Shown here in pieces: positions 1 to 64,000 of a stretch of DNA of 64,000 nucleotides. The translations under genes were made by a program, and so were the position numbers. The stretch's first letter is position 1. Every line of letters begins with the position of its first letter. Source of the stretch: Sipunculus nudus (Eukaryota > Annelida > Sipuncula > Golfingiida > Sipunculidae); assembly GCA_026874595.1 (NCBI GenBank), contig CM049318.1, forward strand, positions 61,352,250 to 61,416,249. Direction: 5' to 3'. The notes beneath the pieces were generated by a model, which searched no databases, was not told where the DNA came from, and saw only the letters and a program-made list of their open reading frames with translations.

Positions 1-642
1 AGACAATCATACACCCAGATCAATAGAAACTATGAGACATCAGGTTAAATTCACAAATATAATTCAAGACAATACTTACAAAGACGTAGATGTAAGTGTG
101 TGGGCGTTGATGTGTCAATGCGACAGTCCTTCACATTAAAAATACAGGATATTTACCGAGTCCGTGGTTTGTATAAAACCCAATAAAGTCCAGTTCCTTC
201 AGAGATCTCTGGTTACTGTTTTGTGTAGAATCTAGCGTATGGTTAGCAGCATATAGTCTTTCTGAGTTTAGCGATCTTCAACTGATCTTGCTTGTCAGCG
301 ACCCGGGTAGGATTACGTTGACATGAATGCAATAGCGCCCTTTGTTTACGTTGGGCTTAGAGTCCTTGACCTTGCTCGTGTAGCAATGGGTTCACGGCTT
401 ACAGTGGTTATGTTTCTGGGTCAAGCTGAACTAGGCCGGCAGGTGACAAAACGCGCTCTCTCTATATCGCCAATACGAAGCTCTTTCGGCAGCACGGCTG
501 AGTTCTTATGAGCTGGGTCCTTGCCTCATGCAGAAGCTTGCTTCTATGCCGTTCCTGGCGTTTCAATGTTCGTGCGTGCGTGCTGCCACCTCAAGCTTCA
601 AGACCCAACTGAAGGCAGCTTCCAGCGTCTCTCCCTGAACTC

Positions 643-717
643 TGACGTCACAATCGTCGTCACAATACGGCGATCCGGTTCTCTGATTGGCTTATTTCTC
701 AAGTGTCCCATATAAGG
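643..717. promoter_or_regulatory. Promoter-like cluster: CRE, inverted CCAAT, CArG/TATA
   Basis: Within 75 bp there is a perfect cAMP-response element TGACGTCA (643-650), an inverted CCAAT box (CTGATTGG, about 683-690) and CCATATAAGG (708-717), which fits both a CArG box (SRF site) and a TATA-like box. Order and spacing suit a promoter firing rightwards, with a start near 740. The motifs are seen directly. Their function is inferred, and such short motifs also occur by chance. Confidence 0.35.
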
Positions 718-751
718 ATATATGTGACCTAGTTTAACTGTTAGCGTCACC

Positions 752-796
752 ATGGCGACCCACATACCAAATGTAACAATTACACACGATGAGTGA
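752..796 (+). CDS. 14-codon ORF in a strong Kozak context (doubtful)
   Basis: An ATG in the context CACCATGGCG lies about 35 bp downstream of the TATA/CArG motif. It opens a 14-residue reading frame that stops at 794-796. The start context is close to ideal for animal translation, but the peptide is very short and unrecognised. It could be an upstream ORF, the start of a spliced coding exon (no convincing donor seen), or chance. Confidence 0.12.
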   Translation: MATHIPNVTITHDE

Positions 797-846
797 CACG
801 TATAAATCAGCTGATAGCCGATGGGATTTCATACAAGAATACACAA

Positions 847-868
847 TATATATATATATATATATATA
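847..868. repeat. (TA)n microsatellite
   Basis: Eleven perfect TA dinucleotides. Confidence 0.95.
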
Positions 869-1140
869 CAATTAAGACCTGTCAACGCTTTAGGATGACG
901 CTTCACGTCAATATCAATAGAGAACAGACTTCGTTAAACTATGATACAAAACACCGTACATATTGTCACCGATTTCTGGTGACACCCTTGTTGACCTACT
1001 TTTGACCAAACAACACTTCCTGAACTTAAAAATTTTTACAAAATTTAACAAATGTTTCTAATTTGCCCCAGGCGGGGGCATTCGTGTCGTTCTGACACAT
1101 CTAGTTTTCTAAATTTTTAGCTAAGCTGACTGTAAGTCAA

Positions 1141-1167
1141 TGTCCGTCTGTCTGTCTGTCTGTCCGT
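1141..1167 (+). repeat. (GTCY)n microsatellite in family A
   Basis: GTCT/GTCC repeats lie just inside the 5' end of the family A element. The same kind of repeat sits at the same relative place in the A copies at 19053, 30069, 44770 and 51195, so it belongs to the element. Confidence 0.85.
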
Positions 1168-2444
1168 TAGACTGGCACGTTTTGAAACTGTTAGACCTAT
1201 GAATCCAAAATTCGGCATACTATTAGATGTCCCCAAAATCTCCTACCATACTAAAAATTGGGTCAATATGACTTTGTTCTTTCGAGATATTTAGGAAAAA
1301 CCTCAAATTTCCATTAAAAACCTATTATCACACTTCAGGACTGCCTAATATCAAAACCACTTATCTGTTTTCTTAATATTTACCAGAAGTAATCTCCTAT
1401 ATATTTCCTATATACATGCCAGAAATCAAGTCGTTTAAATTTAATTTTTTGAAGTTTTTGGCCCAAACATAATGGACTTTGCAAAAAATCAGGAAAAATA
1501 TTTATTCACTTAACATGAAAAATTTTAAAACTAGAGACTATTTTCCATAGAATATAACTATGTTTAATTAAGATACAATTGTTTACCAAAAATAAGATCT
1601 GAATTTTGTAAATTTTTTAAGTAATAAGCATTAAAATAAAATCAGTACCTTAAATTTTGCCAAACTTTGACCATGGCACGGTTTTTTTCCTGTAAGCACT
1701 GTGGATTTAATTTTCACAGCATGTGCACAAAAGGATATATTCTGTTAAAATCTGAAATTTGAAAATAAAAGCTGCAAAATTAGGCTGGTTATTGAATTTT
1801 TTTTGGAGGCTCTTGTTGTATTCCCTTATATTGTCAAGCAATCCACTTTGGTCACTGTAGGTCATTCAGTGCAGCTCTCTATGCTCCCCAGGCTGTTGGC
1901 ATAATGTTATGCAATCCCATCACTAGGGCAAGCCCTCTCTCCACTAGTTTACCTTGATCAGGCTGTCTGCAGTTAATTCCATACCACAGGGAGCCTTTTT
2001 CTCTCTACCCCCCCCCCCCCCCCACCCCCCTTGACAGACCTGTACTATGAACTAGATGAATCTTAAAATCAAATTTTTTTCAGCAACGAGCAGAAACAAC
2101 AGAGACCTCTACCCCCACCCACCCCTTCAATACACAGGACTAATAAACAAGATGAATCTTATAATTTTAATGTTAAATAAATTCTTTTTGATGAGACTTG
2201 GACAATTTTGATTATTTTAAAGAAAAAATTTCAGGAATTTAATCCTAATATTCAAATGTGATAAAATATTAGGATCTAATGTAAGTGCTAACTGACAAGA
2301 TTTAAGAAGATATAAATACTTAGTAGCATTTCATTCATATCTCAAAGTTGGCATGGCCTAGGTGTGAATAACACTGTTAACTTAGAAAATTAGGAATAAT
2401 GGTCAATTTTTGTGGGATTAATTTTTAAATCATATTGCCATATA

Positions 2445-3855
2445 CCGTAAAATCTCCACTTAAAACCGCACTTCCGATTAAAACCGCACCCAGACTTCGC
2501 CGAAATTCCAGGCGAGACACCGCGAGGGGCTCAAATACTAAAAACCCCCCTTTAAAACCGCACCAACATTCGCTACGGAATGATTTGACAAAAGACACAA
2601 TCAAGCTATCATCTAGAAATGAACACGCGTAGGTTGCGACTCGGCCATTTCTGTCAACTTTAAAATTCTTTGGGCATTTTATTTAAACACATCATAACAC
2701 TTTTTTGCAGGTCACTCAAGCATGAAGTTTGGGAAGACGTAAGGGCCGGTAAACCTCTGCCTGTTTATACAGATTTTATATTCCATGCCGTATTCTTGTT
2801 TGCTACTGATTTGTCATTATATTTTGGAAAAAATATTCTGCTGATCCATTTCAAGTCACTGTATATTTTAATTCTAAAAGTAATATTTTGAAATCTTAAT
2901 TTTTGATGAAAATTCCATTTTCTGGAATTACTCGGAAGATTCGAATCATTTTCATACCGGTTACTTCGGTATTATCATCGTCACATTGTACGTTGACATC
3001 GCTCCATGTCACAATTTGCTGGTGCATTTGAAAACATCGCTAGTCAACTTAACTAAATATCAAAATAACTGAAGTTACCTTGTCGAGATACGCACGTATA
3101 GGAAACATGACGCTTGAAAACGAGTGATTTTACGGTAAAATTAAAGTGGCCAGTCGGGGTAAGCAAGTTTTTTTCCTGAAGAAAGTTTCCGTGTGGGGAG
3201 CCATTTTGTCAAGGCAGTGTTCGCGCAAGGCACGCTGGGACGAAATAGGTGGCTGTTCTGTTTACCACCCACCGCGTACAGCCGTTCAAAACATTCTTAG
3301 CAGAATACCGGGTCGTTTCAGCACATGGCGGCACTCAAACTTGATTTTAAAACGATCGTCTGCCATTGTGTGACTCTTTACGATGTCAGCTTTTTGTTCA
3401 TCTTACGTTTTAAACAAATAATCATTGCTAAATAATGCCGCAAATGGGTTTTAAGTAGGCTTTTATTTCAATTTTGCTTGACCATGCCCAACAACGTGGG
3501 CCGCTGTGTGTTACAGCAGGGTTGTTGTAAACGTATAATTTGGTGACAAGTACTAAGATTTTATAACAAGTTATATATCACACGAAAACTAATCAGCAAT
3601 ATTTAATTTACAAATAACAAATAATCATTAATAATACATTTACACACGGCTCCCATGCATGCGAGACTGCTGCTAAGAAAGGCCTTCGAAAGTTGCAATA
3701 TTATCGCCCACTCGCCGGCCCAAAAACGATGTCTGTCGGGAAGATATTCAGGAAACCCTTCTAGTATAAACCGCACAGTGCTTTCAGGAAATCAACCTGA
3801 TTTCAAGATTTTGAATTTCTTGATTAAACCGCGGTTTTAAGTGGAGATTTTACGG
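2445..3855. mobile_element. Tc1/mariner-type terminal-inverted-repeat element, copy 1
   Basis: A perfect 25-bp inverted repeat (2445-2469 and 3831-3855) begins CCGTAAAATCTCC. The element is flanked by TA on both sides (2443-2444 and 3856-3857). A second copy at 24858-25776 shows the TA duplication against an empty site. TA targeting points to the Tc1/mariner superfamily, and the TIR style suggests a pogo/Tigger-like group. The 1,411-bp interior has only short, unrecognised ORFs (2435-2632, 3146-3373, 3655-3840), so it is probably non-autonomous. Confidence 0.8.
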
Positions 3856-4138
3856 TATTTAATTTTTGGAAACTTAATTACCTTCACACATTATTTGTTT
3901 ATGAAATGTTACTTTTATATAACACTTACCGTAGGCCGATTTGGTCCCTTGGTGCATCACTAAATGGTTTAGCTCATGTCCATTATTCTATAATTTACAG
4001 TGTTTCATTTTAGCAGGGCCATTTTCTCATAGCTTTTCTAATGATAATATACATGAAAAACCAAAAGTTATCAAAATATTTTGCAGTTGCTAATATTTTC
4101 CAAAATTCAGCTGAGCGATGTGACCCATGGGTCCCTTG

Positions 4139-4354
4139 TTTCTGAATCTTTCAGCATGTTTTTCTCTATTTTTAAGACCTTTAAAGATGCAGTTGTCTGT
4201 TAACAGGGCACAAATTGTTACCACTGAGTCTTAATGAACTTGAGCTAATATGCATTAACTATGATGTCACCTACATAATCTTAATCAGTTGCCTGTGCAA
4301 GGATATAGTGTCAACCTGCCAGTTGGCTGAGCGTCATGACCCTTGGGTCACTTG
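4139..4354 (+). mobile_element. Family A remnant with a second 3' end
   Basis: This holds a fragment of the A tandem unit (CTCTATTTTTAAGACC then TGTTAACAGGGCACAAATTG) and ends with GGCTGAGCGTCATGACCC and CTTG (4351-4354). It is a second A-type 3' terminus just 216 bp after the first. The same double-terminus arrangement occurs at 34164/34336 and 61069/61200. Confidence 0.55.
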
Positions 4355-5698
4355 TTTTTTTTGCTTGGACTCATTTTTGTTGCAGATGTAACAGTTTATC
4401 TGAAGGCATTTTATCCTTATATGTGTTTATAAAATGTTGTTTGGTGTAGCAAATCAGTCCTTGAAGACTGAGTGAAGATGTTGTCAATAATGATTTGGTC
4501 AGTTTCATTTATGACTTTTGATGTTATAGTTGTCTGCTATCTTAATTCTGGTTTTATTTGTAACAAGGAAATCTTTATGACTTATATCATGTATTTGTGT
4601 CATTGTCCTTGTTGAAAAATTAAATGTTTGTAAAACATGAAATAACTACAGATTTAAGTGCAAGTGCAAATGTTTATGTCGGCATGTTGTTCCATGCATT
4701 GTTTCACATATTCAATATATACCTGCTGTTTAGTGCTGATGCATTTCAGACAAAATAATCAGTTTATTCACATTGCATTCAACATTTTAACCATTTTGCA
4801 CAGGTAAAATGAAAGTATTTGAATGCAAGTGCAAATAAGTTCAAAATATATTCATGAATGCTTTAATATTATTTTAATATTCATTTATTTTTAAAAAATC
4901 TGTTATACTATTGTGATACTATTAGTATTTTTTAAATAAAACTATATTTAACCTAATAATTGCAATTATTTATTAAAAGAAAGGACATTCCTAAGGATTT
5001 TATTCCAGTTCCAAATCTGAGGTTTTCTAAACTTTCTTTTTTCTAGTTTTCAAATTAATTTACTTTGCAAGATGGAAGTAGAATACTATTCCCAGCCATA
5101 CTAATCTGGGAAACCGCTGATAAAAGCCAGATAAGATTGTTTCCCGGCCATAATAGGAGCCAATAGAAACAAGAAAGGATGACAAAGCGGAAGACCTAGA
5201 AGCAGGTTTAATTAGACAATGGTGAACAACTCGTCCTAAAATGCCACAAGGACTGTGTTTAGTCCTATACAAGAAAGACCAAAGAATAATGAAATCATGA
5301 TTAAGACACCTTGAAAAGCCCTTACCAGTGAACCGGGTCGCTGATTTTATAAACCTGCAGAAAAACATTAGGGAACATTTGCTTATTCTGTGGAGAACCT
5401 TGGATTGTTTAAAGGATTCTAAAATCTTGACTCTAAGGGGCATGCCTTTCTATGGTACACTGCCTACAGCGGGTAACACCCAGTCTGCTCTTGAGCGTAT
5501 GCAGTGCCAGTTAGGATAAAACTGGTAAAGTTACTAGGGTTGTTAAGTTGCCAGTATTGGCTTTGTTTTAAGTGACCTCCACCATTGACACCAATGAGGC
5601 AGATATGTCTAGATTATGGAGCTCCATTTTCAACATTTTTATTGAAAACAATGGAATACTGTGGAACTTGTTACTCTGGCTCATCTGAAATTTTGCAC
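4355..5698. other. Mostly unique sequence without a recognisable gene
   Basis: About 4600-4990 resembles 53100-53480, which lies beside another A copy, so part of it is repeat-derived. A 127-codon minus-strand ORF (5060-5443) has no recognisable domain and no start or splice support. I see no exon that I can defend. Confidence 0.5.
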
Positions 5699-7230
5699 TT
5701 TTTAGCGAACCTGTGAGCTTATGTGATGGCATATTGTTGTCTGTTGTTAGCCCAAGGTCATCTGTACGTTAACCCATGCTATCTGAGAAACTCTCAGAAC
5801 TAGCAGCTCCGAAATGCATGTAAGAATCAGTCACATGTCAAAATTTATCTGCTTGAGCTTATTTTTTGGGGTATCTATTCCAGCCAAATTGTCGAATATA
5901 TTTCACAGAAATAGTTCCAGAAACAATCTCTTAGGAGTTTGTTGGAATGGTTCCAGTTTGGTGATTTTTGGCCAAGTAACAGGAAGTTGAACTTGTCATC
6001 TGTCCAAAAAAGCATACTAAAATTTCAATCTCAAGATTCTCAGAAACTGTAGCTATCATCACCAAATTTTATGCCAGTGTTGGTCACATGAGTCATATCT
6101 GAAATTTAGGTATTGGTGGCGCCACCTGCATCAGCCTTTTTTGTACGGGGGTCATCAGTGCCTGTATCATACTGAGGGCTACAATAAACTTTTCTCTAAA
6201 GCCGTATGGCTAAATTGTTTAATATCGCACAGAAATGATCCTAGGGTAGTGCTCTCTGAAGTTTGTTCAAATGGTCTCTGTTCAGCGACTTTTGGCTGAG
6301 TTATGGTAAGCTGAATTTAGTCATATGCCATAGCAGACAATTTTAGCTCAGTGGCTACAGAGATCTTTTCAACTTGAAAACCACAGGGCCAAATTCTTAA
6401 ATTCCAAATATTAATTATCCTCAGATGTTGATAATTAAAGTTTGTTCAAATGGTTTTGGTTCAGTGATTTTTGGCTGAGTGTTGTCAAGCTGAACCAAGC
6501 TGCTCTTATTGTATCTCCCTATGTGAGTTATAAACCTGCAAAATGTTTTTCGACTGACACCACTGAAGCCAATTTGTTTAATATTTTACAAGAATAATCC
6601 CAAGAAAAATTCTTATAATCATTGTCTTTAATAGTTCCACATGAATGATTTTTGGCTGAATTATGGAGATTGAATTGAGTTATTTTACCATATTAATAGC
6701 TGTTTGAAGCAGTTACATCTAGCCTTGCACCAGTTTATCAGCATCTATTACATCATGCCACTGGACATCTGGACATCTATGGTTAATATTTACAAGCATG
6801 TTTTTTAAAAGCCTTAAAAAATTAGATTTATGATTTAAATTAGTTATTATACCAAGTAATGTTATCAACAATGGGTATGCAGCTCTCTTTGGCTATATAA
6901 AGACAGCTGTTCATGGATTATAAATATCCATACTCATCTTAATTCAAGACTTTGCCATCAGTGAGATGTATCTGTAAATAAATTTTGCATTCTGCAATAA
7001 TTTTTCATAAATTCCTTGTTTCTTTTTGTATAAAAAGTCCGCTAAAAAGCATTTTGTATTGGGGAAATTTATTTCAAAGATAATTCAAGTAGGGACCACT
7101 TTCATGTACAGATGGTAGCTTTTGGTTAACCATTGGCAGATTGCCAAGATTTGCCAGTGCCTGGATGTTGGCCACTGGCCAAGATTATGTCAGCTCTATA
7201 AATAGCTTAATGGCTCTGTACATAACTATA
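5699..7230 (+). mobile_element. Family B element, copy 1
   Basis: It begins TTTTTAGCGAACCTGTGAGC. The 11-mer GCGAACCTGTG (5705-5715) is the inverted counterpart of CACAGGTTCGC found at B 3' ends (34484-34494 and 36919-36929). The body has repeated phrases shared with the other B copies, including a unit with GGTGGCGCCACC at 6115-6126 and TTTTTGGCTGAGT phrases at about 120-bp spacing. About 7026-7220 matches 34520-34690. No 3' terminus is present here, so the copy is incomplete. Confidence 0.55.
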
Positions 7231-7994
7231 ATCTATGCTTTTAGACATCTTCTCTCAGCTGTCTAGGCTCTTGATGCACCCAGACCTGCCCCTGGAGTTA
7301 TAGACCTGCAGATATCGTCAGGCTACACAAACTGGCGCACTGGGCACTTGTAGATAAATTTGTCTAAATTACGTCTCAAATATGTTTGCTGACTCACAAG
7401 TCCTGACCATCTTCTGGCCAATAACCACTTCCTATTGTGCCGACTGCCAGTTATTACATGAATCTTGATATGGACAATACCCCAGAGACAAAACCATGAG
7501 GAAACAAACTAAACAGGTGCCTATCCTTTGAAGTCTACAACAAACAATCATTACTATAGAGACTGCCTGTATGCATCTTTTCCACACTGCAGGGAAGAAT
7601 ACAGCACACAATATACATGCTGGTACCCCCTCTGTCTGCAAAGAAAGGAACTAACTGAGAAATGGGGTCAGGCAGTGTTTAATGAGGTGAATGACCGGGA
7701 GGTTGTACTGCTGAAGGTCACAGCAGTGCGTCCTGCATTGGGGACAGCTGGGGAGCCCGCAATGACAGGACAGCACAGGGGTGTAGCTAACTCCACTGCA
7801 CAATCATCTGCATTTAATGAGCTCTTCTGTTCCTCACGCAGGTGCCTTTCAGGCAATGCCAGAATATCCATACCTTCAGGACACACTGTACCTATGCTGT
7901 TATTTCTGTTGGTGTATTGTATACAGTTCTGTGTTCTGAGCTACTGTTTATCATATATTCTGATCTGTGGCAATGAAACTAGAATTTGAATCTC
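7231..7994. other. Unique sequence with a 153-codon ORF of unknown meaning
   Basis: An ORF on the plus strand runs from 7528 to 7989. The first 120 residues are mixed and the C-terminal 30 are hydrophobic and rich in Leu, Cys and Tyr, like a membrane segment. A 72-codon ORF overlaps it on the other strand. I recognise no domain, and no splice or promoter signal supports it. It may be chance, an exon of a non-coding RNA, or a lineage-specific gene. Confidence 0.15.
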
Positions 7995-8400
7995 CCTAAA
8001 TCACCAATGGCAATTGCCACACTTTCCATATATATATATATATATATATATAGTTATATTTACGTACCATATTCTATAGGTGTGTTTGTGAACTGTTAAG
8101 CGCTAGTGCATGTATACTCTTTATTATATGCTCTGCTCAATGGTAGTGAAACTTGCATTTGAATGGTGATTGATTGAAAAACATAATGCTCCTAAATTAC
8201 CATTGGTAATTGTCACATTTTCCATACACATGTTAGTAGTTATATATATATACCGGTAGTTATATTTATTTACCATATTCTTTAGGACTTTTTCCTGTGC
8301 TGCATTTGAGCATACTGTTTATCATATATATCATACCATTGGCAATAGCCACACTTTCTCGTTATACATTGTTATATATTTTTATTTATTTCAGTGATGC
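7995..8400. repeat. Three diverged tandem units with a (TA)n tract
   Basis: Three units each carry a version of ACCAATGGCAATTGCCACAC followed by TTTCCATA (about 8001, 8198 and 8335), then TA-rich sequence and ACCATATTCTNTAGG. A (TA)n microsatellite occupies 8028-8052. The units are imperfect, and the spacing is about 140-195 bp. Confidence 0.6.
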
Positions 8401-8929
8401 TGAGCTGTAGTGAAAAACATCTTTGTCAAGGGTTCCTCAGTCGTGTTTAGGTTGAGATCACAAATTATATTCATAAATCTTAAAAATTAGGTTTAAATAT
8501 ATTTATTTAATCAGAAGTAAAAAATAGCTGTTGGGCTTATTCTAATGTTATCTGGTGACTATATAAGAACATATATACTTAACTATAAAGAGTCTAAAAT
8601 TATTTGTAGTAGTCAAAGAGAATCTGTAACCACAATGTTAAATTCCAGCTTGGTTTCCTTTAGGGGATTTTCAGTCACTCGGGGGTTTTTGGAAAGCAAA
8701 ACTGAAATTCTTCTGATCATGCAGACAATATGCCATCCCTGTGAAATAAGAAGATGGAAGAAACTCATGTAAGGCTTGAACAAAGTCTTGTTGTGCTTAT
8801 TAAAGTTTCAACTCTGAAGCTAAGATTCCATGCAGCATGCAGTACCGTAAGGCTAAAAAAACATAAGGTTTGGTTCTCAGGCACATTATTCCAGAAATCA
8901 GTGCAGGCGGGCGTTTTTTTTTTTACTTT
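8401..8929. other. No recognisable feature
   Basis: AT-rich sequence. Short ORFs at 8545-8772 and 8754-8936 have no recognisable domain. A run of T (8914-8924) precedes the next family B element. Confidence 0.5.
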
Positions 8930-10280
8930 AAATTAGCGAACCTGTGAGCTTATGCGATGGTGTGGCGTCGTCCGTCGTCTGTACGTTAACCCATACTATC
9001 TTGAAAACGGCAAGAGGTAGCATCACGAAATTTTATGCAAAAATTTAGTCATCTAAAAAACTATATCGGATTTTGCTTATTTTTTGGCTAACTGCATTTT
9101 CTTAGATTTTATAGGGAAAAGCTAAAAAAGCTTTAAAAATCTTCTTCTCCGAAACTGTTCAGCCAAATTGTCCAATATTTCACAGAAATGATTCCTGGAA
9201 CAATCTTTCTCAAGTTTGTTTGAATGGTTTAAGTTCGGTGATTTTTGGCCGAGTTACAGGAAGTTGAACATAGTCATTTGTCCAAAAAGGCATACTAAAA
9301 TTACAATCTCAGAAATGGCTGGAGCTATCATTACCAAATTTTATGTCAATGTTGTTCACATGAGACATATCTGAAATTTAGGTAAAGGTGGCGCCACCTG
9401 CATCAGCCTTTTTTGTACGGGGGTCATCAGTGTCTGTATCATACTGACGGCTACAAAAAACATCTTCTCTGAAACTATATGGCCAAATAGTTTTATATTG
9501 CACAGAAATGATCCTAGGGCAGTGCTTTCTGAAGTTTGTTCAAATGGTCTCAGTTCAGTGACTTTTGGCTGAGTTATGGGAAGCTGAATTTAGTCATATG
9601 CTGTAACAGCCCATTTTAGCTCAGTGGCTACAAAGATCTTCTCCTCAAAAACCACTGGGCCAAATTCTTAAATCTCACACATTAATTATCCTTAGATGTT
9701 GATAATTCAAGTTTGTACAGATGGTTTTGGTTCAGTGATTTTTGGCTGAGTTATGAGAAGCTTAACTTAGCCATTTTGCTGTATTTTCCCATATGAGTTA
9801 TAAACCAGTAAAACGTTTTTTGACTGAGGCCACTGAGGCAAATTTGTTTAATATTTTCAAGAATAATCCCCTGAATAATTCTTATAATAATTGTCTTTTA
9901 TGGTTCCAAAGAATGAATTTTGGCTGAATTATTAGGATTGAATTGAGTCATTTTACCATATATGTTAGCTGTGTGAAGCAGATACATCTAGACTGGCACC
10001 AGTTTATCAGCATTTATTACATCATGCCTCTAGACATTTAGATTTCAGGTTATCTATGGTTAATATTGACAAGAATGTTTTTTAAAAGCTTTAAAAAATG
10101 TAGATTTATGATTTTAGATATTCCTCATGCCAGGCAATGTTTACAATCACAGGTATACAGCTGTCTATGGGTATATAAAGACGGCTGTACATGGTATCCA
10201 TACTCAACTTAATTCAAGATTTTGCCATCAGTGAGATGTATCTGTATTACAATTTTGCATTCAATATGCATCAGTAATAA
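8930..10280 (+). mobile_element. Family B element, copy 2
   Basis: It starts with a slightly decayed TTAGCGAACCTGTGAGC and follows the copy at 5699 closely: GTACGTTAACCCATACTATC, CCAAATTGTCCAATATTTC, then GGTGGCGCCACC at 9387-9398. It ends exactly where another B 5' end starts at 10281, so the two copies are head to tail without a 3' terminus between them. Confidence 0.6.
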
Positions 10281-10965
10281 TTTTTAGGGAACCTGTGAGC
10301 TAATGTGATGGTGTGGTGGCATTTGTCTTCTGTACAATAACCCATACTATTTTGAAAATTATTGGAGCTAGCATCATGAAATTTAATGCATAAAAATAGC
10401 CATCTCAAAAACTCTGCATTTTCTTAAATTTTATAGAGGAAAAGCTAAAAAACCCTTTAAAACCTTCTCCTCTGAAACACCCAAGCCAAATTGTTCAATA
10501 ATTCACAGAAATAATCTTTTATACCATCTCCCTCAATTTTGTTCTAATGGTTCAAGTTTGGTGAATTTTGGCTGAGTTACAGGAAGTTGAACTTAGTCAT
10601 CTGTCCAAAAAAGCATACTAAAATGACTGTCTCAGAAACGGCCGGAGCTATCATCACCAAATTTTTTGACAGTGTTGGTCACATGAGTCATATATGAAAT
10701 TCAGGTATTGGTGGCGCCACCTGCATTGACCTTTTTTTGTATGGGGGTCATTGGTCATCTTTTATTATTCTAGATATTTTGATAAAAAGTTTATGAATAT
10801 GTCAGCTTGAAAAAAAAATTTTAGCCAAAGTCTTTCAGTATGTGTAAACAGATATACCAGCAGGCCAAGATTGAATCCTTATCTTTAAATAGGTTGAGAA
10901 ACTGCCAACTGTTTCAGATTTGGCAACAGATCAAGAGTTCATTCAGTGCAGCCAGATATAGAGCT
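10281..10965 (+). mobile_element. Family B element, copy 3, truncated
   Basis: It starts TTTTTAGGGAACCTGTGAGC (one base changed from the usual AGCGAACC). It includes a GGTGGCGCCACC near 10710 and ends in the CAACTGTTTCAGATTTGGCA / CAAGAGTTCATTCAGTGCAG block, which also occurs at about 28685-28740. Confidence 0.55.
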
Positions 10966-11184
10966 TGATCCAAATGCTCTGGCCAAAACTGTTTGAAAAA
11001 CCTTTGGATTCAGGTTTAAGGATTTAAAACGTTTTTGAAAAGGTTTGCATTTGCCATGTGAAAGGGGTATAAGTTGCATCTGGATTATAAAACCTGGAAC
11101 AGGCAAAAAATTGCAACTTCTCACATCTTTTATTTATTCAATATCAATTTTTCTCCACACTCAGCATGCTGGATCCACATTCCA

Positions 11185-11575
11185 TGTACATGTGTATATG
11201 TTAGAGACGAGATTGCAATTCCAGGTGAATTTAAAATCTGTCTGGGAGCAGGTCAGGCGAGTTCAAAATTGGCCTGATATCACTTGGGTGAGTTTAAAAT
11301 CTACCTCTAGAGGCGAGATTAAAATAGTGGTCTGATCTAATTTCCTAATATAATATGCATTGTAATTGACATATGAAAGATGTTTTCAGTCAGATTTTTA
11401 ATATTTTAACACTTCATGGTTATGTATAATTCACAAATTATGTAAAATTCATAAAATCCATCTAGGCAAGATCATAATTGCAATTTCTCCTAGACGAGAT
11501 CACAATTACAATCTAGTCTTTGTGAATTTAAAATCTGCCATGATTTCAATCTCATCTCTGACATAAACATGTACA
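11185..11575. mobile_element. Inverted-repeat (foldback/MITE-like) element
   Basis: The left arm, from TGTACATG through TTAGAGACGAGATTG, is matched by an inverted right arm ending in CTCATCTCTGACATAAACATGTACA, with one small gap and few mismatches over about 30 bp. The interior has several GAGATTAAAAT/GATCACAATTACAATC phrases and AATTTAAAATCTG on both sides. No transposase is present. A clear target duplication was not found. Confidence 0.5.
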
Positions 11576-12299
11576 CTTGTAGTCTTAGCTTTATTTAGGA
11601 AAATGTGTCGTTAAGAATCCATAAGGCCAGGTTGCTGTGTGTAACCTCAGCATATATTAATTAGCACAACTGGTTGAAGGTGGATTATTTTGAGATCAAA
11701 TTATCTACTCAAATAAAACTTGAATTAACCCCATGTTTAAAGGCCTACTTTTTAAGGATATAATTATTTTAACCATCATTTAAATGTTTTTAGTCTGTTT
11801 TCTCTTGAATTTTTAACTAGGTTGATCTTCTAAAAGAAATTCCTGGAATTTGACATGCATATGTTATAAAAATCACATTGTTGAAATACTGATACTTTGA
11901 TTAATTTGTGATCATGAGAGGCTATTGCATCTTTTATGTTTTAAGATTTTAAACAAATATTCTGATAAAATGAGTTTCAGCTGAGTGCCATGACCCACAG
12001 GTCCCTTTTTCTGTCTGTCAGCATCGGTGCATGAAATGTGTTATTAACAGGTTGTAGATATACAGGGTGATACATGGATCTGTCACAAAAGCATAAAAAA
12101 ACCCTTCTAGGCAGGAATTACATACAGGTCATTAATATGTTGTCAGAGAAAGCCATAAATCACATAAAATTTGCAGGTAAAGCAGGTGAATAGCTGGCTA
12201 TAATCTGTGAAATATTAATCAAGTATTTTATTTACCAATATTTTCCATTCCCAGTGTAAAATAACCATCCAAGTCAGTTGACGTGTCATCCTCATTTGC
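11576..12299. other. Mostly unique, with an isolated family A 3' end at 11978-12006
   Basis: CAGCTGAGTGCCATGACCC then ACAGGTCCCTT is a recognisable, slightly decayed A-type 3' terminus. No matching 5' end is evident upstream. The rest shows nothing I can name. Confidence 0.45.
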
Positions 12300-13310
12300 C
12301 GTATGAATAGGCTATATATTTGGCACATAAGTGATTAAATGAATAGGCTGTTATGGGCACATAAGTGGCCGAATGAATAGGCTATATTAGGCACATAAGT
12401 GGCCAAATGATAGGTTATATTAGGCACATAAGTGGCTGAGTTAACTGGCTATATTAGGCACATGTGGCCAAATGAATTGGCTATTTTAGGCACATAAGTG
12501 GCTGAATGATAAAGCTATTTTTGCACATGAGGGGCTGAATGAATAAGTTATATTAGGCTGTAAGTGTCAGAATTAATAGGCTATATTAGGCACATCAGGT
12601 GCTGAATAAATAGGCTATATAAGCCATACAAGTGGCTGAATGAATAGGTTATAACTGGCACATGAGTGGCTCAATGATAGGCTATATTAGGCACATAAGT
12701 TGCCAAATGAAATGGCTTTATTAGTTACATAATTGGCTTAATGAATGAGCTGTTTTAGGCACATAAGTAGTCGAATGAATTGGCTAAATTTAGGCACATT
12801 ATGGGCCGAATGAATAGGCTATATTAGGCACATTAGGAAATGAATGATTAGGTTATATTAGGCACATTAATTGCTGAATGAAAAGGCTATAATAGGCACA
12901 AAAGTGGCTGAATGAATAGGCTATATTAGAGACATTAGGGGCTGAATGAAAAAGCTATAATAGGCACATAAGTGGCTGAATGAATAGGCTATATTAGAGA
13001 CATAAGGGGCTGAATGAAAATTAAGGCTTCAATAGGCACATAAGTAGCCCAATGAATAGGTTATATAAGACACACAAATGGCTGAATAAATAGGCTATAT
13101 CAGGCACATCAGTTACTGAATGAATAAGCCATATTTGGCATACAAGTGGCCCAATGAATAGGTTATATCTGGCACGTAAGTGGCTGAATGATAGGCTATA
13201 TTAGGCACATAAGTGGCCTAATGAATTGGCTATATTAGGCAAATAAGTGGCCAAATGAAATGGCTATATTACATACATAATTGACTGAATGTATAAGCTG
13301 TTTTGGCTGT
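12300..13310. repeat. Minisatellite of about 34 bp, roughly 30 copies
   Basis: Tandem copies follow the consensus AGGCTATATTAGGCACATAA then GTGGCTGAATGAAT, with units of about 30-35 bp. Copies differ by substitutions and short indels (TTGG for TAGG, GGGGCTGA for GTGGCTGA, GAGACATAAG for GGCACATAAG). Neighbouring copies share variants, for example around 12905-13020, which suggests multi-unit duplications. The repeat and spacer lengths do not fit a CRISPR array. Confidence 0.95.
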
Positions 13311-13314
13311 CTTG

Positions 13315-13850
13315 TCAGTAGACATTCAGTACCTTTTTAACTTTGAATACACATCAGGTTGCTTGTAAACTGCCCATATTTATGTGTCTTCTTGGAAACT
13401 GACCTTTAGCACTTGTTGATATTGTCTGTTTACTTGATAATTTTTTGTGCAGTGTCCATCTGTATGTCTTTGGATAAATTGGCATCTCTAATGCCAGAAA
13501 TATGGAGAGCTCTGTGGTTTTGAGACTATCCATACCTCACTTAATGTATGTCCTTTTGATTGGATCCACACACATTTTCACTTGTGAACTGCCCATATTT
13601 TTGTGTCTTCTTGGACATTGACCTTAAGCTCTTGTTGATTTTGTCTGTTTACATAATCATTTTTCTTGGTATAAATCTACGTGTGTATTTTGGGATACTT
13701 TGGCATCTGTGATGTCAGAAATTTTTTGCGCGGTCTTGTCAAGAGACAATCAATACCACAGTGCACATAATCGCATGTCAATGGCCATATTCTCATGTCT
13801 TCTTGGACATTGACCTTTGACACTAGTTGATTTTGTCTTTTGAAATGATG
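13315..13850. repeat. Three diverged tandem units of about 220-235 bp
   Basis: The phrase pair ACTGCCCATATTTNTGTGTC and CTTCTTGGACATTGACC, then TTGTTGATTTTGTCTGTTTA, recurs at about 13363, 13587 and 13785. The third copy is the most diverged. The array directly follows the 34-bp minisatellite. Confidence 0.65.
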
Positions 13851-14284
13851 TCCTATGGCTTTTTATGATTTCGTCAGTCGACTTAAAAGATTATGCTCTG
13901 TGGCATTTTGTACTAATGTGGCATTTTGTACCAATGTGCTTTTTTGATTTTCCATGTGCAGTGCACAGAACACATAAAATAAGCTGCCGTTCATATTAAA
14001 CTATGAAATATTTGAATATTACCTGTAGGATTGAAAGACTATACTAATTCATAGCGGCTTTGTAGACAAAGAATTACTATAAAAAGATCTGATAATGGAA
14101 ATGTACCTGTGTACTTAGTAATTAGGAGTGTGTTACAAGGATTGTTGGTCCTTTTTTAATCATAGTGGGATTAATAATTACAGCTGATATATTAGAGCAG
14201 ACAAACTGCTCGTGGCATTGACAACAAAAATGCTTTGTCATAAAAACAGTTTATAATGAACAAAAGTATGCATGTAGCCAGGAG
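13851..14284. other. No recognisable feature
   Basis: AT-rich sequence. I found no ORF, repeat or motif worth naming. Confidence 0.5.
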
Positions 14285-14360
14285 GAAAGAGCTCGGTAGA
14301 GCATTGCCTAAATCAATATGACCGCTATAAACCAGGACGCGGCTGGGTTCAAGGATCCTG
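14285..14360 (+). repeat. tRNA-like SINE head (tentative)
   Basis: AGAGCTCGGTAGAGCATTGCC resembles a tRNA D-arm/A-box region, and GGGTTCAAGGATCC at 14345-14358 resembles a B box (consensus GGTTCGAATCC). Spacing is a little long for a plain tRNA (about 59 bp between box starts). It does not fold as an intact tRNA by eye, so it is more likely a tRNA-derived SINE head or a coincidence. Confidence 0.35.
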
Positions 14361-14744
14361 AGAACGTTTAGGTAACCAGCCGAGTACAGAGAGGTCTGCA
14401 TCGACCTGCCTTTAGACCATGCTCTGCCCTGGCTTATGCTAAGTGTGCTGGCTTGGTTCCTGGCTACCTAAAGCCACACCCATATACTGAGACCTGTGTC
14501 CTTCTTTGTAATTTGAGAGTACACCACCGGGTGTATCATTCAGTGTGTACAATTAGTACACCATCAGAGCTGTTACATCTACCCACACAACAGCTCCAGC
14601 CAGGCTTTTTAATGAGATTATTAATTCATGATGTCTCACAGATAATTATCACTACAGGATTACAGGAATCATGTTACCACTGTATGAAATTATCAGATTG
14701 CAGCCAGACTTCAGTATATATTTATATACACAAAGGATTTCAGA

Positions 14745-14958
14745 CAGTGGTGGATCCAGGATTTGGAAAGGGGAGGCTCCAACCCTGGAAGACTGAAAAG
14801 AAATCCCAATATAAGGTCCTCTGGTCTGGAAAAGGGAAGGGGGGGGGGGGCATACAAAAAAACTTTTTACACCCCTATAAAAACGATCCAGCAGCTCAAA
14901 GAAGAATAAAAGGAGGTGGGATCCAGGCCCTCTACACCCACCACTGGATCTGCCACTC
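14745..14958. mobile_element. hAT-type MITE of about 214 bp
   Basis: The left end is CAGTGGTGGATCCAGG. The right end, read on the other strand, is GAGTGGCAGATCCAGTGG, matching 12 of 15 bases. The CAGTGGNGGATCCAG terminus is characteristic of widespread animal hAT MITEs. The interior is G-rich on the plus strand, with a G run at about 14839-14850. No clear 8-bp target duplication was found. The 170-codon ORF 14453-14965 crosses this element and is not a gene. Confidence 0.7.
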
Positions 14959-15750
14959 TCAGTGAATCATACTTATTATTGGCAAGAAGTTTCAATTATC
15001 TGACAGGGACAATTTGACACTTGTGACAAAAGAAGATAATTCTTGCAGGGTTCACCTGGTGCTCACAAAATTCATTAGATGCCAAAAATGAAAGAAAAAA
15101 TATTGCCCAAAGTTTAAGTGCAAATCTATTACTGATATAATGTGACATCTGTATTAAAGAGGGATGCCATTTTAAAAAAAAAATAAGAATCTGGCAGTTC
15201 AAATACAATTATTGTGCTAATTAATAATAGATGTAAATTTCAGATGTATCAGGGCAAACCTCATGGTTATAGTGCATGTAAACCTTGAAAAATGATATTT
15301 GTATAGCTTAATAGTTTGCTGAAAAATATAACTAGAATGCTAGAATTAAGGCATTTTATGTTCATGCTTGGTGTGCGCCAGATTTTGGCTAAAGGGGTAT
15401 GCATCAGCCATGATGTCTGTTGGGGATGGTGGGGGGAGGGGTAGTTCAGAAGGGCTGCCCCCTCCCACATGCAGTCTTAAAAAATTTTTGGGAGAAAAAC
15501 TGTAGTCAGATTTTAGGTGCTTAAAAAGAAAATTGCATTGATTTTAGCAAATTTATGGTAGATGCAGAAATACAATTTCTTCACTACTGTAAGCCTGCTA
15601 TCTGTTAAAAAATGAAAAATAAGGAAAATATGAAGTACATATGTATAAATTATCTTCTCTTTCCTTGTTGTCATAAATGAAAATGGATGCTAAAATTATG
15701 TAAACAATAGTTTCCTAGCAAAACCATCTCGGCACACAGACATAATATTT
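14959..15750. other. No recognisable feature
   Basis: AT-rich sequence. Minus-strand ORFs at 14996-15208 and 15267-15470 are short and without domains. Confidence 0.5.
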
Positions 15751-17039
15751 GTATCGCCAGACATAGTCTGGAGATACTATGGTTTAGGCACAGTCGCGTC
15801 GCCGCCGCCGCAGAGATTTCTTTTGGACACAATAACTCAAAAAATATTTCTCGGATCTTTACCAAACTTGGTATATGTATAGATATGGGTGAGAGGACGA
15901 CGCCTATTTAAAATGAGGTCATGACCTCAACTAGGAGAGTGACCTTGACCTTGAATAGGTTCAATTTTGGGGAAAATCACACAAATTCTTAAATATCTCA
16001 AGAAAACTTGCATGGATTGATCCCAAAATCAAGTTGATGGAAGATCATGGATAGGGTTGTCATGTTCCAGAAACTGGTGGCGCCACCTATTATTCTTTAC
16101 TTGTTTTCATGCCGTTTAATATCCCCAAAATTGCTACTTGACAGTACTGTGAGCACTATAAGTCAAAATCTAATGGACAGATTTCTTTCATTTTATGCAA
16201 ATACATAGATATGGGTTATGGGATGATGTTTATTTAAATTGGGGTCATGACCTTTCCTATGAGAGTGGCCTTGACCTTGAATATTGCCATATATGGTGAA
16301 AATCACACAAACTCATTAATTTCTCAATAAGGGATGCATGCATTGGTCCAAAAATCAACTTGACCGAAGATCTTGGATAGTAATGTCATGTACCGGAAAC
16401 AGATGGCGCCACCTGTTATTCTTTTACTTGTTTTTGTGCCGTTTAATACCCCATCATTGCCACTTAACAGTACATTTATAACCTGTGAGCATTATAAGTC
16501 AAAAACTAATGGACAGATTTCTTTCATATTATGCATATACATAGACATGGGTTATGGGATGATGTATATATAAATTGGGGTCATGACCTTTCCTATTAGA
16601 GTGGCCTTGACCTTGAATATTGCCATATATGGTGAAAATTACACAAAATCATTAATATCTCAATAAGGGATGCATGCATTGGTCCAAAAATCAACATGTT
16701 CGAAGATCTTGGAATGTATTGTCATGTACCAGAAACAGGTGGCGCCACCTGTTATTCTTTTACTTGTTTTCGTGCCGTTTAATACCCCATCATTGCCACT
16801 TAACAGTATTGTGAGCATTATAAGTCAAAAACTAATGGACAGATTTCTTGCATATACATAGACATGGGTTAGGGGATGATGTATATTGAAATTTGGATCA
16901 TGACCTTTTCTATGAGAATGACCTTTTCTATGAGTGTGGTCTGATATTAATTGTTGCTGAAGATGGGGGGCCTATTCTTAAAGGGGGGGATTAATTGTCT
17001 GGGGATACTATGGCACCTGCGGTGCCAACAAATATCTAG
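15751..17039 (+). mobile_element. Complete family C Helitron-like element
   Basis: The 5' end GTATCGCCAGAC (15751-15762) forms a stem-loop with GTCTGGAGATAC. Its inverted counterpart GTCTGGGGATAC is at 16997-17008 (11 of 12). Next comes the hairpin TGGCACC-TGC-GGTGCCA (17011-17027), 8 spacer bases, and CTAG (17036-17039) followed by T. A hairpin 8-12 bp before a CTRR end followed by T is the classical Helitron 3' signature. The body holds three units of about 330 bp (palindrome sites near 16077, 16403 and 16738), each with GTGGCCTTGACCTTGAATA. At 1,289 bp and with no ORF of note it is non-autonomous. Confidence 0.75.
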
Positions 17040-19052
17040 TTCTGTTTACCTTTTTCATATGTTTTATGGTTCTGTGTCCAAGTAAACACATTCCACCTGT
17101 GTCTATCCACCATAACAAGACTCCGTGACCAGAATTCTGATATCTTAAGAATGTGCTACAGCTCCCAAATAAAGAGAAAAAACATAAAAAAAGGACACAG
17201 AAGAAGCACCAGCTGGAAACTTGAAATATCTTGATATGGTATGGCTACCAGATGGTATATTGTGCTATGTTTATTTTTATGGCAGTGATCATGCCTAGTC
17301 CTGAGCAGGTTTAAATTTATAGTCCCCTGTTTCTGTGGAACAGGGAGCATTGGCTTGGGTTTGTGTGTTTGTCTGTCTGTCCCACTGTCTGTCCGTCTGG
17401 TTTTCATTTCCATGCAATAACTTTCCTAAATATTATCCAATTCCATTCATATTTGGGTCACTGATTGCTCTCATGCATAACTTAATTGGTTGGGATAGGT
17501 TTTTGGAGTGTCTGTTTAAAATTTATTATCACCAGCTCCAAACCAACAAGATTATTCCCTTTTGTTCCCAATTCATAACAAAAATTATGACATGTGAAGA
17601 CATCTTCAGGGGACAATGAAAACTAAAACACAGGCATGTGGAGACTTCATGGGGGAAAAAATCTAAAACATGTTGAGAAGGCATGGATGAAGATCACAGG
17701 AAGCAAAAATAACAAGAGGTGGAAGCGGGGGGACATAAATTCGAAGAATTTGCTTGTTGATTTTAATCTGCATATGAAGAAACTACTATCCCTGTCTATC
17801 ATTTATTGGCTTTTTCAAAACAGGGCAAAATGCTGCATGCTGGTGGTAAGTGTGTTCAGTTATTTATAATAGAGTGGGAGTTGGCGGTGCTGCTCAGTTG
17901 GCTCAACCAAATTCTCGTCTTACCCTGGGTGTTGTGTCAGGAAACTGCAGTCAACAGGAAGGAAATTTGCTCTCTTTGTTCCAGGTTTGGAGGGGCATCT
18001 ACAAAATTATAGCAAATAAGCTATGGCATCTTGATCTTTTCTAAATTACTCCTCACATTGGGTTCAGTAATTTGAAATATCCCTTATTTATTGATGAGTG
18101 AGCTGGGTGGGCACTCGTTGCGGCATCTCCCCATCTTCTCCTTCTTTAGCTTTAACTGGTTTAATCCTTTGAAAATGCTTTGACATGACATATGAATGCT
18201 CTTAATAGAATTTTAGAATGTAGAATGGAAGTTGTCATATTAAAACTATTGACAAATTTTCCACATCAGAGCCTGTATGACTTTTATTAGACAATATCTT
18301 GTTGCATTCATCAGTATGTTTAAGACCTGTGGCCCTGTGTCACATGACCTAAATAGTGGGCCAACACAAAAGTACACAAATTTATCTGTGGCAAAATTAA
18401 AATCCTAGCAAGTGAAAGTAACAACTTAGGAAGAAAGATCGATAAATAAAAAAAAAAAAGGGCACAGGCAACCTCACATAATGCAGCCTCTAGCTATGAA
18501 CTTTCATCTATTTACAACAGCTTCTTCAAACATTTCCAAACATGCTGTTAAGGTCACATGACACAAGTCCCTCAGATTTTCAACAAGTTGAGGAAGGCAA
18601 CAAAATGCTGCCAAACCTTCCTGATAAATTAAGTCATCTAAAGGCTCTAATGTTAGAATTTTTGTCATGCAGTTTAAGAATTTTTTACATGTGAGTTTCC
18701 TTTAATCATTGAGAGACATCAGCCTCTGCCTTTCTTCTGATATGTTTATTCTACAATTACCAGGTAATAGCAGTATACCCATTATTTCAACATGTGACCT
18801 GTGACATGTGGGTTTCAGTGTGTACCAGTATGCAAAATGGAAGCCCTTATGAGCGTTTTCAGAAACCTGGGAGAAATAAACCTGTCAGGTTTCAGTTGGG
18901 ATGCAACATGAAGCACTTGATTTTAGGACCGCATCCTAACTTTCTAGTAAGAGAGTTTGGTGACAAAGGAATGTGTATTGGCAAATTTGGGAAATTTTTT
19001 TAGACCACACCAGTCCTCTAATTATGGTAGGATTTAACATATTCTGAAACAA
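17040..19052. other. Unique region with a hairpin plus GTCY tract
   Basis: CCCTGTT-TCTGTGG-AACAGGG (about 17325-17345) forms a 7-bp stem and is followed by GTCTGTCTGTCCC and CTGTCTGTCCGTCTGG, like the start of another element of the A/C design. I found no matching 3' end. ORFs at 17335-17619, 17636-17869 and 17806-18012 have no recognisable domains. GGTGGTAAGTGTG at about 17840 is donor-like but unsupported. Confidence 0.35.
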
Positions 19053-20615
19053 TTTTTAGCTCAGCTGACTATAAGTCATCTGAGCTATAGTCGTGGTCCT
19101 TTGTCCGTCGTCCGTCCGACCGTCTGGCCGTCCGTCCGTTAACAGGGCACGTTTTAAAACCGTTGGACCTACGAATCCAAAATTCTGCATACCATTAGAT
19201 GTCCCCAAAATCTCCTACCATACCGAAAATTGGGTCATTAGAAATTCGTTCCTTCGAGGTATAAAGGAAAAACCTCCGTTCTCCATAAAAAAGCCATTGT
19301 TACACTTCAAAGCTGCCTAATATCAAAACCACTGATCTGTTTTTGATCATATTTAGTATTCATATTTTTCCATACATTTTCTAAGGACATACCAAAAATT
19401 AGGTTAGTATTGGGTATTATTTTGAAGTTATGGGCCCAAATATAATGCAGTTTTTTAAAAATCAGGAAATATATTTGCTCACTTAACATGAGAATTGCTG
19501 AAGCTGGAGACTTTTTTTCAGGAATATAACTTTATTTAATCAAGATTCAATTGTTCACTCAAAATTAGATCTGAATTTTGCAAATTTTTCAAGTTATTAG
19601 CATAAATAAAAAATCAATACCTTAAATTTTGTCCAACTTTGGCAATGGCACGTTTTTTCCCTGTAAGCACTGTTGATTTTATTTTCACAGCATATATACA
19701 TAAGGATTTAATCTTTTAAAATCTGAAATTTCAAAGGAATTGTTTGAAAAGAGTAGCTTTTATTCAAGTTTTCATACACCATGTCAAGTGTTGTTTACAT
19801 CTGGCCCACCTAGTAATACAGTCTTCACTTGCATTATGTAACCCGCCCCAGGCAACTTGCCTTGGCTAAGCTTGGCCACTACTAGCAAGCTTCCCCTCTG
19901 CCCTCCACTCCCCCTCCTCCCCAGCTGGTGCATAAACTAGATGAATGTTATAATTTTCTGTATTTTATTTTATTCTTGGCTATGCTACATTTTAGATTTT
20001 GTATTGTACCACCAGGGTTACAATGATTAAAGGGCACATTTAATTGTGTCCACAAAGTGATGTATTGCTATGAAAGTGTGGATGTTCATCAGAGTGCTCA
20101 TTAAAGATTTTAATTTGTTTGACTTATAACTCATGGTTGTATCAGTTGTTACATGATACTGGCTAAATAATCAAAATTTATATTGCTGATCCTTTATATC
20201 AGTTCATAAAATTAAACATTCCCAACTCCAGTTTGCTCCTGGTATAATATAGTGGGTGTTTGATCCTTGGATTGATTTTAACACATGTATTAGTTTCATA
20301 GCTGAGAATACTTTTCCTTTTTTCCTGATACCATTTAAAAAAATATAAATATTCAAATTTTACCTGTTAGTGCTGTGGATTTAATTTTCACAGCATGTAC
20401 ACATTAGCATTTCATCTGGTAAAATCTGAAATTTGAAACTAATTGATCAAAAATGTAGATTTTATTCAAGTTTCCAGGTACCAAGTCTTCATTGTTTACA
20501 TAAGATCAGTAAAAATGCAGTGTACTGGGCAGTTACATAACACCTTCAGGTGTGACCTACTGCAACTGTGAGTGTCTGGATCAGGCTGGGTCAGGCAGTA
20601 GTTACCAGAGAGCCT

Positions 20616-20646
<31 letters not shown>

Positions 20647-20657
20647 GCAGTCCAGCT

Positions 20658-20699
<42 letters not shown>

Positions 20700-20724
20700 C
20701 TTTTTCTCTTTCTCTCTTCATCTT

Positions 20725-20773
<49 letters not shown>

Positions 20774-22130
20774 TATTGCCTCCCTTCCTCCCTCCATCCC
20801 ATTCTGTTGACAGGTACTATAAACTAGATGCATTAGCTATAAATGTTGATGCAATTTAGAAATGTGAATCAACTGTTATATTCACAATCACATGTATGTT
20901 ATACTGTAAATTTATAGTAACATTTGTAAACCTGGATAAAAATTATGTAATGAAAAAAAGGAATAAATGCAAATATTGTTAATTTTTTATTGGCTCAGTA
21001 GAATGGGGAAAAAATTATTTGCTTTGTTTCTCCATCTTTCTGCCTGTTTTAAATAGTTAATGTTCATGAATAATTTTTTTTTATAAGCACTGTTGAATTA
21101 AATTTCATATCCTGTATGTATATGAAAGGGTGTTGTAACTCTCACCATCCCCTTCTTCATCCCACTGAGGCTTTGCTCCTTGGCACTGTGAACAATAGTT
21201 CTATGGCTATAGCATAAAATTAATAATTAAAGAAAATATCTACAGAGAGACAGAGGCGTTGTAACTCTGATCATAACACCCCCCCCCCCCCCATCAAGTC
21301 ATTGCACCTGTGGAGTGGGGACGTTATGTCAACTGTATACATATAATAAAATTGATAAAAAAGGTTTACCAAATAAATTGGATCTCATCAGACAAATGTG
21401 TAAACTGTTGAACTGTCAACAACTTATCAAAAATGTAACCGATGGAAAGGTATGGTCAGATCTAAAATATTATTTGCAACATTTTCTTCAATCATATAAA
21501 CCAACCATGGCCCAAATAACCTCTTGCTCTCAAACTTGATTTACATTTCATCATATTTTTATGATTTTAACCTTCTAGGTGGTTCAGTACTGTTGACCAT
21601 TTGTCCATAGGTACCTATGTACATGCCAGAAATTATGTCAATATTGTGTAATATGTAGACGTGAGGGTCATCAAAATAATGTACCTTGTCAAGACCGATC
21701 TTGTCAAGGTATCATGTCATACAGTCACAAATTCATAAATCCCCTCATCAGCATAGTTAATCATAACCTTGTATCTGTCAAATTGAAATCTTGCAGTTTT
21801 CCATACACTATAGATCCTTTTACAAATAGCCTTATCATCATTATACCACTGCTTAGTATACTGTCATTGCATTCATATTTGCTCAAATAAATTGTTTTTT
21901 CGACCCCTCCCAAATAAATAAAAAATAAACCACTATATTTTACTCCATATTAATCCATCAGTCAGATTATTTCATATATCATTTACTCACATATTACATT
22001 ATATTCCTTTATAAAAGCCCAACATGACCATGATATTCATAAACTTTTTCTACTCAATATAGTATAACAATGGTGATACATTTATAGTCCAATCATGATC
22101 AGCTGAGCGCCGTGACCCATAGGTCCCTTG
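19053..22130 (+). mobile_element. Complete family A Helentron-like element
   Basis: The 5' end TTTTTAGCTCAGCTGACT forms a long stem (AGCTCAG..TGACT / AGTCA..CTGAGCT, about 19058-19086), followed by GTCY repeats (19101-19139). GCTCAGCTGA (19059-19068) has a perfect inverted copy TCAGCTGAGC at 22099-22108, then GTGACCCATAGGTCCC and CTTG (22127-22130). The body contains three diverged units of about 690-730 bp, marked by (TG)TAAGCACTGTTGATTT at about 19670, 20358 and 21085. Two of them carry CTATAAACTAGATG-like ends. The ORFs seen are short or lie in the CT tract. Confidence 0.75.
20612..20773. repeat. (CT)n microsatellite tract
   Basis: Nearly continuous CT/TTCTCT repeats lie within the A element. 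They generate artificial Ser/Leu ORFs on the plus strand and Glu/Arg ORFs on the minus strand. Confidence 0.95.
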
Positions 22131-22461
22131 ATATTTGCTTGTCTCATAGATGAGTCACATTAATATGTAGTAATGGCTTTGTCTGTCTGTGTCCAGATGT
22201 CCCTGTGATAACTTTTCAGGGTTTAATCGGTTTTCCAAATACTCGCCATAAATAGATCAATATTTTTAGAGAGAAAAAAACATCCAATTTAGGGACTCAG
22301 ACCCTGTGGAAGAAGATGCTGCTCAAAGAAAATATCTTAAGATGGTGACCAGAAATGTTTGACATTGTTCCTGGGAATGTTTACTTTTCAAGAAAAATTT
22401 GTCTTGAAAAAATACCCCTGGGCATTGTGATTTAGGTGCCCCAGATTATATGCACACTTAG
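22131..22461. other. No recognisable gene
   Basis: A short GTCTGTCTGTGTCC tract near 22181 is followed by GTGATAACTTTTCAGGG, wording found in other family bodies, so this may be repeat-derived. Confidence 0.4.
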
Positions 22462-22908
22462 GGGTTGGGATTATATCACTTTTCTATATCATGATAATGA
22501 AATAGAATTTATCACAATATATCATAGTATCATAATATAAGTATCTGGCAAGAGTTCTCCAGCATTTGTTGCCACATCACAAATGTCAGTGCTGTCTGCC
22601 ATGTCCAACTACGTATAATCGCCAGTTTTCAGAGAATGTTATTCTGTCAGTTTGTCCACCACTGTCATTTTGAACATACCCATATTAAAATAAATGTTTT
22701 CTTTGAAAGTATATGATTTTCTGAAAACAGAAAGACCCTAGTGATGTCATAATCTTTTGTTAATAACCCTAAAAGGGCATGTGTGTGTTCCAAAACTGTA
22801 GACAAATAAGCATATCATGATATCATGATAACAGGGAAGTTAACAATACAGTTATTGCAGCTTTCAGATATCATGATAATCTATGATATCAGTTATAGTC
22901 CCAACCCT
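22462..22908. mobile_element. Inverted-repeat element rich in ATCATGAT
   Basis: GGGTTGGGATTATA (22462-22475) and TATAGTCCCAACCC (22894-22907) are near-perfect inverted ends. Just inside both lie TATCATGATAAT-like strings. It includes an 18-bp perfect palindrome TATCATGATATCATGATA (22813-22830). A target duplication was not clear. Confidence 0.5.
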
Positions 22909-23953
22909 ATACACTGATCAACATTCATGAAAATGATGAACATCCAGTCAGTGCCACCTTTCCAAGAAATGTTGCATGGCTTGAAGTCATTGTCCCCATG
23001 CATTTGACATCACAATTCAAGCTAGATAGGTGTGTGGTCACATGTTAAAGTCCTAGTTCTAAACAGTCCTGCCAAACCCAATAAAATGCACATTGTGGGT
23101 TTATTTTGCATGGGATTTAGACTCAAATTTAATTCTGTAGAGATTTCTATGGGTACTCCCAAACTATTACTCAAATTTCAATAAAATCCATAATATTGTT
23201 CTTCAGATATTTTTCAGATACACATACGCACAGTATCAACTGATAACTTTACCCTTTGCTTCTCACAGGGTTTTTCACCAAAGTTGGATAGATTCTTGGC
23301 AAAATCTACACATAATTTCATGAAATCAGAGAGAACACGAGCTTTCATTGTAATATTGCTGCAGTAACTTTCCAGGAATTCTATGGATTTTTAGGAAATG
23401 TGGTTTTGAATGTTTACCAATAAAGATTCTCTCAAAAGAACTTTGGTTCTCTGCAAAATCTGCACAAGTTTAATGAGGTCAGAGGTCGCAAGACTTGCAA
23501 TGGGCATTTTATGCACTCTAGTGGTGTTCTTGTCCATATTGTTTGAGCCATAAAAATTCATTCTGTTGATCAGATTCAGAAGTGGTAATTTACTGTATAA
23601 TGGTGAACGGCATTCAATGTGTTATGCTGGCAGTGAACCACTCTGCAGTCCTCCACAGACAAAGGTCAGACAGACGCTGCCTTGTTGATCAGCGCCTGGT
23701 TCCAAGAACTGTGACAGCCACTGGCAAACAGCAGCAGCACTTTAATGGAGTCAGCAGTAAATACTGAACCAGATAGACCTATTCCTGTAAACACTTCATT
23801 TCTCTGACCTGGCTGTTGATTCATGTAAACAGAAATAAAAAACATTTAGAACATGACAGGCAGCATCATGGTTCACAATAAAAAATATAATTAAAAAAAA
23901 TGTTTCCTTGTGATTGATAGTAGTGGCTTTAAATCTTTGAAATTGTGTGATTC

Positions 23954-24006
<53 letters not shown>

Positions 24007-24082
24007 GTGGATAATCATTATCCATTAGGGTATTCATGTTTGTATGTGCTTCTAATAATCTGATATTTGCCACATGAGTCAT
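22909..24082. other. Unique sequence with a (TA)n tract
   Basis: (TA)n occupies 23960-24000. An ORF at 23582-23767 (61 codons) has no recognisable domain. No gene is supported. Confidence 0.5.
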
Positions 24083-24438
24083 GTTTTAGCCCAGCTGACT
24101 GAAAGTCAACTGAGGTATAGGAATGGCTCTTTGTTTGCATCTGCCCTGGCATCAGGTCGTCCATTAGCAGGGCATAAAAAGTAACTGCTGGACCTAGAAC
24201 CTTCTATGTGAACATCAAGGGAGGTAAAATAAAATCTTCTTGGAAACCTAAAATAAATTCAGTGCGACCTATATCCTTTGAGCTATGGGGCTTGAAAGTA
24301 CTCCCCCAAAATAATTTAAAATTTGATACAAAACAACCGTCTTGATAATAAATGCATGGATTGCCATTAATCCTGCCTTTAATATTGACCATCACTAGTT
24401 TTGTCAGTTCCAAAAAAACTGGTGGACCCACCTGTATT
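24083..24438 (+). mobile_element. Family A 5' fragment
   Basis: TTTTAGCCCAGCTGACTGAAAGTCAACTGAGG is a decayed A 5' end. It is followed by the A unit phrases (CTGGACCTAGAACC, TTTGAGCTATGGGGC) up to a GGTGGACCCACCTGTATTTT, a changed palindrome site. It stops at the T run where a B element begins. Confidence 0.6.
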
Positions 24439-26766
24439 TTTTTAGCGAACCATGTGAGCTTATGCGATGGTGTGGCGTCGTCCGGCATCCGGCATCTGTT
24501 GTCTGTATGTTAACCCATACTATCTTCAAAACGGCAAGAGTTAGAATCACGAAATTTTATGCAAAGAATTAGTCACCTAAAAAACTCTATCTGATATTGC
24601 TTATTTTTTGGGTAACTGCATTTTCATAGATATTATTGAAAAAGCTAAAAAAGCTTTAAAAATCTTCTTCTCCGAAACTGTCCAGCCAAATTGTCCAATA
24701 TTTCACAGAAATGATCCCTGGAACAATCTTTCTCAAGTTTGTTCTAATGGTTCCAATTCAGAGATATTTGGCCGAGTTACAGGAAGTTGAACTTTGTTAA
24801 CTGTGCAAAAAAAGCATATTAAAATTTAAATCTCAGAAACGGCTGGAGCTATCATTACCGTAAAATCTCCACTTAAAACCGCACTTCCGATTAAAACCGC
24901 ACCCAGACTTCGCCGAAATTCCAGGCGAGACATCGGAGGGGCTCAAATACTAAGAACCCCCCTTTAAAACCGCACCAACTTTCGCTACGGAATGATTTGA
25001 CAAAAGACACAATCAAGCTATCATCTAGAAATGAACACGCGTAGGTTGCGACTCGGCCATTCCTGTCCACTTTAAAAATTCCTTGGGCATTTTATTTAAA
25101 CACATCATAACACTTTTTTTGCAGGGTCACTCAAGCATGAAGTTTGGGAAGACGTAAGGGCCGGTGAACCTCTGCCTGGTTATACAGATTTTATATTCCG
25201 TGCCGTATTCTTGTTTGCTACTGATTTGACATTATATTATTGAAAAAAAATTCTGCTGATCCATTTCAAGTCACTGTATATTTTAATTCTTAAAGTATTT
25301 GTGTGACTCTTTATAATGTCAGCTTTTTATTCATTTTACATTTTAAACAAATAATCATTGCTAAATAATGCCGCAAATGGGTTAAAGTAGGCTTTTATTT
25401 CAATTTTGCTTGACCATTCCCAACGAAGTGGGCCGCTGTGTGTAACAGCAGGGTTGTTGTAAACATATTATTTGGTGACAATTACCAAGATTTTATAACA
25501 AGTTATATATCACACGAAAACTAATCAGCAATATTTAATTTATAAATAACAAATAATCGTAAATAATACATTTACACACGGCTCCCATGCATGCTAAGAA
25601 CAGCCTTGGAAAGTTGCAATATTATCGCCCACGTGCCGGCCCAAAAATGATGTCTGTCAGGAAGATATTAAGGAAACCCTTCTAGTATAAACCGCACAGT
25701 GCTTTCAGGAAATCAACCTGATTTCAAGATTTTGAATTTTGAATTAAAACCGCGGTTTTAAGTGGAGATTTTAAGGTACCAAATTTTATGCCAATGTTGG
25801 TCACATAGGTCATATCGGAATTTAAAGTATTGGTGGCGCCACCTGCATCAGCCTTTTTTTGTACGGGGTTCATCAGTGCCCATATCATACTGACAGCTAC
25901 AAAAAACTTCTTCTCTGAAACCATATGGCCAAATTGTTTAATATCACACAGAAATGATCCTAGGGTAGTGCTTTCTGAAGTTTGTTCAAATGGTCTCTTT
26001 TCAGTGACTTTTGGCTAAGTTATAGGAAGCTGAATTTAGTCATATGCCATAACAGCCCATTTTAGCTCAGTGGCTACAAAGATCTTCTCAAAAAACCACT
26101 GGGCTAAATTCTAAAATCTCACACATTAATTATCCTCAGATGTTGATAATTCAAGTTTGTTCAAATGGTTTTGATTCAGTGCTTTTTGGCTGAGTTGCGG
26201 GAAGCTGAACTGAGCCAGTTTGCTGTATCTTCCTATATGAGTTATAAACTTGCGAAACGTTTTACGACTGATGCCACTGATGCCATTTTGTTAAATATTT
26301 TACAAGAATAATCCCTACATAAATTCTTATAATAATTGTCATTATTGGTTCCACATGAATGATTTTTGGCTGAATTATGGAGATTGAATTGAGTCATTTT
26401 ACCATATATGTTAGCTGTGTGATGCAGTTACATCTAGCCTGGCACCAGTTTATAAGCATCTATTAGACATCATGCCACTAGACATTTAGATTTCAGGTTA
26501 TATTTGGTTGATATTGACAAAAAAATTTTTTAAAGCTCTTAAAAAATATTTAGATTTATGATTTAAGTTATTCATCATACCAGGCAATGTTACAATCATG
26601 AATATTCAGCTCTCTGTGGCTATATAAAGACAACTGTATGTGGATTGTAAATTATTGGTATCCCTACTCAACTTAATTCAAGAATTTGCCATCAAAGAGA
26701 TATATCTGTATTTTAATTTTGCATTCAGTATGCATCCGTAATAATTTTACATATATTCCTGATTTC
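24439..26766 (+). mobile_element. Family B element, copy 4, carrying a nested TIR element
   Basis: It begins TTTTAGCGAACCATGTGAGC. Removing the insert at 24858-25776 joins GAGCTATCATTA to CCAAATTTTATGCC, exactly as in copy 2 at 9325-9350. GGTGGCGCCACC lies at about 25833. It ends where the next B copy begins at 26767, again head to tail. Confidence 0.65.
24858..25776. mobile_element. Tc1/mariner-type TIR element, copy 2, internally deleted
   Basis: It has the same 25-bp inverted ends as the element at 2445-3855, with one mismatch on the right (TTTTAAGG for TTTTACGG). It is flanked by TA at 24856-24857 and 25777-25778. The sibling B copy at 9325-9350 has a single TA at this point, so the TA is a true target duplication. 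Compared with copy 1 it lacks about 480 bp (the segment corresponding to about 2885-3365), which looks like an internal deletion. Confidence 0.85.
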
Positions 26767-29438
26767 TTTTTAGCGAACCTGTGAGCTTATGGGATGGTGT
26801 GGCGTCGTCCGTCGTCCGTCTGTACGTTAACCTATACTATCTTAAAAATGGCAAGAGTTAGCATCACAAAATTTTCTGCAAAAAATTAGTCATCTAAAAC
26901 ACTCTATCGGATTTTGCTTATTTTTTGGCTAACTGCATTTTCTTAGATTTTATAGTGAAAAAGCTAAAAAAGCTTTAAAAATCTTCTTCTCCAAAACTGT
27001 TCAGCCAAATTGTCCAATATTTCATAGAAATTATCCCTAGAACAATCTCTCTCAAGTTTGTTCGACTCTTTTAAGTTTGGTGATTTTTGGCCGAGTTACA
27101 GATAGTTGAACTTAGTCATCTGTCCAAAAAAGCATACTAAAATTACAATCTTAGAAACGGCTGGAGCTATCATCATCAAATTTTATGCTAATGTTGGTCA
27201 CATGAGTCATATCTGAAATTGAGGTATTGGTGGCGCCATCTGCATCAGCCTTGTTTTGTACGGGGGTCATCAGTGCCCATATCCTTCTGACAGCTACAAA
27301 AAACTTCTTCTCTGAAACCATATGGCCAAATTGTTTAATATCGCACAGAAATGATCCTAGGGTAGTGCTTTCTGAAGTTTGTTCAAATGGTCTCAGTTCA
27401 GTGACTTTTGGCTGAGTTATGGGAAGCTGAATTTAATCATATGCCATAACAGCCCATTTTAGCTCAGTGGCTACAAAGATCTTCTTCTCAAAAACCACTG
27501 GGCCAAATTCATAAATCTCACACATTAATAATTCTTAGATGTTGATAATTCAAGTTTGTTCAAATGGTTTTGGTTCAGTGATTTTTGGCTGAGTTATGGG
27601 AAGCTTAACTTAGCCATTTTGCTTTATTTTCCCATATGAGTTATAAACCTGCAAAACGTTTTTTTGACTGACGCCACTGAGGCCAATTTGTTTCATATTT
27701 TACAAGAATAATCCCCTGAATAATTCTTATAATAATAAATTGTCTTTTATGGTTCCGAAGAATGAATTTTAGCCGAATAATAAAGATTGAATTGAGTCAT
27801 TTTACCATATATATTAGCTGTGTGAAGCAGATACATCTAGCCTGGAACCAGGTTATCAGCATCCGTTACATCATGCCTCCAGACATTTAGATTTCAGGTT
27901 ATCTTTGGTTAATATTGACAAGAAGGTTTTTTTAAAAACTTTTAAAAAATGTAGATTTATGATTTTAGATATTCCTCATACCAGGCAATGTTTACAATCA
28001 CAGGTATACGTTAACACATACTATTGGATTGACTGGAACTAGCATCATGAAATTTAATGCAAAAAATTAGCCATCTGAAAAAATCTGCATTTTCTCAGAT
28101 TTTATAGAGAAAAAGCTAAAAAACCTTAAAAAATCTTCTCCTCCGAAACGGTCAAGCCAGTTTGTTCAATATTTCACAGAAATAATCTTTTATATCATCT
28201 CTCTCAAGTTTGTTCAAATGGTTCAAGTTCAGTGAATTTTTGCCGAATTACAGGAAGTTGAACCTAGTCATCTGTCCGAAAAAGCATACTAAAATGACAA
28301 TCTCAGAAACGGCCAGAGCTATGATCACTAAATTTTCTGCCAGTGTTGGTCACATGAGCCATATATGAAATTCAGGTATTGGTGGTCACCTGCATTGACC
28401 TTTTTTGTACGGGGGTCATCGGTCATCTGTACATAATTTCTCAGAATAGCAGGAACTACCATCCCCAGATTTTATGCAATAATCTGTCATATATTAAATG
28501 TTGTGGGATTCAGCTAATTTATGAAAAAAACTGCATCTTTTATTATTCTAGATATTTTGATAAAAAGTTTATGAATATGTCAGCCTGAAAAAAATGCATT
28601 TTAGCCAAAGTCTTTCAGTATGTGTTAACAGATTTGCCAAGAGGCTAAGATTGTGTCTGTATATTTAAATAGGTTAAGAAACTGCCAACTGTTTCAGATT
28701 TGGCAACAGATCAAGAGTTCATTCAGTGCAGCCAGATATAGGTCAAGAGTTCAGTCAGTGCAGCCAAGCACAAGGCATGTGATCCCCTCATGGGTGACAT
28801 GTGAACACCTCATGGGCACCATGTGATCACCTCATGGGTGTCATGCCTCTCATGGCTGCATGTGGAGCCAATCTATTGATAGCTTTGGCAGACTGCCAAC
28901 TGTATCAGATAAGGCAACAGGTCAAGAGTTCACTCAGTGCAGCCAGGTACAGGTCAAAAGTTCACCCGGTCTAGCCAGGTGCAGGTCATGAGTTCACTCA
29001 GTGCAGTAGCCTGAGCAAGCAAATTTGTCACAGTTCACTTGGGGCAACTGCCTTTCTCACCTAAGCGTGGTCAGCCCCATGCATCAGACTTAAGGTAAGT
29101 TTGATGTATTGGCCTGATAATTTGACCTGTCTATGCGTCTTTGATGGGTTTCTCATTCACAAGACAGGTGTCACCACCTACAATGACTTTTGCACAGTGT
29201 GTGCCTGCTTATTTCTATAGAGGAATTTGATATATCATCCTGAAATTGGGCATATTTATACCTATCGAATAGCTTTGTCTTATACAAGACTGGTGGTGCC
29301 ACCTACAATAATTTTTGCACAGTGTGTGTCCCTGCTTATTTCTCAGGAGGGGTGTGATATAACAGTCTGAACTTGGGCATATGTATATATCTGTGATAGC
29401 TTCATTGTATACAAGACTGGTGGTGCCAGCTACAATCA
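26767..29438 (+). mobile_element. Family B element, copy 5, and related units
   Basis: It starts TTTTTAGCGAACCTGTGAGC (GCGAACCTGTG at 26773-26783). A second, 5'-shortened B unit starts near 28010 at GTATACGTTAACACATACTA. A changed palindrome GGTGGCGCCATC lies near 27230. Later parts hold the AGGTCAAGAGTTC array and GACTGGTGGTGCCACCTAC units. The B 3' terminus that could close this copy lies at 34484-34513, beyond the nested A and D elements. Confidence 0.55.
28741..29030. repeat. AGGTCAAGAGTTCA tandem phrases and a CATGTG minisatellite
   Basis: The phrase AGGTCAAGAGTTCACTCAGT then GCAGCCAGGTAC recurs several times here and again at 34720-34960. Inside it (about 28766-28865) are about four copies of a 25-30 bp unit around GTGATCACCTCATGGGTG. 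AGGTCA-AG-AGTTCA has the form of a DR2 nuclear-receptor element. Confidence 0.6.
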
Positions 29439-30118
29439 TTTTTAGCTCAGCTGACTGTAAGTCAACTGAGGTGTAGGAATGGCGCTTTGTCTGTCGTCCA
29501 TAAGGATATCCGACCATCCGTTAGCAGAGCACAAATCGTAACAGCTGGTCCTAGAAACTTCTAAGTTATAATCCAGGGAGGTCAATAAAAAATCTCCTTG
29601 GAAACCTGAAATTAGGTCACTGCGACCTATATCATTTGAGCTATGGGGCTTGAAAGTACCCCCCAGAATAGTAAAAAATTTGATACAAAACCTCCAATAT
29701 CTTGATAATTAATGCATGGTTTGTCATGAATCTTGCCTTGAATATTGACCATGACTAGTTTTGTCAGTTCCTGAAACGTGGTGGCCCCACCGTTTTTTTT
29801 TCTATTTTAACATATATTTTTCTATTTATTTACTAAAAATAAACTTGCTTCAAACTTGTTTTAATAATGACCAACCACATAAGTAAATTCATTTTGATTA
29901 CCAGGGTCCAGCGATCTAAGTTGAAGGTCACATAAGCCACATCTTTAAAAAGATTGTGTATGCACTGTAAATCAAACTTTTCATCCCGAACTTTCCAACG
30001 TTCACACATGGCTTACTTGGCTTAAAACCTGTAGAATTTGAGGTTATCTGGTCAGAGGTCAAGGTCACTTTTTAGCTCAGCTGACTTTCAGTCATGCTGA
30101 GCTATAGCGATCACTCTT

Positions 30119-30170
30119 TGTCCGTCGTCCGTCTGTTCGTCCGTCTGTCCGTCCGTCTGTCCGTCTGTCC
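30119..30170 (+). repeat. (GTCY)n microsatellite
   Basis: GTCC/GTCT repeats follow the 5' stem of the inner A element, as in the other A copies. Confidence 0.9.
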
Positions 30171-32820
30171 ATTAACCTGGCACAAATCTTAACTGCTGGA
30201 CTTAGAATCTTGTAACTTTACATTCTGAGAGGTCAATGAAAAATCTCCTTGGAAAACAGAAATTAGGTCTCTGTTACCCATATCCTTGGAGCTATGGGGC
30301 CCCAAAGTACCCCCCAGAAAAGTCAAAAATTTCATACAAAAACTTCAATATCTCATTAACTACTTGACTGATGGTCATGATTTTTGGCATACATATTGAT
30401 CATGAGATGTTCCATCAGTTCCTGAGGACTGGTGGCGCCACCTGTATTTTTCGATTTTTTACGAATTTTTTTCTCTATTTATGATACCTTTAAAAATGTG
30501 AACATCTGTTAACAAGGCACAAATCATAACGACTCGACCTAGAATCTTCATTCTCAACACACTGAGAGACCTATGAAAAGTCTCCATGGAAACCAGAAAT
30601 TAGGTCTCTGTTACCCATATCCTTCCAGCTATGGGGCCCCAAAGTACCCCCCAGAAAAGTAAAAAATTCATGCAAAAACTTCATTATCTCATTAAATACT
30701 TGACTGATGGTAATGATTTTTGGCATACATATTGATCATGAGATGTTCCATCACTTCCTGCAGACTGGTGGCGCCACCTATATCGTTCAATTTTTTACTA
30801 ATTTTTTTCTCTATTTTTGAGACCTTTCAAAATGTGATCATCTGTTAACAAGACACAAATCGTAAAGACTGGACCTAGAATCTTAATTCTTGACACACTG
30901 AGAGGTCCATGAAAAATATCCTTGGAAACCAGAAATTAGGTCTCTGTTAACCATATCCTTTGAGCTATGGGGCCCCAAAGTACCCCCCAGAGTAGTAAAA
31001 AATTTTATACAAAAACTTCAATATCTCAATAACTACATCACTGATGGTCATGATTTTTGGCATACATATTGATTATGAGATGTTCCATCAGTTCCTGCAG
31101 ACTGGTGGCGCCACCTGTATTGTTCGATTTTTCACGATTTTTTCCTCTATTTTTGAGACCTTTAAGGATGCTGTCATCTGTTAACGTGGCACAAATCGTA
31201 ACAACTGGACCTAGAATCTTCATTTACAACACACTGAGAGACCTATGGAAAGTCTCAATGGAAACCAGAAATTAGGTCTCTGTTACCCATATTCTTTGAG
31301 CTATGGGGCCCCAAAGTACCGCCAAGAAAAGTAAAAAATTTCATACAAAAACTTCAATATCTCATTAACTACTTGACTGATGGTCTTGAATTGTGGCAAA
31401 ACTATTGATCATGAGATGTGTCATCACTTCTTGTTGCAGACTGGTGGCGCCACCTGTATCGTTGGATTATTTATGAATTTTTTTCTCTATTTTTGAGACC
31501 TTTCAAAATGTGAACATCTGTTAACAAGGCACAAATCGTAAAGACTGGACCTAGAATCTTAATTCTTGACACACTGAGAGGTCCGTGAAAAGTCTCCTTG
31601 GAAACCGGAAATAAGGTCTCTGTTACCCATATCTTTCGAGCTATCGGGCCCCAAAGTACCCCCCCAGAGTAGTGAAAAATTTCATACAAAAACTTCAATA
31701 TCTCAATTACTACATCACTGATGGTCATGATTTTCGGCATACATATTGATCATGAGATGTTCCATCAGTTCCTGCAGACTGGTGGAGCCACCTACATTGT
31801 TTGATTTTTTTTACAATTTCTTCCTCTATTTTTGAGACCTTTAAGGATGCTGTCATCTGTTAACGTTGCATAAATCATAAAGACTGCACCTAGAATCTTC
31901 ATTCTACACACACTGAGAGACCTATGAAAAGTCTCCATGGAAACCAGAAATTAGGTCTCTGTTACCCATATCCATCGTGATATTGGGCCCCAAAGTACCC
32001 CCCAGAGTAGTAAAAAATTTCATACAAAAACTTCAATATCTCAATAACTACATCACTGATGGTCATGATTTTTGGAATACATATTGATCAAGAGGTGTTT
32101 CATCAGTTCTTGCAGACTGGTGGCACAACCTGTATTTGTTCGTTTTTTTTTTTACGATTTTTTCCTCTATTTTTGAGACCTTTAAGGATGCTGTCATCTG
32201 TTAGCGTGGCACAAATCGTAACAACTGGACCTAGAATCTTCATTCTTGATACACTGATAGACCTATGAAAAGTGTCCATAGAAACCAGAAATTAGGTCTC
32301 TGTAACCCATATCCTTTGAGCTATGGGGCCCCAAAGTACCCCCCAGAGTAGTCAAAAATTTCATATAAAATCTTCAATATCTCAATAACTACAACACTGA
32401 TGGTCATGATTTTCAGCATACATATTGATCATGAGCTGTTCCATCAGTTTCTGCCGACTGGGTGCCCCACCTCTATTTTTTCAAATTTTTACGAATTTTT
32501 TTTCTCTTTTTTTGAGACCTTTAAAGATGTGGTTATCTTTCAACAGGGTACAAATTGCAACAACTGGACCTAGAAACTTCATTCTTGTCATGCAAGGAGG
32601 CCCATGAAGAGTGCCTGTGGAAACTTGAAATTAGGTCTCTGTTACCCATATCCTTCAAGCTATAGGACTCTGAAGTATCCCTCAGAATAATGGACAATTT
32701 GATACAAAAGCTGAAGTATCTGAACAACTAATGCGGAGATCACCATGATTCTTTGCATGGATATTGACCATTAAGTGTTTTTATTAGTTTCTGCAGACTG
32801 GTGGAGCCACCTGTATTTTT
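30170..32820 (+). repeat. Tandem array of about 338 bp, eight units
   Basis: Each unit runs through TTAACNNGGCACAAATCGTAA, AGAGACCTATGAAAAGTCTC, TGGAAACCAGAAATTAGGTC, GAGCTATGGGGCCCCAAAGT, ATCTCATTAACTAC, TGATTTTTGGCATACATATT, and ends CTGGTGGCGCCACCTGTATT. Palindrome positions (exact or changed) are 30431, 30767, 31104, 31443, 31781, 32119, 32460 and 32800, giving steps of 336-341 bp. The first four are exact. The last four have substitutions. Confidence 0.9.
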
Positions 32821-33981
32821 GTATCCTCCAAAACAAAGTTTTGCAGATACTATGTTTTTGACCGGGTTCCCACGCCGCCGCCACGTTTGTTTCCAGAGAG
32901 CTCCTCTGAGAAAAATGGAACGATTTTTCCGAAACTTACACCAATTATCTAGTCACATGTGAACTAGTGCCTAACCAATTTGTTGACCTCTGACCTTTCC
33001 CCTCTATCCAGCGTCCATTTGTGCATCTGTTTCCACACAAAACCTCATATCTCGGGAACCTATTGACCAATCAGGAAATAAAATTTATACAAAAGTAGCC
33101 CTTGGATCGCTTTATAACATACACAAAAATGGTGGCGCCACCTGTAACCATGTTTGCACAGTGTCCATCTGTTCATCTGCCTTGGGTTAAAATCACTCAT
33201 ATCTCTGCAGTGAATTGACTAATTCACCTGAAATTCGGCATGCATATACATCCAGGATAGCTTTCTTGATTTTATGACAGATGGCACACCCTACATTCAC
33301 GTTCAAGCTGATCACATCCAAGCTCATATCTCAGGAACCGTTTGACCAATTGGGCCAAAATTTTGCATGTGTATAGATATCACATAGCTCTTTATCATAC
33401 GCAAAACTGGTGGCGCCACCTGCAACCATTTTTGCACAGCGTCTGTCTGTTTTCTGCCGTGGGATAATGTCACTCATATCTCGGCAGTGGTTTGACATAT
33501 CTGCCTAAAATTTTGCAGTTTTATACATCCTGGATAGCTTTCTTGATTTTTTGACAGGTGGCGCCACCTACATTCTAGTTTATGCTGCAGACATCCGAGC
33601 TCATATCTCGGGAACCGTTTGAACGATTGGGCCAAAATTTTGCATGTGTATAGATCTCACATAGGTCAACTGGAGGGGCCACCTGTAACCATTTTTGCAC
33701 AGCGTCTGTCTGTTTGTCTGCCGTTGGCTAAAATCACTCATACACATGTAGTGGTTTGACTTTTCTGCCTAAAATTTTGCATATGTATACAACTTGGACA
33801 TCTTTCTGGATTTGTGGTAGGTGGCACAACCTACATACACATATAGGCTGCAGACATCCATGCTAATATGCAACATACCTCACTCTATTTCCCCTTGCCA
33901 CTCAATCCATGCCTCACTTCAACCGTTCCACTCTGATTTTGGCAGATACACGTGGTCACTTGTCGGCTATCCGTATTCTAG
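32821..33981 (+). mobile_element. Complete family D element, copy 1
   Basis: The 5' GTATCCTCCAAAAC forms a stem with GTTTTGCAGATAC. Near the 3' end TTTTGGCAGATAC (33937-33949) inverts the 5' start (11 of 13). It ends TATTCTAG (CTAG 33978-33981) followed by TTTTT. It interrupts the A unit between T and T (CACCTGTATTTTT | TTTTTAAAG..TTTTTCTCTA). The body alternates units holding GGTGGCGCCACC near 33131, 33411 and 33556 with the phrase TTTGCACAGCGTCTGTCTG. Confidence 0.7.
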
Positions 33982-34336
33982 TTTTTAAAGTTTACACATT
34001 TTTTCTCTATTTTTGAGATATATAAATAAAGACTAAATCTTGGCCTGTTGGTTAATCTGTTTGATGCTTCAGTTGAATGGGTATATACTACCATTCTGAT
34101 GATAAAATTTCCTTTAGCGAATGTCTTCCCTGTCAGCTGAGCGACATGACCCATGGGTCACTTGTTAAAAGATTGTTACAATAATCCTAATGCTGCAAGT
34201 TCAAGGATATTAAGTTCTAAGATTTTTTGGTTACAAGGTCATTGGTTAAGGTCACAGGACTGTCATTCTGAAAAATTTCTTTAAAAATATCCTTATAGAC
34301 AAATTCAGCTGAGTGTTGAGACCCATGGGTCCCTAG

Positions 34337-34513
34337 TTGTGTTGTGTGCACCCATGCCAGAATTTCATTAGTGATGTTTGTGTAATTGTTTCTTATTCAA
34401 AATGTTTAGTACCTGCCTTGGTCTATATACATTAGAAGTCATGGTCCAGCAATGAAGCATTATACCTGGTATATTTCCCAATGCACAGGTTCGCATTAGG
34501 CCTGTAGGCCTTG
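34337..34513 (+). mobile_element. Family B 3' end, copy a
   Basis: GCACCCATGCCAGAATT..ATTATACCTGGTAT leads to CACAGGTTCGC (34484-34494), the inverted form of the B 5' GCGAACCTGTG. It is followed by the short palindrome block AGGCCTGTAGGCCT and CTTG (34510-34513) before TTT. This defines the B 3' terminus. Confidence 0.7.
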
Positions 34514-36950
34514 TTTATAAAAAGTCAGTTGAAAAGCATTTTGTATTGGCAAAAAATAAATTTCAAAGTTATTTCAAGTGGGGACCACTTTTGTGTACAG
34601 ATGGCAGCACTTGGTTTACCATTGGCAGATTGCCAGTGCCTTGATGTTGGCCATTGGCCACGATGATGTCAGCTCTATAAATAGTTTGGCAATCTGCCAG
34701 GATTGGAAGAAGGGCAGCCAGGTATAGGTCAAGAGTTCACTCAGTGCAGTAGCTGCATTCTAGTTATAGCTTTGGCAGACTGCTCACTGCATCATATTTG
34801 GCACCAAAGTTCAGCCTGAATCTATTTATAGCTTTGGCAGACTGCCAACTGTGTCAGATTATGCAAGAGGTCAAGAGTTCACTCAGTGCAGCCAGGTACA
34901 GGTCAAAAGTTCACTCAGTCTTGCCAGGTGCAGGTCAAGAGTTCACTCAGTGCAGTAGCTTGAGGCAGCAATTTGTCACAGGTCACTCAGGGGCAAGTGC
35001 CTTACTCTGCTAAGCCTTGTCAGCCCAGTGCATCAAACTCTGGGGAAATTTGATGTATTGGACTGATACCTGTCTATGTGTCTTTGATGGTATAATTCTC
35101 GTTTACAAGACAGGTGGTGCCACTTTTGCACAGTGTATGTCCCTGCTTATTTCACAGGAGGGGTTTGACATATCAGTCTGACATTTGGCATATGTATATA
35201 TCTCTTCCTTGTATATAAGACTGATGATACAATCATTGTATCCGCCAAAACAGAGTTTTGCAGATACTATGTTTTCAGTTGGGCACCAACGCTGCCACCA
35301 TCACCACATAGGATTCCGGAGAACTCCTCCATAACCACTGGGTAGAATTTTTAAAATTCGAAATTATGATCGGTCACATGTGAACTGCTGCGCCCTCATT
35401 TTTGGTTGACCTCTGACGTTTCCTCTCTGCCCAGCGTCCATTTGTGCGTCTTTTTCCACAAATAAACCCACATATCTTGGGAACCGTTTGACCACCTACA
35501 TTCATATTTACGCTGCAGACATCCAAGCTCATATCTCCGGAACCATTTGACCAATTTGGCAAAAATTTTGCATGTTTATAGATCTCACATAGCTCTTTAT
35601 TGTACGCAAAACTGGTGGCGCCACCTGCAATCATTTTGTACAGCGTCTGTCTGTTTGTTTGCCGTGGGATAAAATCACTCATATCTCGGCAGTGGTTTGA
35701 CATATCTGCCTAAAATTTTGCATGTTTATACATCTTGGATAGCTTTCTTGATTTTGTGGCAGGTGGCGCCACCAACATTTATGTTTACGCTGCAGACATT
35801 CAGGCTTATATCTCAGGACTGGTTTTACATACCCCCCGGAAATTTTGCATGTGTATAGATCTCCCATAGTTCTTTATCATATGCAAAACTGGTGGCGCCA
35901 CCTGCCACCATTTTTGCACAGCGTCCATCTGTTCATCTGCCTTGGGATAAAATCACTCATATCTCTGCAGTGGTTTGACTTATCCACCTGAAATTTTGCA
36001 TGTGTATACATGATTGACAGCTTTCTTGTTTTATGACAGGTGGCGCCACCTACATTCAAATTTATGCTGCAGACATTCAAGCTCATATCTCAGGAACCAT
36101 TTGACCGATTTGGCAAAAAATTTGCATGTATATAGATCTCACATAGCTCTTTATCATACGCAAAACTGGTGGTGCCACCTGCAATCATTTTTGCACAGCA
36201 TCCGTCTATTTGTTTGCCGTGGCATAAAATCACTCATATCTCGGCAATGGTTTGACATATCTGTCTAAAATTTTGCAGGTTTATACATCTTGGATAGCTC
36301 TCTGGATTTTGTGGCAGGTGGTGCCACCTACATTTATGTATACGCTGCAGACATTCAGGCTTATATCTCAGGACTGGTGTGACATACCCCCCTGAAATTT
36401 GCATGTGTATAGATCTCACATAGCTCTTTATCATACACAAAATTGTAGGCGCCACCTGCCATGATTTTTGCACTGCACCTGTCTGTTTTTCTGCCGTGGG
36501 CTAAAATCACTTGTATCTCAGTAGTGGTTTGACTTATCTGCATAAAATTTTGCATGTTTATACATCTTGGATAACTTTCTGGATTTTGTGGCAGATGGCG
36601 CCACCTACATTTATGTATACGCTGCAGACATCCAGTCTATTATGCAACACACCTCACTCTATTTCCCCTTGCCACTCAATCCATGCCTCACTTCACCTTT
36701 CCTACTCTGATTTTGGCGGATACACGTAGTTGCTTGTTGAATACCCATATTCTTGTTTTTGTGTTGTGTGCACCCATGCCAGAATTGAAGCAGTGATGTT
36801 TGTTTAATTGTTTCTTGTTCTAAGTGTTTAGTACTTGCATTGTTCATATACATGTTACACATGTTCTTGAAAAGTAATGGTCCAGCATTGAAGCATTATA
36901 CCTGGTGTAATCTCATTGCACAGGTTCGCATCAGGCCTGTAGGCCTTGTT
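34514..36950 (+). mobile_element. Family B segment with a nested D element and 3' end, copy b
   Basis: It begins with sequence matching 7026-7220. An AGGTCAAGAGTTCACTCAGT array occupies about 34720-34960. A D element occupies 35238-36755. The B 3' end CACAGGTTCGC (36919-36929), AGGCCTGTAGGCCT and CTTG (36945-36948) closes it. Confidence 0.6.
35238..36755 (+). mobile_element. Complete family D element, copy 2
   Basis: The 5' GTATCCGCCAAAA (35238-35250) has a perfect 13-bp inverted copy TTTTGGCGGATAC at 36711-36723. The 5' stem is CAAAAC-AGA-GTTTTG. It ends CTTG (36752-36755) before TTTT, where copy 1 has CTAG. GGTGGCGCCACC sites lie near 35618, 35762, 35891 and 36040, and a GATGGCGCCACC near 36596. 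The flanks (ACAATCATT | TTTTGTGTTGTG) are B sequence. Confidence 0.8.
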
Positions 36951-39666
36951 GTTATTTTATAGATAAAATTGCACTAGTGTTGATGTTAACATAAAATGAA
37001 TAACATGCAGTGAGTAACCACAGGATATAAATTTATACATCATAGGTAAGATATAAATGTGAACAGAAAATAAATTTGAAAAAGATTTGTACTTAAATAA
37101 ATTAAAAATTTATATGTGAATTAATCATACCGGTAAAATGATTTGATATATGACAGCAATAGGAAATTCTAAGTAACAGTACTTTATGAATGATGATTTA
37201 AAAGTGTAAATACATTGTGTCTTTCTTAAAACATTTATTCTTTATTTGAGGATTTGAATTCATGATCGATCATCACTAAAAAACTGGTTGAATTCAAAAC
37301 CTACTGATATATTCGGTTGTTTTAAAGTATGAACTTTCAGACCATATATAGACTGATCTGGTTGATCATCTCAACTGCTATGTATCTTAGGGTATGTAAG
37401 CAGGCCTAAGTTAGTTGAAAAATTTGCAAATGATTATGGCACTGCAAGATTAATCATCAGATTGTTTGCATCAAACTTACTGACTATCAATTATAATCGA
37501 TCATCAGCCAATCACTACCATGAAGACCAAGTTGGTGTTATTAATGTTTGTTCTAAGATAAATGAAAGCATAATTTTTGAGTGCCCTTTGCTAGAAGGTT
37601 CAATCGGTGTTAACTGGGCCTTGTATATATTTGCCAGTTTGAATGGTATGCAAGTGGTACAGTCTTTAGAAAGTTGTTAGACTAAGTTAATCATTAGACA
37701 AACATATTTAACATTACTCTGAGGCCAGAAAGACTCATCTTTTGGTCACAAACAGCCATATCAATGAGAAAATAGAAATAATAAAAAGAAATTAATTTAG
37801 CCAACATGAGTTCAGTTAAATGCACCATTTTATAGGCTGGTTAACTTGTGTATCATCTCTGTATCTCATGTAAATAGTACCCTATAATTTATTCAAATAT
37901 GGAATGAAACTTTTCCTTAAAGCACAAATATTGTGTGTTATGATTGTCCTGCAAAGGATTTCCTATGTATATACTCAACAGTCAGACTTTAGGTCAATTG
38001 TGAAATGAATTAGAATTGAAGGGGAAATCATATGAATTGGATATGGAGGGCAGGGGGATTAAATTAATAGAATTGTTGAATTAGAATTTAAATTAACAGG
38101 CTTAGATGAATTGAGTTGAACAAATTTATGTGAAGAATTACTCCATAAAATGTCCTTTTGTCTTGGAGGAGTTTATTTTAAAAACTGGGTAGCTGGTCAA
38201 AAATGGACTGAATTAACAGCTGTTAAATATTTCAGTGTGAACTATATATTTCCCCTGTGACAATTAACAACATATATCTAACTGAATTTTGTGTATCTGC
38301 ACACTTGACAGCAAAATGTTGCCCTCTGAAGTTTACAACTTTTGTTTTTATTTTGTGAATTGAATTTGAATCAGTTGAATTAAATTGGAATTACTATTTC
38401 CTCCAACAAATTGAAATTGAATTGGATTTTAACAAAAACAAAATATTAAATTGGAATGAAATTGACAAAAATCCACCCCCCATCTCATGGTATAGGTTTA
38501 AAGATCTACTGCAGCCTTATGTTCTCAGCAATGTTATGTTTGGTAGATGGTATAATTAGATCACTGTACAATTACTAAATAACCTGTATAGGTAAAATAC
38601 TGTCAGTCCATAAAACACACATTATTTAAGCCAGGATTTACAACAGAATTTAATCAGTTTAGATGTTCACACTCCCTACCTATATTCTTGTTTATTTATT
38701 TTAAAGTGAAATTATTTTAAGACAATACAATAAGATAATTATAGGAAACTTCTTATGACCAAATAAAAGAACACTTTGGCTTAACATCAGAAGAATTAAA
38801 ACAAATAACAGCTGTAATTTCCAAATTGTTTATGTCAAAACTGTGTACTGGTTAGCAACTAGCTCTGTGGCAGATGTTATGTACAGCCAGTCAAATTAAC
38901 ATGACCTTGCATAGAGTACAGTATATTATTAACATTAGGTGTTGCTATTTGATATAATAGTTATACTAAACATTGATTTAAGCCGGTATACCCAGGATCC
39001 TTTGTGACCGTCAGGGCAGGGAGGGTGCGTCACGGATGTGGAGCACGGCTGATTTGTCCTCAGATGCTGGGTCTTAATACAGGAAAGTTGGCCCACTGCC
39101 TGGCAGATTGCCATCAGCCTTGGAGAGTATTGGGTCCATTTGTTCTCAGTACATAAAGTTGGCTGTCTGTGTACCAGCACACTGCGTGATATTTGACACA
39201 TCACTACGTCAGCTTACTCCCTGACATTGTCTCTTACAGCTTCATTTTAAAAATCTTTGTGAGACCTGTCAAGACATTCTTCAAGACTTGGACATTGTTA
39301 TTGCTTCAAGACATAGACATTGTTATTGGACATGACTGTCACATTGAAGTTCAGATCCCCAGGATTGTCAGTCAAAGTTTACCTGGACAGTGACAGGGAA
39401 ATGCCATATAAATAACCCCAGGAGGTTGAACTGTTTTTGTTAAAACCTTTGTAAAAATAGATTGACTTAATACCTCTCTCTATTTTTCTGTCTTTCTCTC
39501 TCTGTCTCTCACTCTCTGTAGATCTCTTGTCTTTGTCATTCTCTCTCTAGCTAGCTGTCTGTCTTTGTGTCTTTCTGTCTCTCTCTTTCTCTCTCTCTGT
39601 CTCTCTCTGTGTTTTTGTCTCTGTACCTCTCTCCCTCTCTCCTACACCAGAATGTAATAGATAATT
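36951..39666. other. Mostly unique sequence, no supported gene
   Basis: A 72-codon ORF (37462-37680) and a minus-strand 89-codon ORF (38935-39204) have no recognisable domains. About 38030-38460 is compositionally odd, dominated by GAATTG/AAATTG words. About 39470-39650 is CT-rich. TGTCTCTTACAG near 39238 is a good acceptor-like string on the plus strand, but no exon follows that I can defend. Confidence 0.4.
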
Positions 39667-40880
39667 GTATCCCCTGACAAAGTCGGGGGATACTTTGTAA
39701 AATGCCGGTCCCCCTGCCACCCCTGCATATAAATCTTGTCGGTGTGATAACTCAAAAAATATTTCACAGATCTTTACCAAACTTGGTAAAGGTATAGATA
39801 TGGGTGAGAGGACGACGTCTAGTTAAAATGAGGTCATTACCTTGACTAGGAGAGTGTCCTTGACCTTGAATAGGTCCAATTTGGGGGAAAATCACACAAA
39901 TTCTGAAATATCTCAAGAAATCTTGCATGGATTGATCCCAAAATCAAGTTGATCAAAGATCATGGATAGGGTTGTCAATTCCCAGAAACTGGTGGCCCCA
40001 CCTATTATTCTTTACTTGTTTTCGTGCCTTTTAATACCACCAAAATTGCCACTTGACAGTACTGTGAGCATTATAAGTTGAAAACTAATGGACAGATTTC
40101 TTTTATATTATGCATATACATAGATCTATGTTGGTTATGGGATGATGTTTATTTAAATTGGGCTCATGACCTTTCCTATGAGAGTGGCCTTGACCTTGAA
40201 TATTCCCATATTTGGTGAAATTCACACAAAATCTTTAATATCTCAGTTAGGGATACATGGAATGATCCAAAAATTAAATTAACCAAAGATCTTGGATAGC
40301 TTTGTCTTTTGCAGAAGACAGGTGGTGCCGCCTTATGTCGTTTTCTTGATAAAATGATGTTGACGCAATAACTTTGTAAGAATTTGAGGTACAGTCACCA
40401 AACCCACAGGTTTGATGCATCATATCAATAGCTAGGTCAAGTTCGAGCATGGATGACCTTGATGCATTTTTTTACGGTCACAGCAGCGATTATGCTAAAA
40501 TGATATTAGGGCAATAACTCAAAAAGAATTTGTGGTACAGTCACCAAACCTACAGTTTAGATGCATCTTTGATATGGATGGCCTTGATGCATTTTTCAAG
40601 GTCACAGAGGCCATAATGCTGAAATGATGTTAACTTTAATATCTCACTGAGGGATGCATGGATTGGTCCAAAAATCAAATTGACATAAGATCTTTGACTG
40701 CATTGTTTTCTGCAGAAGACAGGTGGCCCAACCTTATGTTGTTTTCTTGCTAAAATGATGTTTAAACGGAATAACTTAGTAAGAATTTGAGGTACAGTCA
40801 CCAAACCTACAAGTTTGATGCATCTGCAGAATACAGGTGGCACCACCTTGTGTCGTTTTCTTGCTTTAACACCTTGTAAT
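39667..40880 (+). mobile_element. Family C element, 3' truncated
   Basis: The 5' stem-loop GTATCCCCTGAC-AAA-GTCGGGGGATAC (39667-39693) is followed by AATAACTCAAAAAATATTTC-type C sequence, with GACCTTGAATAGGTCC and a changed palindrome GGTGGCCCCACC near 39990. From about 40325 the units shift to a related type (GTACAGTCACCAAACCTACA). The hairpin and CTAG end are missing. Confidence 0.6.
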
Positions 40881-40979
40881 ACTGCCACATCACTAGTTAA
40901 CATTTGACAACAAAACTGCCAACATTATCTAGAAATTAAAAGTACATTTATAACTTTCACTTACATTTCAATTTTTTAG

Positions 40980-41100
40980 GATTCCCGATTAACCTCATGT
41001 GGAAGAAAAAGGAAATGGCAACAGGAATTAAAGCGAGGTGCACAAAGAATGAATCGTACATGCACACATCATAATCAACAGGAGATAGAGTGAAAAAAAG
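40980..41100 (+). other. Candidate spliced exon, possibly coding for a protein C-terminus
   Basis: A pyrimidine-rich acceptor (CATTTCAATTTTTTAG) precedes base 40980, and AAAAAAAG|GTAGGC gives a donor-like boundary after 41100. The 121-bp segment is purine-rich, as exons often are. Reading from its first base gives 37 codons, rich in Lys, Arg and Gln, before a TGA at 41091-41093. A stop before the donor would suit a 3' exon or a non-coding RNA. No domain is recognised. Confidence 0.25.
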
Positions 41101-41226
41101 GTAGGCAAATGTTAATTTGCATCCTTAATCAAATTAAAATTAGCTGTTCTGTTAGCTGATTCAGTGATGTAATATCCTCTGGCCATCTGTTTGCCAATTT
41201 TAAAATATTTGTTTTAACATTATATC

Positions 41227-41345
41227 TAGGTCAGTTGGTCTTATTCTTGGTATTTCTGACTGCAGACCTGGATGACTTTCGAGTCATGGGTTCAAATCTG
41301 ATGCTGGCAGGTGTCAACTGAGGCCAGACTTTCAAAAAAAGTCTG
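41227..41345 (+). repeat. tRNA-derived SINE-like head (tentative)
   Basis: TAGGTCAGTTGG (41227-41238) fits an A box and GGTTCAAATCT (41289-41299) fits a B box. The 62-bp distance between box starts suits a tRNA-like unit with a long variable region. An AGACTTTCAAAAAAAGTCT stem follows at about 41326-41344. It has no obvious sibling in the window. Confidence 0.4.
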
Positions 41346-41785
41346 CAAATATATTTGATGGATAGAGCAAAACTGTCTAATATCAAACATAGCATAGTCT
41401 AATCAATGACACATAACCTGTAGATGACAGGCTGTGGGATAAACATGGCTGGTCTCTCCAGGAAGAATTAGTGGTAGGTCAGTGTTTTGGAGCAAGCTAT
41501 ACATCAACTTTTTCTGGAGAATTTAAGTAATATCTCGCTTATTCTGTCTTCATATTAATGGACTGTAGGTGGCCTCTGTTAAGTCCTTAAAATGCATGTA
41601 TGACAGATATATGAGCTCGTTTATATACCAGCAGTTAGTAAAAACAGCACATACGCCAATATTGACAAAACAGAAAACCCATTTAACCAAAGGTGGTTGG
41701 TTGCATTGTGCCTAAGCTGCAGTGTCACTTGTAGCAAGACGCTCTTGATTTTGCCAAACTCTGGTTGCTCTGACATGCCACCATA

Positions 41786-43864
41786 CAGTGTTGCTCCTAG
41801 AGCGCGGCATTGCGGCATTGCCGCAATTTTATTGGCCGTGTCCCTTTATTTTTAGGCAGGCACATCCAAGTGGACGCACTATTTTCCCACGTGTCCCTCA
41901 TAATTTAAATTATGCGACCCTTAAACGAACGTAGTTACATGAAAATTTATTCAGATTGAAAAAAATCGATGTACGTATCCCTTCAGAAAGATTTGGGGAA
42001 ATCCTCTGGTATCTGAATCCCTGATAAAACTATACGCGGGATTACATAATACACACAGGTTTAATGGTCACACCATTGATGTCTTGAATGCATTGCCTCA
42101 GGGTTGGTCCATACACACGTAGGTGTTGCAGCTTTTCTGACAAAGATCGAAGTTCTAGTGGTTGGAATAAAGTTGCAAGCGATCATCCAGTGCTCGACAC
42201 TGACGTGATTTTCTTGAGCCTACATAGTCTCACGATAATGCATTTTAATTATTCTTAAACATGAATATGAAAAAGCAGATATTTTTAGGATTTATCGAAG
42301 TTAAGAAGGTGTGACCTGGTCAATATTTACGGCGTTTCACCCCTAAGTTAATCCGCAAAGTACTGTTAGAAACTCGTCTACCCAGTTTTCGAAAGTTCGT
42401 GTGTCTTGTCAAGCAGTTCTCAATGACGTAAGACTGTTTTCAATTATCAGATCGATCATTTCATTATAATGCCTTAGATTACTTTACTACGATAAGTCAG
42501 ACGATTATTTCCCTCAAAGCACTTAGGTTAGGTCTTCCACAATGATCTCAAACAATTTGCCTGTATAGTGACATCGTTTTATGGCAGGCCAGCCAACCGA
42601 CGGGCCCTCTTTTTTTAATGCATATTCCTATTCTGGACTGAACAGGTCATAAGCTTTAATTTGAATAGAAATTCCCTTGTTTGTAGAGCCTCAGGGTCAT
42701 GTGATTTTGCTGCAGCCCGGTACGAAATTAAGCCCAAGCTGGGGAATATACTTCTTCGAAAATGTGATGTTTCTCGTGACTAAATGACTCACTAACGCAG
42801 TATATAATCAATATGTAAATGTCATTATTAAGAAGAATCAATCTATTTTGTTATCGGTTGCTTTATATTTCTTGGACCAATAATGCAGATGTTTTAAAAT
42901 CTTTTGATACTAGTCAAACAAGTATTATATGGCGGCTATCGGCAGCATATTTTCCCGGTTAAGCTGACATCGTTTCCGCGGATATAGGCGTAGGTTACGT
43001 AGGTTAGCACGAAAATTTCAGAAATCAAGATGCATTGATCAAAATATTCTGAGTACAGTTTCTGTAATAAATAAAGTACGATTTTTTAGAGAAATTGTGA
43101 TTTCTAGTAGTTTGATACTTACCTAACAATTATAATAAGCCTATAAGGCAATGCCGGCCGCAAATTTTCCCGGCTGACAAGTAACATCATTCCACGGCTA
43201 TACGCCTACGCATAAATGACATGGAAAGGTCACTTAAGTTTTAGTTACCGATTGTTTTACTTTTATTGGGAACAGAAATTTGGATATTTATTGTATTCCT
43301 TTCATTCTTGTCAAACTAAAATTTTATATTAACATGCCCGTAACAGACTTAAACAAACTGATGTTGTACCACGGCAACTTACGCTGGTGCGGTTGACTTT
43401 CTTAATAGCCTCTCTTTATAACATTAATCGACGGTGAATAAAACCTTATGTAAATGTTTGTTTTATCCCCCGTTAACTGAGTTGTTCAAAACATGTTTCG
43501 ATACTGACTTGCCACTTTGAATGGTACAAGCTGACTCAATCAAAGATGATTGTGTGTAAGCAGTTTGCAATCTGTACATGGTCATCTATGTATAATGTTG
43601 TTATTGAGACAAGAATTTCCTAGGCTTAAGTTTCATGAAGACTTGAGATAGGTGACCTGTAATATATTTAACAATTCCAGCCTTTACAATACCTATTATT
43701 CATTTCAAAATGCGCAAGACTTAAAACATTCATATAACATTGATTATTTTAACATAAAAAAGTGCTTCGAAGAACATGTCCCCACCTAATTTTGGTTTGT
43801 CCCCCAGAATTTTCATCAAGAGGGCCCTGTGTCCCTTTGTGTTTCATGCCTAGGAGCAACACTG
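41786..43864. mobile_element. hAT-like element with 6-bp target duplication
   Basis: A perfect 15-bp inverted repeat CAGTGTTGCTCCTAG / CTAGGAGCAACACTG bounds 2,079 bp. Both flanks carry ACCATA (41780-41785 and 43865-43870). CAGTGTTG ends are typical of hAT elements, although hAT usually duplicates 8 bp. GTGTCCCTTTAT and GTGTCCCTTTGT lie near the two ends. Two diverged internal segments (about 42930-43005 and 43150-43215) share TTTTCCCGG..GCTGACA..CATCGTTTCC-type wording. No transposase ORF is visible. Confidence 0.7.
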
Positions 43865-44405
43865 ACCATATGTCCTAGGATATGTTAAGACTATTGTTGC
43901 GGGCCCCACATGTTATAAACACATAGATATAAACAAAATGAACAGCCTGTGTTTGGTGGGATCAGGCCTAGACGTATAAAATGTTCAAAGGGTTATTTTT
44001 GTTGATGAGCAATTAAAGCATCATGCTGATATCAGATACAGCCCTTTAAACCAGAAATGGCTGGCCTGTGGTAACACCAGGGATAATATGACTCTTGACA
44101 CCAAGATGCCAATCTGGCACAACCTGAATCAGAGCCAGTATGAAGTATGAGTACGTCAGGTTAATAAGATTAAACATAAACAAAATGGAGGGATTTTCCT
44201 TCACAAAGGAGACTTTATACATATTACACTGGTTAATCACATTTAAGGTTTGAAGTTATCCTTCAGCCTAATCCATGATTTTTGTATCACCACAAATGTT
44301 AGGATGTATTGCTATTCAGAGATTAGTTCTGTTGTGGTTGTAGTTAATATAAGCACGTCTTAGCTGCACCCAAGAAATCTTTGGAACCATATATTGTGCT
44401 TCGAT
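43865..44405. other. Flanking unique sequence
   Basis: This continues the unique region interrupted by the hAT-like element. Nothing recognisable is present. Confidence 0.5.
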
Positions 44406-45408
44406 TTTTTAGCTTAGCTGACTGTAAGTCATCTGAGGTATAGATTTGGGGCTTTGTCCTTCCAGCTGTCTTGCCATCAAGCCGTCAGGGCGTCTGTTCG
44501 TCTGTTAGCAGGGCACAAATCATAACCTGACCTTAGAAGCCTGTATCTAAAAATCTTGGTTGGGTCATAAAAAATCTCCTTTGAATCCTGAAATGAGGTC
44601 ACTGTGACCTATATGCTATGGGGCTTGCAAGTACCCTCCAAAACAATCCAAATTTGATACAAAACCAATTTTATAATTAATGGATGGATTGTCATGAATG
44701 ATTATGTAACCTTGAATATTGACCATGAATAGTTTTGTCAGTTCCCAAAAAGTGGTGGTGCCTCCTGTATTTTTGAGCTAAAGCGATCACCCTTTGTCTG
44801 TCGTCCGTCTGTCCGTCTTTCTATCCGTCCGTCCGTTAACCTGGCACAAATTGTAACCTCTGGACCTAGAAACTTGTAACTTTACATTCTGAGAGGTCCA
44901 TGAAAAATCTCCTTGGAAACCAGAAATGAGGTCTCTGTTACCCATATTCTTCGAGCTATGGGGCCTCAAAGTACCCCAAAGAATAGTAAAAAATTTCATA
45001 AAAAAAATTCAATATCTCATTAACTACATCACTGATGGTCATGATTTTATGCATACATATTAATCATGAGATGTTCCATTAGTTCCTGCAGACTTTTTTT
45101 TACGAATTTTTTTCTCTTTTTTTGAGACCTTTAAAAATGTGAACATCTGTTAACAAGGCACAAATCGTAAAGACTGGACCTAGAATCTTCATTCTGTACA
45201 CACTGAGAGACCTATGAAAAGTCTCCATGCAAACCAGAAATTAGGTCTCTGTTACCCATATCCTTCGAGCTATGGAGCCCCAAAGTACCCCCCAGAATAG
45301 TCAAAATTTTCATACAAAAACTTCAATATCTCATTAACTTGATCACTGATGGTCATGATTTTTGGCATACATATTGATCATGAGATGTTTCCTCAGTTTC
45401 TGCAGACT

Positions 45409-48102
45409 CAGGGTTCGTGCGCAGTCTTACAAAGTCTTACAAAGTCTTACTTTTCATTTTGCAAAAATAAGGCCTTAAAAAGTCTTACTTTTCTTACATT
45501 TTAGAGGCTAGATCTTACAAAAGTCTTACTTTTTGTATCACAGAAACTGAAATAATTTTTGAAAGAGGCAAATAATTGGATACCATAAACATGAAAGTAG
45601 CTAATTTTTCAAAGCTTGTTCCCGTATTTAACTGCATGTCAGACATCATCTGCACATTCAGACTACCATGGGTCTCATGACCATAGGGGCACCTGCGGAG
45701 TATTTTCAGTGCGGACAACTCAGAATAAATGCGAATCGGAACACATGCTTTAACAAGTTTCAGTGGCGTGAAAGGGGACTCGAAAGTTGTGCGCCAGTTC
45801 ATCTCCAGTTATTATGGTATTTTCCTCTGCTGTACACTTTCCCTAAATCATGTAAATCTCTGCAGTTTCTGCATGTCGGTAGATGTGCATTCACTTTGTT
45901 GGGAACTGAAAGTAACGACGCGCTGTGTTTGTTGACATTGCAAACAAAGTAGAAGAAATTCCGGAAACTATGACTTAATCATGAAAGAGTTTGACCCTAA
46001 AAAATCACTTGAGTGTCTTTTTTTTTGTTTCATGTTTGCTATGCAGGTTCATGTATATGCAGGTTCATGTATGAATATTGACAGCACTGAAAAAGTTAAT
46101 TTTTTTGCTTGACTCAGGCACATCAGGATATAGCGGGGCAAGGACCATTAACAGGTGTTTGAAAGCGCAATGGGTCTATTTGGACACGTGCTTGAAACTG
46201 GAAGTTGAAATAAATACTTGTGTGTGAATTGGTGTACAGAAGATGCATCAGTGATTTCTAAACCAGCCAGCATTAATATAACCCTGAAAGCCAGAATATG
46301 GCATGAACTGACATGGGTTTTCTGTAACTCTGCATGATTTAGGCTCGTCCTGCTCGTCGACATACCTGTGAGCTCAATTTTTCCAGGAAAGATATCGATG
46401 GGGTTTGAATGTTTGTCCCATTAGAAGTTAATACATTTGAATATTTACGTCGATAGTCTTGTGAAATATATCGTTGACAAATTTACCGCCTTTGTGGTCA
46501 AGGACATCTTTTCGGGCACATATGACCATTGTTTAATTAATTTAATTGACTTAAAATCAGCTACAGTGAATCATATTTTGTCAAATTTACGGTATTTAAG
46601 TATGAGCTACTTCAGGCTGCTTTGAAAAATTGGAGCGCGGGAAAGTACAACGGTGTTACCATTTTGTGTATAGGCCTAGATCGGTGAGCTTACACTGCAT
46701 TTATATAGCAAGTTATAAGTCTGTAAAATATGTTCAAAATTTTTGAGCATTGAAATAACGCTCTATAATTGCACCGCAGATGCACATCTAATTTCTGTAT
46801 GGCAATAAATGCATTCGAATTAGAACATTTTTAATTACGTATTGTGCCCGCGTATGCAACGGAGCATATATATCGGTGTCAGCAATGATGGGCCTATAGG
46901 CTGTATCACCAAATAAGGCCTACTGCATGTATCATAAACTCGGTATTTGCAAAATATGCATGACCATCAAGAAATCTATTACTTATCGTAAATTATTTTT
47001 TATCATATTGCTCTCGTATATATCAGAACTCATTTTGCCCACGTATTATACGGTCTGCCCGATGCAAACGATGTCAGTGTCATCCAACTGCATTTTTCCA
47101 AACGTTTCCCCGTAAATTTTTGAACGTCCAAGCACACCTGCTCTCTTTACAAATGTCTCACTCTTGAAGGGGACACGTGGTTTTTGCAGTTGATCATGCT
47201 AATACAGAGGTATTTCGAAAATATACATGAAGATCAAGAAATCTATATTTTGTTGATCATAAATTAATTTTTATCCTATTACTCTCGCATTTCAGAACAT
47301 GTTTTGCCCACATATTACGGTCTGCCTGATGTAAATGATGTCAGTGTCTTCCAAGTACATTTTTCTAAACGTATCCCCATGGATTTTGGAACGTACAAGC
47401 TCACTTGGTCTCTTTACAAATGCCTCGCTCTTTGGCGGGATACCTGTGCTATTACAGCAGGATATCCAAGGGTTTCAAATTGGAAACTGGTCACTCTCTC
47501 GGCTTACACCTTACGGTAATGCGTCAGAGAATATGCCATCATATCAAATTTACCGCTGCATTGTTTTTTTTTGCGGATATTCTCCGAACTCGAGTGAAGG
47601 AAGTTATCAGAACACGTCCATGAAAATGTTTGACTGGCTTGCACGTGTTCTTTGATTTTTGCGGGAAAATGAAGTGCCAAGGGACAAAGTGGGGCCTGGC
47701 GATCGTGGGGCTGCAGATGTCAAGTTACAACATTGCCGTTCTACGGCTGACCACTGTTTATAGATATGGAAAACTTAAGTGACAGATTTATGGATAAAAA
47801 GATGCATGCTTTGCCATGTATAATATAGGCCTACGGGAATGAACTCCGCTCGTAACGACATATCTATATATAAAAGTATACGGCATCAGCCGGCAAAAGA
47901 GTAGAGAATATACAGGCATGTAAATGAAGGCCTATTTATTTATTTATGTGTCATTTGAAATTTGGATGGGTATTAAAACGAATATATTTTATATAGGGTT
48001 TGTATTTACCATGAGAAAATGGTCTCATTTTTCACGAAAAAAGGTCTTACAAAGTCTTAAAAAGGTCTTACTTTTTTAAATTGAAAAGGCGCAAGAACCC
48101 TG
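45409..48102. mobile_element. hAT-like element with 5-bp target duplication
   Basis: Ends CAGGGTTCGTGCGC and GCGCAAGAACCCTG are inverted repeats (13 of 14). AGACT is duplicated at 45404-45408 and 48103-48107. Sibling A units read TGCAGACTGGTGG with one AGACT, confirming the empty site. Near both ends lie direct GTCTTACAAAGTCTTAC repeats in the same orientation. The interior contains a tandem duplication of about 260 bp (about 46965-47165 against 47227-47425). ORFs up to 106 codons are unrecognised. Confidence 0.75.
46965..47425. repeat. Internal tandem duplication of about 260 bp in the hAT-like element
   Basis: Matching blocks include ATCAAGAAATCTAT, TTTTGCCCAC, TACGGTCTGCC, GATGTCAGTGTC and CTCTTTACAAATG in the same order. 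The two halves have diverged clearly, so the duplication is old. Confidence 0.75.
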
Positions 48103-48713
48103 AGACTGGTGGCGCCACCTGTATTTTTCGATTCTTTACGAATTGTTTTCTCTATTTTTGAGACCTTTAAAAATGTGAACATCTGTTAACAGGGCACAAA
48201 TCGTAAAGACTGGACCTAGAATCCTCATTCTTGACACAGTGAGAGACTTATGAAAAGTCTCCATGGAAACCTGAAATTAGGTCTCTGTTACCCATATCCT
48301 TTGAGCTATGGCACTCCAAAGTACAGCTCAGAATAATGGAAAATTTGATACATAAGCTAAAGTATCTGAACAACTAATGCAGAGATCACCATAATTGTTT
48401 GCATGGATATTGATCATGGAGTGTTTCATCAGTTACTGCAGACTGGTGGCACCACCTGTATTTGTTCAGGTTTTTTTACGAATTTTTTTCTCTATTTTTG
48501 AGACCTTTAAAGATATGAACATCTGTTAACAGGGCACAAATCATAACAACTGGACCTAGAATCTTCATTCTTGACACACAGGGAGACTCATGAAAAGTCT
48601 CCATGGAAACCTGAAATTAGGTCTCTGTTACCCATATCCTTTAAGCTGTATGGCTCCAAAATAACCCCCAGAATAATGAAAAATTTGATACATAAACTGC
48701 AGTATCTCAATAA

Positions 48714-51155
48714 CTAGACATTTCTTGGCACTGCAGGTGCCAGAGTATCCCCAGACATAATAGCCCCCCCCCCCCCTTCAAGAATAGACCCCCATTTTTA
48801 GCAGCATATACTGACACTTGGCATATTTATTGTTTCTTCCATCTAACAATCAACAATCTTGTTGAAGATGTTGGTCCTGTGACCTTGGTCTTTTTAAAGA
48901 TGTGTCCTGTGACCTTGACCTTTGACCTCATGACCCCAAAATCAATTCGGGGCTTGCTTTCCAATGGGACATATACAAGTCAAGTTTGAAATCCATACAT
49001 CAATAAAAGATATTATCATCCAGAAACTAATTTTTGGACAGATGGCTCCTGTGACCTTCACCATTGACCTTGTGACCTCAAAAATTGATAGGGGTCTTCC
49101 ACTCTTGGTGAACTTTATGTGCAAGATGAAAGATCTGAGATGAATTGTTTGGCTGAAAATGCATCCACAATCTTTTTGAAGATGTTGGTCCTGTGACCTT
49201 GGTCTTTTTAAAGATGTGTCCTGTGACCTTGACCTTTGACCTCATGACCCCAAAATCAATTGGGTTTTGCTTTTCCAATGGATCAAATACAAGTCAAGTT
49301 TGAAATCCATACATCAATAAAAGAAGATATTATCATCCAGAAACTAATTTTTGGACAGATGGCTCCTGTGACCTTCACCTTTGACATTGTGACCTCAAAA
49401 TTGATAGGGTTCTTCCTCTCTTGGCAGGTGAACAATATGTGCAAGATGAAAGATCTGAGATGAAAGGTTTGGCTGAAAATGCATCCACATCTTTTTAAAG
49501 ATGTGTCCTGTGACCTTGACCTCTGACCTCATGACCCCAAAATCAATTTTGGTCTTGCTTTTCCAATGGGACATATACAAGTCGAGTTTGAAATCTATAT
49601 ATCAATAAAAGCAGGAATTATCATCCAGAAACTAATTTTTGGACAGATGGCTCCTGTGACCTTCACCTTTGACGTTGTGAACTTAAAATTGATAGGGGTC
49701 TTCCACTCTTGGCAGGTGAACTATATGTGCATGATGAAAGATCTCAGATGAATTGTTTGGCTGAAAATGCATCCACAATCTTTTTAAAGAGGTTTCCTGT
49801 GACCTTGACCTTTGACCTCATGACCCCAAAAACAATTCAGGTCTTACTTTTCCAATGGGTCAAATACAAGTCAAGTTTGAAATCCATACATCAATAAAAG
49901 TAGGAAGTATAATCCAGAAACTAATTTTTGGACACATGGCTCCTGTAACCTTCACCTTTGACCTTGTGACCTCAAAATTTATAAGGTTCTTCCTCTCTTG
50001 GCAGGTGAACTATATGTGCAAGATGAAAGATCTGAGATGAAATATTTGGCTGAAAATGCATCCACAATCTTTTTAAAGATGTGTCCTGTGACCTTGACCT
50101 TTGACCTCATGACCCCAAAATCAATTTTGGTCATGCTTTTCGAATGGATCAAATACAAGTCAAGTTTGAAATCCATACATCAATAAAAGCAGGAATTATC
50201 ATCCAGGAACTAATTTTTGGACAGATGACTCCTGTGACCTTCACCTTTGACCTTGTGACCTCAAAACTGATAGGGGTCTTCCTCTATTGGCAGATGACTT
50301 ATATGTGCAAGATGAAAGGTCTGAGACGAAATGTTTGGCTGAAAATGCATCCACAATCTTTTTAAAGATGTGTCCTGTGACCTTGACCTTTGACCTCATG
50401 ACCCCAAAATCAATTGGATTCTTGCTTTTTCAATAGGACATTTATAAGTCAAGTTTGAAATCCATACATCAATAAAAGCAGGAATTATCATCCAGAAACT
50501 AATTTTTGGACAGATAGCTCTTGTGGCCTTGACCTTTGACCTTGTGACCCCAAAATTTATATGGATCATCCACTATTGGCAAGTGAGCTATATATTCAAG
50601 ATGGAAGATCTAGGATGAAAGTTTGGCTTAAAAAATCCACAGTATCTTTTAAAATGCCAGTCCAGTGACCTTGACCTTTGACCTCATGACCCTAGAACCT
50701 ATAGGGTTCTTACTTTAGTGGTGGGCCATACATAAGTCATGTTTGAAATCCATATGGCTATCAACACTGGAGATATCATAAGAGGTGTGTAATTTTCACC
50801 ATATACGGCAATATTCAAGGACAAGGCCACTATCATAGGAAAGGTCATGACCCCAATTTAAATAAACATCATCCCATATAACCCATACCTATGTATATGC
50901 ATAATATAAAAGAAATCTGTACATTAGTTTTTGACTTATAATGCTCACAGTACTGTAAAGTGGCAATTTTGGGGGTATTAAACGGCACGAAAACAAGTAA
51001 AGAATAATAGGTGGCGCCACCAGTTTCTGGAATATGACAACCCTTTCCATGATCTTCCATCAACTTGATTTTGGGATAAATCCATGCAAGATTTCTTGAG
51101 AATTTGTGTGATTTTCCCCAAAATTGGACCTATTCAAGGTCAAGTACACTCTCCT
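48714..51155 (-). mobile_element. Family C element on the minus strand, 5' truncated
   Basis: Read on the minus strand, it ends with GTCTGGGGATAC (48745-48756), the hairpin TGGCACC..GTGCCA (48726-48742), AAGAAATGT and CTAG (48714-48717) before T. It starts inside C sequence near 51155 without the GTATCCCC end. The body is an array of about 289 bp, then a C unit with GGTGGCGCCACC at about 51011. The orientation is opposite to the other C copies here. Confidence 0.7.
48890..50700 (-). repeat. Tandem array of about 289 bp with AGGTCA half-sites
   Basis: Units start at CTTTTTAAAGATGTGTCCTG near 48893, 49206, 49492, 49780, 50071, 50360 and (changed) 50637, with steps of 286-313 bp. Each has GACCTTGACCTTTGACCTCA, and most have a second block GACCTTCACCTTTGACCTTG. 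On the minus strand these are AGGTCAAAGGTCAAGGTC clusters. Six or more 60-73 codon ORFs recur in step with the units and are by-products of the repetition. Confidence 0.9.
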
Positions 51156-51194
51156 AGTAAAAAAGTGAAATTAGTCCAAAATGAATATATTACA

Positions 51195-53061
51195 TTTTTA
51201 GCTCAGCTGACTATAAGTCATCTGAGCTATAGTCGTGGTCCATTGTCCGTCGTCCGTCCGTCTGTCCGTCCGTCCGTCCGTCCGTCCGTCCGTCCGTAGA
51301 TGTGGCACGTTTTGAAACCGTTAGACCTAGGAATCCAAAATTCAGCATAATGTTAGATGTCCCCAAGATCTCCTACCAAGCTGAAAACTAGGTCTTTGCG
51401 ACTTCGTTCCTTTGAGAAATTAAGGAAAAACCTCAATTTTTTATTAAAATCCGATTTTCACACTTCAGGACTGCCTTATATCAAAACCACTCATCTGTTT
51501 TTCCTCATATTTACCATAAATATTCTTCCATATAGTTCCTATGTACATGCCAGAAATTAAGTCTGTTAAGTATAAATTCTTTAAGTTATGGGCCCAAACA
51601 TAATGGACTTTGTAAAAAATCAGGAAAAATATTTACTAACTTAACATGAAAAATTTTGAAACTAGAGTCTATTTTCCCAAGTATATAACTATGTTTTATT
51701 AAGATTCAATTGCTTACCCAAAACTAGATCTGAATTTTGTAAATTTTTTAAGTAATTAGCATAAAAATAAAATCAGTACCTTAAATTTTGCCCAACTTTG
51801 ACCATGGCACGTTTTTTTCCTGTAAGTACCATTGATTTAATTTTCACAGCATGTAAACATAAATATTTAATTTGTTTAAATCTGAAATTTGGAAATAAAA
51901 GCTTGAAAATTAAGCTAGTTATTGATTTTTTTCTTGAGGCTCTATTGTAGTCATTTGCTTTGATTAGAGGTTACAGATGCAGGGTCCCACTCCAGGTCAC
52001 TGGAAGTCAGCTATGTCAGGGTTTCTGATTTGTTACAGTCACTGGGGGAGATCCCCTGCTGTGACAGGTGTACAGTAATTCTCATATCACCACCCCAATC
52101 ACCCCCCCCCCCCCCCCCAACCCAACCCACCAAGTGTTATGCAGTATTGTTATTGTTTTCACTGTATCTCCTTAATTGTAATGCTGTTTCCACTCTGATA
52201 TGCAAAAACTTTCCTTGAAAAAGTAATTCAAGGTGTAATCCAGAAGATGCAATGTTGTGTAATGTAGCATTTTTAAAGAAATCATTTTTCTTTTAAATCA
52301 TTTTACCAATCATAATGGAACCCATCAGTATGCTTAAATTATGATAAAATATGAAGCACATTATGGATAAATAAAGACACAATTAAAAATTGTGAAATCT
52401 AAATCAAGTATTTTTTTTAGATATTTATTGTTTTGCAGATTTAAAAGATATATTTTTGTGGTAGAAAATAAATAAACATTTGAATGCATGATGTGGTGTT
52501 ATCTGACAAGATTGAGATTTATGATGATGCAATTGAGAATTATGAATCAACTTTTATATTCAGATATATATGTTATATTGAAAATGTATAGGAATATAAA
52601 CTTAAATTTTAAAAAAAAAATTGATGTGATAAAAAAATGAGGATTTATTACAAACATTTGTTCATTATTTTCCTGCATCAGCAGAATTTGAGATCAGGCT
52701 TTGTTTGCCATGTTTTATGTTGTTAATTAGTTATATTTCAACTGTATACATTTCATAAAAAACATATATTTAATAATATATATTATACAAAAAAAAGATT
52801 TGATCGAACAAATGTGTAAACTACTGAAATGTCAACAGTTTATCGAAAAGCCAACTAATGATCATGGTAATTGTACAGATCATTTGTTCACATACTGCTC
52901 ACATGCTTCAGTTTCAACATTAGGAAACACAAACCAATCATATAAACCAACCATGGCCTTTATTACCTCTTCCTCTTACACTTTATCTCCATTTGATATT
53001 ATTTTAGATTTTTACCTTCAAGGTTAACGTCAGCTGAGCACAGTGACCCATAGGTCCCTTG
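51195..53061 (+). mobile_element. Complete family A element
   Basis: TTTTTAGCTCAGCTGACT with its stem is followed by a long (GTCC)n tract (51245-51298). GCTCAGCTGA (51201-51210) has a perfect inverted copy TCAGCTGAGC at 53030-53039. Then come GTGACCCATAGGTCCC and CTTG (53058-53061) before TT. The first 700 bp follow the copy at 1114 closely. It includes a C run near 52100-52118. The length is 1,867 bp. Confidence 0.75.
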
Positions 53062-54345
53062 TTTTTTAATATGAATAAAAGCCATAAAACCAGGTACTTA
53101 TGATCATTATTTAAATGTGTGAATTTTGTATATTCTGGATTCTCAACATCATTGTTTGGTGAAAACTGAATAAATACCAGACATGGTGCGAATACTTTTC
53201 AATTGTATTTAAACATGAATATGAATATGTACTCCATTATAAAATTTCTTTCATAAGAATGGGAATTCAGGTAAAAATGAAAGTATATGAATACCAGTGC
53301 AAATACTTTCAAAATGTATAAATGAATCCATTCATGAATATATTCTTTAATATTATTTTAATAATCATATCAGTTATATTTCATTTTAAAAAATCATGAT
53401 TCTCTTATTATTTTTAATAAAAATTATATTTGGGACAATATTTGTAATTTTTTTAATAAATAGTTAAACTCTTATATTATATGTTCTGCTTATAAGTTAT
53501 ATGGCCAAGTCTAAATCTGTGTGACAATCGCACTCCATTTGTTAATAAAATAAATGAAATTAATCCTCTTTCCTGTCTCCAAAGGTACAATCAAAATCAT
53601 ACATAAGCTAAACAACAACAACTCATAACACAGCTTATTTTTATTACCACATAAAACCAGCATGTGCCTCATTTCTAAATCATATTTTTTTAACATATAT
53701 AACAGCTGAACGCCGTGACCCATAGGTCCCTCGTTTTAAAATTCAGGAAATATATTTTCTCACTTAACATGAGAATTGCTGAAGCTGGAGATTTTTTTTA
53801 CAGGGATATAACTTTATTAAATCAAGATTCAATTGTTAATCCAAAATCATATCTGAATTTTGCAAATTTTTTAAGTTATTAGCATAAATAAAACACCTTA
53901 AATTTTGTTCAACTTTGGCTACAGCACGTTTTTCCCCTGTAAGCACTGTTGATTTATATTTCACAGCTTATATACATAATGATTTAAAAAGAAGCTTTTA
54001 TTCAAGTTTTCATTCCCCATGTCCAATGTTGTTTACATCAGGCCCACCTTGTAGTACAGCCTTCACTTGTATTATGTAACCCTCTCCAGGAAGCTTGCCT
54101 TGGCTCAGCTTGGCCACTATTAGCAGGCTTCCCCTCTGCCCTGCACTCTCCCCCCCCCCCTCCAGCTGGTGCTTAAACTAGATGAATGTCATAATTTTCT
54201 GTATTTGATTCATTCTTATTCTAGGCTGTGCTACATTTTAGATTTTGTATTGTACCGCCAGGGTTACAATTATTAAAGTGCAAATTTAATTGTGTCCACA
54301 TAGTGGTGTATTGCTATATGAAAGTGTGGATGTTCATCAGATAAG
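53062..54345 (+). mobile_element. Family A fragments
   Basis: A 3' end CAGCTGAACGCCGTGACCC then ATAGGTCCC lies at 53703-53733. 53740-54345 matches the interior of the copy at 19053 (about 19455-20110), including AACATGAGAATTGCTGAAGC, TAAGCACTGTTGATTTAT and GGATGTTCATCAGA. No 5' end is seen. 54346-54631 shows nothing recognisable. Confidence 0.55.
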
Positions 54346-55623
54346 TAATTTCTTTATTTCTAAGAGTAAAAACTTCACCAGGTGAGAAATCGACTATAAA
54401 TTCCAGTAAAAAAATATAGCTGAGATACTAATTAGCACAATGATGATGTTTGTCCCTCATTCAACTAACAGTGTGTATACTTTATTTGAAAAGATGGTTT
54501 TATTTTATCAGATTAACTGAATCTTTTATATCGGTGAATAAAATTAAGCATGTACTGAAAGCTCCAATGTACCAGACTGTTTGATAGTGATTCAAGGAAT
54601 ATTCTTGAAGATGCAATGTTGTGGCATTATTGTATCCCCAGACAAAGTCGGGATACTATGGGTTCACGCGGTCCCCCCGCCGCCGCCACCGCCTGCAGAA
54701 AAACCTTGTGAGCAGGATAACTCAAAAAATATTTCCCTGATCTTTTTCAAACTGTACATTTGTATAGGTATAGGTAAGGGGACGAACCCTATTTAAAATG
54801 GGGTCACGACCTATGCTAGGAGAATGACCTTGACCTTGAATAGGTCCATTTTTGCTGAAAATAACACAAATTCTTAAATATATCAAGTAAGCTTGCATGA
54901 ACTGGTCCAAAAATCAAGGTGACTGAAGATCTTGGATAGCCTTGTGATATACCGGAAACTGGTGGCGCCACCTATTATCCTTTTCTTGTTTTTACGCCTT
55001 TTAATACCCCCATCATTGCCACTTGACAGTACTGTAAGCATTATAAGTCAAAAACTAATGGACAGATTTCTTTCATATTATGCACATGTAGAGAGATGGG
55101 TTATGGGATGAGGTCTATTTACATATGGGTCATGACCTTTACCATGAGAGTGGCCTTGACCTTTAATGTGTCCATATTTGGTGAAAATCACACACCTCTT
55201 ATGATATCTCCAGTGTTGATAGCCATATGGATTTCAAACATGACTTATGTATGGCCCACCACTAAAGCAAGAACCCTATAGGTTCTAGGGTCATGAGGTC
55301 AAAGGTAAAGGTTACAGGACTCACATCTTAAAAGATACTGTGGATTTATTTTAAGCCAAACTTTCATCCCAGGTCTTCCATCTTGAATATATAGCTCCCT
55401 TGCCAATAGTGAATGATCCATATCAATTTTGGGGTCATAAGGTCAAAGGTCAAGGCCACAGGAGCTGTCTGTCAAAAAATTAGTTTCTGGATGATAATAC
55501 CTGCTTTTATTGATGTATTGATTTCAAACTTGACTTGAACAATTCAAGGATTTTTTATTGATTTCAGCAAACAGCCGTGAGTCGCTACAGCTTAAAAGCC
55601 CCCACGGCTCTAAGAACAATTAT

Positions 55624-55636
55624 AGGTCAAAGGTCA
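55624..55636 (+). promoter_or_regulatory. Perfect DR1 in the LINE 5' region
   Basis: AGGTCAAAGGTCA is two AGGTCA half-sites one base apart, the consensus for RXR, HNF4 and COUP-TF type nuclear receptors. It lies about 90 bp from the 5' end of the LINE. Binding is inferred from the motif only. Confidence 0.4.
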
Positions 55637-56194
55637 ATCGGCAACCCTAGAAGTTCGTAAATCAGCCGGTAGATGTCGCCCGAAATAAAACAAAGGAACG
55701 AACTTCCGGCGGTCGATTAATCTTGATAAATGATACTTTAACGAGCCTTTAAAGATATATATATATACTTGTTTCATTATTTGATCTTTAAGATAAACAA
55801 CGTGAAGGTGAGTCGTCAATTTTGTATATTAAACATACTATGCAAAAGAATATAATGAAAATTTAGGCGACTCATCATCCGTTGTAAAGGAAACAGAACC
55901 GAACCTGTCGGATGTAAACCTCAAAGCTCAATCAAGGATTAAACTTTTAAAGCATACAAAATCAAACTTCTTATCTAATGCTTTTATGATACTACTGAAC
56001 TTGTTACTATTACTCTCTAACCGTTCTATCTGGTAACATATACGGTTATTATCTATATTTTACTATCTAGAATATTTATATAAACCTAATTCTAAGATCC
56101 TAACTTCTATACTTTTGACCACAACTGTTACCTCCAAACAGTCGCTCTTTAGTTCCCTAGTGGGTTAATTATTATTATTAATTTTAATCAAAGC

Positions 56195-56293
56195 ATGTCA
56201 AATGAAGCAGACATATTAAAAAACTTTGGAGGAATAGCCAACAATAATTTATCAAAAATCTTAAATTCAATTGAAAACAAGACAGATAAATAA
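56195..56293 (+). CDS. Short ORF before the LINE endonuclease
   Basis: 32 codons, starting at the first ATG after a long A/T-rich leader. It ends at TAA (56291-56293). It is in the same frame as the endonuclease ORF that follows, with nothing but this stop between them. It may be a short ORF1 remnant, or the start of the main ORF cut off by a nonsense change. It has no recognisable domain. Confidence 0.4.
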   Translation: MSNEADILKNFGGIANNNLSKILNSIENKTDK

Positions 56294-59200
56294 TACACAC
56301 ACACAATCCAAAACCCGAACTCATTCTACTACACTACAGATACACTTAACCAAACCTTAAAACAACCAAATAAATTTACATTAATATCACTGAACTGCCA
56401 AAGCATAAATGCAAAACATGACAAAATATCACTACTACTAGAAGAACTAATATCAAATAATATCGAAATCAGTGCTCTATGCTTACAAGAAACGTGGTTA
56501 CAAAATGACTCGGACATAAGTACACTACAACTAAACAATTATAACTGCATACACAAAGGCAAACACTGCACAGAACATGGAGGACTAATAATATATCTAC
56601 ATAAAAAATTTAAATATGAAATATACCAACCAATTATCAAAACAGAAAACTGGGAGGGATTATTTATAAAGGTAAAGATACCTGAGACAAATAAAATTAT
56701 CAAACTAGTCAATATATATAAACCACCATATAATAATAATATAGAAGACATCAACCAATTTATTGAAGAACTAACTATGCATCTCTATCACATCAATAAA
56801 CACAACTCAGACATAATTATAGCTGGTGACTTTAACATAGATCTACTCAAAATAAAAACCAAAACAGCACACCGTAACTTTTTGGAATCAGTACACGCAC
56901 ATGGACTTCACGCAAACATAACCATACCGACCCGCATCACAGACACCTCAGCTACACTCATCGACAACTTATTCTCAAACGTCCCACCACGCCACAGCCA
57001 GTCAGGTGTTCTTATTAACAACATATCTGATCACCTACCATGTTACATATCCATAATTATAGCTGCTCAATACAAAAAAACTAATAAACAACACTACAAC
57101 CTCAGGCGCAACATCACCCCACAAACCATAAACTCCCTCCATAATGACTTGACAAACGCTAAAATTGTTGATAAAATAAGTCTAGACATGTCCTCTAACC
57201 CAAATATAAATTACAATATTCTAGAAAATATTCTGACTCAAGCAATAAATAAAAACATGCCTTTAAAGAAAATAAAATTTTACAAATACAAGACAAAAAA
57301 AACAAACTGGATAACTTTTTGGACTCATTAAATCAATCAAATATAGAGATACATTATATAAATCAATGAGAGCTGCAGAAACAAATAGCATAGAATTCAC
57401 AATAAAAAAACACCAACTTAGACAATACAATAAAATTCTTAAAAAACAATACTTGAAGCAAAACAACATTACTACAACAATAAATTCAATAAGACTAAAA
57501 CAGATATTAAAAAAAACATGGGAAACAATCAATGAAATAATACAAAGAAAAGAGAAAAAAAGCCTTCCCGAATACGTAATAATTAAAGGCGATAAAATAA
57601 ATAATCCCACAAAAAATAGCTAATCATTTCAATAATTTTTTTGGCAATATAGGAGTAAAAATGGCAAACAAAATAAAAAACAGTCACAAAATAGACTACA
57701 AGAAATATCTAAACACACAAAAAAAGCAAAGTACAAACATTAAAAACCTTTTAACTTTTAAACATGTAAAAGACACGGAAGTACAAAACATAATTGACAA
57801 TCTCAAGCCAAAAAATAGTACAGGATATGACGATCTTTCCAGTAATCTACTTAAGAAAATTAGTCCTGCCATTATCAGACCTCTTAGTATAATCATAAAT
57901 CAGTCACTCACTACAGGTATATTTCCTGATAAACTAAAAATAGCTAAAATAACCCCTATTCACAAAAAAGAATGTATTCATGAACCTGAAAATTACAGGC
58001 CAATTTCACTATTACCAACATTTTTCAAAATTATTTGAAAAACTAATATACAATCAATTATACGACTTTCTTCAAACAAATGCCTTAATATACACCAGCC
58101 AATATGGATTCAGAAAAAAACACTCGACCGAACACGCAATATTAGAATTAGCAGACAGACTATATAAAGAAATAGACAATGGAAATATGCCACTCGCAAT
58201 ATATTTAGACTTATCAAAAGCATTCGACACCTTAAATCATGACATATTAACACATAAACTAAAATTTTACGGTATTAAAGGAAAAACTCTACTATGGCTT
58301 ACTAACTATCTAACTAACAGAACGCAATACGTTGATTACAAAGGACACAAATCAAATAAACTTCCAATAAACACTGGGTCCTCTATTGTACTTAATATAT
58401 ATGAATGACATACATCAATGCAGCAACTATTTTAATTTCATACTATACGCTGACGATACAACATTATTTAACCCCTTGGCAAGTTACAACAAACTAAAAG
58501 ACCAACACATCATCAACAAAGAATTAAATAAAGTACATAACTGGTTAAATGCTAATAAACTCTCATTAAATCTACAAAAAAACAAAATTTATGATCTTTC
58601 ATACTAAACATAAAACTCTAAAAGATGGAAGCCCTGATCTCAAAATTGATAAAACACCAATAGAAAGGGTATCAGATTTCAATTTCTTGGGTATAACAAT
58701 AAATGAACACATGAAATGGCAGACACACACAAACAAAATTGCATCAAAAATTTCAAAATACATAGGAGTACTAAATAAATTAAAACAATACCTACCAATA
58801 CACATACTTAAAACCATATATGATACACTTATTCTGTCTCAATTAAATTACGGAATCCTAATATGGGGTTCTGACACAAATAGATTAGAAAAATTACAAA
58901 AAAAAAAGCCTTAAGAATAATTACAAATAACAACTACAATGCACACACAGAACCAATCTTTAAATCATCAAAAACCCTAAAAATCAAGGATATTTTCAAA
59001 TTAAACATAATAAAATTTTATTATAATTATTGTCCTGCAGCACTTCCAAAATTCTTCCTAACGTTTAATATATCGACAAGAAACATGACGCACAGACACA
59101 ACACAAGACACAAAGACACCCTAGCTACAAATAAAACAAGAACCAAAATAGCAGACAATAGTCTGTGGAACAAAATACCAAAAGTCATAAATGAAACTGA

Positions 59201-59330
59201 CCATAACATTGCTGATAAAATCTACACCCACAGCCTCCAAGGATTAATTAATTACACCAAACAACATTTTATAAATACATACAAAGAAAAATGCACACAA
59301 ACAAACTGCTACATCTGTAACAAAAATTAG
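56294..59330 (+). pseudogene. LINE endonuclease/reverse transcriptase, frameshifted
   Basis: The endonuclease part is open from 56294 to 57331. It shows LNCQSINAK near its start, LQETW, a GDFN motif (56825-56836) and SDH (57026-57034), as in APE-type LINE endonucleases. The RT part spans about 57661-58914. It has NYRPISLLP (about 57990-58016), GFRKKHSTEHA, LDLSKAFD and the catalytic YADD (58446-58457). The C-terminal part runs to 59330 and ends with a CxxxxCxxC-like Cys pattern. The frame changes near 57300, 57615, 58020, 58380, 58580 and 58900. The stretch where RTs normally carry their conserved Pro-Gln-Gly motif (near 58378) is disrupted. The coding strand is A-rich, with few GC-ending codons. 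Confidence 0.88.
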
Positions 59331-59625
59331 AATTTTTCGTTGTTTTTCCTTTCCTCCATTAACAAACAAACATATAAATACCCATTAATTCTTTCAATCT
59401 CCTTCACTATTTTTGTAAACAATTATTATCATCTAATTGTAAATGTATCAAACATGTTCAATCATCCATATTTATATAGTTATATATACTTTCTTATACC
59501 AAATGTTTGCAGGTGGCTGTTGTGTCAGCGGGAAAAAAATCCTTACATCAGTCTCCTGACATAGTAAAAACGAAAATATAAACAATTGAATATACAATAT
59601 ATGGATATGTGCAATTTTATGTCGA

Positions 59626-59629
59626 ATAA

Positions 59630-59631
<2 letters not shown>
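59626..59631 (+). terminator. AATAAA signal at the LINE 3' end
   Basis: An AATAAA hexamer lies directly before the (TTC)n tail, where a LINE RNA end would be expected. Confidence 0.5.
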
Positions 59632-59632
<1 letters not shown>

Positions 59633-59660
<28 letters not shown>

Positions 59661-59664
59661 CTTC
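59633..59664 (+). repeat. (TTC)n tail of the LINE
   Basis: About ten TTC trinucleotides form the 3' tail of the retrotransposon in place of poly(A). Confidence 0.9.
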
Positions 59665-60350
59665 TATATGTCCCATTGAATAAAGCAAGACTCCAATTGA
59701 TTTTTGGGTCATGAGGTCAAAGGTTAAGGTCACAGGACACATCTTTAAAAAGATTGTGGATGCATTTTCAGCCAAACATTTCATCTCAGACCTTTCATCT
59801 TGCACATATAGTTCATCTGCCAATAGAGGAAGAACCCTTTCAATTTTGAGGTCACAAGGTCAAAGGTGAAGGTCACAGGAGCCATCTGTCCAAAAATTAG
59901 TTTCTGGATGATAGTTCCTGCTTTTATTGATGTATAGATTTAAAACTTGAATTGTATATGTCCTATTTGGAAAGCAAGCCCCGAATTGATTTTGGGGTCA
60001 TGAGGTCAAAGGTCAAGGTCACAGGACACATCTTTAAAAAGATGTGGATGCATTTTCAGCCAAACATTTCATATCAGATCTTTCATCTTGCACATATAGT
60101 TCACCTGCCAAGAGAGGAAGAACCCTATCAATTTTGAGGTCACAAGATCAAAGAAGCAGGTCACAGGAGCCATCTGTCTAAAACTTAGTTTTTGGATGAT
60201 AATTCTTGCTTTTATTGATGTATAGATTTCAAACTTGACTTGTATATGTCCTATTTGGAAAGCAAGCCCCGAATTTATTTTGGGGTCATGAGGTCAAAGG
60301 TCAAGGTCAAATGACACATCTTTAAAAAGATCAAGGTCACAGGACCAACA
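59665..60350 (+). repeat. Family C tandem units downstream of the LINE
   Basis: Two to three units of about 290 bp, the plus-strand equivalent of the array at 48890-50700. Blocks such as GAGGTCAAAGGTCAAGGTCA start near 60002 and 60292. They are followed by CATCTTTAAAAAGAT and GCATTTTCAGCCAAAC. Confidence 0.8.
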
Positions 60351-60504
60351 TCTTCAAAAAGATTGTGGATTGATAGATGGAAGAAACAATCATTGCTTGC
60401 CAAGTGTCAGTATATGCTGCTAAAAATGGGGGCCTGTTCTTAAAGGGGGGGGGCGTACTATGTCTGGGGATACTCTGGCACCTGCGGTGCCAAGAAATGT
60501 CTAG

Positions 60505-61036
60505 TTTTCTTTTAAATTCAGTTTAAACATTTGCGATTTAAAAATAATAAAAATTTATGTGTATGCATAATATGACCCGATACAAGGTACACTCTGGATA
60601 AATAATGAGTGCAACTTAGAATTCTGATATTTTAATTTATATTTTCAGATTTTTTATTTCAAATTTATAAAACTTGTAAATAAAAAAAATGAATATGATA
60701 AAAACTGTTAATGGAACAAGTGGATATGCTTAATAAATAGGCTTAAATGTAAAATTAAAGCATTATACCCTTGAAAGTGAAATAAAGGTATTAGTCCATT
60801 CTGTCCACTTGCCTGTCCATCTGTAAATTTTTCATATGCATCCCAGTATCTCAAAACTTTTACTGTTTTTCTTCATGACAATCTTGTCAGAGTATTAGTT
60901 TTGCAATCATATATTTAGATCTTTACTTTAACCAAGTAAGAGGGTCACTTTCCTCTTAGCTTCTCATATGCTTGTATATATGAAAAACCTAACAATAGAA
61001 TATTTTGCATATTTTGTATTTGGAAAAATTTCAAAC
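60505..61036. other. No recognisable feature
   Basis: AT-rich unique sequence without a supported ORF or repeat. Confidence 0.5.
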
Positions 61037-61205
61037 TTCAGCTGAGCGCCGTGACCCATGGGTCCCTTGTTTAAAAGATTGTTGCAATAATCTAAATGCT
61101 GCAAGTTCAAGGATATTGTTATTGTTTAAGGTCACAGGACCATCATTCATGAAAATTAAAAAAAAAATATCCTTACAGATAAATTCAGCTTAATTTCCTT
61201 GTTGT
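61037..61205 (+). mobile_element. Family A 3' ends, paired
   Basis: TTCAGCTGAGCGCCGTGACC then CATGGGTCC and CTTG (61066-61069) is followed by TTAAAAGATTGTTGCAATAA. A decayed second end (AAATTCAGCTTAATTTCCTT) follows near 61180. The segment between the two ends matches 34167-34310, so this paired arrangement exists at two loci. Confidence 0.6.
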
Positions 61206-61739
61206 TTCAAATTTGTCTTGTTCAATCAGGAATTTATAATGAAAGTCTTCTTGAATACAACTCCTCATCTACACAAGTAAACAACCATTCATGTTATACA
61301 AAAGGTAAAGTCAGAGGAATGATATTAAACAAAAGACAAACATTTTGTGTTACCTGTTAATTAAAGATTGGTATTTATAAATATCATCAGATCTTTTATA
61401 ATAACTGCCATCTTAGATTGCTGTCAACATTTGAGGATCTTATTATTTATTAAAAATAATGATTTGAATAATGATTATAATAATCACTAATCTCTGTGAA
61501 GGTTAGTGTATGGTGAATTTCCAAAAACTGGAAGCCTACTGAAACACTGAAAAAGTGGCTATTGTGAATATTAATTAACCCCCCCCCCCCCAACCCCCCA
61601 TATTTAGAAGCCAACCACAATATTCCTGTTGGGGCGAATCCATTGTTCAGTGATACGGGTCATCTTTAGTTCAGGGCTGTCCTTCATACAGCACACAGTT
61701 ACCATTGTTTTAATGTTAGCAGAATTGATTATTATAACC
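61206..61739. other. No recognisable feature
   Basis: Unique AT-rich sequence with a C run near 61580-61595. Confidence 0.5.
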
Positions 61740-62110
61740 TTTTATGTTTGTCCAGGATTCATTGATGTTTCTATTCCTCGATGTTTCTAATTGCTTGACA
61801 AGACCTGTCACGTTCGTGCTGGATATAAAAATTTGCTTTTGGTTTTCTCTGAGTGTCCCTAGTGTTGGTTAGGAAATGATGTCATGCTGTATTAGATGAA
61901 CTGATTAAACTTTTGTTGAAGTATTTCTAGGATTGCTTGATGTTTCTTGATCATTTACATGAGAGGACATGTCGTGTTCATGCTTGGTGTATTTGCTGTT
62001 TGGTTTCTGTGTAGCCATGATGGGGGCAAAGTTATACTATATTAGGTGAACTGATTAAACTTTTGAAGTATTTCTAGGATCACTTGATATATTTAATTAC
62101 ATGACCAGTC
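61740..62110. repeat. Diverged tandem repeat of about 160 bp, part 1
   Basis: Units share TGATGTTTCTAATTNCTTGA, GACCTGTC..GTTCATGCTGG, TTTGGTTTTCTCTGAGTG and GTATTAGATGAACTGATT. Two to three units lie here and more at 63070-63600. The two arrays are separated by about 960 bp. Confidence 0.65.
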
Positions 62111-62235
62111 ACTTGATATCTTTAAGAAAGTTAAATCAATTACCTTAATCAAGATCTTTCTTTTTCCTTCCATTTTTCAAACTAATGGCATTACATTGAT
62201 TAATTCAAGATAGTAATATAAAAAAATAAATAAAA

Positions 62236-62440
62236 ATTAAGCAACTGAAATGATCTTTATTTCTCAACACTTCATGTAGTATTCAGATGAAGTAGTATAA
62301 TAAGCACTTGTGTGTGAAACAGGCCAAACATAATAAGTAAATAAGTATTAATTAAGCAACTGAAATCACCTTTATTTTTTTACACTTTTGTAGTATTCAA
62401 ATAAGTAGTTTAATAGGCATGAGTGGCTGTGAAACAGTAA
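62236..62440. repeat. Tandem duplication of about 115 bp
   Basis: AATTAAGCAACTGAAAT..CTTTATTT..TGTAGTATTC..AAGTAGTNTAATA..GTGTGAAAC occurs twice, starting near 62236 and 62351. Confidence 0.75.
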
Positions 62441-63069
62441 AAGTACTAACATTGATGTAAGTGGTGAAACATCCACGTAAATTGTGCAATTCTTGCTAAC
62501 CCCAATTAAACAATGCATGTATGTCTTCTGATACCATATACCACCCTGATTTTACTCTTTTGGTTGATGGATCTCTGTGTTTGAAAGTAATTGAACTGAC
62601 AGTTGACAGTTTTGAAAGCTTTTCAAGTGTCATATTTCACTTTCAATAATAAGTTTTTATTTAAACACTGATGAATCTTAAAATTTAAAAAAATAAAAAC
62701 ACTGTGCAAGATAAAACTGTTAAATCAGACCGTTTTTACTTAATCATCCTAATGTGTTTGTTTTAATGGTATAATATCCTAAACAACAAGCCTATGCAAA
62801 TATTTAAAAAAAAATGAGAGGAAAATAAAAAAAAAATAAATTTTTTTAAAATAATAACTTAAATATATTTAACTATATATGTATTGTTTAAGCTATATTC
62901 TTCATATCTAAACGATCATGGATGTGTATCATGTATTGCCAGTTTCCTAAATATAACATTTACTTGTCAAATGGACAAGGAAAAGGTCATGATTTTTTTG
63001 TAGCAGGTCCTGAAAAAGTCATGATAAAATCATGAAAATTTGATTTACCCAAAGTGTATGAACCCTGTT
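62441..63069. other. No recognisable feature
   Basis: Very AT-rich sequence between two arrays of the same repeat, with poly(A) stretches near 62800-62850. Confidence 0.5.
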
Positions 63070-63600
63070 TGATGTATGTCCAGGATTCCTTGATGTTTCT
63101 AATTTCTTGACAAGACCTTTTTTGTTCGTGCTGGGTATAAAAATTTGCTCTTGGTTTTCTCAGAGTGTCCCTTGTGTTGGTTAGGGAATGATGTCATGCT
63201 GTATTAGATGAACTGATTTAACTTTTGAAATATTTCTAGGAGTTCTTGATATTTCTCATTACCTGAGAGGACTTGTCGCGTTCATGCTGGGTGTACTTGC
63301 TGTTGGGTTTCTGTGTAGCTGTGGTGGTGTCAAAGTTATACTAAATTAGATGAACTGATTTCACTATTGAAGGATTTCTAGGGTTGCTTGATATATTAAA
63401 TTACATTACCAGACCGGTAGTTCATGCTGAGTATATTTGCCTTTGGCTTTCTCTGTGTAGCCCTGGTGTTGCTGAGCTATACTGTATTAGGTGAACTGAT
63501 TACATTTTTGAAGGTGTTTCCAGAATCTCTTGATGTTTCTCATTACATGACTAAACGCAAAGTTCATGCTGGGTACACTCACTCTTGGTTGTCTCTAGCC
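63070..63600. repeat. Diverged tandem repeat of about 160 bp, part 2
   Basis: About four units of the same type as 61740-62110, starting near 63072, 63235, 63370 and 63520. The first unit matches the first unit of part 1 closely (CAGGATTCNTTGATGTTTCT, AAAAATTTGCTNTTGGTTTT), so the whole block may have been duplicated. Confidence 0.65.
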
Positions 63601-64000
63601 TAATTAAATCCCCTTTGTTCATCTTTGACAGTGATGGAACAAAGGTTGTTCGTGTGAGTTAACCTGAATTCCAATAACTCAGCAAATCATTAGTATGTAC
63701 ACTGCATTATGAGTTAGTTTCATCAAATAGGAACTAGCTGACTCACTTATAGCCTCTGGTCTGAGTCTGTGTCAACTTTGAAAAGTCATGTGACTGAATA
63801 TTGAATATTTTGGAGAGTATATTAATTACATATCGTGTTCATATATTCCTTCAACTCAATTATATAACAAAGAAAAATATAAATAAAATATATGAAAAAT
63901 TTTTCTCATTGTTTCATTTTCTTATAAATGATAACAATTCATTTAAATCCAAACAATTAACCTTTGTTCCTGTATGTACATATTTTATTTTGGCTCAGAA
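63601..64000. other. No recognisable feature
   Basis: AT-rich sequence up to the window edge with no supported gene. Confidence 0.5.

Follow-up and report, generated by a model that had tools for sequence, protein, structure and literature searches.

Helentron-like repeat families in the Sipunculus nudus genome and Rep-helicase units that probably carry the ends of one of them

End structure compared with described elements

HINEs of the oyster Crassostrea gigas (Cg_HINE) are described as possessing subterminal inverted repeats (subTIRs) of 11-12 bp with an inverted arm in the left flank, a GTCC-type microsatellite in several of them, central satellite-like repeats and a 3' subTIR followed by a palindrome; they occupy TT sites without target-site duplication (TSD), and unrelated families adjoin one another (PMC7492417). 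In the oyster, HINEs spread satellite-like arrays through the genome, and the mobilising partner has been left open (PMC7492417, PMC7992393). Helentrons, HINEs and DINE-1 elements share subTIRs, a 3' stem-loop, a T-rich target and an extra T of uncertain origin, with non-autonomous members being deletion derivatives of autonomous copies; one Helentron family with Rep in reverse orientation has been published (PMC4067079). Helitron2 elements are reported to have a 5' ATIR within a 5' hairpin and a 3' ATIR that immediately precedes a 3' hairpin and lies 20-30 bp from the end, and their RepHel is reversed in some elements (PMC3627910).

These descriptions were matched in large part by four repeat families, A, B, C and D, in the window, a stretch of 64,000 nucleotides from Sipunculus nudus, the likeness to Cg_HINE being one of published description, not of sequence. 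Very probably, the families are non-autonomous Helentrons (HINEs of the Helitron2 group), a judgement that covers the whole explanation, including the partner of A and the targets. B differs from Helitron2 with asymmetric terminal inverted repeats in being without a 5' hairpin, and the families are without TSDs of the kind reported for algal CRe elements, 7-19 bp (PMC3627910). For Cg_HINE no autonomous element could be related in the published account (PMC7492417), whereas A ends here appear tied to a Rep-helicase unit. What is new is this one partner, for the A ends; the end plan itself is the published Helentron/Helitron2 plan.

The plan consists of a T-run, a 5' motif, an inverted copy of the motif 19-32 bp inside the 3' end and, often, a hairpin. 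An earlier note had proposed that the four families share one Helentron-like end plan, and this was borne out, with all eight motifs lying at the places implied and the inverted copy present just inside the 3' end in each family. On both strands of the window, 5' ends numbered 7 for A, 4 for B, 3 for C and 2 for D, all on the plus strand and all 16 directly preceded by TT or TTA; one more B 5' end, close to 24442, was detected by similarity alone. The 3' ends numbered 7, 2, 3 (one on the minus strand) and 2, respectively. CTTG or CTAG, as the note had it, terminated 14/14 of these, and the T said to follow was found in 13, the exception being the A end at 22130, followed by A. The repeat shared by the 5' end and the subterminal 3' region was 11 bp in A and B, 12 bp in C, 13 bp in D and 11 bp in the Rep lineage X described below, and A and B elements begin with an extra A ahead of the motif stated earlier.

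Folding of one sequence per family paired the 5' motif with an arm a few bases downstream in A, C and D (z -3.4, -5.5 and -5.7), and no 5' hairpin was seen in B (z +0.3). A 3' hairpin had been claimed for A, B and C, with D weak; it was strong in C (z -3.75) and modest in A and B (z -1.4 and -1.8), again with one sequence each, and X fell within -1.4 to -1.8. In D, it was seen in neither of the two window copies folded (z -0.6 and -0.5) and was modest in the copies of loci L061 and L074 (z -1.5 and -1.4). MITEs have their terminal inverted repeats at the two extremities, and here the 3' copy lies 19-32 bp inside. Canonical Helitron1 features (5' TC, 3' CTRR, A-T insertion and no 5' inverted repeat) likewise do not describe these elements, which have a T-run target and inverted repeats; of the two 3' termini, only CTAG fits CTRR.

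Exact genome counts against reversed patterns were 33,424 versus 0 for the A 5' 17-mer (one per ~43 kb), 8,972 versus 51 for the C 5' 12-mer, a count that takes in inverted copies too, 1,477 versus 0 for the C 3' 30-mer, and 386 versus 0 for a D 5' pattern of 32 positions, two of them free. The label A covers a set of ends that enclose two or more kinds of interior, one comprising the mutually similar elements at 1120, 19059 and 51201, the other those at 24089, 29445, 30075 and 44412 with common ~336-bp monomers. By eye, the 87 bp ahead of the last 33 bp are mostly dissimilar among the seven A 3' ends, except those at 4138 and 61069. Arrays of ~270-340 bp units lie inside many copies. Scanning the window gave no Rfam match at the gathering cut-offs and no tRNA, and tblastn with four partial proteins (E up to 1) revealed no Rep remnants there.

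Elements in the window and their empty sites

The elements placed are given in the table; the nesting inside the outer B element is our reading of the ends.

Table. Positions of the elements and ends of families A to D in the window
Feature	Position	Strand	Remarks
A element	1120..4138	+	5' motif GCTAAGCTGAC, 3' end ...GACCCATGGGTCCCTTG
Extra A 3' end	4322-4354		no assigned 5' end
B 5' end and body	5705..7027	+	continuation is empty site for B 26773
B copy	8936..10286	+	a further B 5' end follows at 10287; no intervening B 3' end found
C element	15751..17039	+	~330-bp monomers
A element	19059..22130	+	A, not T, after 3' end
A 5' end and first A monomers	24089..24441	+	similarity to other A copies breaks off at B 5' end
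Outer B element	24442..36948	+	holds nested elements; 5' end by similarity only
B element inside outer B	26773..34513	+	empty-site match at 6969-7094, number of T ambiguous
A element inside B	29445..34336	+	empty site matched in L001
A element inside A	30075..34164	+	~336-bp monomers at 30172-32821; searched, no empty site
D element within A monomer array	32821..33981	+	12 spanning matches, T number ambiguous
D element within outer B	35238..36755	+	277-bp monomers; L001 empty site
Outer B 3' end	36919-36948	+	CACAGGTTCGC..GGCCTTG
C element, 5' part	39667..40824	+	no 3' end found; right limit uncertain
A 5' end 44412 and otherwise unpaired A 3' end 61069	44412..61069	+	pairing uncertain
C element	48714..51161	-	289-bp monomers; no 5' end found
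A element	51201..53061	+	
C element split by LINE (~55538-59660)	54632..60504	+	

Credible empty sites were obtained for 4/12 window constructs and 4/12 C copies, and none for 7/12 of each. At the six clean and unambiguous ones (A, C and D), the filled site equals the empty site plus the element plus two T, and no duplication longer than TT was seen. The insertion site of D 35238 is homologous to that of A 29445, the same locus L001 being the empty site for both; B has a single empty site, with an ambiguous number of T. Two candidates were set aside, namely L027, where another C 3' end immediately upstream causes the flanks, once joined, to match the 3' junction of the element itself, and a weak 46-bp match in L054 for the C element at 54632, which was left out of the count. 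Insertion into a T-rich or TT site without duplication, for which the earlier note had asked that empty sites be checked, thus holds for A, C and D, the two extra T being indistinguishable from a 2-bp TT duplication; no other target-site duplication was found.

Rep-helicase units with A ends

The note had also suggested looking for autonomous relatives sharing these ends, and for A candidate units were found at six loci on six contigs, where a 5' leader with A monomers, together with an A 3' end, recurs at 95-99% identity to the copy on contig C17. PIF1-helicase matches lie in the interval from the A monomers to the A 3' end at 6/6 loci and Rep matches at 5/6; in C17, both fall within a 2342-aa frame. 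Profile PF14214 has at least 143 matches in the genome. The C17 3' region was found in six further places (93-99%), all ending at query positions 421-428, where CTTG ends at 422, and five of them (C1, C5, C8, C9 and C10) have the A-monomer-plus-leader region upstream on the same strand at 95-99%. In five of the six loci, the Rep match lies 4279-4335 bp ahead of the 3' region, a spread within 56 bp; the distance from leader to Rep varies from ~4.7 to 6.6 kb. The remaining place, C17:37211172, had neither a Rep nor a PIF1 match among the matches listed.

Homology among the A-type Rep units breaks at the predicted CTTG|TT, and the ends do not extend past the termini proposed earlier: 31/42 rows of the C17 3'-region search break off at query 420-430 (predicted end 422-424), and in the 5'-end search, in which 40 of 11,485 candidates were scored, 14/91 rows begin at 87-93, which is the T-run with the A after it, and no row but the query itself continues past the T-run in the 5' direction. 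The A 5' end behind a T-run was read in one copy of the Rep unit, C17; A 5' ends of the other five loci were not brought up among the candidates scored. Eight places match query 1-500 at 96-98%, as would be expected of deletion derivatives. The stretches of C17 that were read, which leave out C17:35625901-35630191, contain a single A 3' end but two A 5' ends; the outer 5' end could therefore have come from an A copy inserted there. Judged by sequence, A ends are probably tied to a repeated Rep-helicase unit that shares their 3' end and monomers and, in one copy, also their 5' end.

A second Rep lineage, C7, likewise ends in A, and no A 5' end was found within 9 kb upstream of its Rep. A third lineage, X, of ~24 kb, has the same plan with other motifs, several stacked 5' ends and an antiparallel Rep, as in the Helitron2 elements with reversed RepHel (PMC3627910). 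X was rejected as a direct partner of A to D, the plan being shared but the motif different; apart from a D element inserted in X1b, the X stretches read matched the window in simple repeats only, among the matches listed, up to 60 per set. Downstream of the C13 Rep unit, the 4.5 kb examined contained none of the A to D ends with the accompanying palindrome. The proposal that related rolling-circle machinery moves these non-autonomous elements thus gains support from the A partner and the empty sites, while in the Rep units examined no partner was found for B, C or D.

Three other explanations were weighed. That the families are MITEs moved by cut-and-paste that duplicate a 2-bp TT target, as DINE-1 was earlier interpreted, agrees with the two additional T of the filled sites in six unambiguous cases but is very improbable, since the inverted copies are placed asymmetrically, one at the 5' end and the other well inside the 3' end, and the Rep and PIF1 matches are enclosed by A monomers and an A 3' end. 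Hardly more probable is that A HINEs landed by chance next to Helitron genes to which they are unrelated, a possibility that the density of A copies and the unmatched A 5' end on C17 would favour; against it, six loci repeat one 3' stretch and one leader with A monomers at 95-99%, the Rep-to-end distances are nearly constant in the five loci with a Rep match, and the 389 bp read ahead of the C17 3' end contain no A 5' motif and have no match in the window. Satellite arrays with conserved flanks and no transposition would fit the many copies with arrays of ~270-340 bp units, an explanation that is scarcely credible given copies dispersed across many contigs, precise ends and empty sites. The Helentron reading is preferred.

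Strand distribution and proposed mechanism

In the window, 16/17 elements lie on the plus strand (16 placed by the 5' end, the minus C element by its 3' end); T-runs do not account for this bias (262 T5 versus 280 A5 runs), and no conclusion was drawn from it because many elements are nested. Strict strand segregation along C1 was apparent among the 100 A 5' 17-mer matches listed, a list that is incomplete, since the minus-strand matches C1:1716191 and 2056289 are missing from it. Strand domains, as from insertion following replication forks, were rejected after sparse sampling of C1, in which same-strand pairs were 8/9 within 20 kb, 6/12 at 20-50 kb and 58/117 at 50-500 kb, and 84/163 neighbours shared a strand (shuffle p 0.37).

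As for the mechanism, Rep may nick at the 5' T junction and the helicase unwind one strand; the stop would be marked by the 5' and 3' subterminal repeats and the 3' hairpin, and the freed strand would be ligated at a T-run in another place. Since A ends enclose differing interiors, transposition can take tandem arrays with it. Tentatively, a pool of Rep-helicases as distant as C17 and C7 might act on any interior within A ends of ~30 bp, in which case end recognition alone would spread unrelated tandem arrays, and stacked 5' ends would be steps to composite elements. C17 has two stacked A 5' ends, as do repeats of 91-96% identity. The link between a high-copy HINE group and Rep-helicase units whose copies within a single genome are 95-99% alike makes the A system concrete material for asking which parts of the ends are required and by what route arrays are captured.

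Terminal structure of families A to D

The window forms part of contig C13 in an assembly of 1.43 Gb and 153 contigs; both strands of its 64 kb were scanned for element ends, looser patterns being applied to copies missed by stricter ones. These scans confirmed the end design claimed in the earlier note for A to D: 16 5' ends (seven A, four B, three C and two D) were found, all on the + strand, together with 14 3' ends, one of which, from C, was on the - strand. TT or TTA preceded all 16 5' motifs, and CTTG or CTAG was the terminus of every 3' end, as proposed, whereas the T said to follow was present in 13 of 14. A and B started one base upstream of the motif originally assigned, with an A behind the T-run. 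The four 5'/3' motif pairs were unlike in sequence, yet each motif was complementary to its own partner, which fits the prediction of functional pairing; pairing of the inverted repeats at termination has been proposed (PMC3627910). A 5' hairpin was also formed in A, C and D, and folding of the B 5' end gave none. The 5' sequence GTATCC...GATACTATG is common to C and D, two families that may be related. The end plan itself is of a known type.

Counted genome-wide as exact matches only, the A 5' 17-mer occurred 33,424 times (control 0), the C 5' 12-mer 8,972 times (control 51), the C 3' 30-mer 1,477 times (control 0) and the D 5' pattern 386 times (control 0). The minus strand of C1:63713992-63743276 carries four C 3' ends 9760-9762 bp apart, perhaps a head-to-tail array or a segmental duplication. 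The idea that A insertion is strand-segregated (background in PMC5371812) was rejected.

Nesting and empty sites

We read the ends at 24.4-36.9 kb of the window as pairable into nested elements, B > B > A > A > D, the outer B also holding a second D. The flanks of each construct, joined, were compared with the window and with the fetched loci. Among 12 window constructs, some being alternative pairings, credible empty sites were found for four (D 32821, D 35238, A 29445 and B 26773, named by start coordinate) and a weak one for another; the remaining seven had none in these sequences. Both ends were present at 12 of 20 C loci, and five of the 12 gave a spanning match; L009, L017, L018 and L021 were kept, L027 was dropped because the match was the element's own junction, and the same search gave no empty site for the other seven. 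The number of T residues was ambiguous at D 32821 and B 26773. In the other six cases, filled minus empty site equalled the element plus two T. Of these, L017 and L018, which sit in one repeated cluster, may represent a single event, and A 29445 and D 35238 were both measured against one L001 copy.

Near 200 in L027, a C 3' end is followed by TT and directly by another C 5' end, forming a head-to-tail pair. Two A 3' ends, at 34132-34310 and 61037-61190 of the window, have the same downstream flank, which suggests that A inserted independently more than once into a single site within another repeat.

Rep-helicase partner of family A

At least 143 Rep (PF14214) matches were present in the genome, with open frames reaching 2426 aa; three lineages, C17, C7 and X, were each read in part. 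In C17, the Rep match and the PIF1 helicase match, on one strand, each lie in an open frame of 2342 aa with no interruption, and thus represent a single Rep-helicase frame. Downstream, on that strand, is the 3' end GTCAGCTGAGC..GACCCATGGGTCACTTG, followed by TT; the upstream side holds A monomers, an inserted D and a pair of A 5' ends. If the outer of these ends, at C17:35640360, belongs to the unit, the unit spans about 14.9 kb. The A array resembles window A at 30069-31221 (76% over 1188).

The C17 3' region was found in six other places (93-99%), with matches stopping at query 421-428. When 40 of 1561 candidates were scored, 31 of 42 rows stopped at query 420-430, and three of the 42 extended 13-19 bp beyond. 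Among the 31 were 25 copies at 77-91% that had only the last 85-235 bp in common. The C17 monomer-plus-leader region recurs upstream of the C1, C5, C8, C9 and C10 3' regions at 95-99% (in C9, its first 1237 bp only).

Distance from Rep to the 3' region in the C17 lineage
Locus	Distance (bp)
C9	4279
C5	4286
C17	4292
C10	4294
C1	4335

PIF1 was matched at all six loci; among the matches listed, C8 had no Rep, frames outside C17 were shorter or broken, and C17:37211172 had neither Rep nor PIF1. Probable autonomous relatives of A, as sought, were found at six loci, with A monomers and the A 3' end surrounding Rep and/or PIF1. Ahead of Rep, part of the C17 frame (L074) matches PF04843 (E 2.2e-12) and DUF6570, and a run of 21-aa repeats was seen by eye.

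These data support rolling-circle movement, with A tied to a Rep-helicase partner and B, C and D, as we infer, moving likewise. Ends, targets and, for A, the Rep-helicase association are the observed part of the mechanism; by the Helitron literature (PMC5876387), one strand would be nicked at the 5' junction and displaced until the process stops at the 3' signal, and would then be joined into the target. In the literature searched, with partial coverage, no mollusc HINE (non-autonomous Helentron) was recognised as linked to its partner; none of ten autonomous oyster elements was relatable to oyster HINEs in PMC7492417, and PMC7992393 detected no autonomous ones.

Other Rep lineages and element interiors

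C7 carries Rep and PIF1 within a 1658-aa frame, and its coding DNA is 66% identical to that of C17 over 949 bp; downstream, a 35-bp A end is their sole common stretch. Upstream of the C7 Rep, 9 kb of sequence did not reveal the 5' end. Many copies are filled with arrays of units of about 270-340 bp, and window A interiors are of at least two types, one in 1120, 19059 and 51201 (80-86% over 620-720 bp) and one of 336-bp monomers common to 24089, 29445, 30075 and 44412; upstream of the last 33 bp, the seven A 3' ends mostly differ. Parts of the C7 tail resemble window A elements 51201-53061 (75%) and 19059-22130 (81%), so that, given the likeness of the C17 array, each interior type resembles a different Rep lineage. 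A Rep-helicase pool including both lineages might act on any A-bounded interior and spread unrelated arrays, a reading we hold only tentatively.

In X, 19 of 30 PF14214 loci compared were 79-100% alike; four more, read on the other strand, were 80-96% alike among themselves, with flanks resembling X flanks. The copy X1a spans about 24.0 kb, with ends GCTTGCCGGAA.. and ..TTCCGGCAAGCGTTCGCCCTCTGGGCGTCTAG followed by TT, and its Rep frame is antiparallel; earlier work has described reversed RepHel in Helitron2 and in one Helentron of Drosophila (PMC3627910, PMC4067079). L033, of this lineage, has OTU and DUF6570 domains. Stacked 5' ends (L062, L066, L070, L078) comprise the two of A in C17 and several of X in a row in X1b, another copy, and Y.

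At window 12303-13299 a minisatellite repeats a 34-bp unit about 29 times, with 73% matches. A LINE at 55538-59660, inserted in C element 54632-60504, stops near (CTT)n and has an endonuclease frame (PF03372) and further frames, broken.
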